Assembly: GCA_905221605.1 (NCBI GenBank)
Contig: CAJNDS010002838.1
Location: forward strand, 199,716-263,715
DNA: 64,000 nt
Direction of reading: 5' to 3'
Source: Symbiodinium natans
Lineage: Eukaryota; Sar; Dinophyceae; Suessiales; Symbiodiniaceae
Made by a program: the position numbers and the translations under genes. Below are positions 1 to 64,000 of the stretch, piece by piece (the first letter of the stretch is position 1; each line of letters starts with the position of its first letter). A model generated the notes under the pieces. That model was given only the letters and a program-made list of their open reading frames with translations, had not been told where the DNA came from and did no database searches.

Positions 1-492
1 TCTAAACGATTGAAATTCTTTGATGCCGTTGTTTCGCCAGTGGCTTGTTTCGCAGCGGGACACAGAACGATTCACAAACCCGACCTGCACCGGATGGATG
101 TTGAGTACAAGAGGTTGCTTCGTGCAGTGGTGGGACCACCTGGAAACATTTCATGGGATGACCCGTGGCATGAAACTCTTCATGCTTGGAACAACAAAGT
201 TCGGAATGCCTGCCATGATAGCTCGTTAACAAACTGGAGGGAACAGTCATTGGCAAGTTACTGGAAATTGGCCACTTACATTGCAAATTTGCCACGTGAT
301 CGATTGGTGATTCGTGTGTTGGAATGGCACCCCCGACGTGTTCAGGCTGGGAGGCAGCCTAGCAATTGGGAAGATGCACTCATGATGTATTGTCGTTGGC
401 GTCAATTGGGAAATTGGAAGTCCGCAGCTGTTGATTCAAAATGGTGGTTACGACAAACAGATGATTTCATTCATTTCGTTACAAAGCAATGA
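1..492 (+). CDS. LINE reverse transcriptase, C-terminal tail (cut by window edge)
   Basis: The frame is open from base 1 to a TGA at 490-492, so the start lies outside the window. The visible 163 residues begin KLKFFDAVVSPVACFAAGHR and contain 'WHETLHAWNNKVR' and 'WEDALMMYCRW'. The FDAVVSP segment followed by a Trp-rich basic tail is what I know from the region after the thumb of dinoflagellate LINE-like reverse transcriptases. No catalytic motif is present because that part would lie upstream. Another LINE copy starts only about 50 bases after the stop, so two elements sit nearly head to tail. Family assignment is from memory of such tails, not from a search. Confidence 0.6.
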   Translation, partial: SKRLKFFDAVVSPVACFAAGHRTIHKPDLHRMDVEYKRLLRAVVGPPGNISWDDPWHETLHAWNNKVRNACHDSSLTNWREQSLASYWKLATYIANLPRDRLVIRVLEWHPRRVQAGRQPSNWEDALMMYCRWRQLGNWKSAAVDSKWWLRQTDDFIHFVTKQ

Positions 493-541
493 GCCGCGCA
501 ATTAGTCGTCGCATTTGATTGTTTCACTGCCTGCGCCTTAA

Positions 542-2227
542 ATGGGCCGCCTTCGGGCATCAGGCTTGACCTTGACCTTGAATTTGCGTCAGGGTCAGCC
601 CCTCCCCCTTCCTGAAAGGCGTGGCGTGCTGGACCTGCTGTATGCCGAATTCGTCGCTATAGTTTGGCAAGCCGCAGAGCCCCACGCTTCTAGTCGTTCT
701 GGTGGCAACCGGCGTCCGCAGCCGGATTGGTGGGATGACGCTTGCCGCTTGCTACGAACTCCTTGTCGCTCGCAATGCGGCTTGGCGACAGTGGCGACGT
801 GAGCAGACGTCCAGTGCCCGTGAAACCTTCCGCCAGAAACCACTGGAGTTTCATCATCTGGTTCGTCGCAAGAAATCGTCATTTTGGTCTTCCTGGCTCA
901 ATCGACAAGAAGGTCTGTCACGGTCCAATCCGCGGTTGGCTGCTCTTAATGTGCGTACGCAGATGGGTCAGAGTCACGGTGGCCTGCCGCGTTCGATGAG
1001 ATCGGCGGGCCATCGGTTGGAAGGTGACCAATGTCTCGCCGCATGGCGTGATCACTTTCGCAATGTGCCATCTGTTTGCGATGGCCGGCTCCGGGCTGAC
1101 GTAGCAACTGATTCTGCTTCGGCTCCGCATCCTCAGACATCACATCCCGCGCTGCGGCTCTGAGGCGGGATATGGCCTCTCTGTCCGGCCCTTTGGATTT
1201 TCCGCTCAGCGCTGCCGAACTGCAGCATGTTCTATCTCAGCTTCCGTCTCATCGAGCTCCAGGCCCGGATGGATTGCCATATGAGTTTTTTGCTGTCAAG
1301 GACGATGTCCTTTCTTCGGCTCTTTTGACGTTTTTTGAATTGGTGCGTCATTGGGCAGTTGTCCCGTCGATTTGGCGTTCAGCCCGTGTGAGCCCGCTGC
1401 ACAAAGGCGGCCCTGCTGACGATTTCAATAATTATCGTCCCATCAGCCTCCTTTGTTGCAGCCTCAAAATCTTCGAGCGTTTGTTGCTGGCGCGGCTGCT
1501 TCCCAGGGTCGACCCGCAACTCGATGAGTGTCAAGCCGGGTTTCGCTGGGGGGCCGAGGAGCAAATCTACACCTTGGCCGAGACGCTCAGGCTGCGTGCC
1601 AGGAAGCGTACCTTCTGTGCTTTCGTGGATGTACGCAAAGCTTTTGATGTTGCATGGAGGGATGCGGTGTTAGTTAGGCTTGCGGAGACCGGCATTAGTG
1701 GTTCGATGTGGTCGGTAATTGCAGACCTCCTTTGTGAAACCACAGCTCGAGTCCGTGTGAATGGTCTGACTTCGCAGCCTTGGACAGAAACGGCCGGCGT
1801 GCGTCAAGGGAGCGTCTTAGGTCCGCTGCTTTTCAACATCTTGTTCAATGGTATTGCCGATGCTGTGCGTGCAGTATGTCCGGGCGTTGCGTTGGGCCCT
1901 GGCCCAAGCGCCCCTCGCGTGACACTTCTTCTGTACGCTGATGATCTGGTAATCTTGGCAGATGATGCAGCGACCTTGCAACGTGCCTTAGATGCTATCG
2001 GCAACTGGGGCGCACGGTGGCGTTTCTTTTTTGGGATTGGTCCCGAAAAAACAGCTGTGATGGTTGTTGGGTCCAGGCTCCTGAACTTCCACTTTTCCTT
2101 GCAGGGTTGTGCCGTCCCGTGCGTGCCACACTACACCTACCTGGGTGTTACATTCGCAGCCTCTCGAAAATGGCGTCAACATGAGACTCGGCTGCCACTC
2201 CACGTCAAGTATCGTCAACTTTCTTGA
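542..2227 (+). pseudogene. 5'- and 3'-truncated LINE reverse transcriptase, frameshifted
   Basis: Retrotransposon polymerase that would copy its own RNA at a nicked target. The linker starts in frame 2 ('PQPDWWDDAC') and shifts near base 745 to frame 3 ('ARNAAWRQWRRE', 'RRKKSSFWSSW'). It returns to frame 2 between about 1112 and 1161, after frame-2 stops at 1097 and 1109. The polymerase part is then open from 1112 to 2227. Fingers: 'HRAPGPDGLPYEFF' and 'NNYRPISLL'. Motif A: 'FVDVRKAFD'. Motif B: 'GVRQGSVLGPLLFN'. Motif C: 'YADDLVIL' with both catalytic Asp. Thumb: 'YLGVTFAASRKWRQH'. The endonuclease is missing at the 5' end. The C-terminal tail is lost where an antisense LINE relic begins near 2205. 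Dead as a gene. Confidence 0.88.
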
Positions 2228-2618
2228 ACTGGAGCTGGTAAATTTTTCGGTGACCAGCTGTCACGACGGCCTCGAAATAGTCCAAGCCCAAAATGCACGT
2301 GATGTTGCTTGCATATGGTGATCCAAATCCGCTGTCGCATGGCCTTTTGCAGACAAACAACATCGACATGTCTCCCGAAAGTACTTCAAAGCGTGTGTGT
2401 TGATCCAGCCACACCTCCTTCGGTGACTGCCCTTGCGTTGTGATCGCCACTGTGTTGGATGCATTCAAAACCAAACCCAAACGCTTCAAACATGCGAGAA
2501 GCGAACGAAGCATGTGCAAACCATACCTTGCGAAGCCCGCAAATAACAGTACGTCACCTGCAAGTCCGAGAGCAATGAATTGGTCACTGCCATCATGCAG
2601 CAAAACTCCGAGTTCCAC
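2205..2618 (-). pseudogene. Antisense LINE reverse transcriptase relic (second family)
   Basis: On the minus strand a 137-codon frame reads 'ALGLAGDVLLFAG' then 'LACLKRLGLVLNASNTVAIT' and 'FEVLSGDMS', followed by 'LDYFEAVVTAGHR'. This matches the order motif C, motif D (GLxLN), a short linker and the FDAVVTP-like tail of LINE polymerases. The usual A-D-D of motif C is A-G-D here, so a catalytic Asp is lost. The tail follows motif D too soon, so an internal deletion is likely. It converges with the sense LINE at about 2205-2227, suggesting one element inserted into the other. Confidence 0.6.
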
Positions 2619-2621
2619 CTG

Positions 2622-2653
2622 CTATATGCATATATATATATATATATATAAAT
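2622..2653. repeat. (TA)n microsatellite
   Basis: Short alternating TA tract, TATATGCATATATATA and so on, separating the motif C-D part of the antisense reverse-transcriptase relic from its probable upstream part. Confidence 0.9.
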
Positions 2654-2699
2654 TTTTGCTGATTTCTGAATGAATTAAGCAATTCTAACACGTGTTCAA

Positions 2700-2900
2700 A
2701 GTATGCATGGTGACTGTGGTAGTTGTATAGAGTGGAAAACATACGGCCGGAACGGTGTCACGGAGCTTGCGCAACATGGTGTCGCGGCTGATAGTGTCAT
2801 ATCCGCTGCGCCTGTGGTCACAAGGTCGAGCTCGACACCTGCGTGGAGCATCGCCGCCAAGCTGTCAAACAATGTCCGTTCGCGGGTCTGCAGCGCAACT
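2700..2900 (-). pseudogene. Probable upstream part of the antisense LINE relic
   Basis: One minus-strand frame reads 'SGYDTISRDTMLRKLRDTVP' and another reads 'RTLFDSLAAMLHAGVELDLV'. The first resembles reverse-transcriptase motif A and its helix (DLxKAYDxVxRxxLWxxLR). The second could be the helix and strand after it. They lie in different frames and the first is broken by stops, so this is only a degraded trace. Orientation and position upstream of the 2205-2618 relic fit one original element. Confidence 0.4.
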
Positions 2901-3700
2901 GGTATGGGCGGGTGGCCTCATCAAAAGCCCCAGCTTATGCGTGTGCGAGAGCGGAAAACGACTGGCTGAAGACGGCCCGTGTAGCAATGCCTCACACGCC
3001 ACCCCCTGGCTTGCGCTGAACAGTCAGGCGGGAAAAAGCGATCGTGTCTTGTGCGCTTGGCGATGTGCAGTGCCTGCGCACGGGCGCTGATCGACGGCGA
3101 ACGCAAACGACTCTAGCGCCATCGCATCATCGAGGGGGATCTTGTACAGCTCAACGGCGGCGCCGCACACCTGCAGCTGACGACCCACGGTTGGCACTGT
3201 GCAGGGAGGTCGCTTACCTGCACGACGGTCAGGGTGACCTCCTCAGCGGCGTTGAACGCGAGGACATCCGGCGAGAAGGGTCGCAGGAGTTGCGATGAGC
3301 TGTGGCGGGAGCATGCGCCGCCGTCAACACGGGCGCGCAAGAGCTGGCCGCGCTTGCCTTTAGCGGGCCGAAAAGATCGAGGATGGCGGTGCCGCCATCC
3401 TCTTCCCTTCCGGACTGCTGGGGACCATTTTTGCACGCCTTGGCCTTGTATAGGGAAAAACGCGCGCGGGCTCTAGGCCACGGACATCCACGGACCCTAA
3501 CAAAAAGCCTTTTGCCAGTCCTTGATGTCTGTACCTGGACCGCCCTGAGGTGTCCCAAACTTCCTGCCCCTGCATACGCGCGCGATCACGTCAGGTTGGA
3601 ACAGCGGAGCCTCTGGGAAGGACCGTCCCCCAGATAAGCCTCCGCTCAATCACCGGCGTCTCGCGAGTGGACCGGCAGCTCACGCCGCGTCGGCGCGTGA
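2900..3700. other. GC-rich stretch without a recognisable gene
   Basis: Several overlapping frames of 60-111 codons are open on both strands, as expected for GC-rich DNA. I found no family motif. It could be further eroded LINE sequence. Confidence 0.4.
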
Positions 3701-3702
3701 GC

Positions 3703-3966
3703 TCACATGGCTGCTAGCGCCAACAAGGCCGTCCGGCGCCGCGTCATGTGTGTCATGGGAATGTCGTTGCTGCCTGCGCCCACGGGGCGCACGTTCGGCT
3801 GCGGACCCGTGTGAACCGGTGGATAAACGCTGAAGACGACAAGGCGGCATTGGGTCGGCCGATGGTGCAAAAATTGAACACCCATTGTCAACCACGACAT
3901 GGCACCTTCGCCGCTTTGGGACAGCAACAGCGCTCGGGGTGCAGCATCCAAGTCGCAGAACAGCAT
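3703..3966 (-). pseudogene. Possible decayed LINE tail
   Basis: The minus frame contains 'LLLSQSGEGAMSWLT', which resembles the 'LRSCGGPGAGAWL' segment I associate with the post-polymerase domain of some dinoflagellate LINEs. It is followed by a degraded Cys/His-poor stretch ending 'TRRRTALLALAAM'. Homology is suggested only by spacing and a few residues. It lies inside a longer 408-codon minus frame (3680-4906) that I do not accept as a gene. Confidence 0.22.
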
Positions 3967-4620
3967 CTCGAACGTACGATAACCGCGCGCTTGACCACAT
4001 CAGCTTCGGCGCCGTGTTGCCATCCCGCTTTGCAAGGGCAAGGTGGCCGGTGGGGCCATTCCCTCCAACTGCCCACGTCGGCCTCATACCCCTTTGACCC
4101 CCTGACACCGGGCTCACCGGCTGCAAGCACATCCAACAAGGCCCGCAATAAGGTTCGCCGATGCCAATGTCACATGGAGCAGTTCCGTGCACCACGTCAC
4201 CGGGTCGCGAAGCCGGACGTGCAGATGCCTCGCTGCCCTGAGCAAACCAACTAGGCGGATGCCCTCTCCACAAGGGCCGGCGCCGAGGCGCACGCGCACA
4301 TTGCAGGCCCCGAGCTGACACTCCTGGCAGTTGATGATGCAGCCACGAGGCCATGTTGATTGCACTGCGCGGCAACTTCTGCCCTGCCAGTCCCTCTTCC
4401 TTGTGCACATGTGGTTTTCTGCTGATGTAGAGTTCTTTCGGGATTTGCAGCCAGCTGTCCGACGCGGCAAGCGAACTTTGGCAGCTTTGAATGACAACAA
4501 AGAACTTGCATCCTTGCATTCCCTGCCTTCTTTGAGTTCGTGCGTCATCAAACTGCTGTTCCTTCAATGTGACGTTCGACCCACGTGACGCCGCTGCACA
4601 TGCTACACGAAAACGGCCTT

Positions 4621-4860
4621 GCTGATGATTGCAAATTTGCATAGGCCGAGATTTTGAGGCTGTGCGGGAAGCGCGCATCGGTAAAACAGCTCCAGCTGTG
4701 CGGGTACGTCCAGGCCGTATGCTGATGATCTGGTCATTTTGGCAAAAGTGGACTGGGCAACGCGCATTGGATGGAGGGTACGGCGACGGTGGCGTTCCTT
4801 TTTCGGAATTACAGCTACCGGGCATAACGCATTGCGCTACAGTAGCATTCTCCAGAATTC
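4621..4860 (+). pseudogene. Short LINE reverse transcriptase relic
   Basis: The sequence carries an intact motif C, 'RPYADDLVILA', at 4712-4744. Downstream bases line up by eye with the 'LDAIGNWGARWRFFFGIG' region of the LINE at 1982-2040, and upstream bases (4640-4680) line up with its 'TLAETLRLRARKR' region. Motifs A and B between them are deleted and frames are broken. It is therefore an internally deleted relative of the LINE at 542-2227. Confidence 0.6.
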
Positions 4861-4879
4861 GCTGAACACTGCATACTGT

Positions 4880-5549
4880 CAGACTTGTGCCGCAAGACTC
4901 AAGCAAGCAAGCTCAGGGAAAAACCTCGTTTGGGAAAAAAACCCTGAGCTCCACCGACCTGCAAACTATACAGACCAGCGAGCCTGTGCGCACACCCCAC
5001 TGCCAAGAGACAAGCGGAAACCCAACACACCACACCACACCCAAGCCAAAACCAACCAAAAACCCAAAGCACCAACCCAAGAAAAACCCAAGCAAAGGAA
5101 AACCAAAAGAAGACCCAGCACGAACCCCTGGCAGAGAGGAGGGCGAACAACTGGAGCAGTTGCGGGCGGTTGGAAAAGTAGCGGCCCTGCTGGAAGGCTC
5201 TGCAACAAACATTGGAAGAATCCCCTTACACGAGCTTACACGCAGGCCCCTCAAGGCAAAACATGCGGATGGTCCCCGGAGGTTCAATCTTGACGAAAAT
5301 TGTCGTCGTTGGCCACCAACCAGAGGGACTGTTGCCCAGAACTCTGCCTACAGCCCACAACTTGCGCTTGGCCTGCGAGTGCAGCAAGTATGCCAAATTC
5401 AAGTTTCACACATTGTCGAGATTTGGGGCGGCTTGGATAATGGGCCACAAGATTTGACGTTCAGGGTAGGTGTATCGGAAACCAAGAAAGGGCATCACGA
5501 ATCACAAAACCAGGTCGAACCGCACCAAGCAAAATGTAACGAAAACTAG
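4880..5549 (+). other. Open frame with A/C-rich low-complexity insert
   Basis: A 220-codon plus frame (4887-5549) is open. Its middle (about 4970-5150) is a Lys/Pro/Thr-rich stretch from ACCCAA/AAACC low-complexity DNA. No domain is recognised on either strand. I treat it as non-coding or retroelement debris. Confidence 0.3.
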
Positions 5550-5749
5550 GCGCGGGAGCAACGCATAACAACGAACGGAAACCAACCCCTAACCCGGTTG
5601 CGCGTCCTTTCCGTTACGATCACTAATTTCCATTAAATTCTTTTGCGTATATTCCTGTAAACTCACCAGTCTCGTGCAGGTGCAGGATGCATCTATCAAT
5701 GTTGACCGCTTTTGGCTTGCATGCTGTGCATCCACAAACTTCTGGCATA

Positions 5750-6510
5750 TTGAATCTTAGGCTTGTTTAGGGGCCTTCCTCTCTAGGATTTAAGACCCCC
5801 CCCCCTCTTTAGGGCTTAGGAGATTGGAGTTTGTGAGTCAAATTACGGGAAGAAGATTTAGGGATCCTGCTATTTAGTCAGTAAAGTTCGTGTGTTTGTG
5901 GTTTAAAGGGGGCTCTCACAGACCTGAAAGGGATCAGAAGGGTCTGTGCTCACTGGATGGATAACAGTGACGGGCGAGCTCTCAGGGCCCGCGCTGCGAC
6001 CGGGAAGGACACTGGCATCGGGTCTGAGGTTCCTTGCTGTTCCCTGCTTTAGTGGCGAATAAGGACCCTTAATCCGAAAAGGCACCGCGACGTACCCGGT
6101 CTGTCTGAATGCCAGACTCCCACCCAGTCGCAAACCAGGCCCCCAGGTGTCCCACCCTCTTTAAGATTTAGGGAACATTAGGGGGTAAACTTAAAGGAGT
6201 AAGATTTAGAGATTCAGCTCTATAGGATTGAGAGAAGATGCAAGGAATAAATGACGTTCATATTGTAGGATTCAGGGGCTTCGGGCTTAGGGGAAGAAGA
6301 CTTCAAGGATAAGGGCCTGTTCAAGGCAACAGGACTAGAATTTAGGGACTAAGACTGACATCGAAGTGCGGACCCGATTCAAGTTGAATCGGCCAATGAA
6401 ATTTGAATCGGTATTGGGGATTGAAAATTGTAAACGGACGATTGCCAGAAAGACCCTGGCGACCACCTCAGAGGCTTTAGGGTTTAAGTTAAGGGTTAGA
6501 GGTTTCCAGA
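5750..6510. repeat. Degenerate telomere-like block with a GC-rich island
   Basis: Scattered heptamers close to TTTAGGG (TTTAGGGGCC, TTTAGGGCTTAGG, GATTTAGGGA, GGGTTTAAGTTAAGGGTTAGAGG) run through this stretch, suggesting eroded telomere-type sequence. In its middle (5903-6133) is a GC-richer island with a 77-codon minus frame. The island opens with a hairpin: CACAGACC at 5917-5924 pairs perfectly with GGTCTGTG at 5941-5948. I do not recognise the island. Confidence 0.45.
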
Positions 6511-8500
6511 AAGCCTAAACTTGTAAGCGTTACGAGCGCGAATCCATCTTCAATGCCTCGTGGCTGGGCCAAAGTTCCTCCACTGTGAAGAATCCTCGAA
6601 AAGCAACACCCATGACACCCGCATCAAAAGAAACACGAAATCAAAACATCCTAAGACCCAAGCGATCCCAGTTCGGAAGTCGCACCTGCAAAGCCTGAAC
6701 AACAGGCTGCCAACCGCGTCACAGCGGTGCCAACTGCGTTTCGAGGATTTTTTTGCTGGCCAAGGAGTCTCAAGCAATTTCGGTTCGATCAATACCACAT
6801 GCACAAGCCCACCAGATCGCTGGAAGCTGACCTCCCAAAACCTTCGGCAACATGAATGACTCCCAGAACGAAACGAAAAGTTGCGTCCTTTAATCATGCT
6901 CATGGTCATGCTGATAACACACTGCATATGGTTCGATGCGATGTCATATCGGGTTCGGCCTGCGAAAGGCTGCCAGACCTGTCAAACCATCACACAACAC
7001 CATCATACCTAATTGACACACACTCCACCACCTGCCGTATGCCAAGTGCCCTGCTGCAGCGTGTCGCGAAGCTTGGTGCTTGGAACCGGTCCTTGCTCCT
7101 GAACTACACTGAAGTCAGTACAACTGTACGAAGCAACAGCCATCAAGGCCAACCAGTCCTGGCCATATTCGTCCCTGAAATACCATGGCAAAACGCTTTG
7201 CCTCATGCCATGGCCTGCAAACAACGGTGACGTCTGCCAACATCAAAATGTCGTTCGGTTTGCGTTGGCCGAAACAGTTGTAGCGCTCGGAAACTCCCGA
7301 AGCCAACCAGTTAAAACACACCTATGGCAATGCTTTGAAAAAACCAGAAGGGCTTTCCCCGATCAACTAACCCCCAAACTTGTTCGAACTTGATCAACGC
7401 GTTCAAACACCATCGGAGCTTATGCTTGAAGCCGTACATCCGTCACACCAAACAAACCTTGTCCTGCCAACCTGCACGAGCTGGAAAGTCATCCGCGCCC
7501 GGAATGGCTACAAGCTGGCGGTATGATGACTGATTACTTTGTTTTGCGAGTGCAGGCACATACACGTATCAATGAAAGCTCACAAAACCTGGTAAGCCTG
7601 ATACACACATGTTGAGACGACAAACACCCCTTTGCGCCGTTGAGTCTGAACTGAAAGTTTATGCAAGGCCCTTGGCGAAGGGGCACAGAGCTTGCAGACG
7701 CACTTTCCCAGAGGACTTGGAAGTTGATTTTCGCACAACAAACATGCCTTACTGCCCGGCCAGGCAATCCCCCACACCATGACATCAAATCATTCTTGAA
7801 AAAACGTTTGACCCAAAACAAAAAAGCTTCGTGAAAAGAACTGCATATTGAGGTGACTGTTTCTTCTGTTCTGTATTGTGGAACTAGCATGCTCTTTGCA
7901 GCATCGGTTGCTTGAAGCGTCGACAATACAGTTGTTTTGAACAAAAAACGGTACAAAAAGGCTTGAACGTTCAAATGCGTTCGTTGACTGATTGCCGGAA
8001 CATTCGCAGACTAAGGCTGGAGGAAACCAACAGGCAGTTTATCGTCGTCCATTGGCAAACTTCTTCCGTTCCAAGGAAATGGTTTTCTTTGCAAGCAGCT
8101 CGTCTGCGGAACAGAGTTCAGGTCACAATGTTCTTCGGGCTTGGGCTTGCAGTCCGGGCTTAAGTGCAGAAAAGTTTGGGGTCTGCACTGAACGCTTTAG
8201 GTCGAGAGTTTCATGTTGTTCGTCATTTTCCCGTTTCGCAAAATTGTACAAAAAAAACCACGTTTTGAATTGGGTGTTCCCTTATCAACTTGTCAACATT
8301 CTTGCGATTCCGTGTGCTCTTTTTGGTTGCGGACGAAAATGATGTAAATAGCAGCCTTTTTCTTCCTGTTCACGATGCATTGTGCTTCGACGCCAAAAAT
8401 GCTGCAAATACAGACCCCAAGACAAGACATGGATGTGCGGGCAACATGGACATAGAAAATGGACATAGAAACGCGAATGCTGGTACTTAACGGACATTAA
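6511..8500. other. No firm gene; possible antisense reverse-transcriptase trace
   Basis: No confident feature. On the minus strand at 7115-7321 a frame reads 'RKPNDILMLADVTVVCRPW', faintly like reverse-transcriptase motif C (FADDxT) with one Asp missing. An adjoining frame at 7534-7974 has no clear motif. This could be a very old LINE in reverse orientation. Confidence 0.25.
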
Positions 8501-8612
8501 CCCCCCCCCCCGCCCCGGCCACCCCCACCCCCACACCCCCACCCCCACCACCCCCACCCCACCCCACCCAACCCCCCACCCCACCCCCACCCCCACCCCA
8601 CCCCCACCCTAC
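8499..8612. repeat. C-rich CCCCACC tract (G-quadruplex-prone on minus strand)
   Basis: About 110 bases made almost only of C runs separated by A (CCCCACCCCCACCC). The complementary strand has many G4-G5 runs. It creates glycine-rich artificial frames on the minus strand. Confidence 0.9.
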
Positions 8613-9300
8613 TTGGCCAAAACAAGACCTGGATGCCCGGGGAACATGGACATAATACAACAAAGAGACAAAAACGCGATCGGCAAAATCGAGGCTGAAA
8701 AGCAGTGGTTGTTTGGGGCCACGAAAACATGCTAAGAAACAAAAAAACATGTACATTTTCAAGTCTCCTTCAAAAACCCAAGCGAACACGCGTTTGTAAA
8801 AACAAAGTCGTATTAAAGTGTGTATTTGTCCGTCGCACAAAGGGGGTCCAGACCGAACTATCATTACGTGACGGAGCTACTATTTTTTTTGGACCGATGC
8901 CTCTTTACTACATCAGCAGCGCAGTAGGCCGTTCTTAGGGATCTCAACACGAGAGGTGAAACAGAGCAGGTGCGAAAACCAAAGCAAAGACACACCAAAA
9001 CAAACACAAAACGCAACCACCAACCAGCAGCAACCCGCAAGAACAGAGCACCAAACGTCTACGTGTCCCCCGCGCTCAGTACTCGAAGTCGTCGCAGAAG
9101 TCCAGGTGTAATCGAGCAGCGCAGAGCATACGGGGGGGTCGCAAATTGCGAGGGTATGCCAGATCATCAAAACCACCATCATGTAGCCACTGGCGCAAAG
9201 AAGGTCAGCACGAAAAGCTGTAAATCGAAGAAGGACAGCAGAATTACCGACCGACACGGTGAGGTACCAGGCGCGCAGTAGCGAAAAGGGAAGGTACAAA
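8613..9300. other. No recognised gene
   Basis: Mixed-composition DNA with an A-rich stretch around 8970-9040 (AACCAAAGCAAAGACACACC). Frames of 77-203 codons occur on both strands without family motifs. Confidence 0.4.
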
Positions 9301-9309
9301 ATGGCCCAA

Positions 9310-9950
9310 TATCCCATAGGGAAGGCAAGGCCAGCACGCGCCCCATGGTGGTCAGCCAGTAGGGACTTGTTAGCAAGAACAATGGATGCAAGACCAGCCC
9401 AGGGCACCCCATGGTGGTCAGCCAGTGGAGCAGCCCCGAGCAACAGCCGACACAACTTGTGGCTTTTTATTGGAGCCTGGCCAAGATTCCCAGCACCAAG
9501 TGCACAGCTGAGCCCAGTTTGCACATACCCAAGTAGAAGCAGGGGCCGCGGTCAGCAGGGCCTTCAACACTTCCCAGGTAGGGAGCCTGCGAGACGCAGC
9601 GGCTACCGATTCAGAGGGGAAAGACTACCAGACAGTAGTCAAACTCTCACTAGATCCTACAGCAGAAGGAAGGCCAGCGCGTGCCCCATGGTGGTCAGCC
9701 AGTGGGGACTTGACAGCAAGAGCAGCGGATGCAAGACCAGCCCAGGGCACCCCATGGTGGCAGCCAGTGGAGCAGCCCCGAGCCCGAGCCAATACTTTTA
9801 CGGTTCCCAAATCGGAAAATCGACCAAGAGTTCCCAACACCCAGGCGCACAACTGTGCTCAGCACGGCCACATATCCAAGTAGAGCCTGGGGCCGCCGTC
9901 AGAAGAGTCCTCCTAGTTCCCAGGAAGGAAACCAGCGAGTGGCAGCAGCA
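9310..9950. repeat. Two-copy tandem duplication, unit about 345 bp
   Basis: Matching landmarks recur at a constant offset: CCCCATGGTGGTCAGCCAGT at 9341 and 9684 (343), CAGCCCCGAGC at 9431 and 9773 (342), TTCCCAGG at 9571 and 9917 (346). Copies are diverged but alignable. Inside each copy a shorter motif, CCCATGGTGGTCAGCCAGT, is itself repeated once. A 332-codon plus frame and a 203-codon minus frame cross it without known domains. Confidence 0.8.
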
Positions 9951-9986
9951 ATACAGCACTCAAACCTTAGTCCGGCCCGCAGCACT

Positions 9987-10992
9987 TCATTGCCATGGAC
10001 CCTCCCAATCCGGGTGTCTCGAACGGTACCAGGAGGAGGGCGTGTCAGCACGCTTTCCTGATTTTTGGTCCGCCATGCTGACTCTCTCAGCCGCTGTTGA
10101 CGAATCAGTGACGGCTGTATTGCGGGACAACAGACAGGCTTGTGACAACTCCTCCTCATCGACCCCCCACGCAGGGATGCCAGTCGGGATGGGTTCTCCT
10201 ACATGCCGTGCCATGTTGGCTTTGGCTGAATGCCACATCGCCCGAATGGCCTCCTGAACTTGCCAATAATGCACAGCGCCTTCGTCCCGGGACTGGAAGG
10301 GAAAGGTGGAGAGGGCAGTTGCAAGGGCCGAGGGCTCAGGCTCCTTGGGGTTGCCATGGCAGTACAGTTTACACCAGAAGCTGTTGAGGCGCTGCTTGGT
10401 TGGATGCTTGGATCGAGTGAGCCCCTTAAGGGCGGCCCAATGGGCGGTGGCAGCATCACACCAAGCAGGCCGGGCGCGTTGTAATCGAAAAGGGGTGCAG
10501 ACATCCACTTCTCGCACGCAAGGTCTGTGGTACGCAGCTCCGAAAAACGCCAATCATGCACCCGAGCTTCTAACTCGTCTGCCGCCTCGGGTGTCTCTGC
10601 AAAAGCTGCAGGCGAAACTTCCTCAGTGTCAGAAGAGATGCAACACACCTCCGACGGGGCCTGTGTCGTGGCCACGGAGGGCTCCAAGATGGCAGGCGGG
10701 CAGCACGCGCCGCAGGAAAACCACATCTTGCGGTTGTGTCAGGCCACTCCAAGTTGTAGACGGACCAGAAGTGCTCAATGTCCTGGTTTGCAACAGAGGC
10801 CGCGAGGGCCTGCCGAATGGCGTCAAGGAAGTGAACAGGTGGTATACCTGGCCTGAATTCTTGATACTGGCAGTGTCTCAGTGTTTGCGAGCCTTGAAGC
10901 GAAATCCGTACAAACGCATTAACGCCAGGTTGCTGCGCTAACCTGGCAGTTTCCAGATTTGTGTGCTTGGCAGCCTCCGCCCAGGCCTGCAA
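9987..10992 (-). pseudogene. Frameshifted minus-strand coding-like region, unknown family
   Basis: Three consecutive minus frames read like pieces of one natural protein. They are 10992-10570 ('SVANQDIEHFWSVYNLEWPD'), 10726-10199 ('SDTEEVSPAAFAETPEAADE', 'VHDWRFSELRTTDLACEKW') and 10553-9987 ('NSFWCKLYCHGNPKEP', 'HYWQVQEAIRAMWHSAKANM', 'IPTGIPAWGVDEEELS'). Residue composition is balanced and the frames hand over at about 10740 and 10490, which fits two frameshifts in a region of about 330 codons. I do not recognise the family; retroelement debris is possible. Confidence 0.35.
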
Positions 10993-12245
10993 GGCCTTCT
11001 ATTTTGTCCGTGGACTTGAGGGAGTCTTGGGGGTCCACGCCAAGAAAAGCCAGGGAGCCGTTCTGAGGGCTAACGTCAGCTAGCCCTCAGCCTGCATCGT
11101 GCTCGCTGTGGACTTAGTGGCGCACTTGAGGCGGAGCATCATTTTGGAAGAAGCGTGAAGCCCAGGCCCTACATGTGCTGCGCGATTCTACTCACTTGAC
11201 GACGCATTGGCTCCAGGAACCGAACACCCCTTTGGGCATTGCAGACAGCTTAAAGCTGTACCTGCATTTAGGACTTCGGTAACTGTTAAAAAAAGCCGGC
11301 TCGCCTGCCGTTCATAAACCAAAAAAAACATCTTTGTTTTAAAGGTTTTGTGTCTGCTCTCACAAAAAACCGCTTCGCCCGCTTGCCTTTTTCAACTTCA
11401 CAGTTATATTGAATTTGTCAATAAAATTGGCTGGGAGCAAGTGTTTTTACCGCCGACCAGCTTGCAGGCGCGTGGATTTGTTCTGGAACCGCTGCCCAAC
11501 GCGGGCAACTAGTCTCTTTCACGCGCGAGTGCGACGGCGTTGCTAACTGACCCACCTGCTGGAGATGCCAAAATTCTGACGTCCCCCCGAGTGTTCCAGT
11601 TCAAGTACTGATTTTAGCAAGAAGGTGATGGTGCTTCAGAACTTGAAACTCACTTCCTGTGAGCGCAAACAGATAGTGCCGCGAAGATGCTGGCAGTGCG
11701 AGTGCACAGAGAAAGTTGTTTTTTGATGACAATCAAATTATCCTTCCTGAGGGCTGGCCAGCTCACTTCCAAATTGACCATCGAAGTGGACTCTTCGCAA
11801 AACAGCTCTGTGCCCGCGGTGTTTGCTCGAGTCTGGCGGCAGTGCCGAAAGCTGATGTCCCTGCGCAGCATTGCCGTGGCTGGCGGTGGACACCGTGGCT
11901 CAAGCCTGGCCTGACGCTCTCGTGGTTCTGTGGCGGTTGCCGTAGTCCGCCGCAGCCCACGCAGAAACGCGTCGCGGAGTGTGGAGGGCAGGTGGGCAGC
12001 TGGTCTGCACGGCCAGCGAAAAAGGCCACCATAGCCTGCAAGGAGGCACATTGACCTGTGGGTCAGCCGGAAAACTGGCATTTTTGACCTCTGGCACATC
12101 TGCGACAGAAGAAGATCGGCAATGTGCTGGGCAGTGTCCGTACCCGACTGGAGATTCGCAAGCACTGCGTGATAATGGGGTTATAGATTTTCAGATGAGC
12201 CGCCGGGAAGGTCTCAGGCAGGTGGAGAAGGGTTGATAAAATGGC
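10993..12245. other. No firm gene
   Basis: AT-richer stretch, then a 171-codon minus frame at 12165-11650 with no recognised motif. T-rich and A-rich runs occur around 11280-11400. Confidence 0.35.
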
Positions 12246-12274
12246 AGGCCGGCGAAGCCGGCCTTTTTTTTTTT
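12246..12274 (+). other. Hairpin followed by T11, intrinsic-terminator-like
   Basis: AGGCCGGC at 12246-12253, a GAA loop, GCCGGCCT at 12257-12264, then an unbroken run of T to 12274. The eight-pair stem is perfect. In bacteria this would be called an intrinsic terminator. In this eukaryotic context a retroelement 3' end, a Pol III stop or chance is more likely. Confidence 0.5.
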
Positions 12275-12732
12275 AACAGTCATAGCAGAGTTCAGGGCAG
12301 GCGAGGGAAGGAGTTTTGGTCAGAGGCACCAAAAAGCCTTTTACCTCCTTGTTGAAAAAACGGGAAATTTCTCTGAACAAGCTTTTCCAAAAAGTTGGTT
12401 CGAGTTTTGTCTTTGTTTTAAGTTTTTGATTTTTTGTTTAAATTCTGCACAACTCCAAAAAACCCAAAAGCAGACAAATCAAGCTCTAAAAACATAAGTC
12501 TGACCAATACAGCGTGTCTGTGTTATGTGTGTGTGTTTGTGTCTGTTTTATTGTTCTGTGTATGTCTTATCGGTGTATTTTTGGGTTTTGTGTGTCATTT
12601 CAGTTCAGAGAAAATCTAGTTTGGCCAACAAAACAGTTTCAAACCGATTTTAGCACCAAGCTTCTCTGCACCAAAACATCCAGCAGGTGAAAGAGTTTTT
12701 GCAAGCAATTCAAGATTGTGCTCGTATGACCA
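12275..12732. other. T-rich spacer before the 49-bp array
   Basis: T- and GT-rich sequence (TGTGTGTGTTTGTGTC around 12523) with only a 61-codon frame. No gene seen. Confidence 0.5.
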
Positions 12733-13628
12733 GTTGCACAGACAGGAAGGGGGGTTTTGGGGGGGAATTGAAAGGGGGTTTTGGGGGGACTGTGCTTGAC
12801 AACCAATTGCAGAGATAGGAAGAGGGGAGAGATAGGAAGGGGGTTTTTGAGACAGGAAGGGGGTTTTGGGGGGAATAGGAAGGGGGTTTTGGGGGGACTG
12901 TGCTTGTATGACCAATTGCAGAGATAGGAAGGGGGTTTTGGGGGGACTGTGCTTGTATGACCAATTGCAGAGATAGGAAGGGGGTTTTGGGGGGACTGTG
13001 CTTGTATGACCAATTGCAGAGATAGGAAGGGGGTTGTGGGGGGACTGTGCTTGTATGACCAATTGCAGAAACAGGAAGGGGGGGGGACTGTGCTTGTATG
13101 ACCAGTTGCAAAGATAGGAAGGAGGTTTTGGGGGGACTGTGCTTGTATGAGCAGTGTGCTTGTATGACAGATAGGAAGGGGTTTTGGGGGGACTGTGCTT
13201 GTATGACCAGTTTTTGGGGGGACATGACCAGTTGCAGAGACAGGAAGGGGTTTTGGGGGGAATAGGAAGGGGGTTTTGGGGGGGACTGTGCTTGTATGAC
13301 CAATTGCAGAGATAGGAAGGGGGTTTTGGGGGGATTGTGCTTGTATAACCAATTGCAGAGATAAGAAGGGGTTTTGGGGGGAATAGGAAGGGGGTTTTGG
13401 GGGGACTGTGCTTGTATGACCAATTGCAGAGATAGGAAGGGGGTTTTGGGGGGACTGTGCTTGTATGACCAATTGCAGAGATAGGAAGGGGGTTTTGGGG
13501 GGACTGTGCTTGTATGACCAATTGCAGAGATAGGAAGGGGGTTTTGGGGGGACTGTGCTTGTATGACCAATTTCAGAGACAGGAAGGGGGTTTTGGGGGG
13601 ACTGTGCTTGTATGACCAATTGCAGAAT
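12733..13628. repeat. 49-bp G-rich minisatellite open in all three minus frames
   Basis: Tandem units of the form ACTGTGCTTGTATGACCAAT, TGCAGAGATA, GGAAGGGGGTTTTGGGGGG. The period is 49 bp (for example 12897 to 12946), with about 18 full or partial units. Some units are shortened or fused around 12800-13260. Each unit has G5TTTTG6, so the plus strand could form G-quadruplexes. Because 49 leaves remainder 1 on division by 3, each minus frame cycles through all three unit readings (CNWSYKHSPPKTPF and so on) and stays open for 300-340 codons. I regard this as a repeat artefact, not three genes. Confidence 0.92.
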
Positions 13629-15024
13629 GAAGCAAGGGATGTTGGGCACTGTGCTTCTAAAGTTCTGGCCTTAAAGGGACAGGATCTAAGTGCAAGCGGG
13701 CACGCTTGCCTGCACACGGCAAGCGCCGCCAACGCCGCAAGCGAGCGTCATTCGGTAGGTGTTGGATGTGTAGTAGGGGGGACGGCTCCAGCCTTCAGAC
13801 TTGAGCACGCGGTACAAGACCACGTGCTCCTCGCTCCAAGTAGCCTTCAGCGCCTACGCCTGGACAAGAGGTGGCGTTCCAAACAGATCCAGCCCTACCC
13901 TGCAATCCGTGGGCAGCACAATGCTCGCCTCCCTTTCCCGAAAGGCCTGCTTGGAGCAGGCCGTGGTGATGGCCATGAAGTAACGTTTTAAGGCCGTTGC
14001 AAATTGGGGCCTGGTGGCATGCGAAGACAGGGAACCTGTCCCCCTCAACTCGAAGGCTTCCGAGTATCGGCAGGCATACAAGACAGCAGAAATTTCCAGG
14101 GGAAGGCGCATGGAGGAGCAAAGCGACAGGCTGATAGCTGGACCCACAATAGCCTTTAAGTTCCGGCTTGCATGACCGTTTTGGCTTGCTTTGGCTTAAC
14201 ACAGCTCAGGCAGATGGCTTCCAGCATGGAGTTGGCCGAAAACCCAGACTCCAAACTGTCAGGGTGCAATTATCTCTTGCCCTTTTTTCTACGGTCCGGG
14301 ACTATTAAGCGTTTGCCTCAACGGTGCTGCTGGAAGCATGGCAGGCGTATACAGATCAGCTGGAACGGCATTAAGGCCGCAGATCTTTTGCTCCAGGAGC
14401 TAGCCGCTGTGCGCATGGAAAAACTAATTGCATTGGCAGGTCCGTTTGGATCCGTTCTTTGAGCACAAAGCGGACATACAGCAAGCTCCGCAAGGCCTTC
14501 GAAACCAATGGAACCAAAGCCTGCCTGCTTGCTTGAGCAGTCTTGGGAACGTGCTTGTGCTTCTGGAATCGGCTTCTGGCTTGAGGTAAAGGGCTCCGCC
14601 CGTTACCCGTTGCCGCCAACCCTATCAACCGCCTTAAGCTGGACAAGCAACTCTGCTGCAAATCCAAACCACACAGCCCACCCGCCGCGTCGAAAAAAAC
14701 CCGCTCAGAGGTGGACGGCGCAGTAAAGTTCTAACACTTTAGCAAAACCCAAAAGCAACTGTTCCACAGTCTGTCTGGCAAACCTGTTTCTTCCGCAAGT
14801 GGAAATGCTGCCACCAACGCGAGCAACGCTCTTGCTGAAAGAAACCTGACGGACCACTAATACAAAAACAAAACGTGACGTGTCTTCACAGAAGTGACTT
14901 GTGATCCGGAGGTCTGGGCATAGTAGAGCAGCTTAAGAGTTTGATTGAAGACTCCACGTCTTCAAAGTTCAAAAAAAAAACTCTCTTTCGTTGTGGCGGT
15001 TGTCGTGCTGGAGGAGGAAAAGAA
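13629..15024. other. No firm gene
   Basis: Frames of 60-142 codons on both strands. The minus frame 14147-13854 ('HATRPQFATALKRYFMAITT') has a protein-like composition but no family I can name. Confidence 0.3.
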
Positions 15025-15034
15025 GTGTAGTAGC

Positions 15035-15081
<47 letters not shown>

Positions 15082-15137
15082 CAGTAGTAGTAGAAGTAGT
15101 AGTAGCAGAAGTAGTAGTACTAGTAGTAGCAGTAGTT
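15025..15137. repeat. Interrupted (AGT)n microsatellite
   Basis: About 37 trinucleotides AGT/TAG with scattered AGC and AGA variants. It creates Ser, Val or Thr runs in the six frames. Confidence 0.95.
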
Positions 15138-15284
15138 GACGCTTGCATAAAGGAGCCAGAGCCTGGAGACCTTGCCCATAGGGGCCTACACCTCAAAATC
15201 TGGCAAGTCAGGGCGTCCATCTGTGTGGTATGGATTCAGTGAGTTGCTAATTCAAGACCACGAACCCAGGCAGTCGTAACATGA

Positions 15285-15347
15285 ATATGGATGGGGCGGG
15301 CGTCAGCGGCTGCGGCAGCCCGGGCAGCATCGGGTCTCCATCCATAT
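15285..15347. repeat. Inverted repeat flanking a GC-rich core
   Basis: ATATGGATGG at 15285-15294 is the exact reverse complement of CCATCCATAT at 15338-15347. The 43-bp core is GC-rich and contains CAGCCCGGGCAGC. It sits just before the long AGT tract. Confidence 0.6.
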
Positions 15348-15363
15348 CCATATTAGGACAACC

Positions 15364-15861
<498 letters not shown>

Positions 15862-16476
15862 TGTTATACTGCAGCTGAGACGTCGAGTTTAGTTTTGGAT
15901 TTTGCAACTGTGGATTCTGCAACTGTAAGGTCTCTGTTCTGCTTCTTGCGCAATTTTTTCTCGGAGGCTACAGACATAGCGGGAGAGTGCTTCGCACCCC
16001 CATTTTGCCGCTAGGCAAAAAATCCAAGTTAATCTTGTTGCAAATGACTCGCAACGTGGTGCTACCCGAATGAATTCGTCTACAATCATGCCGTCCTTGT
16101 CCCGTATCCGAACCGCTTGCCTTCTCGATTTCGGTGCCAATTTGCGAATCAATTTGTGGAGAGATGAGGTGCTTGAAGTGTTGGCAGCGTCTTTAGCGGA
16201 GCGGTTTCAATTCAGCCCATAAAGCCTTTCTCTTGTCAGCCTCAACTTTTTGAGCCTATTTTCGCATCTTGTGATATACCGTGAGGTGACGCCATCTTTT
16301 GAGCAAGCCCTGTATGGGTGTTCCAGCTGTATTCTTGGCAGACTTAATTGCGAAGCTCAAGGCACTTTCAGAAAACATTGTCGGAAATTTGGGAAGTCGG
16401 AGCATTTTTCCCAAGTAACTTATTGCAATTCAGTGGAAAGAATCGTAGTCGTGATTGCGTGGGTGCTTCAGTTCTT
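15862..16476. other. No recognised gene
   Basis: Two unremarkable frames of 84-87 codons on opposite strands. No motif seen. Confidence 0.4.
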
Positions 16477-16584
16477 GTGCCAAACATCATGTAAGGTTAC
16501 ATGATGATTTGAGTTTCAGTTTGGGCCTCCAGGGTACAAGTTTTTTTGTACATACAAATTCATGCCCGGTGCTTTACAAAGGAA
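16477..16584. repeat. Dispersed repeat, copy 1 (near-empty MITE site)
   Basis: An 80-base block (16477-16556) aligns without gaps to 17011-17090. The following bases (TTCATGCCCGGTG at 16559) align to 17423 onward. In this copy nothing lies between the two parts except AA at 16557-16558. The block contains a palindrome, CATCATGTA-AGGT-TACATGATG, at about 16485-16506. Confidence 0.85.
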
Positions 16585-16654
16585 ATATGAAGAAACTCCG
16601 CTTACAGATGGGTCTACATTTCCTTGTGATACAAGTTTACTTCTGACAAATGGA

Positions 16655-16673
16655 TGTGTGTGTGTGTGTGTGT
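16655..16673. repeat. (TG)n tract
   Basis: Short TG dinucleotide run. Confidence 0.9.
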
Positions 16674-17010
16674 CACTGGTGCACGCGTGTTGTCAGTTTT
16701 GCAACGCTTTATGTCCGACTTGTGCTCGGTGACCTCAAGTGGGAGGTGTGGGTGGGACCCCGTGATTTTTTTGGGGGAAATTTTTGTCTCGCCCTGCCTA
16801 CCTTTTTTGTGTTCGTCATGGAACGAAGAAGAGAAAGGCAAGCTCCCAGATTTGGTGGAAATTGCCACATATGTCACCAAATTTGCTTTAAGCACTGTCG
16901 TTCTTGTCGTTGGCCCAGGCCAATGTGGGCCGAAGGGCAATCCCCAGTTCGCGGACAAAGAGAGTGCGCGAATGATTCCAATATGTGATTGAATATTGGG
17001 AAGAGATTGT

Positions 17011-17450
17011 GTGCCCAACATCACGTAAATCTACATGATGATTTGAGTTTCATATTGGGCTTCCAGGTTACAAGTTTCATTGTACATACATAATCCGAGC
17101 ATCTGTTTAATTGGGGGGGCCCCCCCCCCCCACAATAAGAAAGGCAGGGTTCCGCAATAGTTGGAGCATGGCCCTGTATTGATTCTCTAACAATACTAAG
17201 AGGTGCAGCCTTAGCAGATGTTTCACATCGACCCAAACTTTCTTGCAGAAGAAAAAAAGGCTTTCCGAAGGGCTGGGTTCAAAATTTTGCAACCCCCCAA
17301 AAAAAAACCCTTTAAGTGTGGTGGGTTTGCCCCATACGAAATCCACCTAATGGAAAGTAGTCTTCCGGCCAAAAAAAATTTCTTCAAATGTGGGGGTATT
17401 AATTAAACAGATGCTCGGATTATTCATGCCCGGTGTTTTACAAGGGAAGT
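17011..17450. repeat. Dispersed repeat, copy 2 (split by a MITE)
   Basis: Second copy of the 16477-16584 repeat. Its left part is 17011-17090 and its right part resumes at 17423. The 328-bp transposable element and a duplicated TA separate them, so copy 1 serves as an approximate pre-insertion allele. Confidence 0.85.
17093..17420. mobile_element. MITE with 20-bp perfect TIRs and TA target duplication
   Basis: The left end ATCCGAGCATCTGTTTAATT (17093-17112) is the exact reverse complement of the right end AATTAAACAGATGCTCGGAT (17401-17420). TA directly flanks both ends (17091-17092 and 17421-17422). The paralogous site at 16551-16563 reads CATACA-AA-TTCATGC, where an uninserted site should read CATACA-TA-TTCATGC. 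The 328-bp element carries no transposase frame. It has a G7C12 run next to the left end and A-rich runs inside. TA duplication and size suggest a non-autonomous Tc1/mariner-type MITE; the superfamily is inference. Confidence 0.9.
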
Positions 17451-18470
17451 AAGGGCGTCGCCTCTTCTCTGTGTCCGGAAGCCTTTTTGCCAGATTGTTG
17501 TGGATGAGGCAGTTGAAGTTCCATGTTCAACGTATTCTTTTCAATGCCATGCAACGTGCTTGTGTTTGCCGATCTGACCGTGTTGAAGAGTGTTCAGTTT
17601 AACGTGCGCCGTCGTATTCTGCAGGACAGGCATGAAGACTCCATCGTTTGATTTGAGCCGCAAATGTTTCGAGCATGAGTACAACATCGGTCATGAGTCA
17701 TGCTGTGAGTAGGCATGTTGGTTGGTATGAGCATAGAAAACGTTTTCCTGTTTTTCGGCATACACATGTGGCTTGCGGGTGAATTGTGATTGGTGGTGAT
17801 TGGTTGCCAATGCCTATGCATCGCGTGCACGCTTTAGCATGTGTCGTGGGTTCCAGTTACAATGGTCGGCTAATACTCTTCAGGATACGGCACAATAGGT
17901 TGTGTGCCCAACATGTGCCTATGATTTGGTATGGTTGCATCATCATTGCGTGACGTGGGCTGCAATTGCGAAAAGGGGCACCAGGAGGGCAGGCAATTGG
18001 CGTCTTTGCAGCCTCAGTCATGTCGCAGAACCAGCGTGCTACCACAAGGATACCATAGCGTTGTCAATCCGACGTGCGGTGTTCGTTCAGCCACGGATGT
18101 TTTTGCATCAGGTGCTTTCATGCAGCGTGTGTTCAGGCAGCGCCGCTTCTGCACAAAGTGAATTGTTTTGACATGGTCAACATGTCGCTCTCGGTGCTCA
18201 GCTTCGTTTCTGAGTTGCTTCAGGATAGCTGTTTTTCGTCCATGATCGTTCTGTACCAAGGAAGTTCGACCTGCGACGAGACTTGCCTCACGCAGGTTTG
18301 CTGAGTTTCACTCGAGGTCTAATGAATCGGAGCGGTGTATCTGGAAAGCTTGAAAGCTTGGCTTCTTCTGATGTGTGTCCAATGTTCCCGTCATATTTCG
18401 AACCCGAGTGTGATCTGTTCATGAAGTCAGAATGTCCTGGCGCCTTGGCCACCCGAAGCAGAGATGAGCC
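17451..18470. other. No firm gene
   Basis: Short frames only. A phrase GTTGTGTGCCCAACATG near 17896 echoes the dispersed repeat at 17007. The plus frame 18074-18304 has no motif I recognise but could belong upstream in the repeat-protein gene. Confidence 0.3.
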
Positions 18471-18474
18471 AAGG

Positions 18475-18570
18475 TCCGTTCAGTTGGCGCTATATGATTC
18501 TGCCGACAATGGATGGACAGCTGGCACTGCGGTCGAGGTTTGGAATGTGACTTCGGGAGCCTGGACATCA
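18475..18570 (+). CDS. Possible exon with a GDGWxxG-type module
   Basis: Frame reads 'VQLALYDSADNGWTAGTAVE' then 'VWNVTSG'. It resembles the 'lyDsxGDGWNGaxwxI' module found in tandem in algal and oomycete secreted proteins (from memory). Asn replaces Asp in the GDG part. Borders are uncertain; a stop follows at 18597. Confidence 0.4.
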
Positions 18571-18895
18571 TTGGAGCCATGGTTCTTGTGCTGTTAGTGG
18601 TGTTGCCATATGGCCATAAGGCTTTGGTTGCGGTGAAATGATTGACGATGTATGCCAAAGTCCAAAGTTAACAATGGAAGCATGTTGCAGGGATATGCAG
18701 GGATACCTTGTCGTTGCTTGAAGGTAGCACTTCGACCGAAATAGCCGTTGTCATGACCGGCGACGCGTCCAACGGAGTCTCGGCAGTTTCAATGGTGAAA
18801 CCTCTTCAGGCTCAAGGTCGCGTGTTCCTCAGAAAGTTTGTTGTGGTGGGGCAGTCCGTGTTCGGAAGCGGTGCAAGTATCTGCGTGCCCATCAT

Positions 18896-18988
18896 GATGA
18901 AAACCCAGGGTGGTGGGGTGGCTCCTTCGAAGTTACAGACGTGCACGGAGCCTCACTTGCATGGGACGCCATTGTCACCAGAAGGCTG
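18896..18988 (+). CDS. Possible exon, second GWxG-type module
   Basis: Frame reads 'ENPGWWGGSFEVTDVHGASL', parallel to GDGWNGAxFEVTDxxGxxL. It is in a different frame from the 18.5-kb piece, so an intron must lie between them if both are coding. Confidence 0.42.
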
Positions 18989-19312
18989 CACGGATTTTCG
19001 CCACAGACTCGAACCTCGTTTTGCCCTGTAATCCGTGACGCTTGGGCACAGTCACAAGTCTAAGCAAGGGCCGGCACTGGCCTGCGAGATCACAAGCTAC
19101 AAGCTGTGCAATTAAAGACACTATAGATCTTACCGGCAGCATTGGATAGGGAGGTTGAACGTCCTGCCTCTGGGGCATGAAAGCGTGCTGTGGTCAAAAC
19201 CAGGACACAGTTCACGAAATCACACAGTCATGTACACATTGCTTCATTCTTTCGAAAGAGGTTAAAGAAGCTTTCGCTTCAGCGACAGTTGGAAGGTGAG
19301 GTTTCGGGGATA

Positions 19313-19426
19313 CAAAGATACGAAGTCACGGTCGCAAAGACTCACCAAGGTGCCTCGATACTGACGGGGACCCTGGTGGACGAGCCTGGACCGGTGGAGG
19401 TGCCGTTGAGACCGCCAAAGGCTCTT
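19313..19426 (+). CDS. Possible exon, end of a GWxG-type module
   Basis: Frame reads 'RYEVTVAKTHQGASILTGTL' then 'VDEPGPVEVPL'. The pattern YEVTxxxGxxIxxGTLxDxxxGxxxxxL would complete the module started at 18.9 kb. A stop follows at 19427. Confidence 0.35.
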
Positions 19427-19429
19427 TAG

Positions 19430-21017
19430 GCCTGGTTGGTTTAGCATGATATAGCATGATGTTGGGGCAGTTGCCGCCGTACCCACCTTTCCACCGCACA
19501 TGACTGGTGTCCTTGGGAGACAGTCTTTCAGAGGATGGAGAGTGAGGTGCTGTTGGGGCTAGTTCCTGCTGGAACCGAGCTGTGACCTGGCTGCGTGCAA
19601 ACCGCTAAGCCAAACATCGCTAGTTCGTACTTCTCGTACTTGTTCTCTAGGATGAGGGAGTTGTGAGATCAGGGACCGAACGCTGCAAAATTCTCAAAGT
19701 TAAAGTGGGTATGGGTTGCTCAAATGGAGTGGAGCTCGGCTAGGGGAATGTTCAGCACGGCCCTCATGTGAAGGCAAGCCTCCATCTTACCTAAGGAAGC
19801 TCACGGTCACCGAAGGCACCCTGGAGATATCTGGAGATGGAAGTTGATGGAAGTTGATGGAAGTTGATGGAAGTTGATGGAGTTGGATGGAGTTGGATTG
19901 AGTTAGTTCACAGTTGATGTCGAAGCTGGCGGAGCTTGGAGCGGGGGGGCTCTGCTAGCAAGGTTCAAAAACGGAGTGAGATGTTTGTTTGGTGAAGGCA
20001 AGTGCTCCTGGACCGCATCCGTGGGGCTTCAGTTGTTGCATATGCTCAGGTTCACAATCCACCGAGGTTGGTTGGGCCGCTTGATTCCGATGGACATTTT
20101 CTACTCCGAATGTTGGCATAGAGCCGATAGCAGATCCAGAGTGGGGTCAGTGTAGCCGGTGCAGTCTATTGAGTCTGATAGCTTGCATGATCTTGCATGT
20201 GTGTGTGTTTGCTTCTCAGTAAACGATGGCTCTCCAAAACTAGCCCCAAATTTTGTAATCGTCAAGTTTTGTAGTCGTGCCCACACGTTCGGCTGCACTT
20301 GTGTGTGTGACTCGCGGAACCAAGGCAGTCCAGTGCAAAGCCTGCAAACCACAAGGTGAGACTGTCCTGGATGCTCCCATTCTGGAGTTCAGAGAGACAC
20401 GGATGAACAGTTGGCATTTCCTTTCTAAGCGGTGTATTTTGTCGTATATTACGAGTATTACTTCTATGTTTTTCCCCCCCGCTTGTCGTTTGCAGCAGCA
20501 CTTCGTATCGACAAACACAGAAACCCAGTCAGATCGACCCGTAGTTCACATGATTTCACATGATTTCACATCTGAATCGGTAAAGACGGTAAAGGCAATG
20601 GACCCGAGTACAGACCAGTTCCCTTCCAGCCGGTCTTTCTATGTGCCAGGCGCCTCGGTTGCATTGTAAGGGCAAACCCCACACTCTGACAAACCGACAA
20701 CCTCCCCAAACCCTAACGCCCAAGCTCTGGACTCTGGATCTTAAGCGAAGCCCCAAGCCCTGAGCCATAAACCAAATCCCGACCCCCAAGCTATGCAACC
20801 ATAGAAGTTCAGATATTCAGTGTGAGCTTCTTTACATATTCTGTCAAAGTGCTTCGAATAGACACAGCCTCTGTTTTTACGAAAGCTCCTCCCTCAAACT
20901 TGAGGGGAGCAATTCGTTAATACCCAGCGCAAGCCGGGCTAATCCCGGGCTGGTGCTGGTTTTTGGGGCTGTGCCCGCTGGAGGCTTTTTTTTGATGAGT
21001 TTTCGGTGGTGGCCCCA
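19430..21017. other. Non-coding or intronic DNA
   Basis: No convincing exon. It includes a 10-bp repeat at 19836-19900, C-rich telomere-like words around 20670-20770, and several small frames. Confidence 0.4.
19836..19900. repeat. 10-bp tandem repeat GATGGAAGTT
   Basis: Five to six units of GATGGAAGTT passing into GATGGAGTTG variants. Confidence 0.85.
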
Positions 21018-22336
21018 GAAACTCAAGACGAGCAGCAATGGCAAGGTCTCCTTCTTCAGAAACTCAAGACACAATGCAACTGCAACCAAAATCTTGCTAA
21101 GAATGTCGAGAGGAGTCGCAATTGCAACGAAGCCTTGCTCAGAAACCCAACACAAGTAGCAATTGCAACGAAACCGTCCCCAGAAACTCAAGACGAGAAG
21201 CAATGGCAAGGTCTTTTTCTTCAGAAAATCAAGACAAAATGCAGTTGCAACAAAGATCTTGCTCAGAATGTCGAGACGAGTAGCAGTTGCAACGAAACTT
21301 TGCTCAGAAACTCAACACAAGTAGCAACTGCAACGAAACCTTCCTCAGAAACTCAAAACGAGCAGCAATGGCAAGGTCGCAACGGAACCTTGCTCAGAAA
21401 CCCAACACAACCAGAAATTGCAACGAAACCTTCCTCAGAAACTCAAATGGCAAAGTTTCCTTCTTCAGAAACTCAAGACACAATGCAATTGCAACAGCAA
21501 TCTTGCTCAGAATCTCAAGGCGAGTCGCAATTGCAACGAAGCCTTGCTCAGAAACCCAACACAAGTAGCAATTGCAACGAAACCGTCCCCAGAAACTCAA
21601 GACGAGAAGCAATGGCAAGGTCTTTTTCTTCAGAAAATCAAGACAAAATGCAGTTGCAACAAAGATCTTGCTCAGAATGTCGAGACGAGTAGCAGTTGCA
21701 ACGAAACTTTGCTCAGAAACTCAACACAAGTAGCAACTGCAACGAAACCTTCCTCAGAAACTCAAAACGAGCAGCAATGGCAAGGTCGCAACGGAACCTT
21801 GCTCAGAAACCCAACACAACCAGAAATTGCAACGAAACCTTCCTCAGAAACTCAAATGGCAAAGTTTCCTTCTTCAGAAACTCAAGACACAATGCAATTG
21901 CAACAGCAATCTTGCTCAGAATCTCAAGGCGAGTCGCAATTGCAACGAAGCCTTGCTCAGAAACCCAACACAAGTAGCAATTGCAACGAAACCGTCCCCA
22001 GAAACTCAAGACGAGAAGCAATGGCAAGGTCTCCTTCTTCAGAAACTCAAGACAAAATGCCATTGCAACAAAAACCTTGCTCAGAATCTCAAGACGAGTA
22101 GCAATTGCAACGAAACCTTGCTCAGAAACTCAACACAAGTAGCAACTGCAACGAAACGGTCCCCAGAAACTCAAGACGAGCAGCAGTAGCAAGGTCTCCT
22201 TCTTCAGAAACTTCAGACAAAATGCAATTGCAACAAAGATCTTGCTCAGAACGTCGAGACGAGTAGCAATTGCAACGAAACTTTGCTCAGAAACTCAACA
22301 CAAGTAGCAACTGCAACGAAACCTTCCTCAGAAACG
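21018..22336. repeat. Minisatellite with a 409-bp higher-order unit
   Basis: Short related phrases such as CAGAAACTCAAGACGAG, CAATGGCAAGG and CAATTGCAACGAA alternate. A 409-bp higher-order unit repeats: ATTGCAACGAAGCCTTGCTC starts at 21121, 21530 and 21939. The two complete units give identical 93-codon translations at 21287 and 21696. Because 409 leaves remainder 1 on division by 3, several plus frames stay open for 120-230 codons; these are not accepted as genes. Confidence 0.93.
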
Positions 22337-24069
22337 GCAGCGGATGTTTGGAGAAACGAAAGCCCGCTGATGCTCCTGATGCGCGGGTCCTTGTGGTCCC
22401 TTGGGACGTACTCTGACGGTTTCTGCACAAGCGCTATTGTGTTGGAGCCCTGAAATGGCCTTTCCGAGAAGCATCAAAGACCCCTTTGCTTACTTGCAGT
22501 CGCTTTCGGGGCAAAAGCTTTCGTCCCCTCCTCTGGGCGCGAGGCAACTTCGTTCAGGAAGGGTCTCTGGCATCTGGAAGTGGCGCTGTGCAGCTGATCC
22601 AGGCGCAGGTTGGAGACACCTTGTCCCAAGGCTGCAAAAGGACCGTCCCCCCAAAGGAAGAAAAACAACCCATAAAAAGAAGGCCGCAAGGAAGAGGAGA
22701 GCCCCCTCAAAGCTTGAGGCCGTGTGTTCATCTGGGCTCTCAACATGTGTCACACGTCTCTGAAAAGTTTCTGCAAGCACTGTGAGATTGAAGTCTTTCG
22801 TGTGGTTTTCTCCGTGGCAACTGAAAAAGCGTTCGCTGGCGCAGGGCGCTCTCCGTGCATGCCGGACGCCTGGCAAACAGAAAGTCGTCTCCCCTGTTAA
22901 GGTAGATGGGTGAGGGGCGCACTTGTTGGCTGCTGGTACAAATTGATTCTGGGTGACTTTGGGGGAGTCTGCGGATGCAGCTTTCGGCGTTCTTCGCTCA
23001 GGATCAGCAGAAGACGAGACACAGATCAGCTATGACTCTCATCTTCATTGCCTTACTTTTCGGAGATGGCACGAAACTTCTAGATGCTGTAGAACTTGAA
23101 GTGTGAAGTGTCTGCAGATGTTTTCAAGTGTTAAAGGCAGTGAAAGAAGCAGACGGGGCCGTCATCTCCACTGTGCAGGATCGGTACCTGTCTGCATCTG
23201 TGTGCCTGTACTTGGCAGCTGAAGAGTTTTGCTCTTGCTACTGTGCAAGGGCAAAATCTCCTTGTGCGGTTGTGGTATCTGAAGGCCGCTGATGGGTACG
23301 ACGTGAAGTTCCCGCAGATGCAAATTTTCCAGGTTCAAGGCAGCTGGCTGACAAGTGTCGATTCGTCGATATGCCGAGCGACATAGGCACTGGACACAAG
23401 TCAAAGATTCCCTGACAGCGCCGAAGGTCCAGGTGTGTGCGCACAGAACGCTGCAGCTTGGCCAGCGGGTGTGAAATGGTGTGTCTGACTTGGTGTGAAA
23501 TGGTGTGAAGCAGATTCTCAGACAGTTTTCTAGGTTGACACCGCCAGCCCGACGACGTGGCCCTCCAACTTTGGGGACCCCCAGTGGCATGGCTTAGATC
23601 TGGGCACTCCGGTGATGGTGGATGGCAAGATGATGCAAGTCGATTCTGCTGTCCAGCTGAGGTACATGGTCGTGGCTGCGGATTTCGTTTACTTTGCAAC
23701 TTGTCTGAAACATGTTTGAAGACGTCATCGCAAGGACGGACGTAGGCTTTCGACCGACATGTCTAGGGGCCGATGTGTTCAGTTGTTCTTAATCGGTATT
23801 CGTCTAACAGAGACTAGTTGTATCATGATGACGTTACCAGAAGCAGTTCGGTGTTGTGAAGGTGCCTACTTCTGGTTCTACGCTGTTCCGCGTGGATGCG
23901 GAAACCATGACTCAGGCGCTGTGTAGTGGACTCGTAGACTCGTAAACTCGTCGACTCTTGAACTTGTAGACTGGTGTACCTGACCCGGGTATTTCCCAGG
24001 CTTTGCATCATGTGTGCGAGAATGCTTTGTGCATGACACGTACCTCTCCCTGTGTACATCTGGAGCCAG
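22337..24069. other. No firm exon
   Basis: Frames of 60-150 codons on both strands without the repeat-protein signature. A plus stretch at 23581-23705 ('PVMVDGKMMQVDSAVQLRYM') is protein-like but unassigned. Confidence 0.3.
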
Positions 24070-24171
24070 GTTCAAGAGTTGGCCGTGGACTCAAGCTTCT
24101 CCTCAGGGTTCACAGACCCAACCGAGCAATACATCTACTTGGTCCCAGATAGTGCCTCGGAGCAGACGGAA
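24070..24171 (+). CDS. Exon: GFxD-YLVP module
   Basis: Frame reads 'VDSSFSSGFTDPTEQYIYLV' then PDSASEQTER. It is the first clear GFxDG plus YLVP pair reading left to right. An acceptor CAG precedes 24070; the donor is uncertain. Confidence 0.6.
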
Positions 24172-24249
24172 CGTTGCCTTAGAGTGATTGGGGTACTTTC
24201 ATTAGAAAAGGGGGGCTCTCTCTTTCCATGTACGAGAAGTCTCGCCCAG

Positions 24250-24297
24250 GTTCTGGCTACGCCTTCAAGCGTGTGTCTACAAGCGACTTTGACGTCG
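24250..24297 (+). CDS. Possible exon: RV-strand module
   Basis: After CGCCCAG the frame reads 'GSGYAFKRVSTSDFDV', similar to the GKVVRFDLxxF strand. It would follow the 24.1-kb exon in repeat order. Confidence 0.42.
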
Positions 24298-24299
24298 GT

Positions 24300-25969
24300 G
24301 GGCTCATCCAAACCGCCACCTTGTCGTACACGACCGGGTTGCCAACACATGGGCATGCTCATGCTTACCTTGCCTGCCAAAGAGTTGGAGTATGTTTTTC
24401 TCACCGAGAATTGTTTCTAAGCCTCACGAGTGAGTGTCGAAGTCACTGAATTAGCGACGTGACATGAAGTTCGATGAAGAGAGGGAGGGCGAGCGGAGAA
24501 GGAAAGGAAATCGCGAATCCACTGGGTGTTTGCTTGTCGCTGCCTGACAGGCCTTTTGCCAGGATCGAACGCAAACAGAAATACGCGGTGCCCAAACATG
24601 ATTGGGATGATTTAGTCTCATACGGCCAACCAAACCAGCTGCGTCGCCTCCAAAAAAGTCACGATGGGACATTTGGCACGCTGTTTGATGGGGATTCGGC
24701 GCGCCATGCGCCAAACACCTTCCACGTCCAGATCCTCACATGCTTGTGTGAGTGAAGCCATGTATGATATCAGATTTCACGAATACATTGAGAATCCTGT
24801 TCATCCCATGGCTTCATTGCGCCTGCTCTTTAGGGAAGGGGGTTTTACATACATGATTCTTCACGGGGCTTAAAACACAAAATTATGGAGAATTCCATGT
24901 CAATATGCCGCCACCTTATCAGGCCCTGGTTGCTTGTGGGGAGATTACCAAGATCCCCCAGAGTTTAACGCAACAGTTGCAGAAGCTATATTTTTAAGGG
25001 TGGCTGAAGACGTGCGTTGTTTGAGGCTGGCAGCTATGTCCGGCAAAGCTCCTGATCTCACATATAGTCTGCCAGGAAAAACCTGTGGAGAGACCAAAGC
25101 CCCAAAGCTAAAAATCGGATTGAGCTGTGGCTCCTGAATCCGTGTTTTCTCCCTTTGTTGAAGAATGGGCACTGGTTAGCCTACATGTGGTTGCTGGCAT
25201 GTTTCAAGCGCAGGCCTTCAGCCTGAAGCCTGAGTTCTGCTAAGAAGTGAGATTTGCCCTACCACCTCCGTGGGGCACAGACCCTGACAGAGAGGGAGAA
25301 GTGACAACCACCCAGAAGTAAATTCCACCGGTCGGTATGATATGCAGGCACAGGGAAAGAGTAGGAGTAGGTATTTAGGGTTACTCGGTCTTTGCCGATT
25401 TAGACATCAGAGCTTGAGGTAAGAGCCTGATGCGACGTAGCAGTTCGATCCCAAGCATGTATATTCAGGAAGCATTTCGGGCAATGATTTAGAAGCGGCG
25501 GACTGAGATTTCCAGTATGACTGCATCTTAGTGACTTAGTGCGTGATCGCGAGATTCAAGTACATGCCAAACATCCGAAGAGTAACGCAGAACATTGGCA
25601 GAGTTCGGTCAGGAAGAAAGGAATCAGGAATTACACTCAGTCTATCTTAGAATAAAGAGAGTTGGATAGGGAACGGTTCCATGTCTGTATGTAAAGCTTC
25701 TTCATCCTTGGCACGAGATTGCGAGTTTTCTGAATCGTGACGACAGGAGCTACATGGGTGGTTTTGTTGCCGGCGAGTATGCGCAGCTTGCATTTTGTTG
25801 AGATGCTGCAGTGGGTGTGGTGTTGATGACAGCATAGCTTCCACAGTTGCAGCAGAAGAGCGCAGAATGCAAAACATCTGGAAGTCTCCTGTGCCTCGGT
25901 CTGGTGAATGGGCGCCCATTACAATCTGGTGGGAAGATTCTTCGATTCACGCCAATTAATTTCACTGAG
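24300..25969. other. Probable intronic DNA
   Basis: No strong exon. At 25925-25966 the frame reads 'SGGKILRFTPINFTE', which fits the VRFDL module. It abuts the better-supported exon at 25970 in another frame, so both cannot be used with a normal intron. Confidence 0.35.
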
Positions 25970-26060
25970 GTACGCGTTTCCTGGCATCTGGTCCCAGGGC
26001 GTCATCAGCAGAGTAGACACGCTTCTTTTTGGCACTGTCAGTGAACTGGACCTGAAAGCT
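25970..26060 (+). CDS. Exon: YLVP, VRFDL and LDL strands
   Basis: After CTGAG the frame reads 'YAFPGIWSQGVISRVDTLLF' then 'GTVSELDLKA' and stops at a GTCGAG donor. All three strands fit the repeat. The end is phase 0, as is the next exon start at 26188 ('DGRLRDF'). Confidence 0.68.
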
Positions 26061-26187
26061 GTCGAGCCTTGGTCAGTTTCATGAGAGGGGTTATCCGGTG
26101 AATCTGGGAAGAATCCGCCGTAAACCAGTGTGCATGATGATCACGGATGATGGCCTCGGACCTTGTGATTCTTGACTGACGTTTCAG

Positions 26188-26236
26188 GATGGGAGGCTGC
26201 GGGATTTTTCTGGCGGGTACTACTTTGAGGAGTGGG
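26188..26236 (+). CDS. Exon: GFxDG module
   Basis: After TTTCAG the frame reads 'DGRLRDFSGGYYFEEW' plus one base of a Gly codon, then a GC donor (GCACCT). Joined to 26378 it gives EEW-G-YLVPYQD, restoring the repeat across a 141-bp intron. Confidence 0.7.
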
Positions 26237-26377
26237 GCACCTCTGACAGCAGCAGGAGGGAGGCTTTTGGATTTATACGGCGGCATTTGAAAAAAACTGT
26301 CGTGCAACATACCCCTGGTTGTCCAGACGTCGGGGCTTTCCTTTCACCTGGGCTCCTTCCTCCTTGCTTCATGCCAG

Positions 26378-26400
26378 GTTACCTGGTGCCCTACCAGGAC
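26378..26400 (+). CDS. Exon: YLVP module
   Basis: After GCCAG the frame completes the Gly codon and reads 'YLVPYQD', then a GT donor (GTGTGG). Tiny but exact fit in phase with the preceding exon. Confidence 0.68.
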
Positions 26401-26493
26401 GTGTGGATCTGTGTAGCAGTGTAGAACATAGAAGCTATGGAACACAAGGGCCAACGTGGATCAGTTGGTTGCGTTGGCTCCATGTTTCTTCAG

Positions 26494-26543
26494 GATGCAG
26501 TTGCCGAAATGGTTTGCAGTTTGTATCCTCTGTCGATTGACGG
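26494..26543 (+). CDS. Possible exon: VRFDL-like module
   Basis: After CTTCAG the frame reads 'DAVAEMVCSLYPLSID' in phase 0, as required after YLVPYQD. The match to the strand is weak. Confidence 0.35.
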
Positions 26544-26549
26544 GCAAGT

Positions 26550-27370
26550 CTTTCAGCTTGGGTTACTCAGCTAGTCAGTGGCTAGTTGTTTACAATATCA
26601 CTAGAAAAGGTGTGTCGGAATGAGAGCCGGCAAAAGGGCCTCTGCAAGTGTGGGGCAACTTTCCTGTATTATCCTTTCTGATTCTAGCGTGGAAATGCTG
26701 GAAGGACAACTCCAACGCGCCTAGTGACAAGGCCATCGCTGGTTTGTAAATGTCGCTGCTTTGCTCATCGAGCGGAACGCTGAGCAGTGAAGACCGATCT
26801 CAGATTTCACAGCACGTCTCATCTGCGACACTCACAGTCTGCAGCTGCCCATTCTGAGCAACAGGATCCACCAAAAGCCGTACTCAAAACAACGCATGAA
26901 CATCACCCCAAACAATACTCAAGCCGAGTAGATTCCAAATATGATCGAGAGCCACGTGTCCAGTCCGGCTTTCCTTTTCATCTGTGAAAAGGTGGTCCGT
27001 TTCAAGCTGGCATCCTTTACTACAGCAGACGTGGTGTCCCAGTTGCACTAGTTTGGCTGGATTATCGTGTGTTGAGATCTAAGTCGAGGCGTTCGTGCCC
27101 TTGAGAAAGTCAAACCTGCCACAGTTTGCATTGTGCGCTAGAAAGGCCTGGCCTTCCACATGCATGTTCTACAAGTGCGCACTTTATCGCTTGAACAGCC
27201 GTCCGAATCGTGATCCTGATCAGTCTGTGGATGCCGCAAAGCTGCTTGTTTCGCAAGGAAGTTCTTCAGCTGTCCGCGTCAGCAGGCTTCATTACTGGGT
27301 TTGAGGACAGCAGATCCTTTGTCGTGTAGGGTGGCCCGACGATGGCATGCTTTGGAAGGTAGATGCTGGA
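26550..27370. other. Probable intronic DNA
   Basis: Only a weak candidate strand at 27257-27298 ('GSSSAVRVSRLHYW'). Nothing else seen. Confidence 0.35.
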
Positions 27371-27376
27371 TGTCAG

Positions 27377-27421
27377 GACGGAAGGTATGGCTATCTGATG
27401 GGGAGCTCGAGCGTTGGCCTC
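27377..27421 (+). CDS. Exon: DG-YLVP module
   Basis: After GTCAG the frame reads 'DGRYGYLMGSSSVGL', a near-consensus DGxYGYLxP segment with Gly for Pro. The donor was not identified with confidence. Confidence 0.55.
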
Positions 27422-27424
27422 AGA

Positions 27425-28026
27425 CGCGTTTGGTTCTGGACCGAGCTTTGCTCCAAGATGTGAGCTCTGCCCATGCTAGGGCCTGCTAGGGGCACCTTAT
27501 CCTTCCTATACATGTGCACGTTGCATCATGTTGCATCTCAAGACTTTCAGGTGGTGACCTTGTCCGGTTCAGGTCTTGCAGTCCTGTGTTGTCCTTTCGC
27601 GCAGCACGAGAAGGGAGATCACTTCAAGCCAGGTTGGACATCTTCGGTGAAGAGCAGACGCTGTCCTTGCTGCTATGACTAGAAGTTAAGTGACATCTTC
27701 GCCAGCTGACAAAAAGATGTTTCAGATGTCCCTCTTTTCAAAGTGGAAAGCCTTCTGCTCAAACCCTACAGGAACAGGAGCATCCTAGTTCCCTTGCCAT
27801 CTGCTTCAATATGCCATCAATTCTTCTTTTGCTTACCAGCGTTTGTCAGCCAAGGAGCAGTGACCTCAGCAACGCGGTCAGCGGATCTCTGAAGGTGGGA
27901 GGGAGACTGCTACTTTCAGACTTGGTTTCTTCTGCTCGCCATTTGCAAGTTGTTGTTGGGTGAAGAGGCTTGGCATAGGCTCGGCTGGCTACGATTGAGG
28001 CTTTCCAGCGGTCTCAGTGTTCCAGG
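27425..28026. other. Probable intron
   Basis: A possible tiny strand after TTTCAG at 27551 ('VVTLS') is the only hint of coding. Confidence 0.35.
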
Positions 28027-28065
28027 TGGGAAATTACGCCTACATCTTTGCCGAAGATGGCAGGG
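28027..28065 (+). CDS. Exon: YLVP-like module
   Basis: After TTCCAG the frame reads 'VGNYAYIFAEDGR', then a GT donor (GTAGCG). Phase 0 at both ends. It joins in frame to VHVDLATF at 28237. Confidence 0.72.
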
Positions 28066-28236
28066 TAGCGCTGGCCTCAGCTACAGTCCTCCGAGTTGTG
28101 GCCCCAAAAAAGTGGCCCCATAACTCGCAACTGCCAGCACAACCGCTTTCAACGTCTCCCCTTATGATACGTTAGACGCTCTCATGCCCAGTGCAATGTG
28201 GTACGTGCCAATGTTTGAGAACTCGGTGTGGCGCAG

Positions 28237-28291
28237 GTGCATGTGGACCTCGCGACATTCAACATCTACGACGTTTTTGACGTGAACACTG
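28237..28291 (+). CDS. Exon: VRFDL and LDL strands
   Basis: After GCGCAG the frame reads 'VHVDLATFNIYDVFDVNT' plus one base, then a GT donor (GTTCCA). It ends in phase 1, the phase used before the GFxDG module. Confidence 0.75.
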
Positions 28292-28832
28292 GTTCCAGCG
28301 GCCCTCGTCCTGCAGTTCTTGTGGGGGACAAGGTCATAGTCAAAGACGCGTCCGTGGGACCTTCCTTCGGCAGGATTTGCCAGGACCTTGGGAAACGGGA
28401 AGCTCAGATCGGAAAGCAGCGAAGACGCGGCCGTGTTTGCACATTGAAGGGCCGTGGAGCAGAGTGTAGTTCGATGTAGCGTGACTGCGTGGGGCTGTCG
28501 GCAGGACTGGATGTGTCCTGGACTGCACAGCAGAAACCAAAAAAACCAGTGTCGGCTTTGGTGTCGAACCCTCGAGACCCGCTGTCGAGAGGGAATGTTT
28601 TTGCATGAATCAGTTCTCGTGTTCATGCGGCGCATAGCTGATCTCTAGAGCCCTCAACACACCTCACGCCCACGCCGCGTGAACTTCCAAAGTTGGATGG
28701 GGAAGGTAGAGCCATGGGCCTATTGGCACTTGTTTTCAAACTTCAAGGCACCGGCAGCACACCCTACGAGAGCAGTGCCTGCAAGAGGCCGCGCGTGCTC
28801 CTCGTAAACGTGTTTTGGCTCGCTTCGGGTGC
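28292..28832. other. Probable intron
   Basis: No repeat-protein signature in any plus frame. Confidence 0.35.
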
Positions 28833-28965
28833 GCATTCGTGTCTGAGGGTGTTGTGTTGCCAGCTGGATACTACCAGCAAGACTTTGTAAGTTGGTTTGA
28901 GCGGTACAAGAGGGATGCCGATGGTTCCGACATGTTCCGAGCATTGCACTTGGACTTCTGGACAG
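28833..28965 (+). CDS. Exon with variant YLVP repeat and insertion
   Basis: Frame reads 'FGCAFVSEGVVLPAGYYQQD', then FVSWFERYKRDADGSD and 'MFRALHLDFWT'. The pieces line up as GF, VLP and RFDL strands with a charged insert. Borders are uncertain; a GC follows at 28966. Confidence 0.5.
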
Positions 28966-29012
28966 GCGTCTCTCTACATCATGACGGAGCCTCAAGCAAA
29001 CGACTACTCAAG

Positions 29013-29067
29013 CTTTACAAGCATCTTCACAGACGATATGTACATTTACTTCTTCCGCCAGTCGCAG
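29013..29067 (+). CDS. Exon: GFxD-YLVP-like module
   Basis: After TCAAG the frame reads 'FTSIFTDDMYIYFFRQS'. The pattern FTxxFTDDxYIY is clear; Pro is replaced. The intron before it would be only about 47 bp, so the start may differ. Confidence 0.5.
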
Positions 29068-29324
29068 CTCTGATTCAATGCAAAGGAGGCAGTCTTGGAG
29101 AATTCGGTTCGTCGGAATGTCGGCAGATTGGGCAGATTGTTTATGTGCTCTCGTCCCAATCAGCATCTTAGGTACGGCCTCTTTCGCTCCGAGCTGCTTC
29201 TTGACAGCACGAGCGCGCTGCCCAGCCAGATGATGACTCTCCCTGCGGCTGCCCTTCTGCAGACAAGAAAGGAATGTGCACTCACACGCAGAGGCACCGT
29301 CTCTGTTTCCGACACCATTCACAG

Positions 29325-29377
29325 AAGTCCATGGCATGTCACAGCATTCCAGGCTGTTCTGGACAGTAGCTACTTTG
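29325..29377 (+). CDS. Exon: VRFDL and LDL strands
   Basis: After TCACAG the frame reads 'SPWHVTAFQAVLDSSYF' plus one base of Gly, then a GA donor (GAGGCG). It joins in phase to GIVDGNYGYLLP at 29451 over a 73-bp intron. Confidence 0.6.
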
Positions 29378-29450
29378 GAGGCGTCTTGGCCGCAAGACGT
29401 TAATGCGCTGCAGCAAGAGAATCGCGAGAAGCTTTGTAGAATTCGCTGAG

Positions 29451-29521
29451 GTATCGTCGATGGCAACTATGGCTACCTTCTGCCTTCTTTGAACCATGCT
29501 GCACCTCAACTGCAGCCCCAA
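29451..29521 (+). CDS. Exon: GFxDG and YLVP modules
   Basis: It begins with two bases of a Gly codon and reads 'IVDGNYGYLLPSLNHAAPQL' to QPQ, then a GT donor (GTATGG). The end is phase 0 and fits the next exon at 29606. Confidence 0.82.
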
Positions 29522-29605
29522 GTATGGCTGAGTCGAGTGTTTGTGGCAATGCGAATGAATGCGATGTGGTGAGTCACCGTTGTCACCGTAGTCACCGTAG
29601 CCGAG

Positions 29606-29663
29606 ACCGTCGTTCGCTTTCGGCTGGAAACCTTCACCTTCGTCGATTCATTGGACCTGAAGG
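29606..29663 (+). CDS. Exon: VRFDL and LDL strands
   Basis: After CCGAG the frame reads 'TVVRFRLETFTFVDSLDLK' plus one base of Gly, then a GT donor (GTGCCT). One of the best matches to the consensus. Confidence 0.87.
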
Positions 29664-29962
29664 GTGCCTACGTGCCGTGACTTGAAAGCGCCTTTTGGGG
29701 AGCATGCTTGATACTTGAATGGCATGGGCTCCTCGCGCTGTAGCTGCGCCCCGAGGAGGGGGAGCCTTCGACGGTCATGAACAACTGGTGGGGCTCGGGC
29801 CTCGGCTCCGAGATGCTCAGTCTTTGTAGATGTACTAGCGGCACATTGCGACAGCAGAGACCGAATTTGAGAGCTGGTCGTACAACACCCTTACTAAGTG
29901 TTTCTATTTTTTACACCTTCGATACCTGCTTTGTCCATCTGCAGTTCTCTGATTGACCTCAG

Positions 29963-30010
29963 GTGGGTTTGTGCATGGAGGGCACGGCTACCTTCTGCCA
30001 AACTGGGATG
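29963..30010 (+). CDS. Exon: GFxDG and YLVP modules
   Basis: It completes the Gly codon left by 29663 and reads 'GFVHGGHGYLLPNWD' plus one base, then a GC donor (GCTGCT). Phase fits on both sides. Confidence 0.82.
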
Positions 30011-30358
30011 GCTGCTTGCCCCAATTAAGGAGGCCCTTCGTGAGGGTTGATTGGGGATCCTGGGGCGCTTGAGGCGTGATGTCCTCCGACAGCCTTGTTG
30101 CGGCCTGGTGTTCTCTGCGGGGTGTTTCTCATGCGGCGCTGAAAGAGCACAAGAGCCAAGTCAGTAAAGAAACGGTCAGAAAGACAAGCGCCCATCCAGA
30201 AACTGTCCTCAAACCCTCTCGCAGATGCTGCAGTTCTCGTAGATCCAGCACGAGCAAGAAGTAGCAGCAATGCCTCTGGACCTCTAAGATCCAACGGCCT
30301 CTAAGGGCTTGTGTGCTCCCGAGTTCTCTTGGGCCCAAAAGATGCAAGATCTTTGCAG

Positions 30359-30437
30359 GTATATTTCCGCAGTTCCAGTTGGATGACTTTTCCACGGTGG
30401 TGTTACTGGACCTCACGACGGTGGATACAGATTTGAG
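30359..30437 (+). CDS. Exon: VRFDL and LDL strands
   Basis: It completes the Gly codon of the preceding exon and reads 'IFPQFQLDDFSTVVLLDLTT' then VDTDLR. Very close to the consensus RFxLxDFSTVxxLDLTxxDxDLR. The exact donor is unclear (GA at 30438 or nearby). Confidence 0.78.
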
Positions 30438-30585
30438 GACGCTTTGAGCAAGCTGCAGCAAGCTGGCAAAGTTCGCGTACCCGAGCAACATGCATGCCAC
30501 GATTCCCCATGTTATCCCTGTGTCTCTTTGTGACCTCTTACTAGTCTTGCCTCAACATTAGTTTCGCTGGCCGAGCACACGCAAG

Positions 30586-30606
30586 CTCTGTTCACGGCTC
30601 ATCTTG
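30586..30606 (+). CDS. Possible micro-exon: GFxDG module
   Basis: It reads 'LFTAHL' plus one base of Gly between CAAG and a GC donor (GCACAT). Needed to bridge to DHVYLVP at 30924. Too short to be sure. Confidence 0.35.
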
Positions 30607-30923
30607 GCACATGTCTGTTGGTCTAAGGACATTCAGAAAAGGAGTCTTGAATGGCAGCTTGGCCGAGATGTACCCAGGGACTCATAGACACCTTGAAGGA
30701 CGAAGCTCACCTGCGAAATTTGAAGTTGCATATTCGCCACCAAGGGCACAGCAACATTTAGAGAAGCCCACGAAAAGCCAGATGAGCGGCTTGCAAATCT
30801 GGAAGAAGATGGAAGACCAGTAGAACACCAAATAAAGCAGACCCGTACAGGACACACCAGTAGAACACAGAGGGAGCACCAAGAAAGATGCATAGTGAGC
30901 ATCGTGAAGCTCAGATGCTTCAG

Positions 30924-30982
30924 GCGACCACGTCTACCTGGTGCCACACGACGTTCCCGACACCGGCCTGGGCTCCTGCAAG
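30924..30982 (+). CDS. Exon: YLVP module
   Basis: After TTCAG it completes Gly and reads 'DHVYLVPHDVPDTGLGSCK', then a GC donor (GCGTGC). It joins in phase 0 to VARVNLEG at 31143, giving a typical GKVARV-like joint. Confidence 0.77.
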
Positions 30983-31142
30983 GCGTGCGGGCGCCGCGCA
31001 AAGCGCTTAACCGCTTACCTCTCATGCATAAAAGCAAGCGGAGCACGCGGGCACTGTTGGGCTTGGTGTTTTGTTGTTGAGTTACAAACACCGTATCAGA
31101 CGATGCCGCACTGTTGTGAGCGGCTGAATTTGCGCATTGCAG

Positions 31143-31214
31143 GTGGCCAGGGTGAATCTGGAAGGGAGCTTTGACGCCAGCTCCGTGACGGTCTGGAACA
31201 TTGACGGCACCCTG
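31143..31214 (+). CDS. Exon: VRFDL and LDL-like strands
   Basis: After TTGCAG the frame reads 'VARVNLEGSFDASSVTVWNI' then DGTL, with a GT donor (GTTGGA). Phase 0 to the next exon GFSDGFTDG. Confidence 0.77.
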
Positions 31215-31580
31215 GTTGGAAAAGAAAGAGCATCGGGTGGATGCCCAGAGTGGGTCTGCGCAAGTACTTCCAAGCCTGAGAATACTGAGCCTGACTGTAC
31301 GTTTAGTTGCGCACGTGGTTGAACCGGGGCTGGTTTTCTTCTCAGTGTCTCGGCGGCGCTGCGCGAGCTTGGTATCCTCGGTCCGGTGCAACGCCGGCAC
31401 AAAAAAGACAAGCTCACAGTTCTAGAGAACACCTCGGTCCGATCAGTGGCCGCAGCATGCGCAAGCGAGGCTGGGCATCGGATGGAGAAGGAGGGACGTA
31501 TTGTGGAGGCCGCGGCTGCGAAAAGGAGCTCAGACCGAGAAACCGCGACCGATCTTTCTGTGTCTTGAGGTACTTCGCAG

Positions 31581-31629
31581 GGCTTCAGCGATGGATTCAC
31601 CGATGGCACCTACATGTACATGCTGCCAG
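31581..31629 (+). CDS. Exon: GFxDG and YLVP modules
   Basis: After TCGCAG the frame reads 'GFSDGFTDGTYMYMLP' plus one base of Gly, then a GC donor (GCATGA). The 56-bp intron leads to an exon that completes the codon. Confidence 0.82.
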
Positions 31630-31685
31630 GCATGACCCTCTGGAATTCTCAGATGTTTCCTCCAGACGTCCAAAGTGCGATGCAG

Positions 31686-31730
31686 GTTCTTCCGGCACCC
31701 ATCTGGCTCGCTTTTCCTTCGTGGATTTCG
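31686..31730 (+). CDS. Exon: VRFDL strand
   Basis: It completes Gly and reads 'SSGTHLARFSFVDF' plus one base, then GC (GCAGCA). The same frame stays open to 31942 and includes 'VLTTSSYDGLAG' near 31830, which looks like the following LDLS strand. The exon may therefore be longer. Confidence 0.7.
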
Positions 31731-31942
31731 GCAGCACTGCAGCTGGGAATCCAGCTGCAGTTGCGTGGGTGGCACCGGCCCTGGCATTACGACAGAGCCC
31801 AAACACGCTGACCTTGACAGATCAATGTGCAACAAAGGTGTTGACAACGTCTTCCTACGATGGCTTGGCAGGCCAACCGGAGAGGGCAGAATCACGAGAT
31901 GCTCTAGTCCTAGCCGTAGAAGAGGCAGAGAAGAATGTGTAG

Positions 31943-31974
31943 ACTTCTGGGGAGAGGGTTTTCTGGAAGAAAGG
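31943..31974 (+). CDS. Possible exon: GFxDG-like module
   Basis: It reads 'DFWGEGFLEER' between GTGTAG and a strong donor (GTGAGC). It fits the GFxDG place in the repeat, but the phase to the next exon does not match as drawn. Confidence 0.35.
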
Positions 31975-32009
31975 GTGAGCAAGATGAGTGGCTGCGCGAG
32001 GCTTTCCAG

Positions 32010-32107
32010 GGGCCACCTCGGCGTACCTGGTGCAGAAATGGAGCAGTCATCTCGGAAAGCTGGACATGGCCAGTGCCACGCTCACTGGCAGCGTCGACAT
32101 CAGCCAG
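32010..32107 (+). CDS. Exon: YLVP and VRFDL variant
   Basis: After TTCCAG it completes Gly and reads 'ATSAYLVQKWSSHLGKLDMA' then SATLTGSVDISQ, with a GC donor (GCAAGG). YLVQ replaces YLVP. Confidence 0.62.
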
Positions 32108-32672
32108 GCAAGGCCGTTTGTAGAGGAGCCGAGCTGCAGCAGTTGCAAGATGTTGAAAGCATTGCAAACATTGCAAACAAAGCAAACATTGCAAGCATTC
32201 CCCATTCCACCCTCTGAAGGTCGACAGCTCGGTGACTCGGATTTCGACTGGCTGGGTTTCAAGACTCCGAGGTTCTGCAATGTTCTGCATGTCACTACGA
32301 ATACTAGGGCTGCTGGGAAAACCGCTCGTAAATGCACTTGGCATCCACCAGCATGTTTCCACAGAGTGAGGGTGAGGTGCAGGTGACATTTCCGTTGGCC
32401 GAAGACCCCCCAACGCCGCACACGAACTCCCATGGCCTTTGTCTTATTTTGTCTTGATGTTCCGCTGTCAGCAGAAAAGTCCGGCGTTTGTGAGTGCACT
32501 GCTACCGTGTTCAGAATACTTGTACGAGATGCACAAGGGTCCCGATGCCGCAGGTCATGCTTGTATAATCGCATCTTGTACGACGAGCGCAGCAAAAGCA
32601 CGTCAAGCCTCCCATGCCAAGACTCCACCCACTGGACACTGCTGCCGCACCTCCCCAGGGTGGATTTGCCAG

Positions 32673-32705
32673 GTAAACTTGGGCTCCTTCTGGCACCTTC
32701 ACAAG
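32673..32705 (+). CDS. Possible exon: VRFDL-like strand
   Basis: After GCCAG the frame reads 'VNLGSFWHLHK', close to VNLEGSF at 31155 and IDLGSF at 38694. Borders uncertain. Confidence 0.38.
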
Positions 32706-33151
32706 AATCCATATACAATCTGCTTTTATACGCCGTCGCCCTTGACTGGCCGGCCTACCAGTCTCGCTCAAGATGGGCCGGTTGCTGTTGAGATACCTCC
32801 CTTCAAATTTCAGGCCGATTCGAGCCCTTCCTTGTAAATGGCGCCCACAGCTCTGCGTAGGGTTCGGTTTTGCACGATGTGGCGGCTGGATGCGGCCTCT
32901 CCCCCGTGTTGGATTGTGCTTGCTGTCCTCCGTGTGCAGCTTTGCGTGCTTGCTCGAAGTCACCTGTTGCTGGGCGCCGAAGCAATCAGCCCCCATGGTC
33001 CCCGGCCAAGGACGGGCGAGGGGGGGGGGAATCCTGCCAGCTTTCCTTGGGCGTTTGCCCTTCCGATGCAACAAGACGACCTGTAGTTGGATTTGCTGGC
33101 TGGTATGCTCCGAGGCGTATTCCTTCTACGCCGCAACCTCCAGCCTCTCAG

Positions 33152-33195
33152 ATGTTCTCCTGGTTAGCGACATGGACTACACCAAACTTTATCGG
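33152..33195 (+). CDS. Possible exon: YLVP variant
   Basis: After TCTCAG it reads (D)'VLLVSDMDYTKLYR' then a GT donor (GTGTGC). The pattern LLVxxxxxxKLYR matches YLVPxxxxGKVVR. Confidence 0.45.
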
Positions 33196-33589
33196 GTGTG
33201 CCAGGAGCTTCAGACAGTGGCATGCACATGGAACTTGCATGCTTGGTCGGCAAGTATGTTCAGCTTGGCAGTCGGAAAGCATTTAATTGACTTCTGGCAT
33301 TTGTTGTTGAGACTGGAAACGAGTTGCCGTAGCTTTCACAAGAGCACATGTGCGTTGACCTGTGTTGTGGAGGACTATGTGTGGCTTGCTTGCACGAGTG
33401 GGCAGGTGGATGTTGAACATAAATTGAACATGTTCAGCAGTTGGTGTTGCGTTTGCACTCTCATCCACGTGATTCTTGCCGGATAGCACCGCGGTTGTGC
33501 TTTTGCCTCTGAAGTTGAATGTGTTGAGAAGCGTGATGATTCGATGCCAGGCCTGTGTGCCTTCTACTGAGGTCGCCGGGCTTCTGCAG

Positions 33590-33660
33590 TGGTGTTACTT
33601 GGTGAGGGATGTCTCTCAGGTCGTGGACTTTTTCTCTTTCGCAGATGACCGTGGCAGAGT
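33590..33660 (+). CDS. Possible exon: YLVP and VDF strands
   Basis: After CTGCAG the frame reads 'WCYLVRDVSQVVDFFSFADD'. WCYLVR resembles GYLVP. Borders uncertain. Confidence 0.4.
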
Positions 33661-33895
33661 TTGGGAACGAGTTTCGCAGCGCATGGTGCAAGCTGCAGGC
33701 ACATCTCGGCAGAGTGCAAGATGGTGAACTAAGGTTTCCAGCAAGACCATTGCGTATTCCAACAGTGACTACACGGGTTTGACCAGCAACTCGGTGATCT
33801 AGCCCTATGCCGCAGCCACGTTACTCATGTTTCCACGGCATGCATCAGTTGCCAGAGCCTTGCAGCATGTCGGAGAGATGGATGCATGTGCCGAG

Positions 33896-33969
33896 GTGCT
33901 TTTGCCGATGACACCTACATCTATCTCATTCCACACCAGCGTTCCGTGTTGTTCCGCTATGCGCCCTTG
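33896..33969 (+). CDS. Exon: GFxDG, YLVP and RF strands
   Basis: It starts with two bases of Gly and reads 'AFADDTYIYLIPHQRSVLFR' then YAPL, with a GC donor (GCAACA). Phase 0 to NTVSFVDL at 34202. Confidence 0.78.
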
Positions 33970-34201
33970 GCAACAATTCTGGAGATACATGCAAACGCTC
34001 AGTAGCAAACAACCGTCAAGACTGGTCCGTGGTGCCACTGCCCTGCCGTTACTGGGACTGCGGGTTCCTTCCATGAGGTGGTTTTGCCATGCTTTGCCGA
34101 TCTTGGTCTTTGTTCGTTGTTCTTCTTCGTGTGCTTCATCAAGCGGAACCAAACCTTGTCATGCATTTGACTTCACCAGCGATCAGAGTCAGGATCTCCA
34201 G

Positions 34202-34247
34202 AATACAGTATCCTTCGTTGACCTGCCGACGAGTCAGGCATACAAAG
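34202..34247 (+). CDS. Exon: LDLS strand
   Basis: After CTCCAG the frame reads 'NTVSFVDLPTSQAYK' plus one base of Gly, then a GA donor (GAGGCT). It joins in phase to GFVHGSYSYLVP at 34411. Confidence 0.75.
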
Positions 34248-34410
34248 GAGGCTTCGGCAAGTTTTCATGTGATTGTACTTGTACGGACGAGCAAGGCAGC
34301 GGTGTGAGTTCATGAGACATGTGGTCACCGCTGTGTCGAATATAGTCTGCCACCTCGTTAGGCAAAGTTCCTTGCTGCATTGGTTGTCTGTGATTTGCTG
34401 ATCTTGGCAG

Positions 34411-34506
34411 GCTTTGTGCATGGAAGTTATAGCTACCTTGTGCCGGCGTCCGGCAACGGTCTGCTCCTCCGTGTCGACTTGAACGAGTGGCATCCCTCGC
34501 TTCTTG
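34411..34506 (+). CDS. Exon: GFxDG, YLVP and VRFDL
   Basis: After TGGCAG it completes Gly and reads 'FVHGSYSYLVPASGNGLLLR' then VDLNEWHPSLL, with a GT donor (GTGAAC). It carries three modules uninterrupted. Confidence 0.8.
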
Positions 34507-34765
34507 GTGAACGTGTTCAGAGTACATCGGATACCTGAGAAGATGTCAGGATATGTGAAGTATGTCAGGATACGTGAAGATATGTGAGGACATGTGAAGA
34601 TGTCTGAAGATAGGTCGCAAAGTCTCGCGGCTCAGGTGGGTTCAGAGCACAGACCTCTCGCTGGTGTCTGGCAATTTGATTCTCGGCTTATCTGGGCTGG
34701 TAGGCAGTTAAGCTTTGTGTTGTCGTGTCGTTGATGGAGTCGTGGGGTGCTACTTGGTGTGCCAG

Positions 34766-34856
34766 GAGAAGTTTCTTCGGTGGATTCCACGATGACAGCT
34801 ATGGTTATCTTGTTCCGGGCTTACTTGAGCCCCAGGCGCTGCTTGGATCTGACACG
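34766..34856 (+). CDS. Exon: GFxDG and YLVP
   Basis: Frame reads 'RSFFGGFHDDSYGYLVPGLL' then EPQALLGSDT, with a GT donor (GTGCCG). Phase 0 to the exon at 34900. The exact start (34766 or 34769) is open. Confidence 0.8.
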
Positions 34857-34899
34857 GTGCCGCCTTGCTTCTTGACCATAAGCTCACAAGCTTTCTCAG

Positions 34900-34987
34900 G
34901 TCCCGGCAGAGTATGGAGTCGTCGCGCGCTTCCAGCTTGGAAGCAGCTTCGGTGACATCATGGCACTAGACGTAACGGCGATCGACA
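34900..34987 (+). CDS. Exon: VRFDL and LDLS strands
   Basis: After TCTCAG the frame reads 'VPAEYGVVARFQLGSSFGDI' then MALDVTAID, with GTGTAC following at 34988. The donor phase does not match the next exon perfectly. Confidence 0.8.
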
Positions 34988-35076
34988 GTGTACCTGGGAC
35001 TCAGAGGTTTCAGGTTTTTCGCGTCCGGATTCTTTGACAATCCTTGGTCTTGATGTTCAGTGGCTGCCAGAGCTAG

Positions 35077-35110
35077 GACTTGCGGAAGTTCCGGAATGGT
35101 TTCTCAGACG
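35077..35110 (+). CDS. Exon: GFxDG
   Basis: After GCTAG the frame reads 'DLRKFRNGFSD' plus one base of Gly, then a GC donor (GCCGCT). It joins to TWGYLVPY with the Gly codon restored. Confidence 0.85.
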
Positions 35111-35192
35111 GCCGCTTGATTGCACGAAGAGGAGCTGTCAGAACACGTCAACTCTCAACTACGTCTCGAGTCGGAATCTTTTCACTGCAGAG

Positions 35193-35266
35193 GCACCTGG
35201 GGGTACCTTGTGCCCTACCAGACCCAGTCGAACCAGGCCTCGGGGAAGGTCGTGCGCTTCGACCTT
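35193..35266 (+). CDS. Exon: YLVP and VRFDL
   Basis: It completes Gly and reads 'TWGYLVPYQTQSNQASGKVV' then RFDL, with a GC donor (GCCACC). The closest match to consensus in the window. Phase 0 to ATFSTVEVLDV. Confidence 0.92.
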
Positions 35267-35360
35267 GCCACCCAACTCATATGAAATGCAGCGAGATGCC
35301 CGTCACAGCGATCAGCTATGTTCAGCTCAGATTTTTTTCTCCAGGCTTTGCGCAGCTAAG

Positions 35361-35416
35361 GCTACCTTCAGCACCGTGGAAGTGCTCGACGTGGCTGCAC
35401 AGAATGCAGATGCCAA
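35361..35416 (+). CDS. Exon: LDLS strand
   Basis: After GCTAAG the frame reads 'ATFSTVEVLDVAAQNADAK', then a GA donor (GAGAGC). Phase 0 to EFNDGFHDG. Confidence 0.88.
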
Positions 35417-35506
35417 GGAGAGCCCATGACCCAACAACTCAACAGCAAACTTCTGAAGAAAGCATGGGCTCCAAAATCACAGACCCTGTGAAAGCCTCAT
35501 CGGCAG

Positions 35507-35540
35507 GAGTTCAACGATGGATTCCACGATGGCACATTCG
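35507..35540 (+). CDS. Exon: GFxDG
   Basis: After CGGCAG the frame reads 'EFNDGFHDGTF' plus one base of Gly, then a GT donor (GTGTCG). The next exon supplies the rest of Gly and YLVP. Confidence 0.88.
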
Positions 35541-35792
35541 GTGTCGGGCTTATTTCGCCACGTTTTCCCTTTGCCGTAAATTGCCAGTAACCTGTCATGT
35601 CGCGGCATGTCGTCGCTTTCTTGATTGCAACTCTTGTTTTGCACGCACATTCAGTGTCGGCTTGAGGGCATAGTAGGGGCATCTTGTCAGAGACCACACA
35701 ACAGCAGCATCTTTGGCAGCTGTGTCGTGTTCTTACCATATCGCCCGCAATGGGCAGTGACATGGTGCTGGCAAGGTGCTCACTTGTCTGAG

Positions 35793-35888
35793 GTTACTTG
35801 GTTCCAGCCAGCACTGGAATTATCGCACGATTCCCGCTCAGTACGTTCCTTGCGTCAGAAGTGACGTATCTGGATGTGTCCGCGACAG
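35793..35888 (+). CDS. Exon: YLVP, VRFDL and LDLS
   Basis: After CTGAG it completes Gly and reads 'YLVPASTGIIARFPLSTFLA' then SEVTYLDVSAT plus one base, with a GC donor (GCTCAC). It covers three modules with no internal stop. Confidence 0.88.
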
Positions 35889-36065
35889 GCTCACAAGGGA
35901 GGAGGGAGCACGAAACACATGTGATATCATGTGATTCACGGACGGAGGACCCTCAGTCGACCCTGAAGCGACCCTGATCCGCATATCCATAATATACATG
36001 CCAAACGAATGCCATGGCTTGTGTTTGGCTTTAAAGGATGAGGAGGAAGTATCGCCGTTGTGTAG

Positions 36066-36112
36066 GCGTGAGCTACCTCACGGGCAACTCGCGCGTGCAC
36101 AGTGGCTTCATG
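36066..36112 (+). CDS. Possible exon: YLVP variant
   Basis: It completes Gly and reads 'VSYLTGNSRVHSGFM', then a GC donor (GCAGCT). Phase 0 to VSDMGKLIEF at 36181, which makes a sensible joint. Confidence 0.48.
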
Positions 36113-36180
36113 GCAGCTTGCCTGAAAAGCCTGAAGACACAGATCACAGCGGCCTGCCGGAGTCGCTGCGTTTGCCTGAG

Positions 36181-36261
36181 GTCTCGGACATGGGCAAGCT
36201 GATCGAGTTCAGCCTCGGCCAATTCTCCGCATCTACCGTCAAGGCCTACTCATCCGACTTA
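36181..36261 (+). CDS. Exon: VRFDL and LDLS
   Basis: After CTGAG the frame reads 'VSDMGKLIEFSLGQFSASTV' then KAYSSDL. Strong match to GKVVRFDLxxFSxxTVxxxSxDL. The donor is uncertain (GA at 36259 or later). Confidence 0.72.
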
Positions 36262-36912
36262 TCCCACTCTCACTCGTGGAAGCAATGTAGTGGTGGTGCT
36301 TGCATCACACGTAAGCAAACTCGGTTGTACAAAGGGATGCGCCAGTGTGACCAGATTTTTGAGGCAGATCTGGAGACTCAGTTGTACGACATGGTCATGG
36401 TTCAGGGCCGATTTTATGCCATGCCCTCGACGAGCTGCTTGTCTGAATACATCTGAAAGAAGCAAAGGGCCATCGCAAACTTCTGTAGTTGCACAAGTCC
36501 TGCCTTGATTTATGTGCAATAACCTCCATCCCGGCTCTGATGATCAGCAGCTGGTCGAAGCATATGCTTAGCTTGAATCCATGCAAGCTTCGCAGCCAAG
36601 ATTTCAATGAGTTCATCCGCATTTGCATGGACCCGATGGGCGTGTGAAAAGTCTGTTGAACATCAAGCTGTGCTCAGCATGACGGCCTACTGATTGTCAT
36701 GAACGACGTGTCAGTTGCGGCGAAGTCGTAGTTCTTGACACTTGCAGCATTTGCCCTGTCGCAGGACGAGCAGCGCCTTGGCTTCATGCTTCTTGATAAT
36801 ATCAAGCATTATGTATATGATTGTATCTGCATGTTTTTTGTATTTATATACACGCAATTTGCAAACGTTCATTCCATGCTTCACCATGCTTGAGTCCTGA
36901 TTATGTTGAGAA
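36262..36912. other. Probable intron
   Basis: No repeat signature. It includes ATATATTTAT-like AT-rich DNA around 36810-36850. Confidence 0.35.
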
Positions 36913-36965
36913 GCCCATGGTGGGATTTGACAGCAAGCGCGAAGTGCTTTTGGTCCGAAGCCCTA
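36913..36965 (+). CDS. Possible exon: GF-LV variant
   Basis: Frame reads 'VGFDSKREVLLVRSP', a degenerate GF plus YLVP pair. Borders uncertain. Confidence 0.35.
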
Positions 36966-37394
36966 TTAGGGCATCACATCATCACAGGCCTTACGTACAA
37001 TCCGAGCGGACTGCTTGCCTCGAGGGGCAGGACTTCCAGACGCTTGGACCTGAACTGCTTGAGAGCGGAGCGAATCTTGCCGCTTGTTGCCGTGCAGAAG
37101 AGTCTCCCTTTTCTGGCCCAACAGTATTCTCCTTGTGGCTTTGGCGCACGGGCTTGGCTCTGGTTTCTGACTTGAGATGCCAAATGAAAGCCGGTGGAAG
37201 CCCGAGTAATTCGGGCACGCCGTTTTGTTGCTTGCATTGCGCATGTCAAACACAGGAACTATTCCGATGTGCTGCCAATGTCCGTTACCAGTGTTGGCGG
37301 TGTAACCCGGCTTTATTCGTCGCATGTTGACTATCATTGACTCCTTGACCTTTGTTATCCTTTGAAGCTGCCCGCTAGAGCCGCAGACGGGCAG

Positions 37395-37445
37395 GTCTTC
37401 AGCGACGACCTTTACTTGTACACGTTGCCAATGTCTTTCATGGAG
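37395..37445 (+). CDS. Exon: FxD-YLVP module
   Basis: After GGGCAG the frame reads 'VFSDDLYLYTLPMSFME', then a GT donor (GTACGG). Phase 0 to VHRMDLATF. Confidence 0.82.
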
Positions 37446-37514
37446 GTACGGCCTTCTGACTAGAGGGGCACTCATTGAATATCGGTGATGCGACGTTGGA
37501 GACCACTTTGAAAG

Positions 37515-37581
37515 GTTCATCGAATGGACTTGGCAACGTTCCAGGTTTATGGGTACCTGGACCTCTCCACACGTGACCTCG
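37515..37581 (+). CDS. Exon: VRFDL and LDLS
   Basis: After GAAAG the frame reads 'VHRMDLATFQVYGYLDLSTR' then DL plus one base, with a GC donor (GCTACA). Phase 1 to the exon at 37755. Confidence 0.86.
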
Positions 37582-37754
37582 GCTACATTTCATTTCGAAG
37601 CCTTCCTTGACATTGCCAAGTACAGCGACTTCTTGGCAGTCTGCTAGCTGTTGTGTTGATCGGACTTCTTGTCCTTTGTGTAGGTAGAGAGACTGCAGCA
37701 AGAACGGTGTGATTGCGAACCGACCAAAGAATATCTCAAACCATTGATTCCAAG

Positions 37755-37805
37755 TTGGTCTGGCCGGTGCCGGCTTTTCGGCTGGCCTTTCGGATGGAGC
37801 TTTTG
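37755..37805 (+). CDS. Exon: GFxDG
   Basis: After TCCAAG it completes a Val codon and reads 'GLAGAGFSAGLSDGAF' plus one base of Gly, then a GC donor (GCCACT). The next exon restores Gly-YMLPG. Confidence 0.83.
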
Positions 37806-37896
37806 GCCACTCGGCTCTGTGCTCCACACGGCTGTCTTTTGATTGCACGTGCCCTCTTGAACGATCCCGCTGGAGCCCATCATTTTTTGGCCCGAG

Positions 37897-37946
37897 GATA
37901 CATGCTTCCCGGGTATAGTGGCTCGAATGTGGTACGCTTTGATCTT
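37897..37946 (+). CDS. Exon: YLVP and VRFDL
   Basis: After CCGAG it completes Gly and reads 'YMLPGYSGSNVVRFDL', then a GC donor (GCCACC). Phase 0 to ATFSLPAPAVLDLS; the same boundary is used at 35266. Confidence 0.9.
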
Positions 37947-38064
37947 GCCACCTTGCTGCGCATTGGTACAAATTGGTACAGTCAGCTACTAGACAAGCCT
38001 ACTAAGCGCGGTGGCCAGGTTGTTTGAGGTTTGAGCAGGTCCGTGTCAGCAGCTTGCTCCTGAG

Positions 38065-38109
38065 GCAACCTTCTCACTTCCTGCCCCAGCAGTGTTGGAC
38101 CTAAGCCAG
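38065..38109 (+). CDS. Exon: LDLS strand
   Basis: After CTGAG the frame reads 'ATFSLPAPAVLDLSQ', then a GC donor (GCGGGG). Phase 0 to VDSNLRSFSGGF. Confidence 0.87.
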
Positions 38110-38172
38110 GCGGGGATGCCACAGCCCCACAGCTACAACTTTCGCAGACTGGACCTCCGCGTCTGGACCCAG

Positions 38173-38241
38173 GTGGATTCGAACCTGAGAAGCTTCTCGG
38201 GTGGCTTTCAAGGTGGCGGCAAAATTTTCCTGGTGCCCGAG
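38173..38241 (+). CDS. Exon: GFxDG and YLVP
   Basis: After ACCCAG the frame reads 'VDSNLRSFSGGFQGGGKIFL' then VPE, with a GA donor (GAGACA). Phase 0 to ETGYFVEMSADF. Confidence 0.88.
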
Positions 38242-38345
38242 GAGACATGTCTAGAGACGCTCAGTGCAGTCCCCGAGTTGGAAACTAGAGGGAAACGCAT
38301 GCGCTGTGTCTTTTCATTCGAGCTTGTCTCGCCATGTCTACACAG

Positions 38346-38534
38346 GAGACTGGATACTTTGTAGAAATGAGTGCCGACTTCAGCATCTCGGCACAGCACA
38401 GTTCTCTCAGCACTGCGGCCGCTTGGCATGCGCCTAAAAGACTGCCTGGAGGTAGCGGAAGTGTGCGATATCTGGATCTGACGTTGATTGACGCTGCCCT
38501 GGCAAACCTCAAACCTGGATTTGTCGACGCTCAT
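38346..38534 (+). CDS. Long exon: VRFDL, insert, LDLT and GFxD
   Basis: After CACAG the frame reads 'ETGYFVEMSADFSISAQHSS', an Ala-rich insert, then 'GSVRYLDLTLIDAALANLKP' and GFVDAH, with a GC donor (GCCCGC). Longest exon found. An alternative reading would splice out the insert from a GC at 38391. Confidence 0.82.
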
Positions 38535-38617
38535 GCCCGCACTTTGGTTCTCTTAGACTTGAGCGTTCCTCATCCTTGCGCAAGCTTTGCACAGCGCTGC
38601 ATGTCTTTAAATCACAG

Positions 38618-38702
38618 GAACTAGCCGGTGCTTTCGCATTCCTGGCCTCCAAAGCGGACGCATCGTACCAAAACACGGGCAAGATCGTGAAGATTGATCT
38701 TG
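38618..38702 (+). CDS. Exon: YLVP-like and VRFDL
   Basis: After TCACAG the frame reads 'ELAGAFAFLASKADASYQNT' then GKIVKIDL plus one base, with a GT donor (GTAGTT). Phase 0 in, phase 1 out; both fit neighbours. Confidence 0.86.
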
Positions 38703-38954
38703 GTAGTTTCTCTGTCGCTGCGTGGTGGCAGAGTGGTTCGAGTGGAGCGGAGTTCGGGAGTATTGCTATTTTTCGAGGAGATTTCAACAGGTGTGAGTCT
38801 GAGAGTGCGTGTCGGCTGTGTGCCCATGGTGTGCCCACCGTGTGCCCGCGTCTGGATTCGGCTGTGTTCTTGCAGTTTTGAGAAAGAATGGCAGTGAGGG
38901 CTCGATTCGTATTGGGATTGTTGTGAGACTTCTGCTCCACGACCCGATGCCCAG

Positions 38955-39029
38955 AGGACAGTGTTCTGGACCTGGAAGCCGTGTCATCGCAGTACGTTGC
39001 CTTCTCTGCCACGTTTTCCGAAAACTCTG
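38955..39029 (+). CDS. Exon: LDLS and GF-like
   Basis: After GCCCAG it completes Glu and reads 'DSVLDLEAVSSQYVAFSATF' then SENS plus one base of Gly, with a GC donor (GCCTGC). Confidence 0.8.
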
Positions 39030-39126
39030 GCCTGCAGCTCAGAACCCACAGCCATGAGAGTCGTGCAACATATGCACAAGGGGTCATCAGGAGACGTGGA
39101 ACTCTTGGAACACCCAGGCAACTCAG

Positions 39127-39200
39127 GCTTTGTCATATGCACCAGCACTCCGAAACTGATACAATACGCTCTGGACACCATGACCTTTACGGCGGAGAAG
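39127..39200 (+). CDS. Exon: YLVP variant and VRFDL
   Basis: After ACTCAG it completes Gly and reads 'FVICTSTPKLIQYALDTMTF' then TAEK, with GA (GATTTC) next. It matches GYLVPxxxxKVVRFDLxTF. Confidence 0.75.
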
Positions 39201-39308
39201 GATTTCAGCGAACATAGGCCAGATGTAGACTCACGCAGTCCTGAGCATTGAGTGTGCACATGTTGAACTTGACCGTTGCTCATCATGTTGCGTGATACGT
39301 ACCGCGAG

Positions 39309-39381
39309 TTTCACTGGCTTTGCGTACGGTTCGCACGATGGAACTTATGGATACCTGGTCTCTGTGCCCTGGCCGAACTCT
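39309..39381 (+). CDS. Exon: GFxDG and YLVP
   Basis: Frame reads 'FTGFAYGSHDGTYGYLVSVP' then WPNS, with a GT donor (GTCTGT). DGTYGYLV is textbook for this repeat. The start phase does not match the preceding exon exactly. Confidence 0.75.
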
Positions 39382-39558
39382 GTCTGTTTTTGGTCTCTAG
39401 CAAGTATGGCAAACGTTCATGCAGCTATTGCACCACGCAGCAAGTGGCCATGTGATGCTTGACGCGACAATTGAAAACAGCTGTCCCGAACACCTAGGGG
39501 AGGGTTTTGCGGGAGAGAATATACATTGGACCGTGTCTCTTGCTGTAGTGGCTTCAAG

Positions 39559-39624
39559 GATTCCTCTCCCAAGATCGTGCAGTTCGACTGGGGCCAACAA
39601 CTTTTCGCCGTCGTCGACGCCAGC
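39559..39624 (+). CDS. Exon: VRFDL and VVD strand
   Basis: After TTCAAG the frame reads 'DSSPKIVQFDWGQQLFAVVD' then AS, with a GC donor (GCAACC). Phase 0 on both sides. Confidence 0.82.
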
Positions 39625-39730
39625 GCAACCTTCCCCAGCATGTATGGCAGCCTCGTCAGCAGAACAGCGCGTTCAACGCTGTGCGCAGTGGTGCCCTCTT
39701 GTCTGTGAGAAGCAACAAAACTGCATGGAG

Positions 39731-39810
39731 CAAGGCTTTTCAAGCTTCGCGATGAGCGGGTCGGACCTCTACCTTGGATCCAGCTCCGAGTATAGAACCT
39801 TCTACCGCAA
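39731..39810 (+). CDS. Exon: GF and YLVP variant
   Basis: After TGGAG the frame reads 'QGFSSFAMSGSDLYLGSSSE' then YRTFYR, with a GT donor (GTGCTC). It joins in phase 0 to the preceding VVDAS. Confidence 0.72.
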
Positions 39811-40074
39811 GTGCTCACAGGAGCCGAAGTTGCTGTCTTGGCGGCCCTCGTAGGATCTCATGGCCCTGCTACCCTCACTGGCTCCGATGAGTCGTCGATA
39901 GGCACAGCAGGCACCCAGTCCCTGTGCAGGAGTTGACGCTCCAGCTGGCCTGGCAAAGTTTGACGGAGCAGTTGCAGAACTGTTTCGTGAGGGCATGAGC
40001 TCATCCAGAGGGCAGTTCTGGGATCACCATGAGGTTGACATGGCAGACTCAGATGTGCATATCTCGGTGACACG
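39811..40074 (+). other. Intron or weak coding
   Basis: A plus frame at about 39930-40010 reads 'GVDAPAGLAKFDGAVAELFR', which may be a degenerate VRFDL strand. Not certain. Confidence 0.3.
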
Positions 40075-40745
40075 TGGAGTATCCCGAGCTCGTCATGACA
40101 GGACGTCGACGAGCACTGTTACGGCGACGCTATCCTTGCTCAACTTGTTGTACCAGTACGTACCCCAGTGTATCCCGAGATTGTCATGACAGGTCGTCGA
40201 CGGGCACTGGCGAGACGTTGCCATCCCTGCAAAGTTTCTTGTAGATTGTAGATTCAGATGTATGTACCAGTACGTGCCACAGTGTATCCCGAGACGTTCA
40301 TGACAGGACGTCGACGAGCACCACTGTGCCATCCCTGCAAAGTTTATTGCCGATGCAGACAGACAAGTGGGTGTCACATTGTATCCCGAGATCGTCATGA
40401 CAGGTCATCGACGAGCACTGCCACAGTCACGTTGCCATCCCTGCAAAGTTTCTTGCAGAAGACAGACGAGTGCGTGTCACATTGCATCCCGAGATCGCCA
40501 TGACAGGTCATCCACGAGCACTGCCACAGTCACGTTGCCATCCCTGCAAAGTTTGTTGCAGATGCAGACAGACGAGTGCGTGTCACATTGTATCCCGAGC
40601 TCGTCATGACAGGTCATCGACGAGCACTGCCACAGTCACGTTGCCATCCCTGCAAAGTTTGTTGCAGATGCAGACATACGGATGCGGCCCACATTGTATC
40701 TCGAGCTCGTCATGACAGGTCGTCGACGAGCACTGCAGTCAGATT
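40075..40745. repeat. Minisatellite, unit about 106 bp, seven copies
   Basis: The phrase CGAGCTCGTCATGACAGG or CGAGATCGTCATGACAGG recurs at about 40087, 40170, 40290, 40387, 40490, 40596 and 40704. It is followed by TCGACGAGCACTG and CCATCCCTGCAAAGTTT. Later units are more alike than early ones. It probably lies in an intron of the repeat-protein gene. Confidence 0.92.
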
Positions 40746-41423
40746 GCCATGTGCTTAGTTTAGCAAAGTCTTGAACGACAAACGCCCTGATCGTCCTTGC
40801 CTTTCCATTCAGGCTTGTGTGCACACCAGGCCCTACTGCAAAAATCCCAAAGCTTAGGCGTTTTTAAGCGTATAGGTGCAAGCTACATGACTCAGCTCAC
40901 GGCCCTAACACCGAGATGGTGTCCGTGCTTCGACTGCTCACCGGCTTCATCAGGAGTGACTTCAACGACACCTTCAATGATACCAACGAGTGGGCAGCCT
41001 AGGCTCTTCCTTCGCTATCTGTTGATTTATGCTCACGCGCCCATGCATTTCTGTTTCCAAGAGATGAAACGAAGCGAATTGATAGGTACCATGGCAGCAG
41101 TATTTGTTATTCAACATAGCAGGCTCATAAAGGGCCAAATCTCAAGCCCTGTTTTATGTGACAAGTGCAACAAGCCCGCCAACATATGGAAAGGGATCAT
41201 GTTAGCCATGAGGTCGGACTCGGACTGGCGTACGTCCGTGACAGCAACCACCACTTTTACCACAACCTTTACCACCTCCACGACCTCCACCACGTTCGTT
41301 GCCAACAGAACTTACCTGTGCCGAGCTCAGCCTTGGTTGAAAGCCAGCAAGCTGCTTTGAGCCCTCAGATTCACCGTCAGCGAAGCCGTCCGCGAAGCCG
41401 TCAGCAAAGCCTGATCTTTTGAG
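40746..41423. other. Probable intron with ACC-rich stretch
   Basis: No firm exon. A Thr-coding ACC/CACC-rich run lies at about 41240-41300. Confidence 0.35.
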
Positions 41424-41490
41424 GTCCATCGGCCTGTTTGATGCGGCTGGCGACGGCTGGAACGGCGCAAGGTTTGTACTTCGCAATTTC
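41424..41490 (+). CDS. Possible exon: GDGWNGA module
   Basis: Frame reads 'SIGLFDAAGDGWNGARFVLR'. The LFDxxGDGWNGAxF core is intact and is the best copy of this module here. A GT (GTTTGT) at 41472 may be the donor. Confidence 0.5.
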
Positions 41491-41641
41491 TCCCGAAGCC
41501 TGTCTGACAAGACCTTCTCTGCTGTTGCCTTCTCAATGTCACAAAGGCCCTTTCCAATCACATTGAATGAGGCATTCCTCAGATACAGGCAGATCTCTGA
41601 AGAGAGCTTGTAGCGAAATCGTCGTTCAGACAATCTGCAAG

Positions 41642-41711
41642 GACGCTTTGTGAATGTGAGCTTCATCATGAGATCCAGCAGTCCCAGCGGCTGGAGTGGC
41701 GCCTCCTACAG
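41642..41711 (+). CDS. Possible exon: GWSGA module
   Basis: After TGCAAG the frame reads 'RFVNVSFIMRSSSPSGWSGA' then SYR, with a good GT donor (GTAGGA). Variant of the GDGWNGA module, in order after the 41.4-kb exon. Confidence 0.48.
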
Positions 41712-42559
41712 GTAGGAATTCGTTTAGAAAGTTTTACGATCTTTTTGGGCTTGGCTCCTGAGGTTTCGATGATCTTCGGCGTTCAGGGCTTTCCTGTCTC
41801 CTGTTTCCTCGCCCCAGCTGCGAGCACACCACGACGTTGGCGCATGTCAGGCTGAGGCGGGATGACCCACGCCGAGACCTGGCTGAGCTTTAGAGTGCTG
41901 GCTTGGAAGCACCAAGCGCAGCCCAGACTGCATCTGCGAATTGTCCAGGTCCTGAGAGAACTTGGACAGGTACGTTGGCGGATGGTTTCTTCTTCCAGGA
42001 GCCTTGATCAGTTTTTAGCAGTATAGCAGTGTGTCCAGTAGTCCGAGTGTGTTCCAGACGTGGACTCGAGGGTTCAGGGATATTCAACAGCCACACGATA
42101 CCAGTAGAATCACCTGCCTCTGCAGAGACTCTGCGTGGATGGTAGCTGTGTGATTCTCCCCGAATCGTTTTGAGGAGGATGTCATTGCCGATACCAGGTC
42201 TGGAGACTTCTTGCTGCTTGGCGGGTTAGAAGTTTGGTGCCATGAGCCTAAGTCGCTGACCGTAGCCCTTTTCAGATCTGCGTAGAGTGCAAGTGTGCAG
42301 TCGAATGTCACATATGCCGATGCCATTTTCCAATATGTTTGCTTGCTGGACCCTGTCCTCAGGGAGCTTGAGATCACACCAGGCGCGGGCAAAGCGGCTG
42401 AGAGACGTGTGCTTTTAGTGGGAATGCTTGGGTGCTGCACGCACAGTGTGTGGTGAGGGGTTATTTTGTGTGTTTGGGGTGATGGTGAAACCGCGTTACT
42501 ACATCTCCATGCGCAGCGTGCAGCGTCGAAACCATGTACGGGTGAGTTTAATGCTCAGG
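41712..42559. other. No firm exon
   Basis: No repeat signature seen in either strand. Confidence 0.35.
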
Positions 42560-42935
42560 GGATTCTCCTTGGATACTTTCCTGTTGGGCACTCCGGGGAT
42601 TCTCTGTAAACACTCGAAGACTTCGAAGGTTGGGCACTCCAGGGATTCTTTGGGGATACTCTGGGTTGCACTGCAGGGCGTTCTCTGGGGATACTCTTAG
42701 GGCTGGGCAACCTACTAGGGATTCTATGGAAATACTCTCGGGTTGGGCGCGCCAGGGATTCTCTGAAAAGTACTTTTTGGGCTGGGCACTCTAGGGAGTC
42801 TTTGGTGATGCTCTGCACTCTGGGGCATGCTCCTGAGGTTGGGCACTCCAAGCATTTTGTGGGGATGCTCTTGGGGCTGGACACTCCACGGATTCTGTGG
42901 GAATACTTTGCGGTTGGGCATTGCTGGGCACTCCG
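42560..42935. repeat. Degenerate minisatellite, unit about 44 bp
   Basis: Eight or so diverged units of GGTTGGGCACTCCAGGGATT followed by CTCTGGGGATACTCTTG. Indels between units. Confidence 0.85.
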
Positions 42936-45480
42936 ACTGCCTTCTGAGTGCACTAGGTAGCACTTGCCTGTTCGGTCGACGCCGTTCTCCTGTGGCTTTT
43001 CGAGCAACTGCGCTAGCTTTCGTTCCCGCCGTCCCCCACAAGTCTCTTGCTTTGGACTGGCGCAGGCAACTGGAGCAACATCAGCTGGGTGCCACGGCTG
43101 CATAATAAAGAAGAAGTAGGTTTTCAAATCAGGGGATGAGGCATAGGTCGACTACGGGTCTCGACTAGGAGAGGGCGGGTTCTGGAGAGACTCGTCTTTC
43201 GTAAACGAATGGGGCTGTTTTGTGGCGCCAGAAGCCTCGTCCACCTGAGATCTCAATCACAAAACTAGAAAAAGTCAGGCGCAGGGCAGGGGTAGATTTT
43301 GGCTTTCTGATGAAGGCTGGGGCTCCAAGTTCTCGGCACAAGTGTTCTTGACTTGTTACGATCGTCGGCTTCGGTCGGTGCTTGGGGTAATATCGGGTCC
43401 GGTCTGGAGAGGACACGAGCAAAGCGTCTCATGCCCACTAAGTGTGCTGCTTGCAGTCACAATATGTTTGTGTGCACTGAACACGTCAACTCACCAACTC
43501 ACCTTCTACATCAGCTTGGACTCCAACTTGGAGTTGCCGTTTGTGGTCGCGCCTTCGAGCGTCGGAAGCCTGCCACGGTTCAGAGACTAGGCGTGATTCA
43601 GGAAGCCAAGATTGGCTGCCAAACAGCAGCATTCGGACCGGAAGCTGCCCGATTCAGGAGCCTGACGGGTAACTGCCCAGTTTAGGAACCTGGCCATTGT
43701 GGAAACTGCCACGGCTCCAGCCCCGTCCCTGCCAGTACATGTCACTTGCGAGAGCATGCCTGCATGCTCCAACGCATGACTGGGGAAACTTGGGCGGGGA
43801 TGAAGATGTTTGCACTGGAAGATTCAAGCTGGAATTTCCCAGTTTCCGAGGATGCGGTTTCCAATTTTCCGAAGCAGCGGTTTCCGACCCCGGGGTCCTG
43901 TTTTCCGAATCAGGATATTTCCAGTTGCAGTTTCCCGCCAGTTTCCGAATCCGTCCTTCTCAGTTTCCGAGCCCGTTCGCTGACGGACATCTACTGGTGG
44001 CGATGAGCAGTCGTTGATGGGATTGCCACAGCATGCCGGAGCAAACGCCTTCAATACGCAGAAGCAGCCAGTTGCGGAGCCCTCCGTTGCCAAGGCCATC
44101 CTGGATGACGAAGGCTTCACCATTGCGGAGGCCAACGAAGCTTGACTGAGCAGGGCCAGTATGGCCTACGGGTTTTTCCGCAAAGCACTGTTTTGTAATG
44201 CTATATTGTGGCCGTCGCAAAGGAATGGTCTCCCTTCGAGCAGCGATTCCCACATGGGCTACGGGTGCCGGTACCAGGTGCCTTGGAACCACTCCTAGAC
44301 CTCGGTTGCAAAATAGTGGGTTTGTGTTCCTTCCATCAAGGAGGACCTGTGGCTCTCAGCTGAGGTGAGGTGAAGCGCACGGGCACGCTGGCCAGAGGCG
44401 CTGAGAAAGTGATCCAGATCCCTGTGGAGCCGGGAGACCGCATGCCTTTTGCTCAGTTCGGTGGTATGCATGCGATGGATGTGATGGATGCGATGGATGC
44501 GATGGATGCGATGCATGCCGTGCATGCTGTGATGTTTGTACGGAGCTTCGCCAAGATTTGCCAAGTCTACTGGCAGCGCAGCCGAGGTCATTTTCTGTGA
44601 TGCCACCAATGGTGCTTGAACCGTACTATGACGAGTTGTATTTCCGGCAGCTGTACACCGACGGAGCGCTAACAGGCCCCGCACTCACAAACCTGATGAG
44701 CCACAGTCGCCAGTTGCAGCTTGAGTCAGGTGGGCAAGTCAATCAAACTGCAGCGCTTGAAATCTCCTGGGTTCCGGTCTTAGCTCGGATGGCGCGAATC
44801 AGGCCACTTTCCAGTGTCGGTGATCAAGCCATTCTTTCCTGTGTCAGGGTTCAATCTTTTTGTTGTGTCCTTGGGAAATAGGCAGGCAGGCCTCGACAAC
44901 GTTAGTCTCAAGTTGTTCTGGCTCTCCGTCCATCATTGTTGTCCCACACGCGCTTCGGCCTTCAGCACGCTACTGTAGCACAAAGCAAACTCCCGAACAC
45001 CTGAAAAAGGCTACATCATCTGATACAGCAATAGGACTTAAGTGACAAAGCATGATCTGCTCTCCTGTGTGCGTTCCCCCTGAGTTCTTGTCGATGTCTG
45101 GGAGCGCAGCTGACGCCATCATTGCTTCTACGAGTGTGGCAGGGATCTCAGGACTGCACACCTGATCTTACGCGCTCCTTGAGCTGCCTTGAGCCGAGGT
45201 CGCAGACTCCCCCGAGTGGTTCGGGTGGTTCCCGGCAAACCAGGTTTTCACCATTCCAGGCCACCAGTCGGTATTGATGTCTCTTAGCTCCGCCTAACTA
45301 GCCCAAACCAGATTGCAACCTTTTGAACACCTGCACCTCGCCGGTTGAGTGCCAGCGCCCGTGTCTCAGTGAAGGCGGAGACATTGCGGTTGACCAGTGC
45401 AGCAAGGCCCCCACTGCATGAAGTGCTTCTCGAAGCGGCCCGAGTATGGCAAATGCCACGTGCTTCTCCGCAGGGCCTCC
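42936..45480. other. Long stretch with no firm exon
   Basis: It contains a degenerate TTTCCGA/GTTTCC-rich block at 43830-43990 and the 9-bp repeat at 44461. Plus frames at 44558-44881 and 45345-45803 are open but only weakly protein-like. 'NIFDVNVGASRVVQQIVPYS' at 45496-45555 may contain a further degenerate repeat. Confidence 0.35.
44461..44535. repeat. 9-bp tandem repeat GATGCGATG
   Basis: About eight units, giving MDAMDAMDA in one plus frame. Last units drift to GATGCATGC. Confidence 0.88.
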
Positions 45481-45568
45481 TTGACAACGCGCACAACATC
45501 TTCGACGTCAATGTCGGAGCCTCGAGAGTAGTTCAGCAGATTGTGCCATATTCTGCCGATGCTCTGTG

Positions 45569-45661
45569 GATTTCCCCTTCAAGGAAGACATTCCCCAACT
45601 ACTGGGTGCTCACCCTTCCGGCCTCTTTACAGACGACGTGGCCCACTACATCATCTCCGAG
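45569..45661 (+). CDS. Exon: GFxDD-YLV-like module
   Basis: Frame reads 'DFPFKEDIPQLLGAHPSGLF' then TDDVAHYIISE, with a GA donor (GACAGT). GLFTDDVAHYII matches GFxDDxYxYLV. The left border is uncertain. Confidence 0.6.
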
Positions 45662-45925
45662 GACAGTTGATAGACTTGCCATGCTTGAGGGTTGTCAGCC
45701 TGAGAGAATGCCCGTGTCGCGAGAACACTCAGGATTCCGCCATTGTGGTCCGTTGCTTGGCCTGAACAGAGGATTTGACGGTAGGAAGAGAGGAAGACGG
45801 TAGGACGAAGCGAAGGCCATCGAAGGCCATGCCCGGATCTAACGCTGGGTTTCCCTCGAGTTCTCCCTCGAAGGACGAGAGATAGCTCCGACGAGCGCCT
45901 TCTCCAGCGTAGACCTGCACCAGGC

Positions 45926-45997
45926 GCTCTCTGCCCCCTCTCTCTGCTCTCTCTCTCTCTCTCTCTGCTTTCTCTCTCTGCTTTCTCTGTTTTCCAG
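45926..45997. repeat. CT-rich polypyrimidine tract before a splice acceptor
   Basis: Runs of CTCTCT end in TTTTCCAG. It creates an Arg/Glu-rich minus frame that is not a gene. Confidence 0.85.
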
Positions 45998-46041
45998 TGC
46001 AGAGAGGGAAATGCGAACATTTTGCATGCCTTCCTTGTCAG

Positions 46042-46144
46042 GGCGGGCTGTTCGAGGGCTTCCGCGCTGGCTTTGCCACGAGCCAACATGCTGTCCTTGT
46101 GCCCTGGAACTCAAGCCCGGCCGCCCAGCGCAACCGCGCCTCCG
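46042..46144 (+). CDS. Exon: GFxDG and YLVP
   Basis: After TTGTCAG the frame reads 'GGLFEGFRAGFATSQHAVLV' then PWNSSPAAQRNRAS plus one base of Gly, with a GA donor (GAAGTT). The next exon completes SG-RLAAF. Confidence 0.86.
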
Positions 46145-46224
46145 GAAGTTTGTTGCGAATCCCGAAGCCGCTGAGCTGAGCCATGCTGAGCCATGCTAAC
46201 GATTTCCAACCTGCTGCGCCTTAG

Positions 46225-46281
46225 GCCGGCTCGCCGCGTTCCACCTGTCCAACATTGAAAACCTCACCGCGCTGAGCCTGG
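46225..46281 (+). CDS. Exon: VRFDL and LDLS
   Basis: After CCTTAG it completes Gly and reads 'RLAAFHLSNIENLTALSL' plus one base, then a GT donor (GTACGA). Phase 1 to the exon at 46389. Confidence 0.86.
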
Positions 46282-46388
46282 GTACGATACGAAGCGGGTT
46301 AGATGCGAGAAATGGATCAGATAGATGCGCCCCGGCTCGCGGTGAGCGCCGCGCAGAGCAAAATTGCAAATTCTGTTTTGATGTGCAG

Positions 46389-46493
46389 TTGCTGTGCTTA
46401 GGAACCTCGCCGACTCCGACTCCGGTCTGTCGGACTTCACCAGTGGGTTTGCCTCAGAGGACTGGGTGTTTTTGGTGCCTCGCTTGTCCTACA
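46389..46493 (+). CDS. Exon: GFxxE and YLVP; last clear exon
   Basis: After GTGCAG it completes Val and reads 'AVLRNLADSDSGLSDFTSGF' then ASEDWVFLVPRLSY plus one base, with a consensus GTGAGT donor. The gene must continue, but no equally good exon follows. Weak candidates are 'GDFEAIFTANLECA' near 46555 and 'GAWVLRQSS' near 46635. Confidence 0.86.
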
Positions 46494-47084
46494 GTGAGTC
46501 CGAGCTTGTAAGAGTTTAGAGTCCAAGAGTCACACAGTTGTAGAAAGGGGCGACTTCGAGGCGATTTTCACTGCGAATTTGGAGTGTGCAACCTCCGAAG
46601 GGTCTAGCTTCGTGTGCGCTCGTGTGGGCCGAGGTGCCTGGGTCCTTCGGCAGAGTTCCCCGCCTGCGGGCTGCCGACCTCACATTCGCGGGAAGCTCCT
46701 AGACGCCATGAGATGCCATGGGATCCAGGAGATGAGACATCAAAATCTATATACATACATCACTAAAATCTTAGACATATGTATACATATATACATATGT
46801 GGCATGGACCTTTATGTATTATTTGGCGTTCTCTCTTGTTTTGTATTTAAAAACCTATAAACAAACTAAATCCAAGAAACCTGAAGCACAAATTCACCAA
46901 TTTCGTTCTCTTAGGGTTTAGGGCTTACGATTTATAATTTACTCTTTTTTTGATGCGAACGTACAGACGCAGTCAGATGTTGGCAACGAATACTAGCTAT
47001 CACTTCTGCTCTTGCGTGGGGGATGATCCAAGCGGTCTCTCGGGTCGAGCTGCGCACCGTTGTGCGCACATTGAAGTGTCCTGT
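46494..47084. other. No firm feature; AT palindrome
   Basis: Weak exon candidates at 46555 and 46635, then AT-rich DNA with a near-palindrome of ACATATGTATAC type at 46774-46799 and one TTTAGGG at about 46915. Confidence 0.35.
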
Positions 47085-48212
47085 CAGCTGTCGTGCCCAA
47101 TTGTTGCTTGGTGTGGATCGGCAAAGATCACTGCTACTGAAAGAGGCATCTTCTCATGAAGATGCCCTAACTCTTTCAAGACATCTACATTATCATTCAA
47201 CGCGTACAGACGTCGGTTCGACAACCTGTAAAACTTCGTACTCTTCTTCACAAACTGAAGTGGACGCGAGTCCTGCAGTGCCCTGAACCGTCTCGTGCAG
47301 AAAACACCCCCGCAGAAAATCACTGCCTTTACCGCAAGCATTGGAATCATACAACCGCACAACCCGCTACAGTCCACCTCCGCCACGGACGCACCCATGA
47401 CCGCAGAAGCCACTGCCCCGCCGATAAGGAGCCGACCAAAAAAAAGCAACGACGGCACCCATTGCAAAAGACCTGCGAAAACGTCTCGCGTAATCAGTGA
47501 CCATCATACAACAATCGGTGAACAATCTTAAGACACTATTTTTGCGGGCAACCAATAGCAACTGGTCGACCAAGCCGATGCCTGAAGACGGCACGGCTGC
47601 GGCGCCTCGGAGCTTGTCTTCCTGACTCGGGAAACTGCTGCGGCCGACGCCAAGTCTCGCCAGCTGTCGTGCACAATTGTTGCTTGGTGTGTGTCGACAA
47701 AGATCACTGCTACTGAAAGAGGCTTCTTCTCATGAAGATGCCCTAACTCTTTCAAGACATCTACATTATCATTCAACGCGTACAGATGTCGGTTCGACAA
47801 TCTGTCGAACTTCGTACTCTTCTTCACAAACTGAAGTGGACGCGAGTCCTGCAGTGCCCTGAACCGTCTCGTGCAGAAAACACTCCCGCAGAAAATCACC
47901 TTGAGACACATGCCTTTACCGCAAGCATTGGAATCATGCAGCCGCACAACCCGCTACAGTCCACCTCCGCCACGGACACTCCCATGACCGCAGAAGCCAC
48001 TGCCCCGCCGAGAAGGAGCCAACAAAAAAACAGCAACGACAGCACCCATTGCAAAAGACCCGCGAAAACTTCTCGGATAATCAGTGACCATCATACAACA
48101 ATCGGTGAACAATCTTAAGACACTAACTTTGCGGACAACAAATAGCAACTCGTTGACCAAGCCGATGCCTGAAAACGGCACGGCTCCAGCGCCTCGAAGC
48201 TTGTCTTCCTCA
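47085..48212. repeat. Tandem duplication, two copies of about 0.55 kb
   Basis: Copy 1 is about 47085-47623 and copy 2 about 47661-48212. Offset is 576 at the left end and 587 after an 11-bp insertion in copy 2 near 47901. Both keep related minus frames: 'GIGLVDQLLLVARKNSVLRL' versus 'GIGLVNELLFVVRKVSVLRL', and 'FVKKSTKFYRLSNRRLYALN' versus 'FVKKSTKFDRLSNRHLYALN'. I do not recognise the family. Many differences change residues, so selection on protein is not evident. Confidence 0.88.
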
Positions 48213-49099
48213 CTGTGTGTTTTTGAGATTTAAAGGAGAACAAGAGAAGAGAAGGGAGAGAGAAAGGAGAGAGGAGAGATCAACAGGAATGCAACTCTAA
48301 ATGGAAGAGCAATGAAAAGAATGGAAGAGAAATGAGGACAGGCGAAATGCAAAAATCAGGCAAAGAGAAGATGGTGCTCGTTTTCATCTTTCCTCTGGTT
48401 CTTATTTTTCTCTTCTCTTGTTCATTTCCGTTAGAAAAAACAAAAGGAATAACAATGAACATGTAAGCAAACCCAGCTGATGCTCATGATTTTTTCCTTT
48501 CTCCCTCTCTCTCTCTCTCCATATATGGGCGATGGAACGGGTGTCCTTGTTGGGCCGTTTCCTGCATCTTCAAGTGAGGAACCTAAGTGTTTTCTTTTGT
48601 TCGTTTGAAGACACAGAAAGCGATTAAAAGGGACGTCCATTTTGGATTGGCAGCCAACCCAGCTGATGCTCATGATTTTGTTTTTCTCTCTCTCTCTCTC
48701 TCTATATATATGTATGGGCGATGGAACGGGTGCCCTTTTTGATCGTTTTCTGCATCTTCAAGCGAGGAAAAGGGACACCCCACAAGAAAGCACTTAGGGT
48801 GTCCCTTTTGCTTGTTTGAAGACACAGAAAGCGATTAAAAGGGACGTCCATTTTGGATTGGCAGCCAACCCAGCTGATGCTCATGAATTTTTTTTCTCTC
48901 CCTCTCTCTCTCTCTATATATATATATATATGGGCGATGGAATGTGTGTCCTTTTTGATCGTTTTCTGCATCTCCAAGCGAGGAAAAGGGACACCCCACA
49001 AGAAAGCACTTAGGGTGTCCCTTTTGCTCGTTTGAAGACACAGAAAGCGATTAAAAGGGACGCCCGTTTTGGATTGGCAGCCAACCCAGCTGATGCTCA

Positions 49100-49148
<49 letters not shown>

Positions 49149-50422
49149 TCTCTCTCCCTATATATGGGCGATGGAACAGGTGTCCTTTTAGATCGTTTTC
49201 TGCATCTTCAAGCGAAGAAAAGGGACACCACAAGAAAACACTTAGGGTGTCCCTTTTGCTCGTTTGAAGACACAGCAAGCGATTAAAAGGGGCGCCCATT
49301 TTGGATTGGCAGCAAACCCAGCTGATGCTCATGATTTATCTCTCTCCCCATATATGGGCGATGGAACGGGTGTCCTTTTTGGATCGTTTTCTGCATCTTC
49401 AAGCGAAGAAAAGGGACACCACAAGAAAACACTTAGTAAGGGTGCCCCTTTTGCTCGTTTCAAGACACAGAAAGCGATTAAAAGGGACGCCCATTTTGGA
49501 TCGGCAGCAAACCCAGCTGATGCTCATGATTTATCTCTGTCTATATATGGGCGATGGAACGGGTGTCCTTTTTGGATCGTTTTCTGCATCTTCAAGGGAG
49601 AAGGAAGGGCACCGCCCAAGAAGGAAAAGTAACATCAGATATAGGGAGGGAAATTGAAGAGCTCCTCTCTTTACTTAGTCATTCCCTTTCCTCTCTTCTT
49701 ATCTGTTGTTTTCTTCGCTTCAAAATGCAAAATAAGGGAAAAGAGATTTCCTGAAGAGGAGGGAGGGCACCTATTGAAGAGCTCCTGTCTTTACTTAGTC
49801 ATTCCCTTTCCTCTCTTATCCGTTGTTTTATTCGCTTCAAAAAGCAAAATAAGCGAAAAGAGATTTCCTGAAGAGGAGGGAGGGCACCTATCTGTAAAGA
49901 GCAATCGTTTAGAGGGGAACAGGAGAAGAGGAGCGAGAGAGAAGGACAGAGGAGAGATACAGGGAATCCAATTTCAATAGAACAGCAAAGAAAAGAATCG
50001 AGGAGAGATGAATAGAGAAGAGGGAGAGACAAAACAAGGCGCAGAGAAGACGGCACTCTTCTTTATCTATCCTCCCTCCCTTATCTCTCCCTTCCCTCTT
50101 TCTTTTCCAGATAAGAACAACTAACGAGGAATAATTATGAAAAGGAGAAGAGTAAGGAAAGGAGCAGAAGAGATAGGCCGAGAAGAGGGATATGATGAAG
50201 TACGGCAAGGTCCACGCGCAACCTCTGCTTACCCTGCCACTGTTTTATCCTGCAAGTTCCTTTCTTGCTGTTCATCAGTCAAAAAGTAACAGAAAGAGAG
50301 AAGGGAAAGGGAAGTGAGAGAGGAGAGAGAACAAGGATGCCATTTTTCTGGAAGGGTACTGGAAAGAAGAGAAGAGACAGGAAGCAAGGAGACGGAGTGA
50401 CAAAATAAAGCGCAAAGCTCTA
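48213..50422. repeat. Segmental duplication, copy A (2.2 kb)
   Basis: Nearly identical to 51805-54007 at an offset of 3592 bp at its start. It holds a purine-rich lead-in, a six-unit array (48475-49640) and a GAGAAGA-rich tail. Frames are mostly poly-Ser, poly-Leu, or Arg/Glu artefacts of CT runs. Sequence diverges from copy B right after AGCTCTA at 50422. Confidence 0.93.
48475..49640. repeat. Six-unit hairpin array in copy A
   Basis: Units of about 190-235 bp each contain CCAACCCAGCTGATGCTCAT, a variable (CT)n then (TA)n tract, GGGCGATGGAACGGGTGTCC, and a hairpin. In a typical unit AAAAGGGACACCC (48768-48780) pairs perfectly with GGGTGTCCCTTTT (48797-48809) over a 16-base loop. Length differences come mostly from the CT/TA tracts. 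Confidence 0.92.
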
Positions 50423-51804
50423 CATATATCATCTCTCCCTTGTCTCTCCCTATTCCCTTTTGATGGGACGCCCCAGAACTAAAATATTTAAATCCAGGTA
50501 TTTGAATAATTAAATTCTTTAAATTATTTAAATGGTTGGGTTTCCAGAGGAACCAATGGATTTGAATAATTAGATTATTTAGATTATTTTGGCGCCTCCT
50601 GTGAGCCAAGTCTGTGATGAAGTATGTCCCTTCTCCCCGCGGGCCACATTTGTGATGAAGTATGTCCCCTCTCCCCGTGGGCCAAATTTGTGATGAAGCA
50701 TGTCCCCTCTCCCCGTAGGCCAGGTCTGTGATCCAGCATCCCACCAGCGTGATGAAGTAGGTTCCCTCTCTTTGTGGCTGAAGTATGTCCCCTCGCCCCG
50801 TGGGCCATGTTTGTGATCCAGCCCACCAGCAGCGTGATGAAGTATATCCCCTCTCCCTGTGGGCCAAGTCTGTGATGAAGTATGTCCCTTCTCCCCATGA
50901 TGAAGTATATTTGGAAGCTGAGAGTCGTGTTTTGGTGTGGTAGATTGTGGTAGATAGAAAGGAAAGGGCATGAGAAAGTAGCGAGAGGAGCTCTTCAATT
51001 CCCTTCCTGCTTTATTGCAACACATGCCCCTCTTGTTCTTCCTTTCTTGTGTTTTTGTCATTTAGAGGAAAACAGGAGAAGAGGAGCGAGAGAGAAGGAG
51101 AGGGGAGAGATAACAGGAATCCAATTTCAATGGAATGGCAAAGAAAAGAATAGAAGAGAGATGAATAGAGAAGATGGAGAGACAAAACGAGGCGCTGAGA
51201 AGATGGCACTCTTCTTTATCTATCCTATCTCCCTTATCTCTCCCTTCCCTCTTTCTTTTCGAAATAAGAACAACTAAAGAGGAAGAATTTATGAAAAGGA
51301 GAAGAGTAAGGAAAAGAGCAGAAGAGATAGGCCGAGAAGAGGGACATGATGAAGCACGGCAAGGTCCAAGCGCAAGGAGTCACCCTCTGCTTTACCTTCC
51401 ACTGCTTTATCATACCTGTCTTGTGCTTTATCAGTTAAACGGAAACAGAAGGAGAGAAGGGAAAGGGAAGTGAGAGAGGAGAGACAACAAGGAGGCCATT
51501 TTAATTTTCTGGAAGGGTACTGAACAGAAGAGAGGAGACAAGAAACAAGGAGACGGAGGAACACAACAAGGCGCAAAGAATATGGCACTCTTCTTTGTCT
51601 ATCATCTCTCCCTTCCTTGCCCTCTCTCCTCTTCAGGAAGCCCCCTTGCCCTTATTTTGCTTGCTTTCTGAAACGACAAGGAAAACAACACATAGAAAGA
51701 GAGGAAATGGAATGAACCAATAGGCAGTGGAGCTCTTCAATTTCTTTCCCTATCTCTTTTCTTCTTTTTTCATTCTTCATTCAACAAGGAAAAGAAGCTT
51801 CCTT
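50423..51804. other. Spacer between the segmental copies
   Basis: AT-rich start, then the 50590-50915 repeat, then 51060-51575, which is a diverged third copy of the copy A tail (49908-50412). The rest is purine-rich. No gene seen. Confidence 0.6.
50590..50915. repeat. Minisatellite around GTGATGAAGTATGTCCC
   Basis: About seven irregular units with GATGAAGTATGTCCCCTCTC followed by CCCGTGGGCC. Absent from copy B. Confidence 0.85.
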
Positions 51805-52270
51805 TTGTGTGTTTTTGAGATTTAAAGGAGAACAAGAGAAGAGAAGGGAGAGAGAAAGGAGAGAGGAAAGATCAACAGGAATGCAACTCTAAATGGAAGA
51901 GCAGTGAAAAGAATGGAAGAGAAATGAGGACAGGCGAAATGCAAAAATCAGGCAAAGAGAAGATGGTGCTCGTTTTCATCTTTCCTCTGGTTCTTATTTT
52001 TCTCTTCTCTTGTTCATTTCCGTTAGAAAAAACAAAAGGAATAACAATGAACATGTAAGCAAACCCAGCTGATGCTCATGATTTTTTCCTTTCTCCCTCT
52101 CTCTCTCTATCTCCATAAATGGGCGATGGAACGGGTGTCCTTGTTGGGCCGTTTCCTGCATCTTCAAGTGAGGAACCTAAGTGTTTTCTTTTGTTCGTTT
52201 GAAGACACAGAAAGCGATTAAAAGGGACGTCCATTTTGGATTGGCAGCCAACCCAGCTGATGCTCATGAT

Positions 52271-52303
<33 letters not shown>

Positions 52304-52479
52304 GGGCGATGGAATGGGTGTCCTTTTTGATCGTTTTCTGCATCTTCAAGCGAGGAAAAGGGACACCCCACAAGAAAGCACTTAGGGTGTCCCTTTTGCT
52401 CGTTTGAAGACACAGAAAGCGATTAAAAGGGACGTCCATTTTGGATTGGCAGCCAACCCAGCTGATGCTCATGATTCTT

Positions 52480-52542
<63 letters not shown>

Positions 52543-52708
52543 GCGATGGAATGGGTGTCCTTTTTGATCGTTTTCTGCATCTTCAAGCGAGGAAAAGGGA
52601 CACCCCACAAGAAAGCACTTAGGGTGTCCTTTTTGCTCGTTTGAAGACACAGAAAGCGATTAAAAGGGACGCCCATTTTGGATTGGCAGCCAACCCAGCT
52701 GATGCTCA

Positions 52709-52744
<36 letters not shown>

Positions 52745-54007
52745 ATATATGGGCGATGGAACAGGTGTCCTTTTAGATCGTTTTCTGCATCTTCAAGCGA
52801 AGAAAAGGGACACCGCAAGAAAACACTTAGGGTGCCCCTTTTGCTCGTTTGAAGACACAGCAAGCGATTAAAAGGGGCGCCCATTTTGGATTGGCAGCAA
52901 ACCCAGCTGATGCTCATGATTTATCTCTCTCCCCATATATGGGCGATGGAACGGGTGTCCTTTTTGGATCGTTTTCTGCATCTTCAAGCGAAGAAAAGGG
53001 ACACCACAAGAAAACACTTAGTAAGGGTGCCCTTTTTGCTCGTTTCAAGACACAGAAAGCGATTAAAAGGGACGCCCATTTTGGATCGGCAGCAAACCCA
53101 GCTGATGCTCATGATTTATCTCTGTCTATATATGGGCGATGGAACGGGTGCCCTTCCTGATCGTTTTCTGCATCTTCAAGGGAGAAAGAAGGGCACCGCC
53201 CAAGAAGGAAAAGTAACATCAGATATAGGGAGGGAAATTGAAGAGCTCCTCTCTTTACTTAGTCATTCCCTTTCCTCTCTTCTTATCTGTTGTTTTCTTC
53301 GCTTCAAAAAGCAAAATAAGGGAAAAGAGATTTCCTGAAGAGGAGGGAGGGCACCTATTGAAGAGCTCCTGTCTTTACTTAGTCATTCCCTTTCCTCTCT
53401 TATCCGTTGTTTTATTCGCTTCAAAAAGCAAAATAAGCGAAAAAGAGATTTCCTGAAGAGGAGGGAGGGCACCTATCTGTAAAGAGCAATCGTTTAGAGG
53501 GGAACAGGAGAAGAGGAGCGAGAGAGAAGGACAGAGGAGAGATACAGGGAATCCAATTTCAATAGAACAGCAAAGAAAAGAATAGAAGAGAGATGAATAG
53601 AGAAAGGGGAGAGACAAAACAAGGCGCAGAGAAGATGGCACTCTTCTTTATCTATCCTCCCTCCCTTATCTCTCCCTTCCCTCTTTCTTTTCCAGATAAG
53701 AACAATTAAAGAGGACTAATTATGAAAAGGAGAAGAGTAAGGAAAAGAGCAGAAGAGATGGGCCGAGAAGAGGGATATGATGAAGTACGGCAAGGTCCAC
53801 GTGCAACGTCTGCTTACCCTGCCACTGTTTTATCCTGCAAGTTTCTTTCTTGTTGTTCATCAGTCAAAAAGTAACAGAAAGAGAGAAGGGAAAGGGAAGT
53901 GAGAGAGGCGAGAGAACAAGGATGCCATTTTTCTGGAAGGGTACTGGAAAGAAGAGAAGAGACAGGAAGCAAGGAGACGGGGTGACAAAATAAAGCGCAA
54001 AGCTCTA
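51805..54007. repeat. Segmental duplication, copy B (2.2 kb)
   Basis: Partner of 48213-50422. It includes a second six-unit hairpin array (52067-53215) in the same order; CT/TA tract lengths differ between copies, as expected for recent duplication followed by slippage. It diverges into CATCATCTT repeats after 54007. Confidence 0.93.
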
Positions 54008-54045
54008 TCATCATTGTCATCACACTCTTCATCTGCATGAGTCCT

Positions 54046-54175
54046 TTCATTGTACTGGCATAACTTCACTGCATCAATTGCATAAAGCTTTCCCAGCAGA
54101 ATCATCATCTTCATCATCTTCATCATCTTCATCAGCTCCTTGATCTTGTTCATCCTCATCATCTTCATCATCTAG
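54046..54175. repeat. CATCATCTT-type microsatellite
   Basis: Interrupted CATCAT/CTTCATCAT repeats. Confidence 0.85.
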
Positions 54176-54630
54176 TCAGTTGTTCGCATCGTCATCATGT
54201 GTTTATGTTTTGCTGCGGTATGCAGACCCCTGTTTCTTGCAAACAAATGGCCGCGTGCCAATATTAATTGCTTGTAACCGGGCCGCGGCCCACATACGCG
54301 ACATACCCCGTTACAGGGGGTATGTATCAATGGTCGCGGTTTTGCGACAGACCTGTTTGTTGTTGTCTGCAGGCCCCAAGTCTTGCTTATCGGGGGGTAA
54401 GTGTTCGTAAGTTTACAGGAGCAAATATAAGTATCCCTGAATTTGAAACCCCCTTAAACTCTTAAAGGCTGAGTACGCGGAGTGGTTCCAAGATCTTGCT
54501 TATCGGGGGGTAAGTGTTCGTAAATTTCACCAAAAACATGACAATCTTTCCGCGGAATATGTGTCAGTAGAGCCGTGCCATAATTTAAATAATTCAAATA
54601 TTTTAAACAATCTAATAATTTTAAAAATTT
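54176..54630. other. No gene; 30-bp direct repeat
   Basis: TCTTGCTTATCGGGGGGTAA followed by GTGTTCGTAA occurs at 54382-54411 and again at 54494-54523. A small hairpin ATACCCC/GGGGTAT lies near 54303-54323. Nothing else seen. Confidence 0.5.
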
Positions 54631-54780
54631 AAATCCGAAAGGGGGGGGGACCACCCCCCCTCCCCAGAATTACATAATTAAATAATTTAAATAAGACGGG
54701 GAGGTTTCGGATTTAAATTAATTAAATTGTTTAATCCTTAGGGGGCAGGGCGGGTGGCCCCCCCCCCCCTTTTCGGATTT
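54631..54780. repeat. Fold-back element 1 in AT-rich DNA
   Basis: Begins AAATCCGAAAGGGGGGGGGA and ends CCCCTTTTCGGATTT, its inverted counterpart. Inside are a CCTCCCC/GGGGAGG pair and another TTTCGGATTT. A second copy lies at 54993-55140. Confidence 0.75.
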
Positions 54781-54992
54781 AAATTATTGAAATTATTGAA
54801 ATTATGTAAATAATTTAAATCCGCTCGAAGCCTTGAATAATTGTTTAAATTATTTAAATTATTTAAATCCCGGCCGAATTGGATAATTTAAATATTTTAA
54901 ATCCGAAACCTGCCCGTCATATTCAAATTTAAATTATTTGATTCCCAGGCGATTTAAAGAATTTAAATAGTTTAAATAATGAAAAATGATTT

Positions 54993-55140
54993 AAATCCGA
55001 AAGGGGGGGGGGACCACCCCCCCTCCCCAGAATTAAATAATTTAAAAAGTGTAAATAAGACGGGGAGGTTTCGGATTTAAGTTATTTGAATTATTTAAGT
55101 CTTAGGGGGCAGGGGGGGGTGGTCCCCCCTTTTCGGATTT
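54993..55140. repeat. Fold-back element 2
   Basis: Same architecture and order as 54631-54780, with small differences in G/C run lengths. Surrounded by ATTTAAATAATT-type sequence (54560-55390), so target-site duplications cannot be recognised. Confidence 0.75.
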
Positions 55141-55409
55141 AAATTATTTAAATTATTTAGCATATTTAAATTATTTAAACTATTTCAATTATTTAAATTA
55201 TGTAAATTGTTGATATTATTTACAAATTATTCACATTATTTAATTCCAGGCCGAATTAAATAACTTAAGTAATTTAAATCCGAAACCTGCCCGTCATATT
55301 TATGTTATTTAATTATTTAAATAAATTTCGATACTTAAATTCTTGAAATTATTTAAATTACTTAAGTCAATCTAATTAAGTAAAAAAACAATATAAACCC
55401 AAGCAAGCA

Positions 55410-55750
55410 CGAGAGCCCGGGGGGCTGGAGACTACAGTCAGAGAGCTCGGGGGCCTGCAGACTACAGCCACAGCCAGACAGCCCGGAGGCCTGGTGACTA
55501 CAGCGAGAGAGACCGGGGGCCTGGAGACTACAGTCAGAGAGCTCGGGGGCCTGCAGACTACAGCCAGACAGCCCGGGACCCTGGTGACTACAGCGAGCCC
55601 GGGGGCCTGGAGACTCTACAGTCAGAGAGCTCGGGGCCCTGCAGACTACAGCCAGACAGCCCGGGACCCTGGTGACTACAGCGAGCCCGGGGGCCTGGAG
55701 ACTCTACAGTCAGAGAGCTCGGGGGCCTGCAGACTACAGCCACAGCTCGG
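55410..55750. repeat. Tandem GGGGGCCTGGAGACTACAG repeat
   Basis: Units of about 33 bp alternate GCCTGGAGACTACAGTCAGA, GCCTGCAGACTACAGCCAGA and CCCTGGTGACTACAGCGAG, forming a higher-order pattern. A 208-codon plus frame (55494-56120) crosses it and then a GGGAAA-rich stretch; not accepted as a gene. Confidence 0.88.
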
Positions 55751-56399
55751 GGCCTACGGCCTGCTTCGCGGGAAATCCCGTGGGAAAAGGAAGCCCTTAT
55801 TTTTGAAGTCTTGCGAGATTTCTCGCGGGATACGTTTTAATTTCGAAGGGGATCCGAGGGAAAACCAAGGGAAGTTCAAAGGGAAGTCCAAGGGAACAGT
55901 AAAAGGAAGATTTGACTCTCACGGGAAACTGAAGGGAAACCAAAAAAAACATCAAAGGGAAACCACGGGAAAACCAGAAAAGCTCAAGGGAGAGCTCGCG
56001 GGAATTTCTCCCGCCAAAATTCGCGGGAGAAAAGTTTCGCGGGAGAAATATTCAAGGGGAATGCTTTTGTTAACGCTCGTCCCCGGACCCCCGGCTTTTT
56101 TTACAAGCCTTATGAATTAACAAAACAAAATGTTCTTTTTTAAAAGGACTAAGAAGCGCATTTAAATATTTTAAATGAGTATTTGTGTTGCTGTTTTTTT
56201 TATTTTTCTTGTAAGGCCTAGGCTTTCAGAATTTCAGGAAAATTGCAAAAAAAAAAACTTAAATGGTTTATTTGCTAAAAATTACAAACAAAAATCCAAA
56301 AATATAACGTACCCATGGAACTTCATGGCCTTTCCAAATATTGAAATGCCCCTAGTTTCCTTAAAATCTATCAAATTTTAAACAAATATTCAAGTATTT
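55751..56399. other. Purine-rich then AT-rich DNA
   Basis: GGGAAA/AAGGGAA-rich to about 56060, then AT-rich with only a 68-codon frame. No gene seen. Confidence 0.5.
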
Positions 56400-58648
56400 T
56401 CCAGAAAGGGTCAGGCCCATTTAAATAAAAAAAAATTAAACTCAGTAAAACTATTGGAAAATGAATTTATTTTCCGGAAAAGTCAGGCCCATTTAAAATT
56501 TTAAAATCCTTAAAATCCTGAAAACCCTTAAAATTTTGAAAGCCCGGACCTTTCAATATTTTAAGGATTTTAAGGAATTTAACGCCTTTTAAATTTCTTA
56601 AAATCCTTAAAATCCTTAAAATCCTTAAAATTTTGAAAGAAAATTAAATTATTTTCCGGAAAGAGGCAGACCCATTTAAAATTTTAAAAATCCTTAAAAT
56701 CCTTAAAACCCTTAAAATTTTGAAAGGTTGGGGCTTTCCAAATTTTAAGGATTTTAAGGAATTTAACGCCTTTTAAATTTCTTAAAATCCTTAAAATCCT
56801 TAAAATTTTGAAAGAAAATTAAATTATTTTCCGGAAAGAGGCAGGCCCATTTAAAATTTTAAAAATCCTTAAAATCCTTAAAATCCTTAAAATTTTGAAA
56901 GGTGGGCTTTCAAAATGTAAGGATTTTAAGGAATTTAAAGCCTTAAAATTCTTAAAATCCTTAAAATCCTTAAAATCCTTAAAATCCTAAAATTGTGAAA
57001 GGAAAAATTAAATTGATTTTCCGGAAGAGGCAGGCCCATTTAAAAATGTAAAATCCTTTAAATTTCTTAAAATCCTTAAAATCCTTAAAATTTTGAAAGA
57101 AAATTGAATTATTTTCCGGAAAGAGGCAGGCCCATTTAAAATTTTAAAAATCCTTAAAATCCTTAAAATCCTTAAAATTTTGAAAGCCCGGGCCTTTCAA
57201 AATTTTAAGGATTTTAAGGAATTTAAGGCCTTTTAAATTTCTTAAAATCCTTAAAATCCTTAAAATTTTGAAAGAAAATTAAAATATTTTCCGGAAAGAG
57301 GCAGGCCCATTTAAAATTTTAAAAATCCTTAAAATCCTTAAAATCCTTAAATTTTGAAAGCCCGGGCCTTTTAAAATTTTTAAGGATTTTAAGGAATTTA
57401 AGGCCTTTTAAATTTCTTAAAATCCTTAAAATCCTTAAAAATTTGAAAGAAAATTAAATCATTTTCCGGAAAGAGGCAGGCCCATTTAAAATTTTAAAAA
57501 TCCTTAAAATCCTGAAAATCCTTAAAATTTTGAAAGCTCGGACCTTTCAAAATTTTAAGGATTTTTTTAAGGAATTTAAGGCCTTTTAAATTCTTAAAAC
57601 CCTTAAATTCCTTAAACTCCTTAACAATGTTGAAAGAAAATTAAATCATTTCCGGGCAAGAGGCAGGCCATTTAAAGTTAAAAACTTTAAAATCCTTAAA
57701 ATCCTTAAAATGCCCCGCTCCGCCTTAAAATCCGTAAAATCCTTAAAATCCTGAAAACCCTTGAAATTTTGAAAGCCCGGACCTTTCAATATTTTAAGGA
57801 TTTTAAGGAATTTAAGGCATTTTAAATTCTTAAAATCCTTAAAATCCTTAAAATTTTGAAAGAAAATTAAATTATTTTCCGGAAAGAGGCAGGCCAATTT
57901 AAAATTTTAAAAATCCTTAAAATCCTTAAAATCCTTAAAATTTTGAAAGCCCGGGCCTTTCAAAATTTTAAGGATTTTAAGGAATTTAGCGCCTTTAAAT
58001 TTCTTAAAATCCTTAAAATCCTAAAATCCTTAAAATTTTGCAAGAAAATTAAATTATTTTCCGGAAAGAGGCAGGCCCATTTAAAATTTTAAAAATCCTT
58101 AAAATCCTTAAAATCCTTAAAATTTTGAAAGCCCGGGCCTTTCAAAATTTTAAGGATTTTAAGGAATTTAAGGCCTTTTAAAATTCTTAAAATCCTTAAA
58201 ATCCTTAAAAGGTGAAAAGAAAATTTAAATCATTTTCCGGAAAGAGGCAGGCCCATTTAAAATTTAAAAATCCCTTAAAATCCTAAATTTTGAAGGGCCC
58301 GGGCATTTAAAAATGTTTAAGGTTTTTTGTAAGGAATTTAAGGCCTTTAAATTTCGTAAAATCCTTAAAAACCCTTAAAATTTTGAAAGAAAATTAAATT
58401 ATTCTCCGGAAAGAGGCAGGCCCATTTAAAATTTTAAAAATCCTTAAAATCCTTAAAGGTTGGGGCTTTCAAAATTTTAAGGATTTTAAGGAATTTAACG
58501 CCTTTTAAATTTCTTAAAATCCTTAAAATCCTTAAAATCCTTAAAATTTTGAAATAAATTTAAAATATATTCCGGAAAGAGTCAGGCCCATTTAAAATTT
58601 TAACAATCCTTAAAATCCTGAAAATCCTTAAAATTTTGAAAGCCCCAA
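56400..58648. repeat. Satellite array, forward half (about 14 units)
   Basis: Units of about 105-230 bp (typically 175-185). Each has TTTTCCGGAAAGAGGCAGGC on the plus strand followed by CCATTTAAAATTTTAAAAATCC, repeated 9-mers AAAATCCTT, and the palindrome TTTTGAAAGCCCGGGCCTTTC flanked by inverted TTAAAATCCTTAAAAT arms. No coding potential. Confidence 0.95.
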
Positions 58649-60190
58649 CCTTTCAAAATTTTAAGGATTTTAAGGATTTTTAAAATTTTAAATGGGCCTG
58701 CCTCTTTCCGGAAAATAATGTAATTTTCTTTCAAAAGTTCAAGGATTTTAAGGATTTTAAGGATTTTAAGAAATTTAAAAGGCCTTAAATTCCTTAAAAT
58801 CCTTAAAATTTTGAAAGGCCCGGGCTTTCAAAATTTTAAGGATTTTAAGGATTTTAAGGATTTTTAAAATTTTAAATGGGCCTGCCTCTTTCCGGAAAAT
58901 ATTTTAATTTTCTTTCAAAATTTTAAGGATTTTAAGAAATTTAAAAGGCCTTAAATTCCTTAAAATCCTTAAAATTTTGAAAGGCCCGGGCTTTCAAAAT
59001 TTTAAGGATTTTAGGGATTTTAAGGATTTTGAAAATTTTAAATGGGCCTGCCTCTTTCCGGAAAATAATTTAATTTTCTTTCAAAATTTTAAGGATTTTA
59101 AGGATTTTAAGAATTTTAAAAGGCCTTAAATTCCTTAAAATCCTTAAAATTTTGAAAGGCCCGGGCTTTCAAAATTTTAAGGATTTTAAGGATTTTAAGG
59201 ATTTTTAAAATTTTAAATGGGCCTGCCTCTTTCCGGAAAATGATTTAATTTTCTTTCAAAATTTGAAGGATTTTAAGGATTTTAAGGATTTTAAGGATTT
59301 TAAGAAATTTAAAAGGCGTTAAATTCCTTAAAATCCTTAAATTTTTGAAAGCCCCAACCTTTCAAAATTTTAAGGATTTTAAGGATTTTAAGGATTTTTA
59401 AAATTTTAAATGGGCCTGCCTCTTTCCGGAAAATGATTTAATTTTCTTTCAAAATTTTAAGGATTTTAAGGATTTTAAGGATTTTAAGGATTTTAAGGAT
59501 TTTAAGAAATTTAAAAGGCCTTAAATTCCTTAAAATCCTTAAAATTTTGAAAGGTCCGGGCTTTCAAAATTTTAAGGATTTTAAGGATTTTAAGGATTTT
59601 TAAAATTTTAAATGGGCCTGCCTCTTTCCGGAAAATGATTTAATTTTCTTTCAAAATTTTAAGGATTTTAGGAATTTTAAGGATTTTAAGGATTTTAAGA
59701 ATTTTAAAAGGCCTTAAATTCCTTAAAATCCTTAAAATTTTGAAAGGCCCGGGCTTTCAAAATTTTAAGGATTTTAAGGATTTTAAGGATTTTTAAAATT
59801 TTAAATGGGCCTGCCTCTTTCAGGAAAATGATTTAATTTTCTTTCAAAATTTTAAGGATTTTAAGGATTTTAAGAAATTTAAAAGGCCTTAAATTCCTTA
59901 AAATCCTTAAAATTTTGAAAGGCCCGGGCTTTCAAAATTTTAAGGATTTTAAGGATTTTAAGGATTTTTAAAATTTTTAAATGGGCCTGCCTCTTTCCGG
60001 AAAATAATTTAATTTTCTTTCAAAATTTTAAGGATTTTAAGGATTTTAAGGATTTTAAGAAATTTAAAAGGCGTTAAATTCCTTAAAATCCTTAAAATTT
60101 TGAAAGGTCCGGGCTTTCAAAATTTTAAGGATTTTGTGGTCCTTTTAAAATTTTGGAAAACCCCTAAATTCCTTAAAATCCTTAAAGTTT
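58649..60190. repeat. Satellite array, inverted half (about 8 units)
   Basis: The same unit now reads in reverse complement: AAATGGGCCTGCCTCTTTCC at about 58693, 58874, 59045, 59222, 59413, 59613, 59808 and 59985. The switch lies at the GAAAGCCCCAACCTTTC palindrome near 58640-58656. Confidence 0.95.
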
Positions 60191-60426
60191 TGGAAGGCGA
60201 AGCAGGACCGTCAAATAACGCATAAAGGTCCTACATACATATATATATATGTATAGGGATTCTATTCGGGGAATAAGATTAAGGGTTCTAGGGGCCCCTC
60301 CTTATACCCCTTAGCGTTTGGAGGTGTTAAGCTTCTATACTTGCTATAGATGCGTTGTCGTCACTACCGCTACGATCACTGCTGTTGCTACTGTCGTTCC
60401 TATAGCTACTACCTGCAGTACTATGC

Positions 60427-60482
60427 ACCCTAAACTGCCCTAAACCCAAAACCCAAAACCCTAAACCCTAAACCCTAAACCT
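60427..60482 (-). repeat. CCCTAAA tract
   Basis: About seven imperfect to perfect copies of the telomere-type heptamer, C-rich strand on plus. Confidence 0.92.
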
Positions 60483-60657
60483 TGTACACTGAACCGCAGC
60501 TTAAACCTCCAACTGCGGAGTCAAGCGTGGCACCAGGTCGATCTGGGGAACGAAACCGATGCTGGGTGTTGGCCTTAGAACGACCACATGGTTGGTTGTT
60601 CTTTTCATAGGAAGGACTTGTCAACACAGCAGTATGAGGTTTAGGCTTTGTGGGTAG

Positions 60658-60750
60658 TTTAGGGTTTAGGGTTTAGGGTTTAGGGTTTAGGGTTTAGGGT
60701 TTAGGGTTTAGGGTTTAGGGTTTAGGGTTTAGGGTTTAGGGTTTAGGGTT
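60658..60750 (+). repeat. TTTAGGG tract, about 13 perfect units
   Basis: Longest telomere-type array here, opposite in orientation to the tract 176 bp before it. Confidence 0.96.
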
Positions 60751-61174
60751 GAAAGTTTAGTGTTTAGAGTTTAGGCCAACGCCGAAGCTGTCAAGGATGA
60801 GTAGAATTCTGCGGAGCTGGGTACGACAGGTTCCGGTTTTGGAAGCAAGCGCTAAAACGAACCCTTTCTACCACAGCTCGGCGTCTGTACGAGCCTTGAA
60901 GGTTCATGTGTAGCAATGAAAAGAAGCCCTAACAAGGCCACAACTTGATTCGTGGAGCACGTATGTCCAAGTACAGCCTGTTTCCGAGCAGACTACCACC
61001 AAGCCCGATTGCAGCGAAGCCGCATTGCAATGGTTACGTTGGTGTACTGAGCCCGTCCTTGAGCATCCACCATGACCTTCCACAAGCTTGTCATACCATG
61101 CAGAGATGGGCAGAGCTAGCTTCCCCGACAACCCGAAGCCCCTAACTATCCCTGACTTCAAGAATCGAAGGATC

Positions 61175-61224
61175 TCTAAACCCTAAACCTGAAACCTTAA
61201 ACCCTAAACCCTAAACCCTAAACT
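61175..61224 (-). repeat. CCCTAAA tract
   Basis: Six to seven units, two of them altered (CCTGAAA, CCTTAAA). Confidence 0.9.
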
Positions 61225-62139
61225 CTGGGACTCGAAGACTGCAGTCGCTTCCCATCTTGCCTGGACATCCTGCTCACCGGCACGACCATCGAGCACCGTG
61301 CACATCACATTCCAGACTTCTGGGAAGGACTCGGAAGGCGAACGGGCTGCAGGCATCTTAAAATATGCATGGCTGCTGCATAGCCAGGAAAAAAAAGCAA
61401 CTCTGCAACGGCTACGCGTACGGAGTCGAAACTCCCACAGAAAAACACAAACCCTCACTTGGCGCCGGGTCTTGTCAACTCAGCCTCACACACCACAGTT
61501 CCTCTCTTCACCATTCTCACCTCAGCTTTTCCCGCACAGGGTCCATGCTACTCGCTTGTGATTTGGGCAATCGCATCCCTTGGGGGGCGACGTGTCTGCT
61601 ACATTCCTTTATCCTAAACGCAAGGAATTCCAGCAGGCCAGTTACGTTGGTTTAAACGCCGAGCTTTCGGACACGCTTACATAGGGCTTAAGACTTAAGA
61701 CCCTAAGTCCTCAACCCTTAAGGCGGCGCTGCTCTTGCCCTAAGCTTCGAAACTCCTTGCCGGAGGAAAACACTCAGTGCAGATTCCTTTTTGTTAACAG
61801 TACAGGGTCCCCATCAAAATAACACCTTGTAATCGTGTCCTGGAGTTCAACTTCTGGCAGCCAAGCGACAAGCATATGACCTGCGGTCGGTTTAGTGTCG
61901 AGGGTTTAGGGTTACAGCTGCATCGAGACAGCTCCCTGTTTCTGAGCGCTTCGTGCTGGCAATTCTACCAGCCATGTTTGCCCCTGTTGACTACCATCGC
62001 CCATGTCAGTCGCCTTCCATCCACCTGCGGCCGCCCAGCCCCAACCCTGCCACCGCTTGCCCCTCCAATAAAATGTCACTGCTGTTGTGGCGCATTCTCG
62101 CTGCCAAACAACGGTCATTTTGCAGAACATCCAAAACCA

Positions 62140-62215
62140 CTGCCGTCGTCGTCGTCGTCGTCGTCGCCGGCGTCGTCGCTGTTGCTGCGGTCGCCGTCGC
62201 CGCCGCCGCAGCAAC
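62140..62215. repeat. GTC/GCC trinucleotide run
   Basis: GTCGTCGTC changing to GCCGTCGCC; gives Val, Ser or Arg runs in different frames. Confidence 0.85.
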
Positions 62216-62845
62216 CCTGGATTTGATAGTTGAAAGAATGGACATTGAAAGGTATAGGCAGCTGCGCGCGGACTCTACACTCTTGTCGAGAGGACCCTCG
62301 GCTAGATCTGTAGCAACTGTAGCTGCAACGAACTGTACCGTGCAGGACCCAGCTACAGGACATTCGCGGTAGTTCCTTCGATGCTTGGTGCCATTTGGAC
62401 TCACCTGACACATGCAGCACGACTCAATTAAAGTGCAGAGTCGTTTCTGCTCCCAGTTCTGCTGTCAGGGCAGAACATAACATCGAACGCCACTGTCAGA
62501 CGTTAATCGATGAAAAGACCCTAGAAGTAAGGTGAGGAGCAACCTTTCCCGGCACTGAGGTGCCGTCAGGAGATGCCAAAAGTCAAAGTCAAGTCCCCAA
62601 AAACCAGATCTTCCTCCTCTACACTGCTCGGGCCCAATTCTCCAAACAGTTGTCCTCTGCAAGGGGTCCTGATTCCGGGAGCCTACATATCAAGGCGGGC
62701 GACGAATCACCAGGGTAGGGCCTTACTTACCCAAAGCCCCCATGCAGCACCCAACCCTCCCCTCAAAGCCCTGCAAGCCCCTAAGCCCCTATACCCTATA
62801 CCCTGAACCCTGATCCTTGCCCCTGGATCGACCGACCACACAAGT

Positions 62846-62868
62846 CTGAACCCTAAACCCTAAACCCC
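62846..62868 (-). repeat. Short CCCTAAA tract
   Basis: Three units at GAACCCTAAACCCTAAACCC. Confidence 0.85.
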
Positions 62869-63000
62869 ACAGCTCCTCTCAAAATCGCAGCCCAGGGGCG
62901 TCAAGTTGCACCGCGAGGGCCCCACGAAGATGTCAAACGGTTCACGCCCCTCCCGCAGCGTGACATCCCGCAGGTAGCTTCCATCCTCAGGCTTCTGCGT

Positions 63001-63045
63001 TTTAGGGTTTAGGGTACAGGGTTTAGGGTTTCGGGTTTAGGGCTT
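63001..63045 (+). repeat. Short TTTAGGG tract
   Basis: Five to six units, some altered (TACAGGG, TTTCGGG). Confidence 0.85.
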
Positions 63046-63582
63046 CTAACGCTTTTTGCTTCTAGGCTTTGCGAGGGTTGAAGGTTGAGGGTTGGGGGTT
63101 GAGATTCAGTTTTGGGGTTTGGGGGGGCACCCAAATTTCGGCCATTTCTGGCACTCTAAACTCTCAGGAAGGTACTGCAATAGAAGGGAGTAATCATTGA
63201 TCATCCCCAAAACCAAAGCCCTAAACCCTAGACACCGAGAAACCTTTTCATCCTAGAACCCTAAACCCCAAACCCCGACCAAAATGTAGGCAAGGCTTCC
63301 ACGCGGTCGAAACGCAGGGTCAGCTCAGATCCTGCCTTGCGCGGGATTCAAGGCCGTTACGGCTTGGGGGGAGGTACGGTTTGGGGTTGGGGCTTGGGGG
63401 CGTAGGGTATTAAGGCTCTATGGGGTGTTCAATGGGCTACGGGATGGAGAGTTTTTGGGGGGATCTCGACTTCGCAGAATTTTGGGGTAGGACCCCGAAA
63501 GTGCACCAGCCTAAGCCCTGGATTCCGATCCCCGAAACCCATAACGGGGGCTGCTCCCACCTTGTTTAGACAAACCCCCGAC

Positions 63583-63672
63583 ACCCCAAACCCTAAACCC
63601 TAAACCCTAAACTCTGCGCCCTAAACCGTGAACCCTAACCACAAACCCCAAACCCCAAACCCTAAACCCTGA
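63583..63672 (-). repeat. Degenerate CCCTAAA tract
   Basis: About twelve units with CCCCAAA and CCGTGAA variants. Confidence 0.88.
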
Positions 63673-63810
63673 GCCATATCAACTTCCAAGCTCTGCGACG
63701 CTTGCACCTGGACCACCAAGGGGTCCAAGTCCATCAATCGAGGGGTAAAGTCCTGCGAATGGCCCAGGCCTTTGGGCTTCAGGATTCAGAGTCCGGGTTC
63801 AGGGTAACAC

Positions 63811-63916
63811 GGTAGTCCAGTAAACATATTATGATAAGGGCACCCTTTTTTGGGTTGGCTATTTTATAAGGGAAACCATAAACCAAAAAAAGGGTAAAGG
63901 GTACCACTGGGCTACC
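63811..63916. mobile_element. Possible 106-bp fold-back or mini-MITE
   Basis: GGTAGTCCAGT at 63811-63821 and ACTGGGCTACC at 63906-63916 are inverted repeats with one mismatch. Inner parts CACCCTTTTTTGGGTT and AACCAAAAAAAGGGT also pair. No clear target-site duplication. Confidence 0.45.
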
Positions 63917-64000
63917 AAGGTAGAGAGTGCAGGGCTTGGGGTGTAAGGTTTAAGGTTCTAGGCCGAAAAGATGCCTTACAATGCCCGAAAAGAGAACGGT

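Follow-up and report, generated by a model that had tools for sequence, protein, structure and literature searches.

A finely split gene of Symbiodinium natans that likely encodes linked seven-bladed beta-propellers

Introduction

The closest solved folds to the repeat family described here are the seven-bladed propellers of virginiamycin B lyase (Vgb) and YncE, with sequence identities of only 11–17%; by sequence, solved relatives were found only at E 0.14 or worse. In BFVD, propeller proteins predicted for Klosneuvirus and for tailed phages have a similar fold (best E 4.0e-13); the likeness is one of fold only, with sequence identity mostly 10–18%. Two phage families without an assigned function, PHROG 30079 (78 positions) and PHROG 25033 (87 positions), match parts of the repeat. 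PHROG 30079 matches 7 of 10 homologues of the repeat protein and PHROG 25033 matches 2 of 10, at E up to 1 and mostly weakly, the best matches being 9.6e-13 in homologue P0001 and 1.6e-08 in P0007. Two IMG/VR contigs encode relatives, and a tblastn search with P0007 against 50,697 INPHARED phage records gave no match.

The N-terminal domain of Bdellovibrio mosaic adhesive trimer (MAT) fibres is weakly matched by 9 of 36 homologues (E ≤ 0.001); the best Bdello_MAT_N match in the NCBIfam scan of these 36 proteins, 34.5 bits, is below the cut-off of 60. In those homologues, the propeller stands where MAT proteins carry a binding tip; the word "propeller" does not occur in the text of the MAT fibre paper (PMC10769870). 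No domain of this kind was detected in the window gene. Symbiodiniaceae introns use GC-AG and GA-AG besides GT-AG, as described in PMC11453091. Here, we analyze a window of 64,000 nucleotides from Symbiodinium natans (contig CAJNDS010002838.1), in which a gene made of many small repeat-coding exons had been predicted from the letters alone.

Results

The repeat unit of about 50 residues corresponds to one blade and consists of strand A (GF.GGF), a (T/H)DG turn, strand B (YGYLVP), strand C (GKVVRFDL), and strand D (V.VLDL). A unit HMM was built from 60 homologous proteins and holds no window sequence, while the homologues themselves were retrieved with a window-derived query. Screening of six-frame window fragments with this HMM gave 38 matches above 4 bits on the forward strand and none on the reverse strand; 35 of the 38 fall within 24,097–46,516, and a few overlap or are probable chance matches. 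Spliced alignment of 23–48 kb scored 423 bits; the controls reached 26.7 (reverse complement), 21.1 (reversed sequence), and 15.8–25.0 (24 first-order Markov shuffles). The predicted four-part repeat and its arrangement as an array on one strand are supported. Early motif scans were seeded from the window and are circular; the homologue-only HMM scan and the later tests are independent of the window letters. The second profile, used for the relaxed models and the extension tests, contains window units and served for annotation and absence only. We refer to the family as the GFTDG-YLVP repeat family, whose profile, made without window sequence, matches the window.

The complete spliced array spans 24082–46519 of the forward strand (52 exons, 51 introns, 1,005 residues). 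All blades listed here lie on that strand. The array starts at 24070–24458 with the strand VQELAVDSS, followed by blade 1 (FSSGFTDPTEQYIYLVPD...; 12.8 bits), the VQEL piece being present in the relaxed model only; a doubtful 15-base exon (25379–25393, forward strand) was added by the model at the array start. Blade 2 (25747–26063) has two exons and 16.5 bits at 25971–26069, and blade 3 (26188–27033) is assembled from exons 26188–26236, 26378–26400, 26449–26463 (weak), and 26992–27033, with 14.6 bits for KVVRFKLASF. Five exons form blade 4 (27258–27924; GCQDGRYGYLMGS, 12.5 bits), and two form blade 5 (28000–28300) in the conservative spliced model. A possible extra blade, SIFTDDMYIYFF... (28997–29380, forward strand), is weak and appears in the most relaxed model only (intron cost -6.5), and VPTSGSTLFRVDAETMTQ at 23862–23915 is no more than a candidate half blade.

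Blade 6 (29451–29663; GIVDGNYGYLLP / TVVRFRLETFTFVDSLDLK), blade 8 (30628–31214; GDHVYLVPHD / VARVNLEGSFDASSVTVWN), and blade 15 (37387–37581) were each recovered by the unit HMM, the spliced model, and a shuffle-tested run, and blades 16 (37755–38109; GFSAGLSDGAFGYMLPGYSGSNVVRFDLATFS..VLDLSQ) and 17 (38173–38516; FSGGFQGGGKIFLVPEE / GSVRYLDLTLID) by the unit HMM and the spliced model. Blade 7 (29963–30434; GGFVHGGHGYLLP / FQLDDFSTVVLLDLTTVDTDL) scored 24.8 and 23.4 bits, blade 9 (31581–31768; GFSDGFTDGTYMYMLPG / HLARFSFVDFGS) 25.1 bits, blade 11 (34411–34695; GFVHGSYSYLVPASGNGLLLRVDLNEW...) 25.8 bits, and blade 12 (34772–34989; GGFHDDSYGYLVP / VVARFQLGSSFGDIMALDVTAIDS) 19.6 and 18.1 bits. Blade 10 (33041–34250; GAFADDTYIYLIPH / TVSFVDLPTSQA) begins with a weak exon at 33041. 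The best-conserved unit is blade 13 (35077–35408; FRNGFSDGTWGYLVPYQ..SGKVVRFDLATFSTVEVLDV, 34.6 bits), with 65% identity over 49 residues to Durusdinium P0056, a match not wholly independent of the model since P0056 is one of the 60 profile proteins. Blade 14 (35507–35888; FNDGFHDGTFGYLVP..TGIIARFPLSTF..EVTYLDVSAT) scored 31.5 bits in its second half, blade 18 (38517–38988; GAFAFLASKADASYQNTGKIVKIDLGSFSV / VLDLEAV) 12.9 bits, and blade 19 (39309–39654; GFAYGSHDGTYGYLVS / KIVQFD) 16.9 bits. Blades 20 and 21 (46057–46516) are joined to blade 19 only over a 6.4-kb stretch without signal. The last one ends in LVRV, immediately followed by an in-frame TAG at 46517–46519; the predicted end of the array moves from 46493 to 46,516. 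Counting weak candidates, the total rises from 21 blades (conservative model) to as many as 23; a multiple of seven is not proven.

Six runs in which consecutive exons had been predicted to complete each other's codons were scored with 30 bases added per side, each against the best of 40 shuffles: 29325–30437 (63.1 vs. 19.6 bits), 30924–31730 (63.0 vs. 14.8), 33896–34506 (51.8 vs. 18.6), 35077–35888 (101.5 vs. 17.8), 37395–38702 (80.1 vs. 19.0), and 46042–46493, lengthened to 46,516 (36.3 vs. 17.6). When either splice signal (AG acceptor or G[TCA] donor) was placed 1–4 bases away from the junction in 24–40 kb, the score fell from 452.9 to at most 384.5 bits. Together, these results confirm that codon phase is matched from exon to exon. 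Donors are mostly GC or GT and acceptors AG; in the single-donor test GC stood out clearly, GT came third after TG, and GA was not singled out alone. The gene shows the Symbiodiniaceae intron trait, with GC as its clear component. AG is followed by G at 41 of 51 introns, a preference partly built into that model; the junction-shift test is free of this bias and is the one to trust. The conservative model has 52 exons and the relaxed models 53–58, slightly below the predicted 60 or so; the median exon length is 58 bases.

Growth of the array by exon duplication, proposed earlier, is not supported. The 51 introns are scattered over 31 of 50 unit positions, and conserved intron positions were rejected on this basis. 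Blades have 13 intron position and phase pairs in common, no excess over expectation: G weighting predicts 12.6 (p 0.47) and a uniform null 8.5 (p 0.09). The blades of the array are at most about 52% alike. A sister copy in the same genome is a single seven-unit array with a few exons; the own-genome search scored four candidates, and the number of loci is thus at least two.

Extension of the array was not above the respective controls in 16.0–24.07 kb, 39.7–46.05 kb, or 46.5–56 kb. At one setting, the 1–14 kb region scored 28.2, above eight shuffles (maximum 24.3); with the other setting it reached 41.7, below the shuffle maximum of 45.4, and the region was not added to the array. Since none of the first three stretches rose above its controls, the word "giant" suits the 22-kb gene span and not the coding length of about 1,000 detectable codons. 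No Pfam family was matched as an N-terminal domain in the three forward frames of 15.0–24.1 kb, neither a start codon nor a signal peptide was found for the gene, and a spliced-leader relic, searched with up to three mismatches, had no match in the window.

AlphaFold2 models of homologues P0007 and P0062 predict a seven-bladed beta-propeller with four-stranded blades round the ring. By homology to these two proteins, a beta-propeller fold is predicted for the window protein, in line with the propeller-like shape first suggested. Forty-five of the 60 homologues have seven copies of strand C, and in many a strand-D piece precedes the first blade. As in these homologues, ring closure would draw strand D of the last blade from the segment before the first one. 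In most homologues a ring has seven blades, so the window protein most likely forms about three linked propellers of seven blades each.

The 50-residue repeat also occurs in unnamed proteins of bacteria, archaea, and protists (best E 2.6e-56), among them proteins of Sumerlaeaceae (P0024), Methanoregulaceae (P0030), and Phytophthora (P0046). Most of the 60 homologues carry seven units, whereas the window gene has about 21 units and 51 introns. The homologue searches scored only the about 8,000 candidates with the most words in common, and this taxonomic range is therefore a lower bound. A bacterial genome scan with P0012 found one locus, matching residues 42–143, ahead of the repeats. None of the Pfam propeller families (WD40, Kelch, YVTN, NHL, GyrA_C) exceeded its curated cut-off in three window pieces, and WD40, Kelch, and other propellers may be distant relatives. 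GyrA_C was matched by 2 of 36 homologues at E ≤ 0.01 (P0001, 25.1 bits vs. a cut-off of 27), and precomputed database labels list it (PF03989) for 4 of 85: P0001, P0006, P0074, and P0076. No Pfam or NCBIfam model consistently covers the repeat in the 36 homologues scanned, in agreement with the original prediction that no named family applies. The motif, in five spellings, occurs in none of 5.39 million open papers, and nothing recognisable as this family was among the papers listed in literature searches. The protein was called undescribed; this is only partly right, because the family is widespread, although its members are deposited as hypothetical proteins, and short PHROG families of unknown function match parts of the repeat.

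Discussion

With good confidence, we interpret the locus as an intact-looking dinoflagellate nuclear gene with about 50 in-phase micro-exons and about 21 four-stranded blades, likely folding into about three linked seven-bladed propellers. The micro-exons would be spliced into one mRNA for the linked propellers. Low-threshold motif matching can yield artefacts of chance or composition, and the shortness of single exons would fit one; this reading has a negligible probability and was rejected, as every control lies about 400 bits lower, matches divide 38 to 0 by strand, and both the splice-register shifts and the shuffled runs argue against it. A decaying pseudogene, formerly a propeller gene and no longer expressed, could account for the weak scores of several blades (e.g., 1, 5, 8, 15, and 17), and the alignment takes stop-free exons by construction. 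This reading is improbable, given that the splice register at the junctions, with AG and G[CTA], is still exact, allowing stops adds only 1–5 bits, codon-position GC looks coding, and blade 13 is 65% identical to a protein of another genus.

Two or more genes, for example one with the array at 24.1–39.7 kb and another with the short piece at 46 kb, and each making at least one propeller, are an unlikely but more serious alternative. The gap between blades 19 and 20, the single seven-unit sister copy, and the several shorter gene models of the family in Durusdinium and Effrenium are consistent with separate genes. Against them, the last blade ends after strand C, like the C-terminal blade of many homologues, and 19 blades alone are not a multiple of seven. 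In addition, two of the Durusdinium models look like one split gene, because they are labelled partial, have near-consecutive locus numbers, and lie on contigs both listed at 527,222 bases.

For the single-gene product, we tentatively propose a multivalent binding or adhesive protein that would be exported to the cell surface; an adhesive role is plausible. An intracellular scaffold or enzyme propeller like YncE or Vgb is somewhat less probable: these are the closest solved folds, weak matches to a nitrous-oxide reductase model occur in 7 of 36 homologues (best 1e-5), and a secretion signal was not found for the window gene. Against it, identity to both proteins is low, and among the homologues with longer N-termini several have what look by eye like hydrophobic leaders, or have domains of the fibre-like, PAN, or chitobiase C-terminal kind. 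A far more speculative proposal, which we consider doubtful, is that an exposed or secreted three-propeller chain carries a recognition module that protists share with viruses and with fibre-like proteins of bacteria. In this proposal, alternative splicing of micro-exons would swap blades or loops and so diversify ligand recognition.

An apparently orphan dinoflagellate repeat is thus tied to a widespread propeller family that lacks a consistent Pfam or NCBIfam model. The profile, the fold, and the splice model can now be tested against transcript data, and splice signals proved recoverable without RNA, by a pure sequence test. The partial Durusdinium models suggest that annotation breaks up such genes in this group of dinoflagellates.

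Detection of the repeat

Motif scoring with seeds derived from the window, a circular procedure that served as a lead only, revealed GF.DG..YLVP-like peptides on the + strand at 18–48 kb. The clearest window pieces, joined into a 400-residue query against a database of 5.8 billion proteins, yielded 60 homologues among 7,992 candidates scored, 59 of them with E values of 6.1e-5 or better. A 50-position repeat profile (consensus GFSGGFTDGRYGYLVPYKNGYSGKVARVDLQNFSTSGVTVLDLTAVDPAL) was made from the homologues alone, without window sequence. Against six-frame fragments of the window it gave 38 matches above 4 bits on the + strand, 35 of them within 24,097–46,516, and none above that score on the – strand. 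The repeat is real.

Splicing of the array

To allow for introns, we used a spliced alignment program in which the profile cycles repeatedly along genomic DNA. The + strand at 23–48 kb scored 422.9 bits, compared with 26.7 for its reverse complement, 21.1 for the reversed sequence, 16.0–22.6 for five other stretches or strands and 15.8–25.0 for 24 first-order Markov shuffles; with introns disallowed, the best score in 24–40 kb was 45.7. Splice signals were chosen by the data, each acceptor and donor dinucleotide being scored in turn. With G[TCA] donors, AG acceptors reached 452.9 versus 221.7 to 353.3 for the other 15 of the 16 dinucleotides. Among single donors paired with AG acceptors, GC reached 363.3 versus 179.5 to 304.6 for the other 15; GT as sole donor ranked third (282.7), below TG, and GA alone (247.3) was not singled out among the 16. 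Displacing the donor or acceptor signal 1–4 bases from the junction gave 384.5 or less. By these dinucleotide and displacement scores, frame, phase and splice signal are consistent along the array, confirming the original prediction that codon phase is carried from exon to exon. Each of the six phase-matched runs it named passes when tested alone, the last extended to 46,516. The splicing of the array is real.

The conservative model comprises 52 exons on the + strand of 15–115 bases (median 58), with 3,015 coding bases, 1,005 residues and a median intron of 160. Its 51 introns have 26 GC, 18 GT and 7 GA donors, the GA donors carrying a 1.5-bit penalty; GC or GA donors are found in 33 of 51 introns, compared with a range of 25–74% for Symbiodiniaceae in an excerpt of a review (PMC11453091). 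The model holds approximately 21 repeats (blades), a more permissive one adding one or two weak extras, and the last repeat ends after strand C with a TAG at 46,517. No spliced-alignment signal above controls appeared in 16.0–24.07, 39.7–46.05 or 46.5–56 kb; because of the second of these gaps, the last two repeats are linked to the rest by inference only. Immediately upstream of the array, at 23862–23915, VPTSGSTLFRVDAETMTQ lies between AG and GC and resembles half a blade, in a permissive model only.

When stops were allowed to pass at a 2-bit cost, the score gained just 1.1 and 4.6 bits with two profiles, each tolerating two stops at differing places. Since the model is stop-free by construction, the informative point is this small gain, not the absence of stops. 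GC at codon positions 1–3 is 0.575, 0.434 and 0.643 (region, 0.529). The array reads as constrained coding sequence rather than decay.

Other features of the window

Open frames at 1172–2227 (+), and at 2204–3217 (+) of L006, another DNA stretch, resemble non-LTR retroelement reverse transcriptase, judging from motifs. AGT occurs in 165 copies at 15364–15860. Two similar tandem-repeat blocks (48594–49891 and 52273–53476) have near-identical consensus units, which suggests local duplication. A block of approximately 3.7 kb and roughly 25–30% GC at 56400–60200 consists of tandem units based on CCTTAAAATCC, which from ~58.6 kb take the reverse-complement form GGATTTTAAGG, perhaps forming a large inverted repeat. 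Internal to the contig, at 60657–60775, are 17 copies of GTTTAGG, equivalent to TTTAGGG, which is described as a dinoflagellate telomere repeat (excerpt of PMC11453091).

Family identity and relatives

Beta-propellers are a well-known fold class. Three window pieces matched no Pfam family, and the best-represented Pfam family matched 4 of 36 homologues. NCBIfam gave weak matches to an N-terminal fibre domain in 9/36 and to a nitrous-oxide reductase model in 7/36 (best 1e-5). PHROGs was the exception: in 7 of 10 homologues a stretch of the repeat matched phrog_30079 (78 positions, unknown function), with a best value of 9.6e-13, although most of these matches were weak. The GyrA C-terminal propeller appears in precomputed database labels of 4 of 85 homologues, and in our own scan P0001, one of these proteins, fell slightly below its cut-off. 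No named family in the Pfam and NCBIfam scans thus covers the repeat, in line with the original proposal, although signs of a propeller already existed. Five spellings of the motif were absent from the 5.39 million open-access papers searched.

Named sources of homologues include a Sumerlaeaceae bacterium, a Methanoregulaceae archaeon, Phytophthora, Aphanomyces, Effrenium voratum, Ascophyllum and Durusdinium trenchii, a member of the Symbiodiniaceae, and two IMG/VR contigs are also among the sources. Together with the intron signals, the nearest named eukaryotic relatives point to a dinoflagellate of this family as the source of the window. P0080 is named as a Trinity transcript, so this relative is probably expressed somewhere. 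Six homologues (P0063–P0065, P0069–P0071; 807–1,350 aa) contain the same propeller repeats and, in our impression, resemble large-virus proteins; five carry a precomputed ALK/LTK glycine-rich domain label, confirmed for P0063. Durusdinium has two partial models, P0056 and P0079, with near-consecutive locus numbers, the same listed contig size, and four and five strand-C copies, respectively. P0056 matches the relaxed window model at 47.6% over 143 columns, spanning three consecutive blades; being among the 60 profile proteins, it supports the inter-blade splices, not independently.

A search of the genome (759 Mb, 2,543 contigs), in which the window occupies C2526:199716–263715, located a sister copy on C2174 with seven units in two large exons and one doubtful 16-base exon. 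Upstream on the same strand, long open frames occupy 866–5515 (– strand) of stretch L007, one of which weakly resembles fibronectin type III, with an E value of 0.0016 and a score of 19 bits, below the cut-off of 25. Frames and sister copy may perhaps form one large secreted protein with a propeller at its end.

Origin of the array

The evidence runs against growth by exon duplication, as originally proposed: 13 intron pairs share blade position and phase against 12.6 expected under a G-weighted null (p 0.47), no more than chance (uniform null, 8.5 expected, p 0.09), and window blades are at most ~52% alike. For all 24 relaxed-model pieces, the best of 85 outside proteins, a set far larger than that from the window, outscored every other window piece. 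The simplest history would be that blades duplicated first and introns were gained later. Intron-creating elements in dinoflagellates are described in the review excerpt (PMC11453091).

Proposed fold and function

At this locus propeller-type repeats form an array whose exons are spliced in phase, and a ring fold is predicted for two homologues. We infer that the spliced exons would give a chain of approximately three rings, for which binding at the cell surface or after secretion is the favoured function. The Bdellovibrio fibre adhesin N-terminal domain is weakly matched in 9 of 36 homologues (best 34.5 bits, cut-off 60), P0005 has phage tail-fibre matches, the oomycete P0046 a PAN domain, and P0072 (Ascophyllum) and P0073 a chitobiase C-terminal domain. 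The ends of such fibres in Bdellovibrio carry diverse binding tips, and one tip was shown to bind prey glycans (excerpt of PMC10769870). Adhesion is a tentative assignment, somewhat short of an even chance, because the evidence comes from homologues and Bdellovibrio and not from the window protein.

The combination is unusual: a family that lacks a named domain model occurs in bacteria, archaea and protists as well as on viral contigs, and its dinoflagellate member would carry about three rings' worth of blades over some 50 exons.
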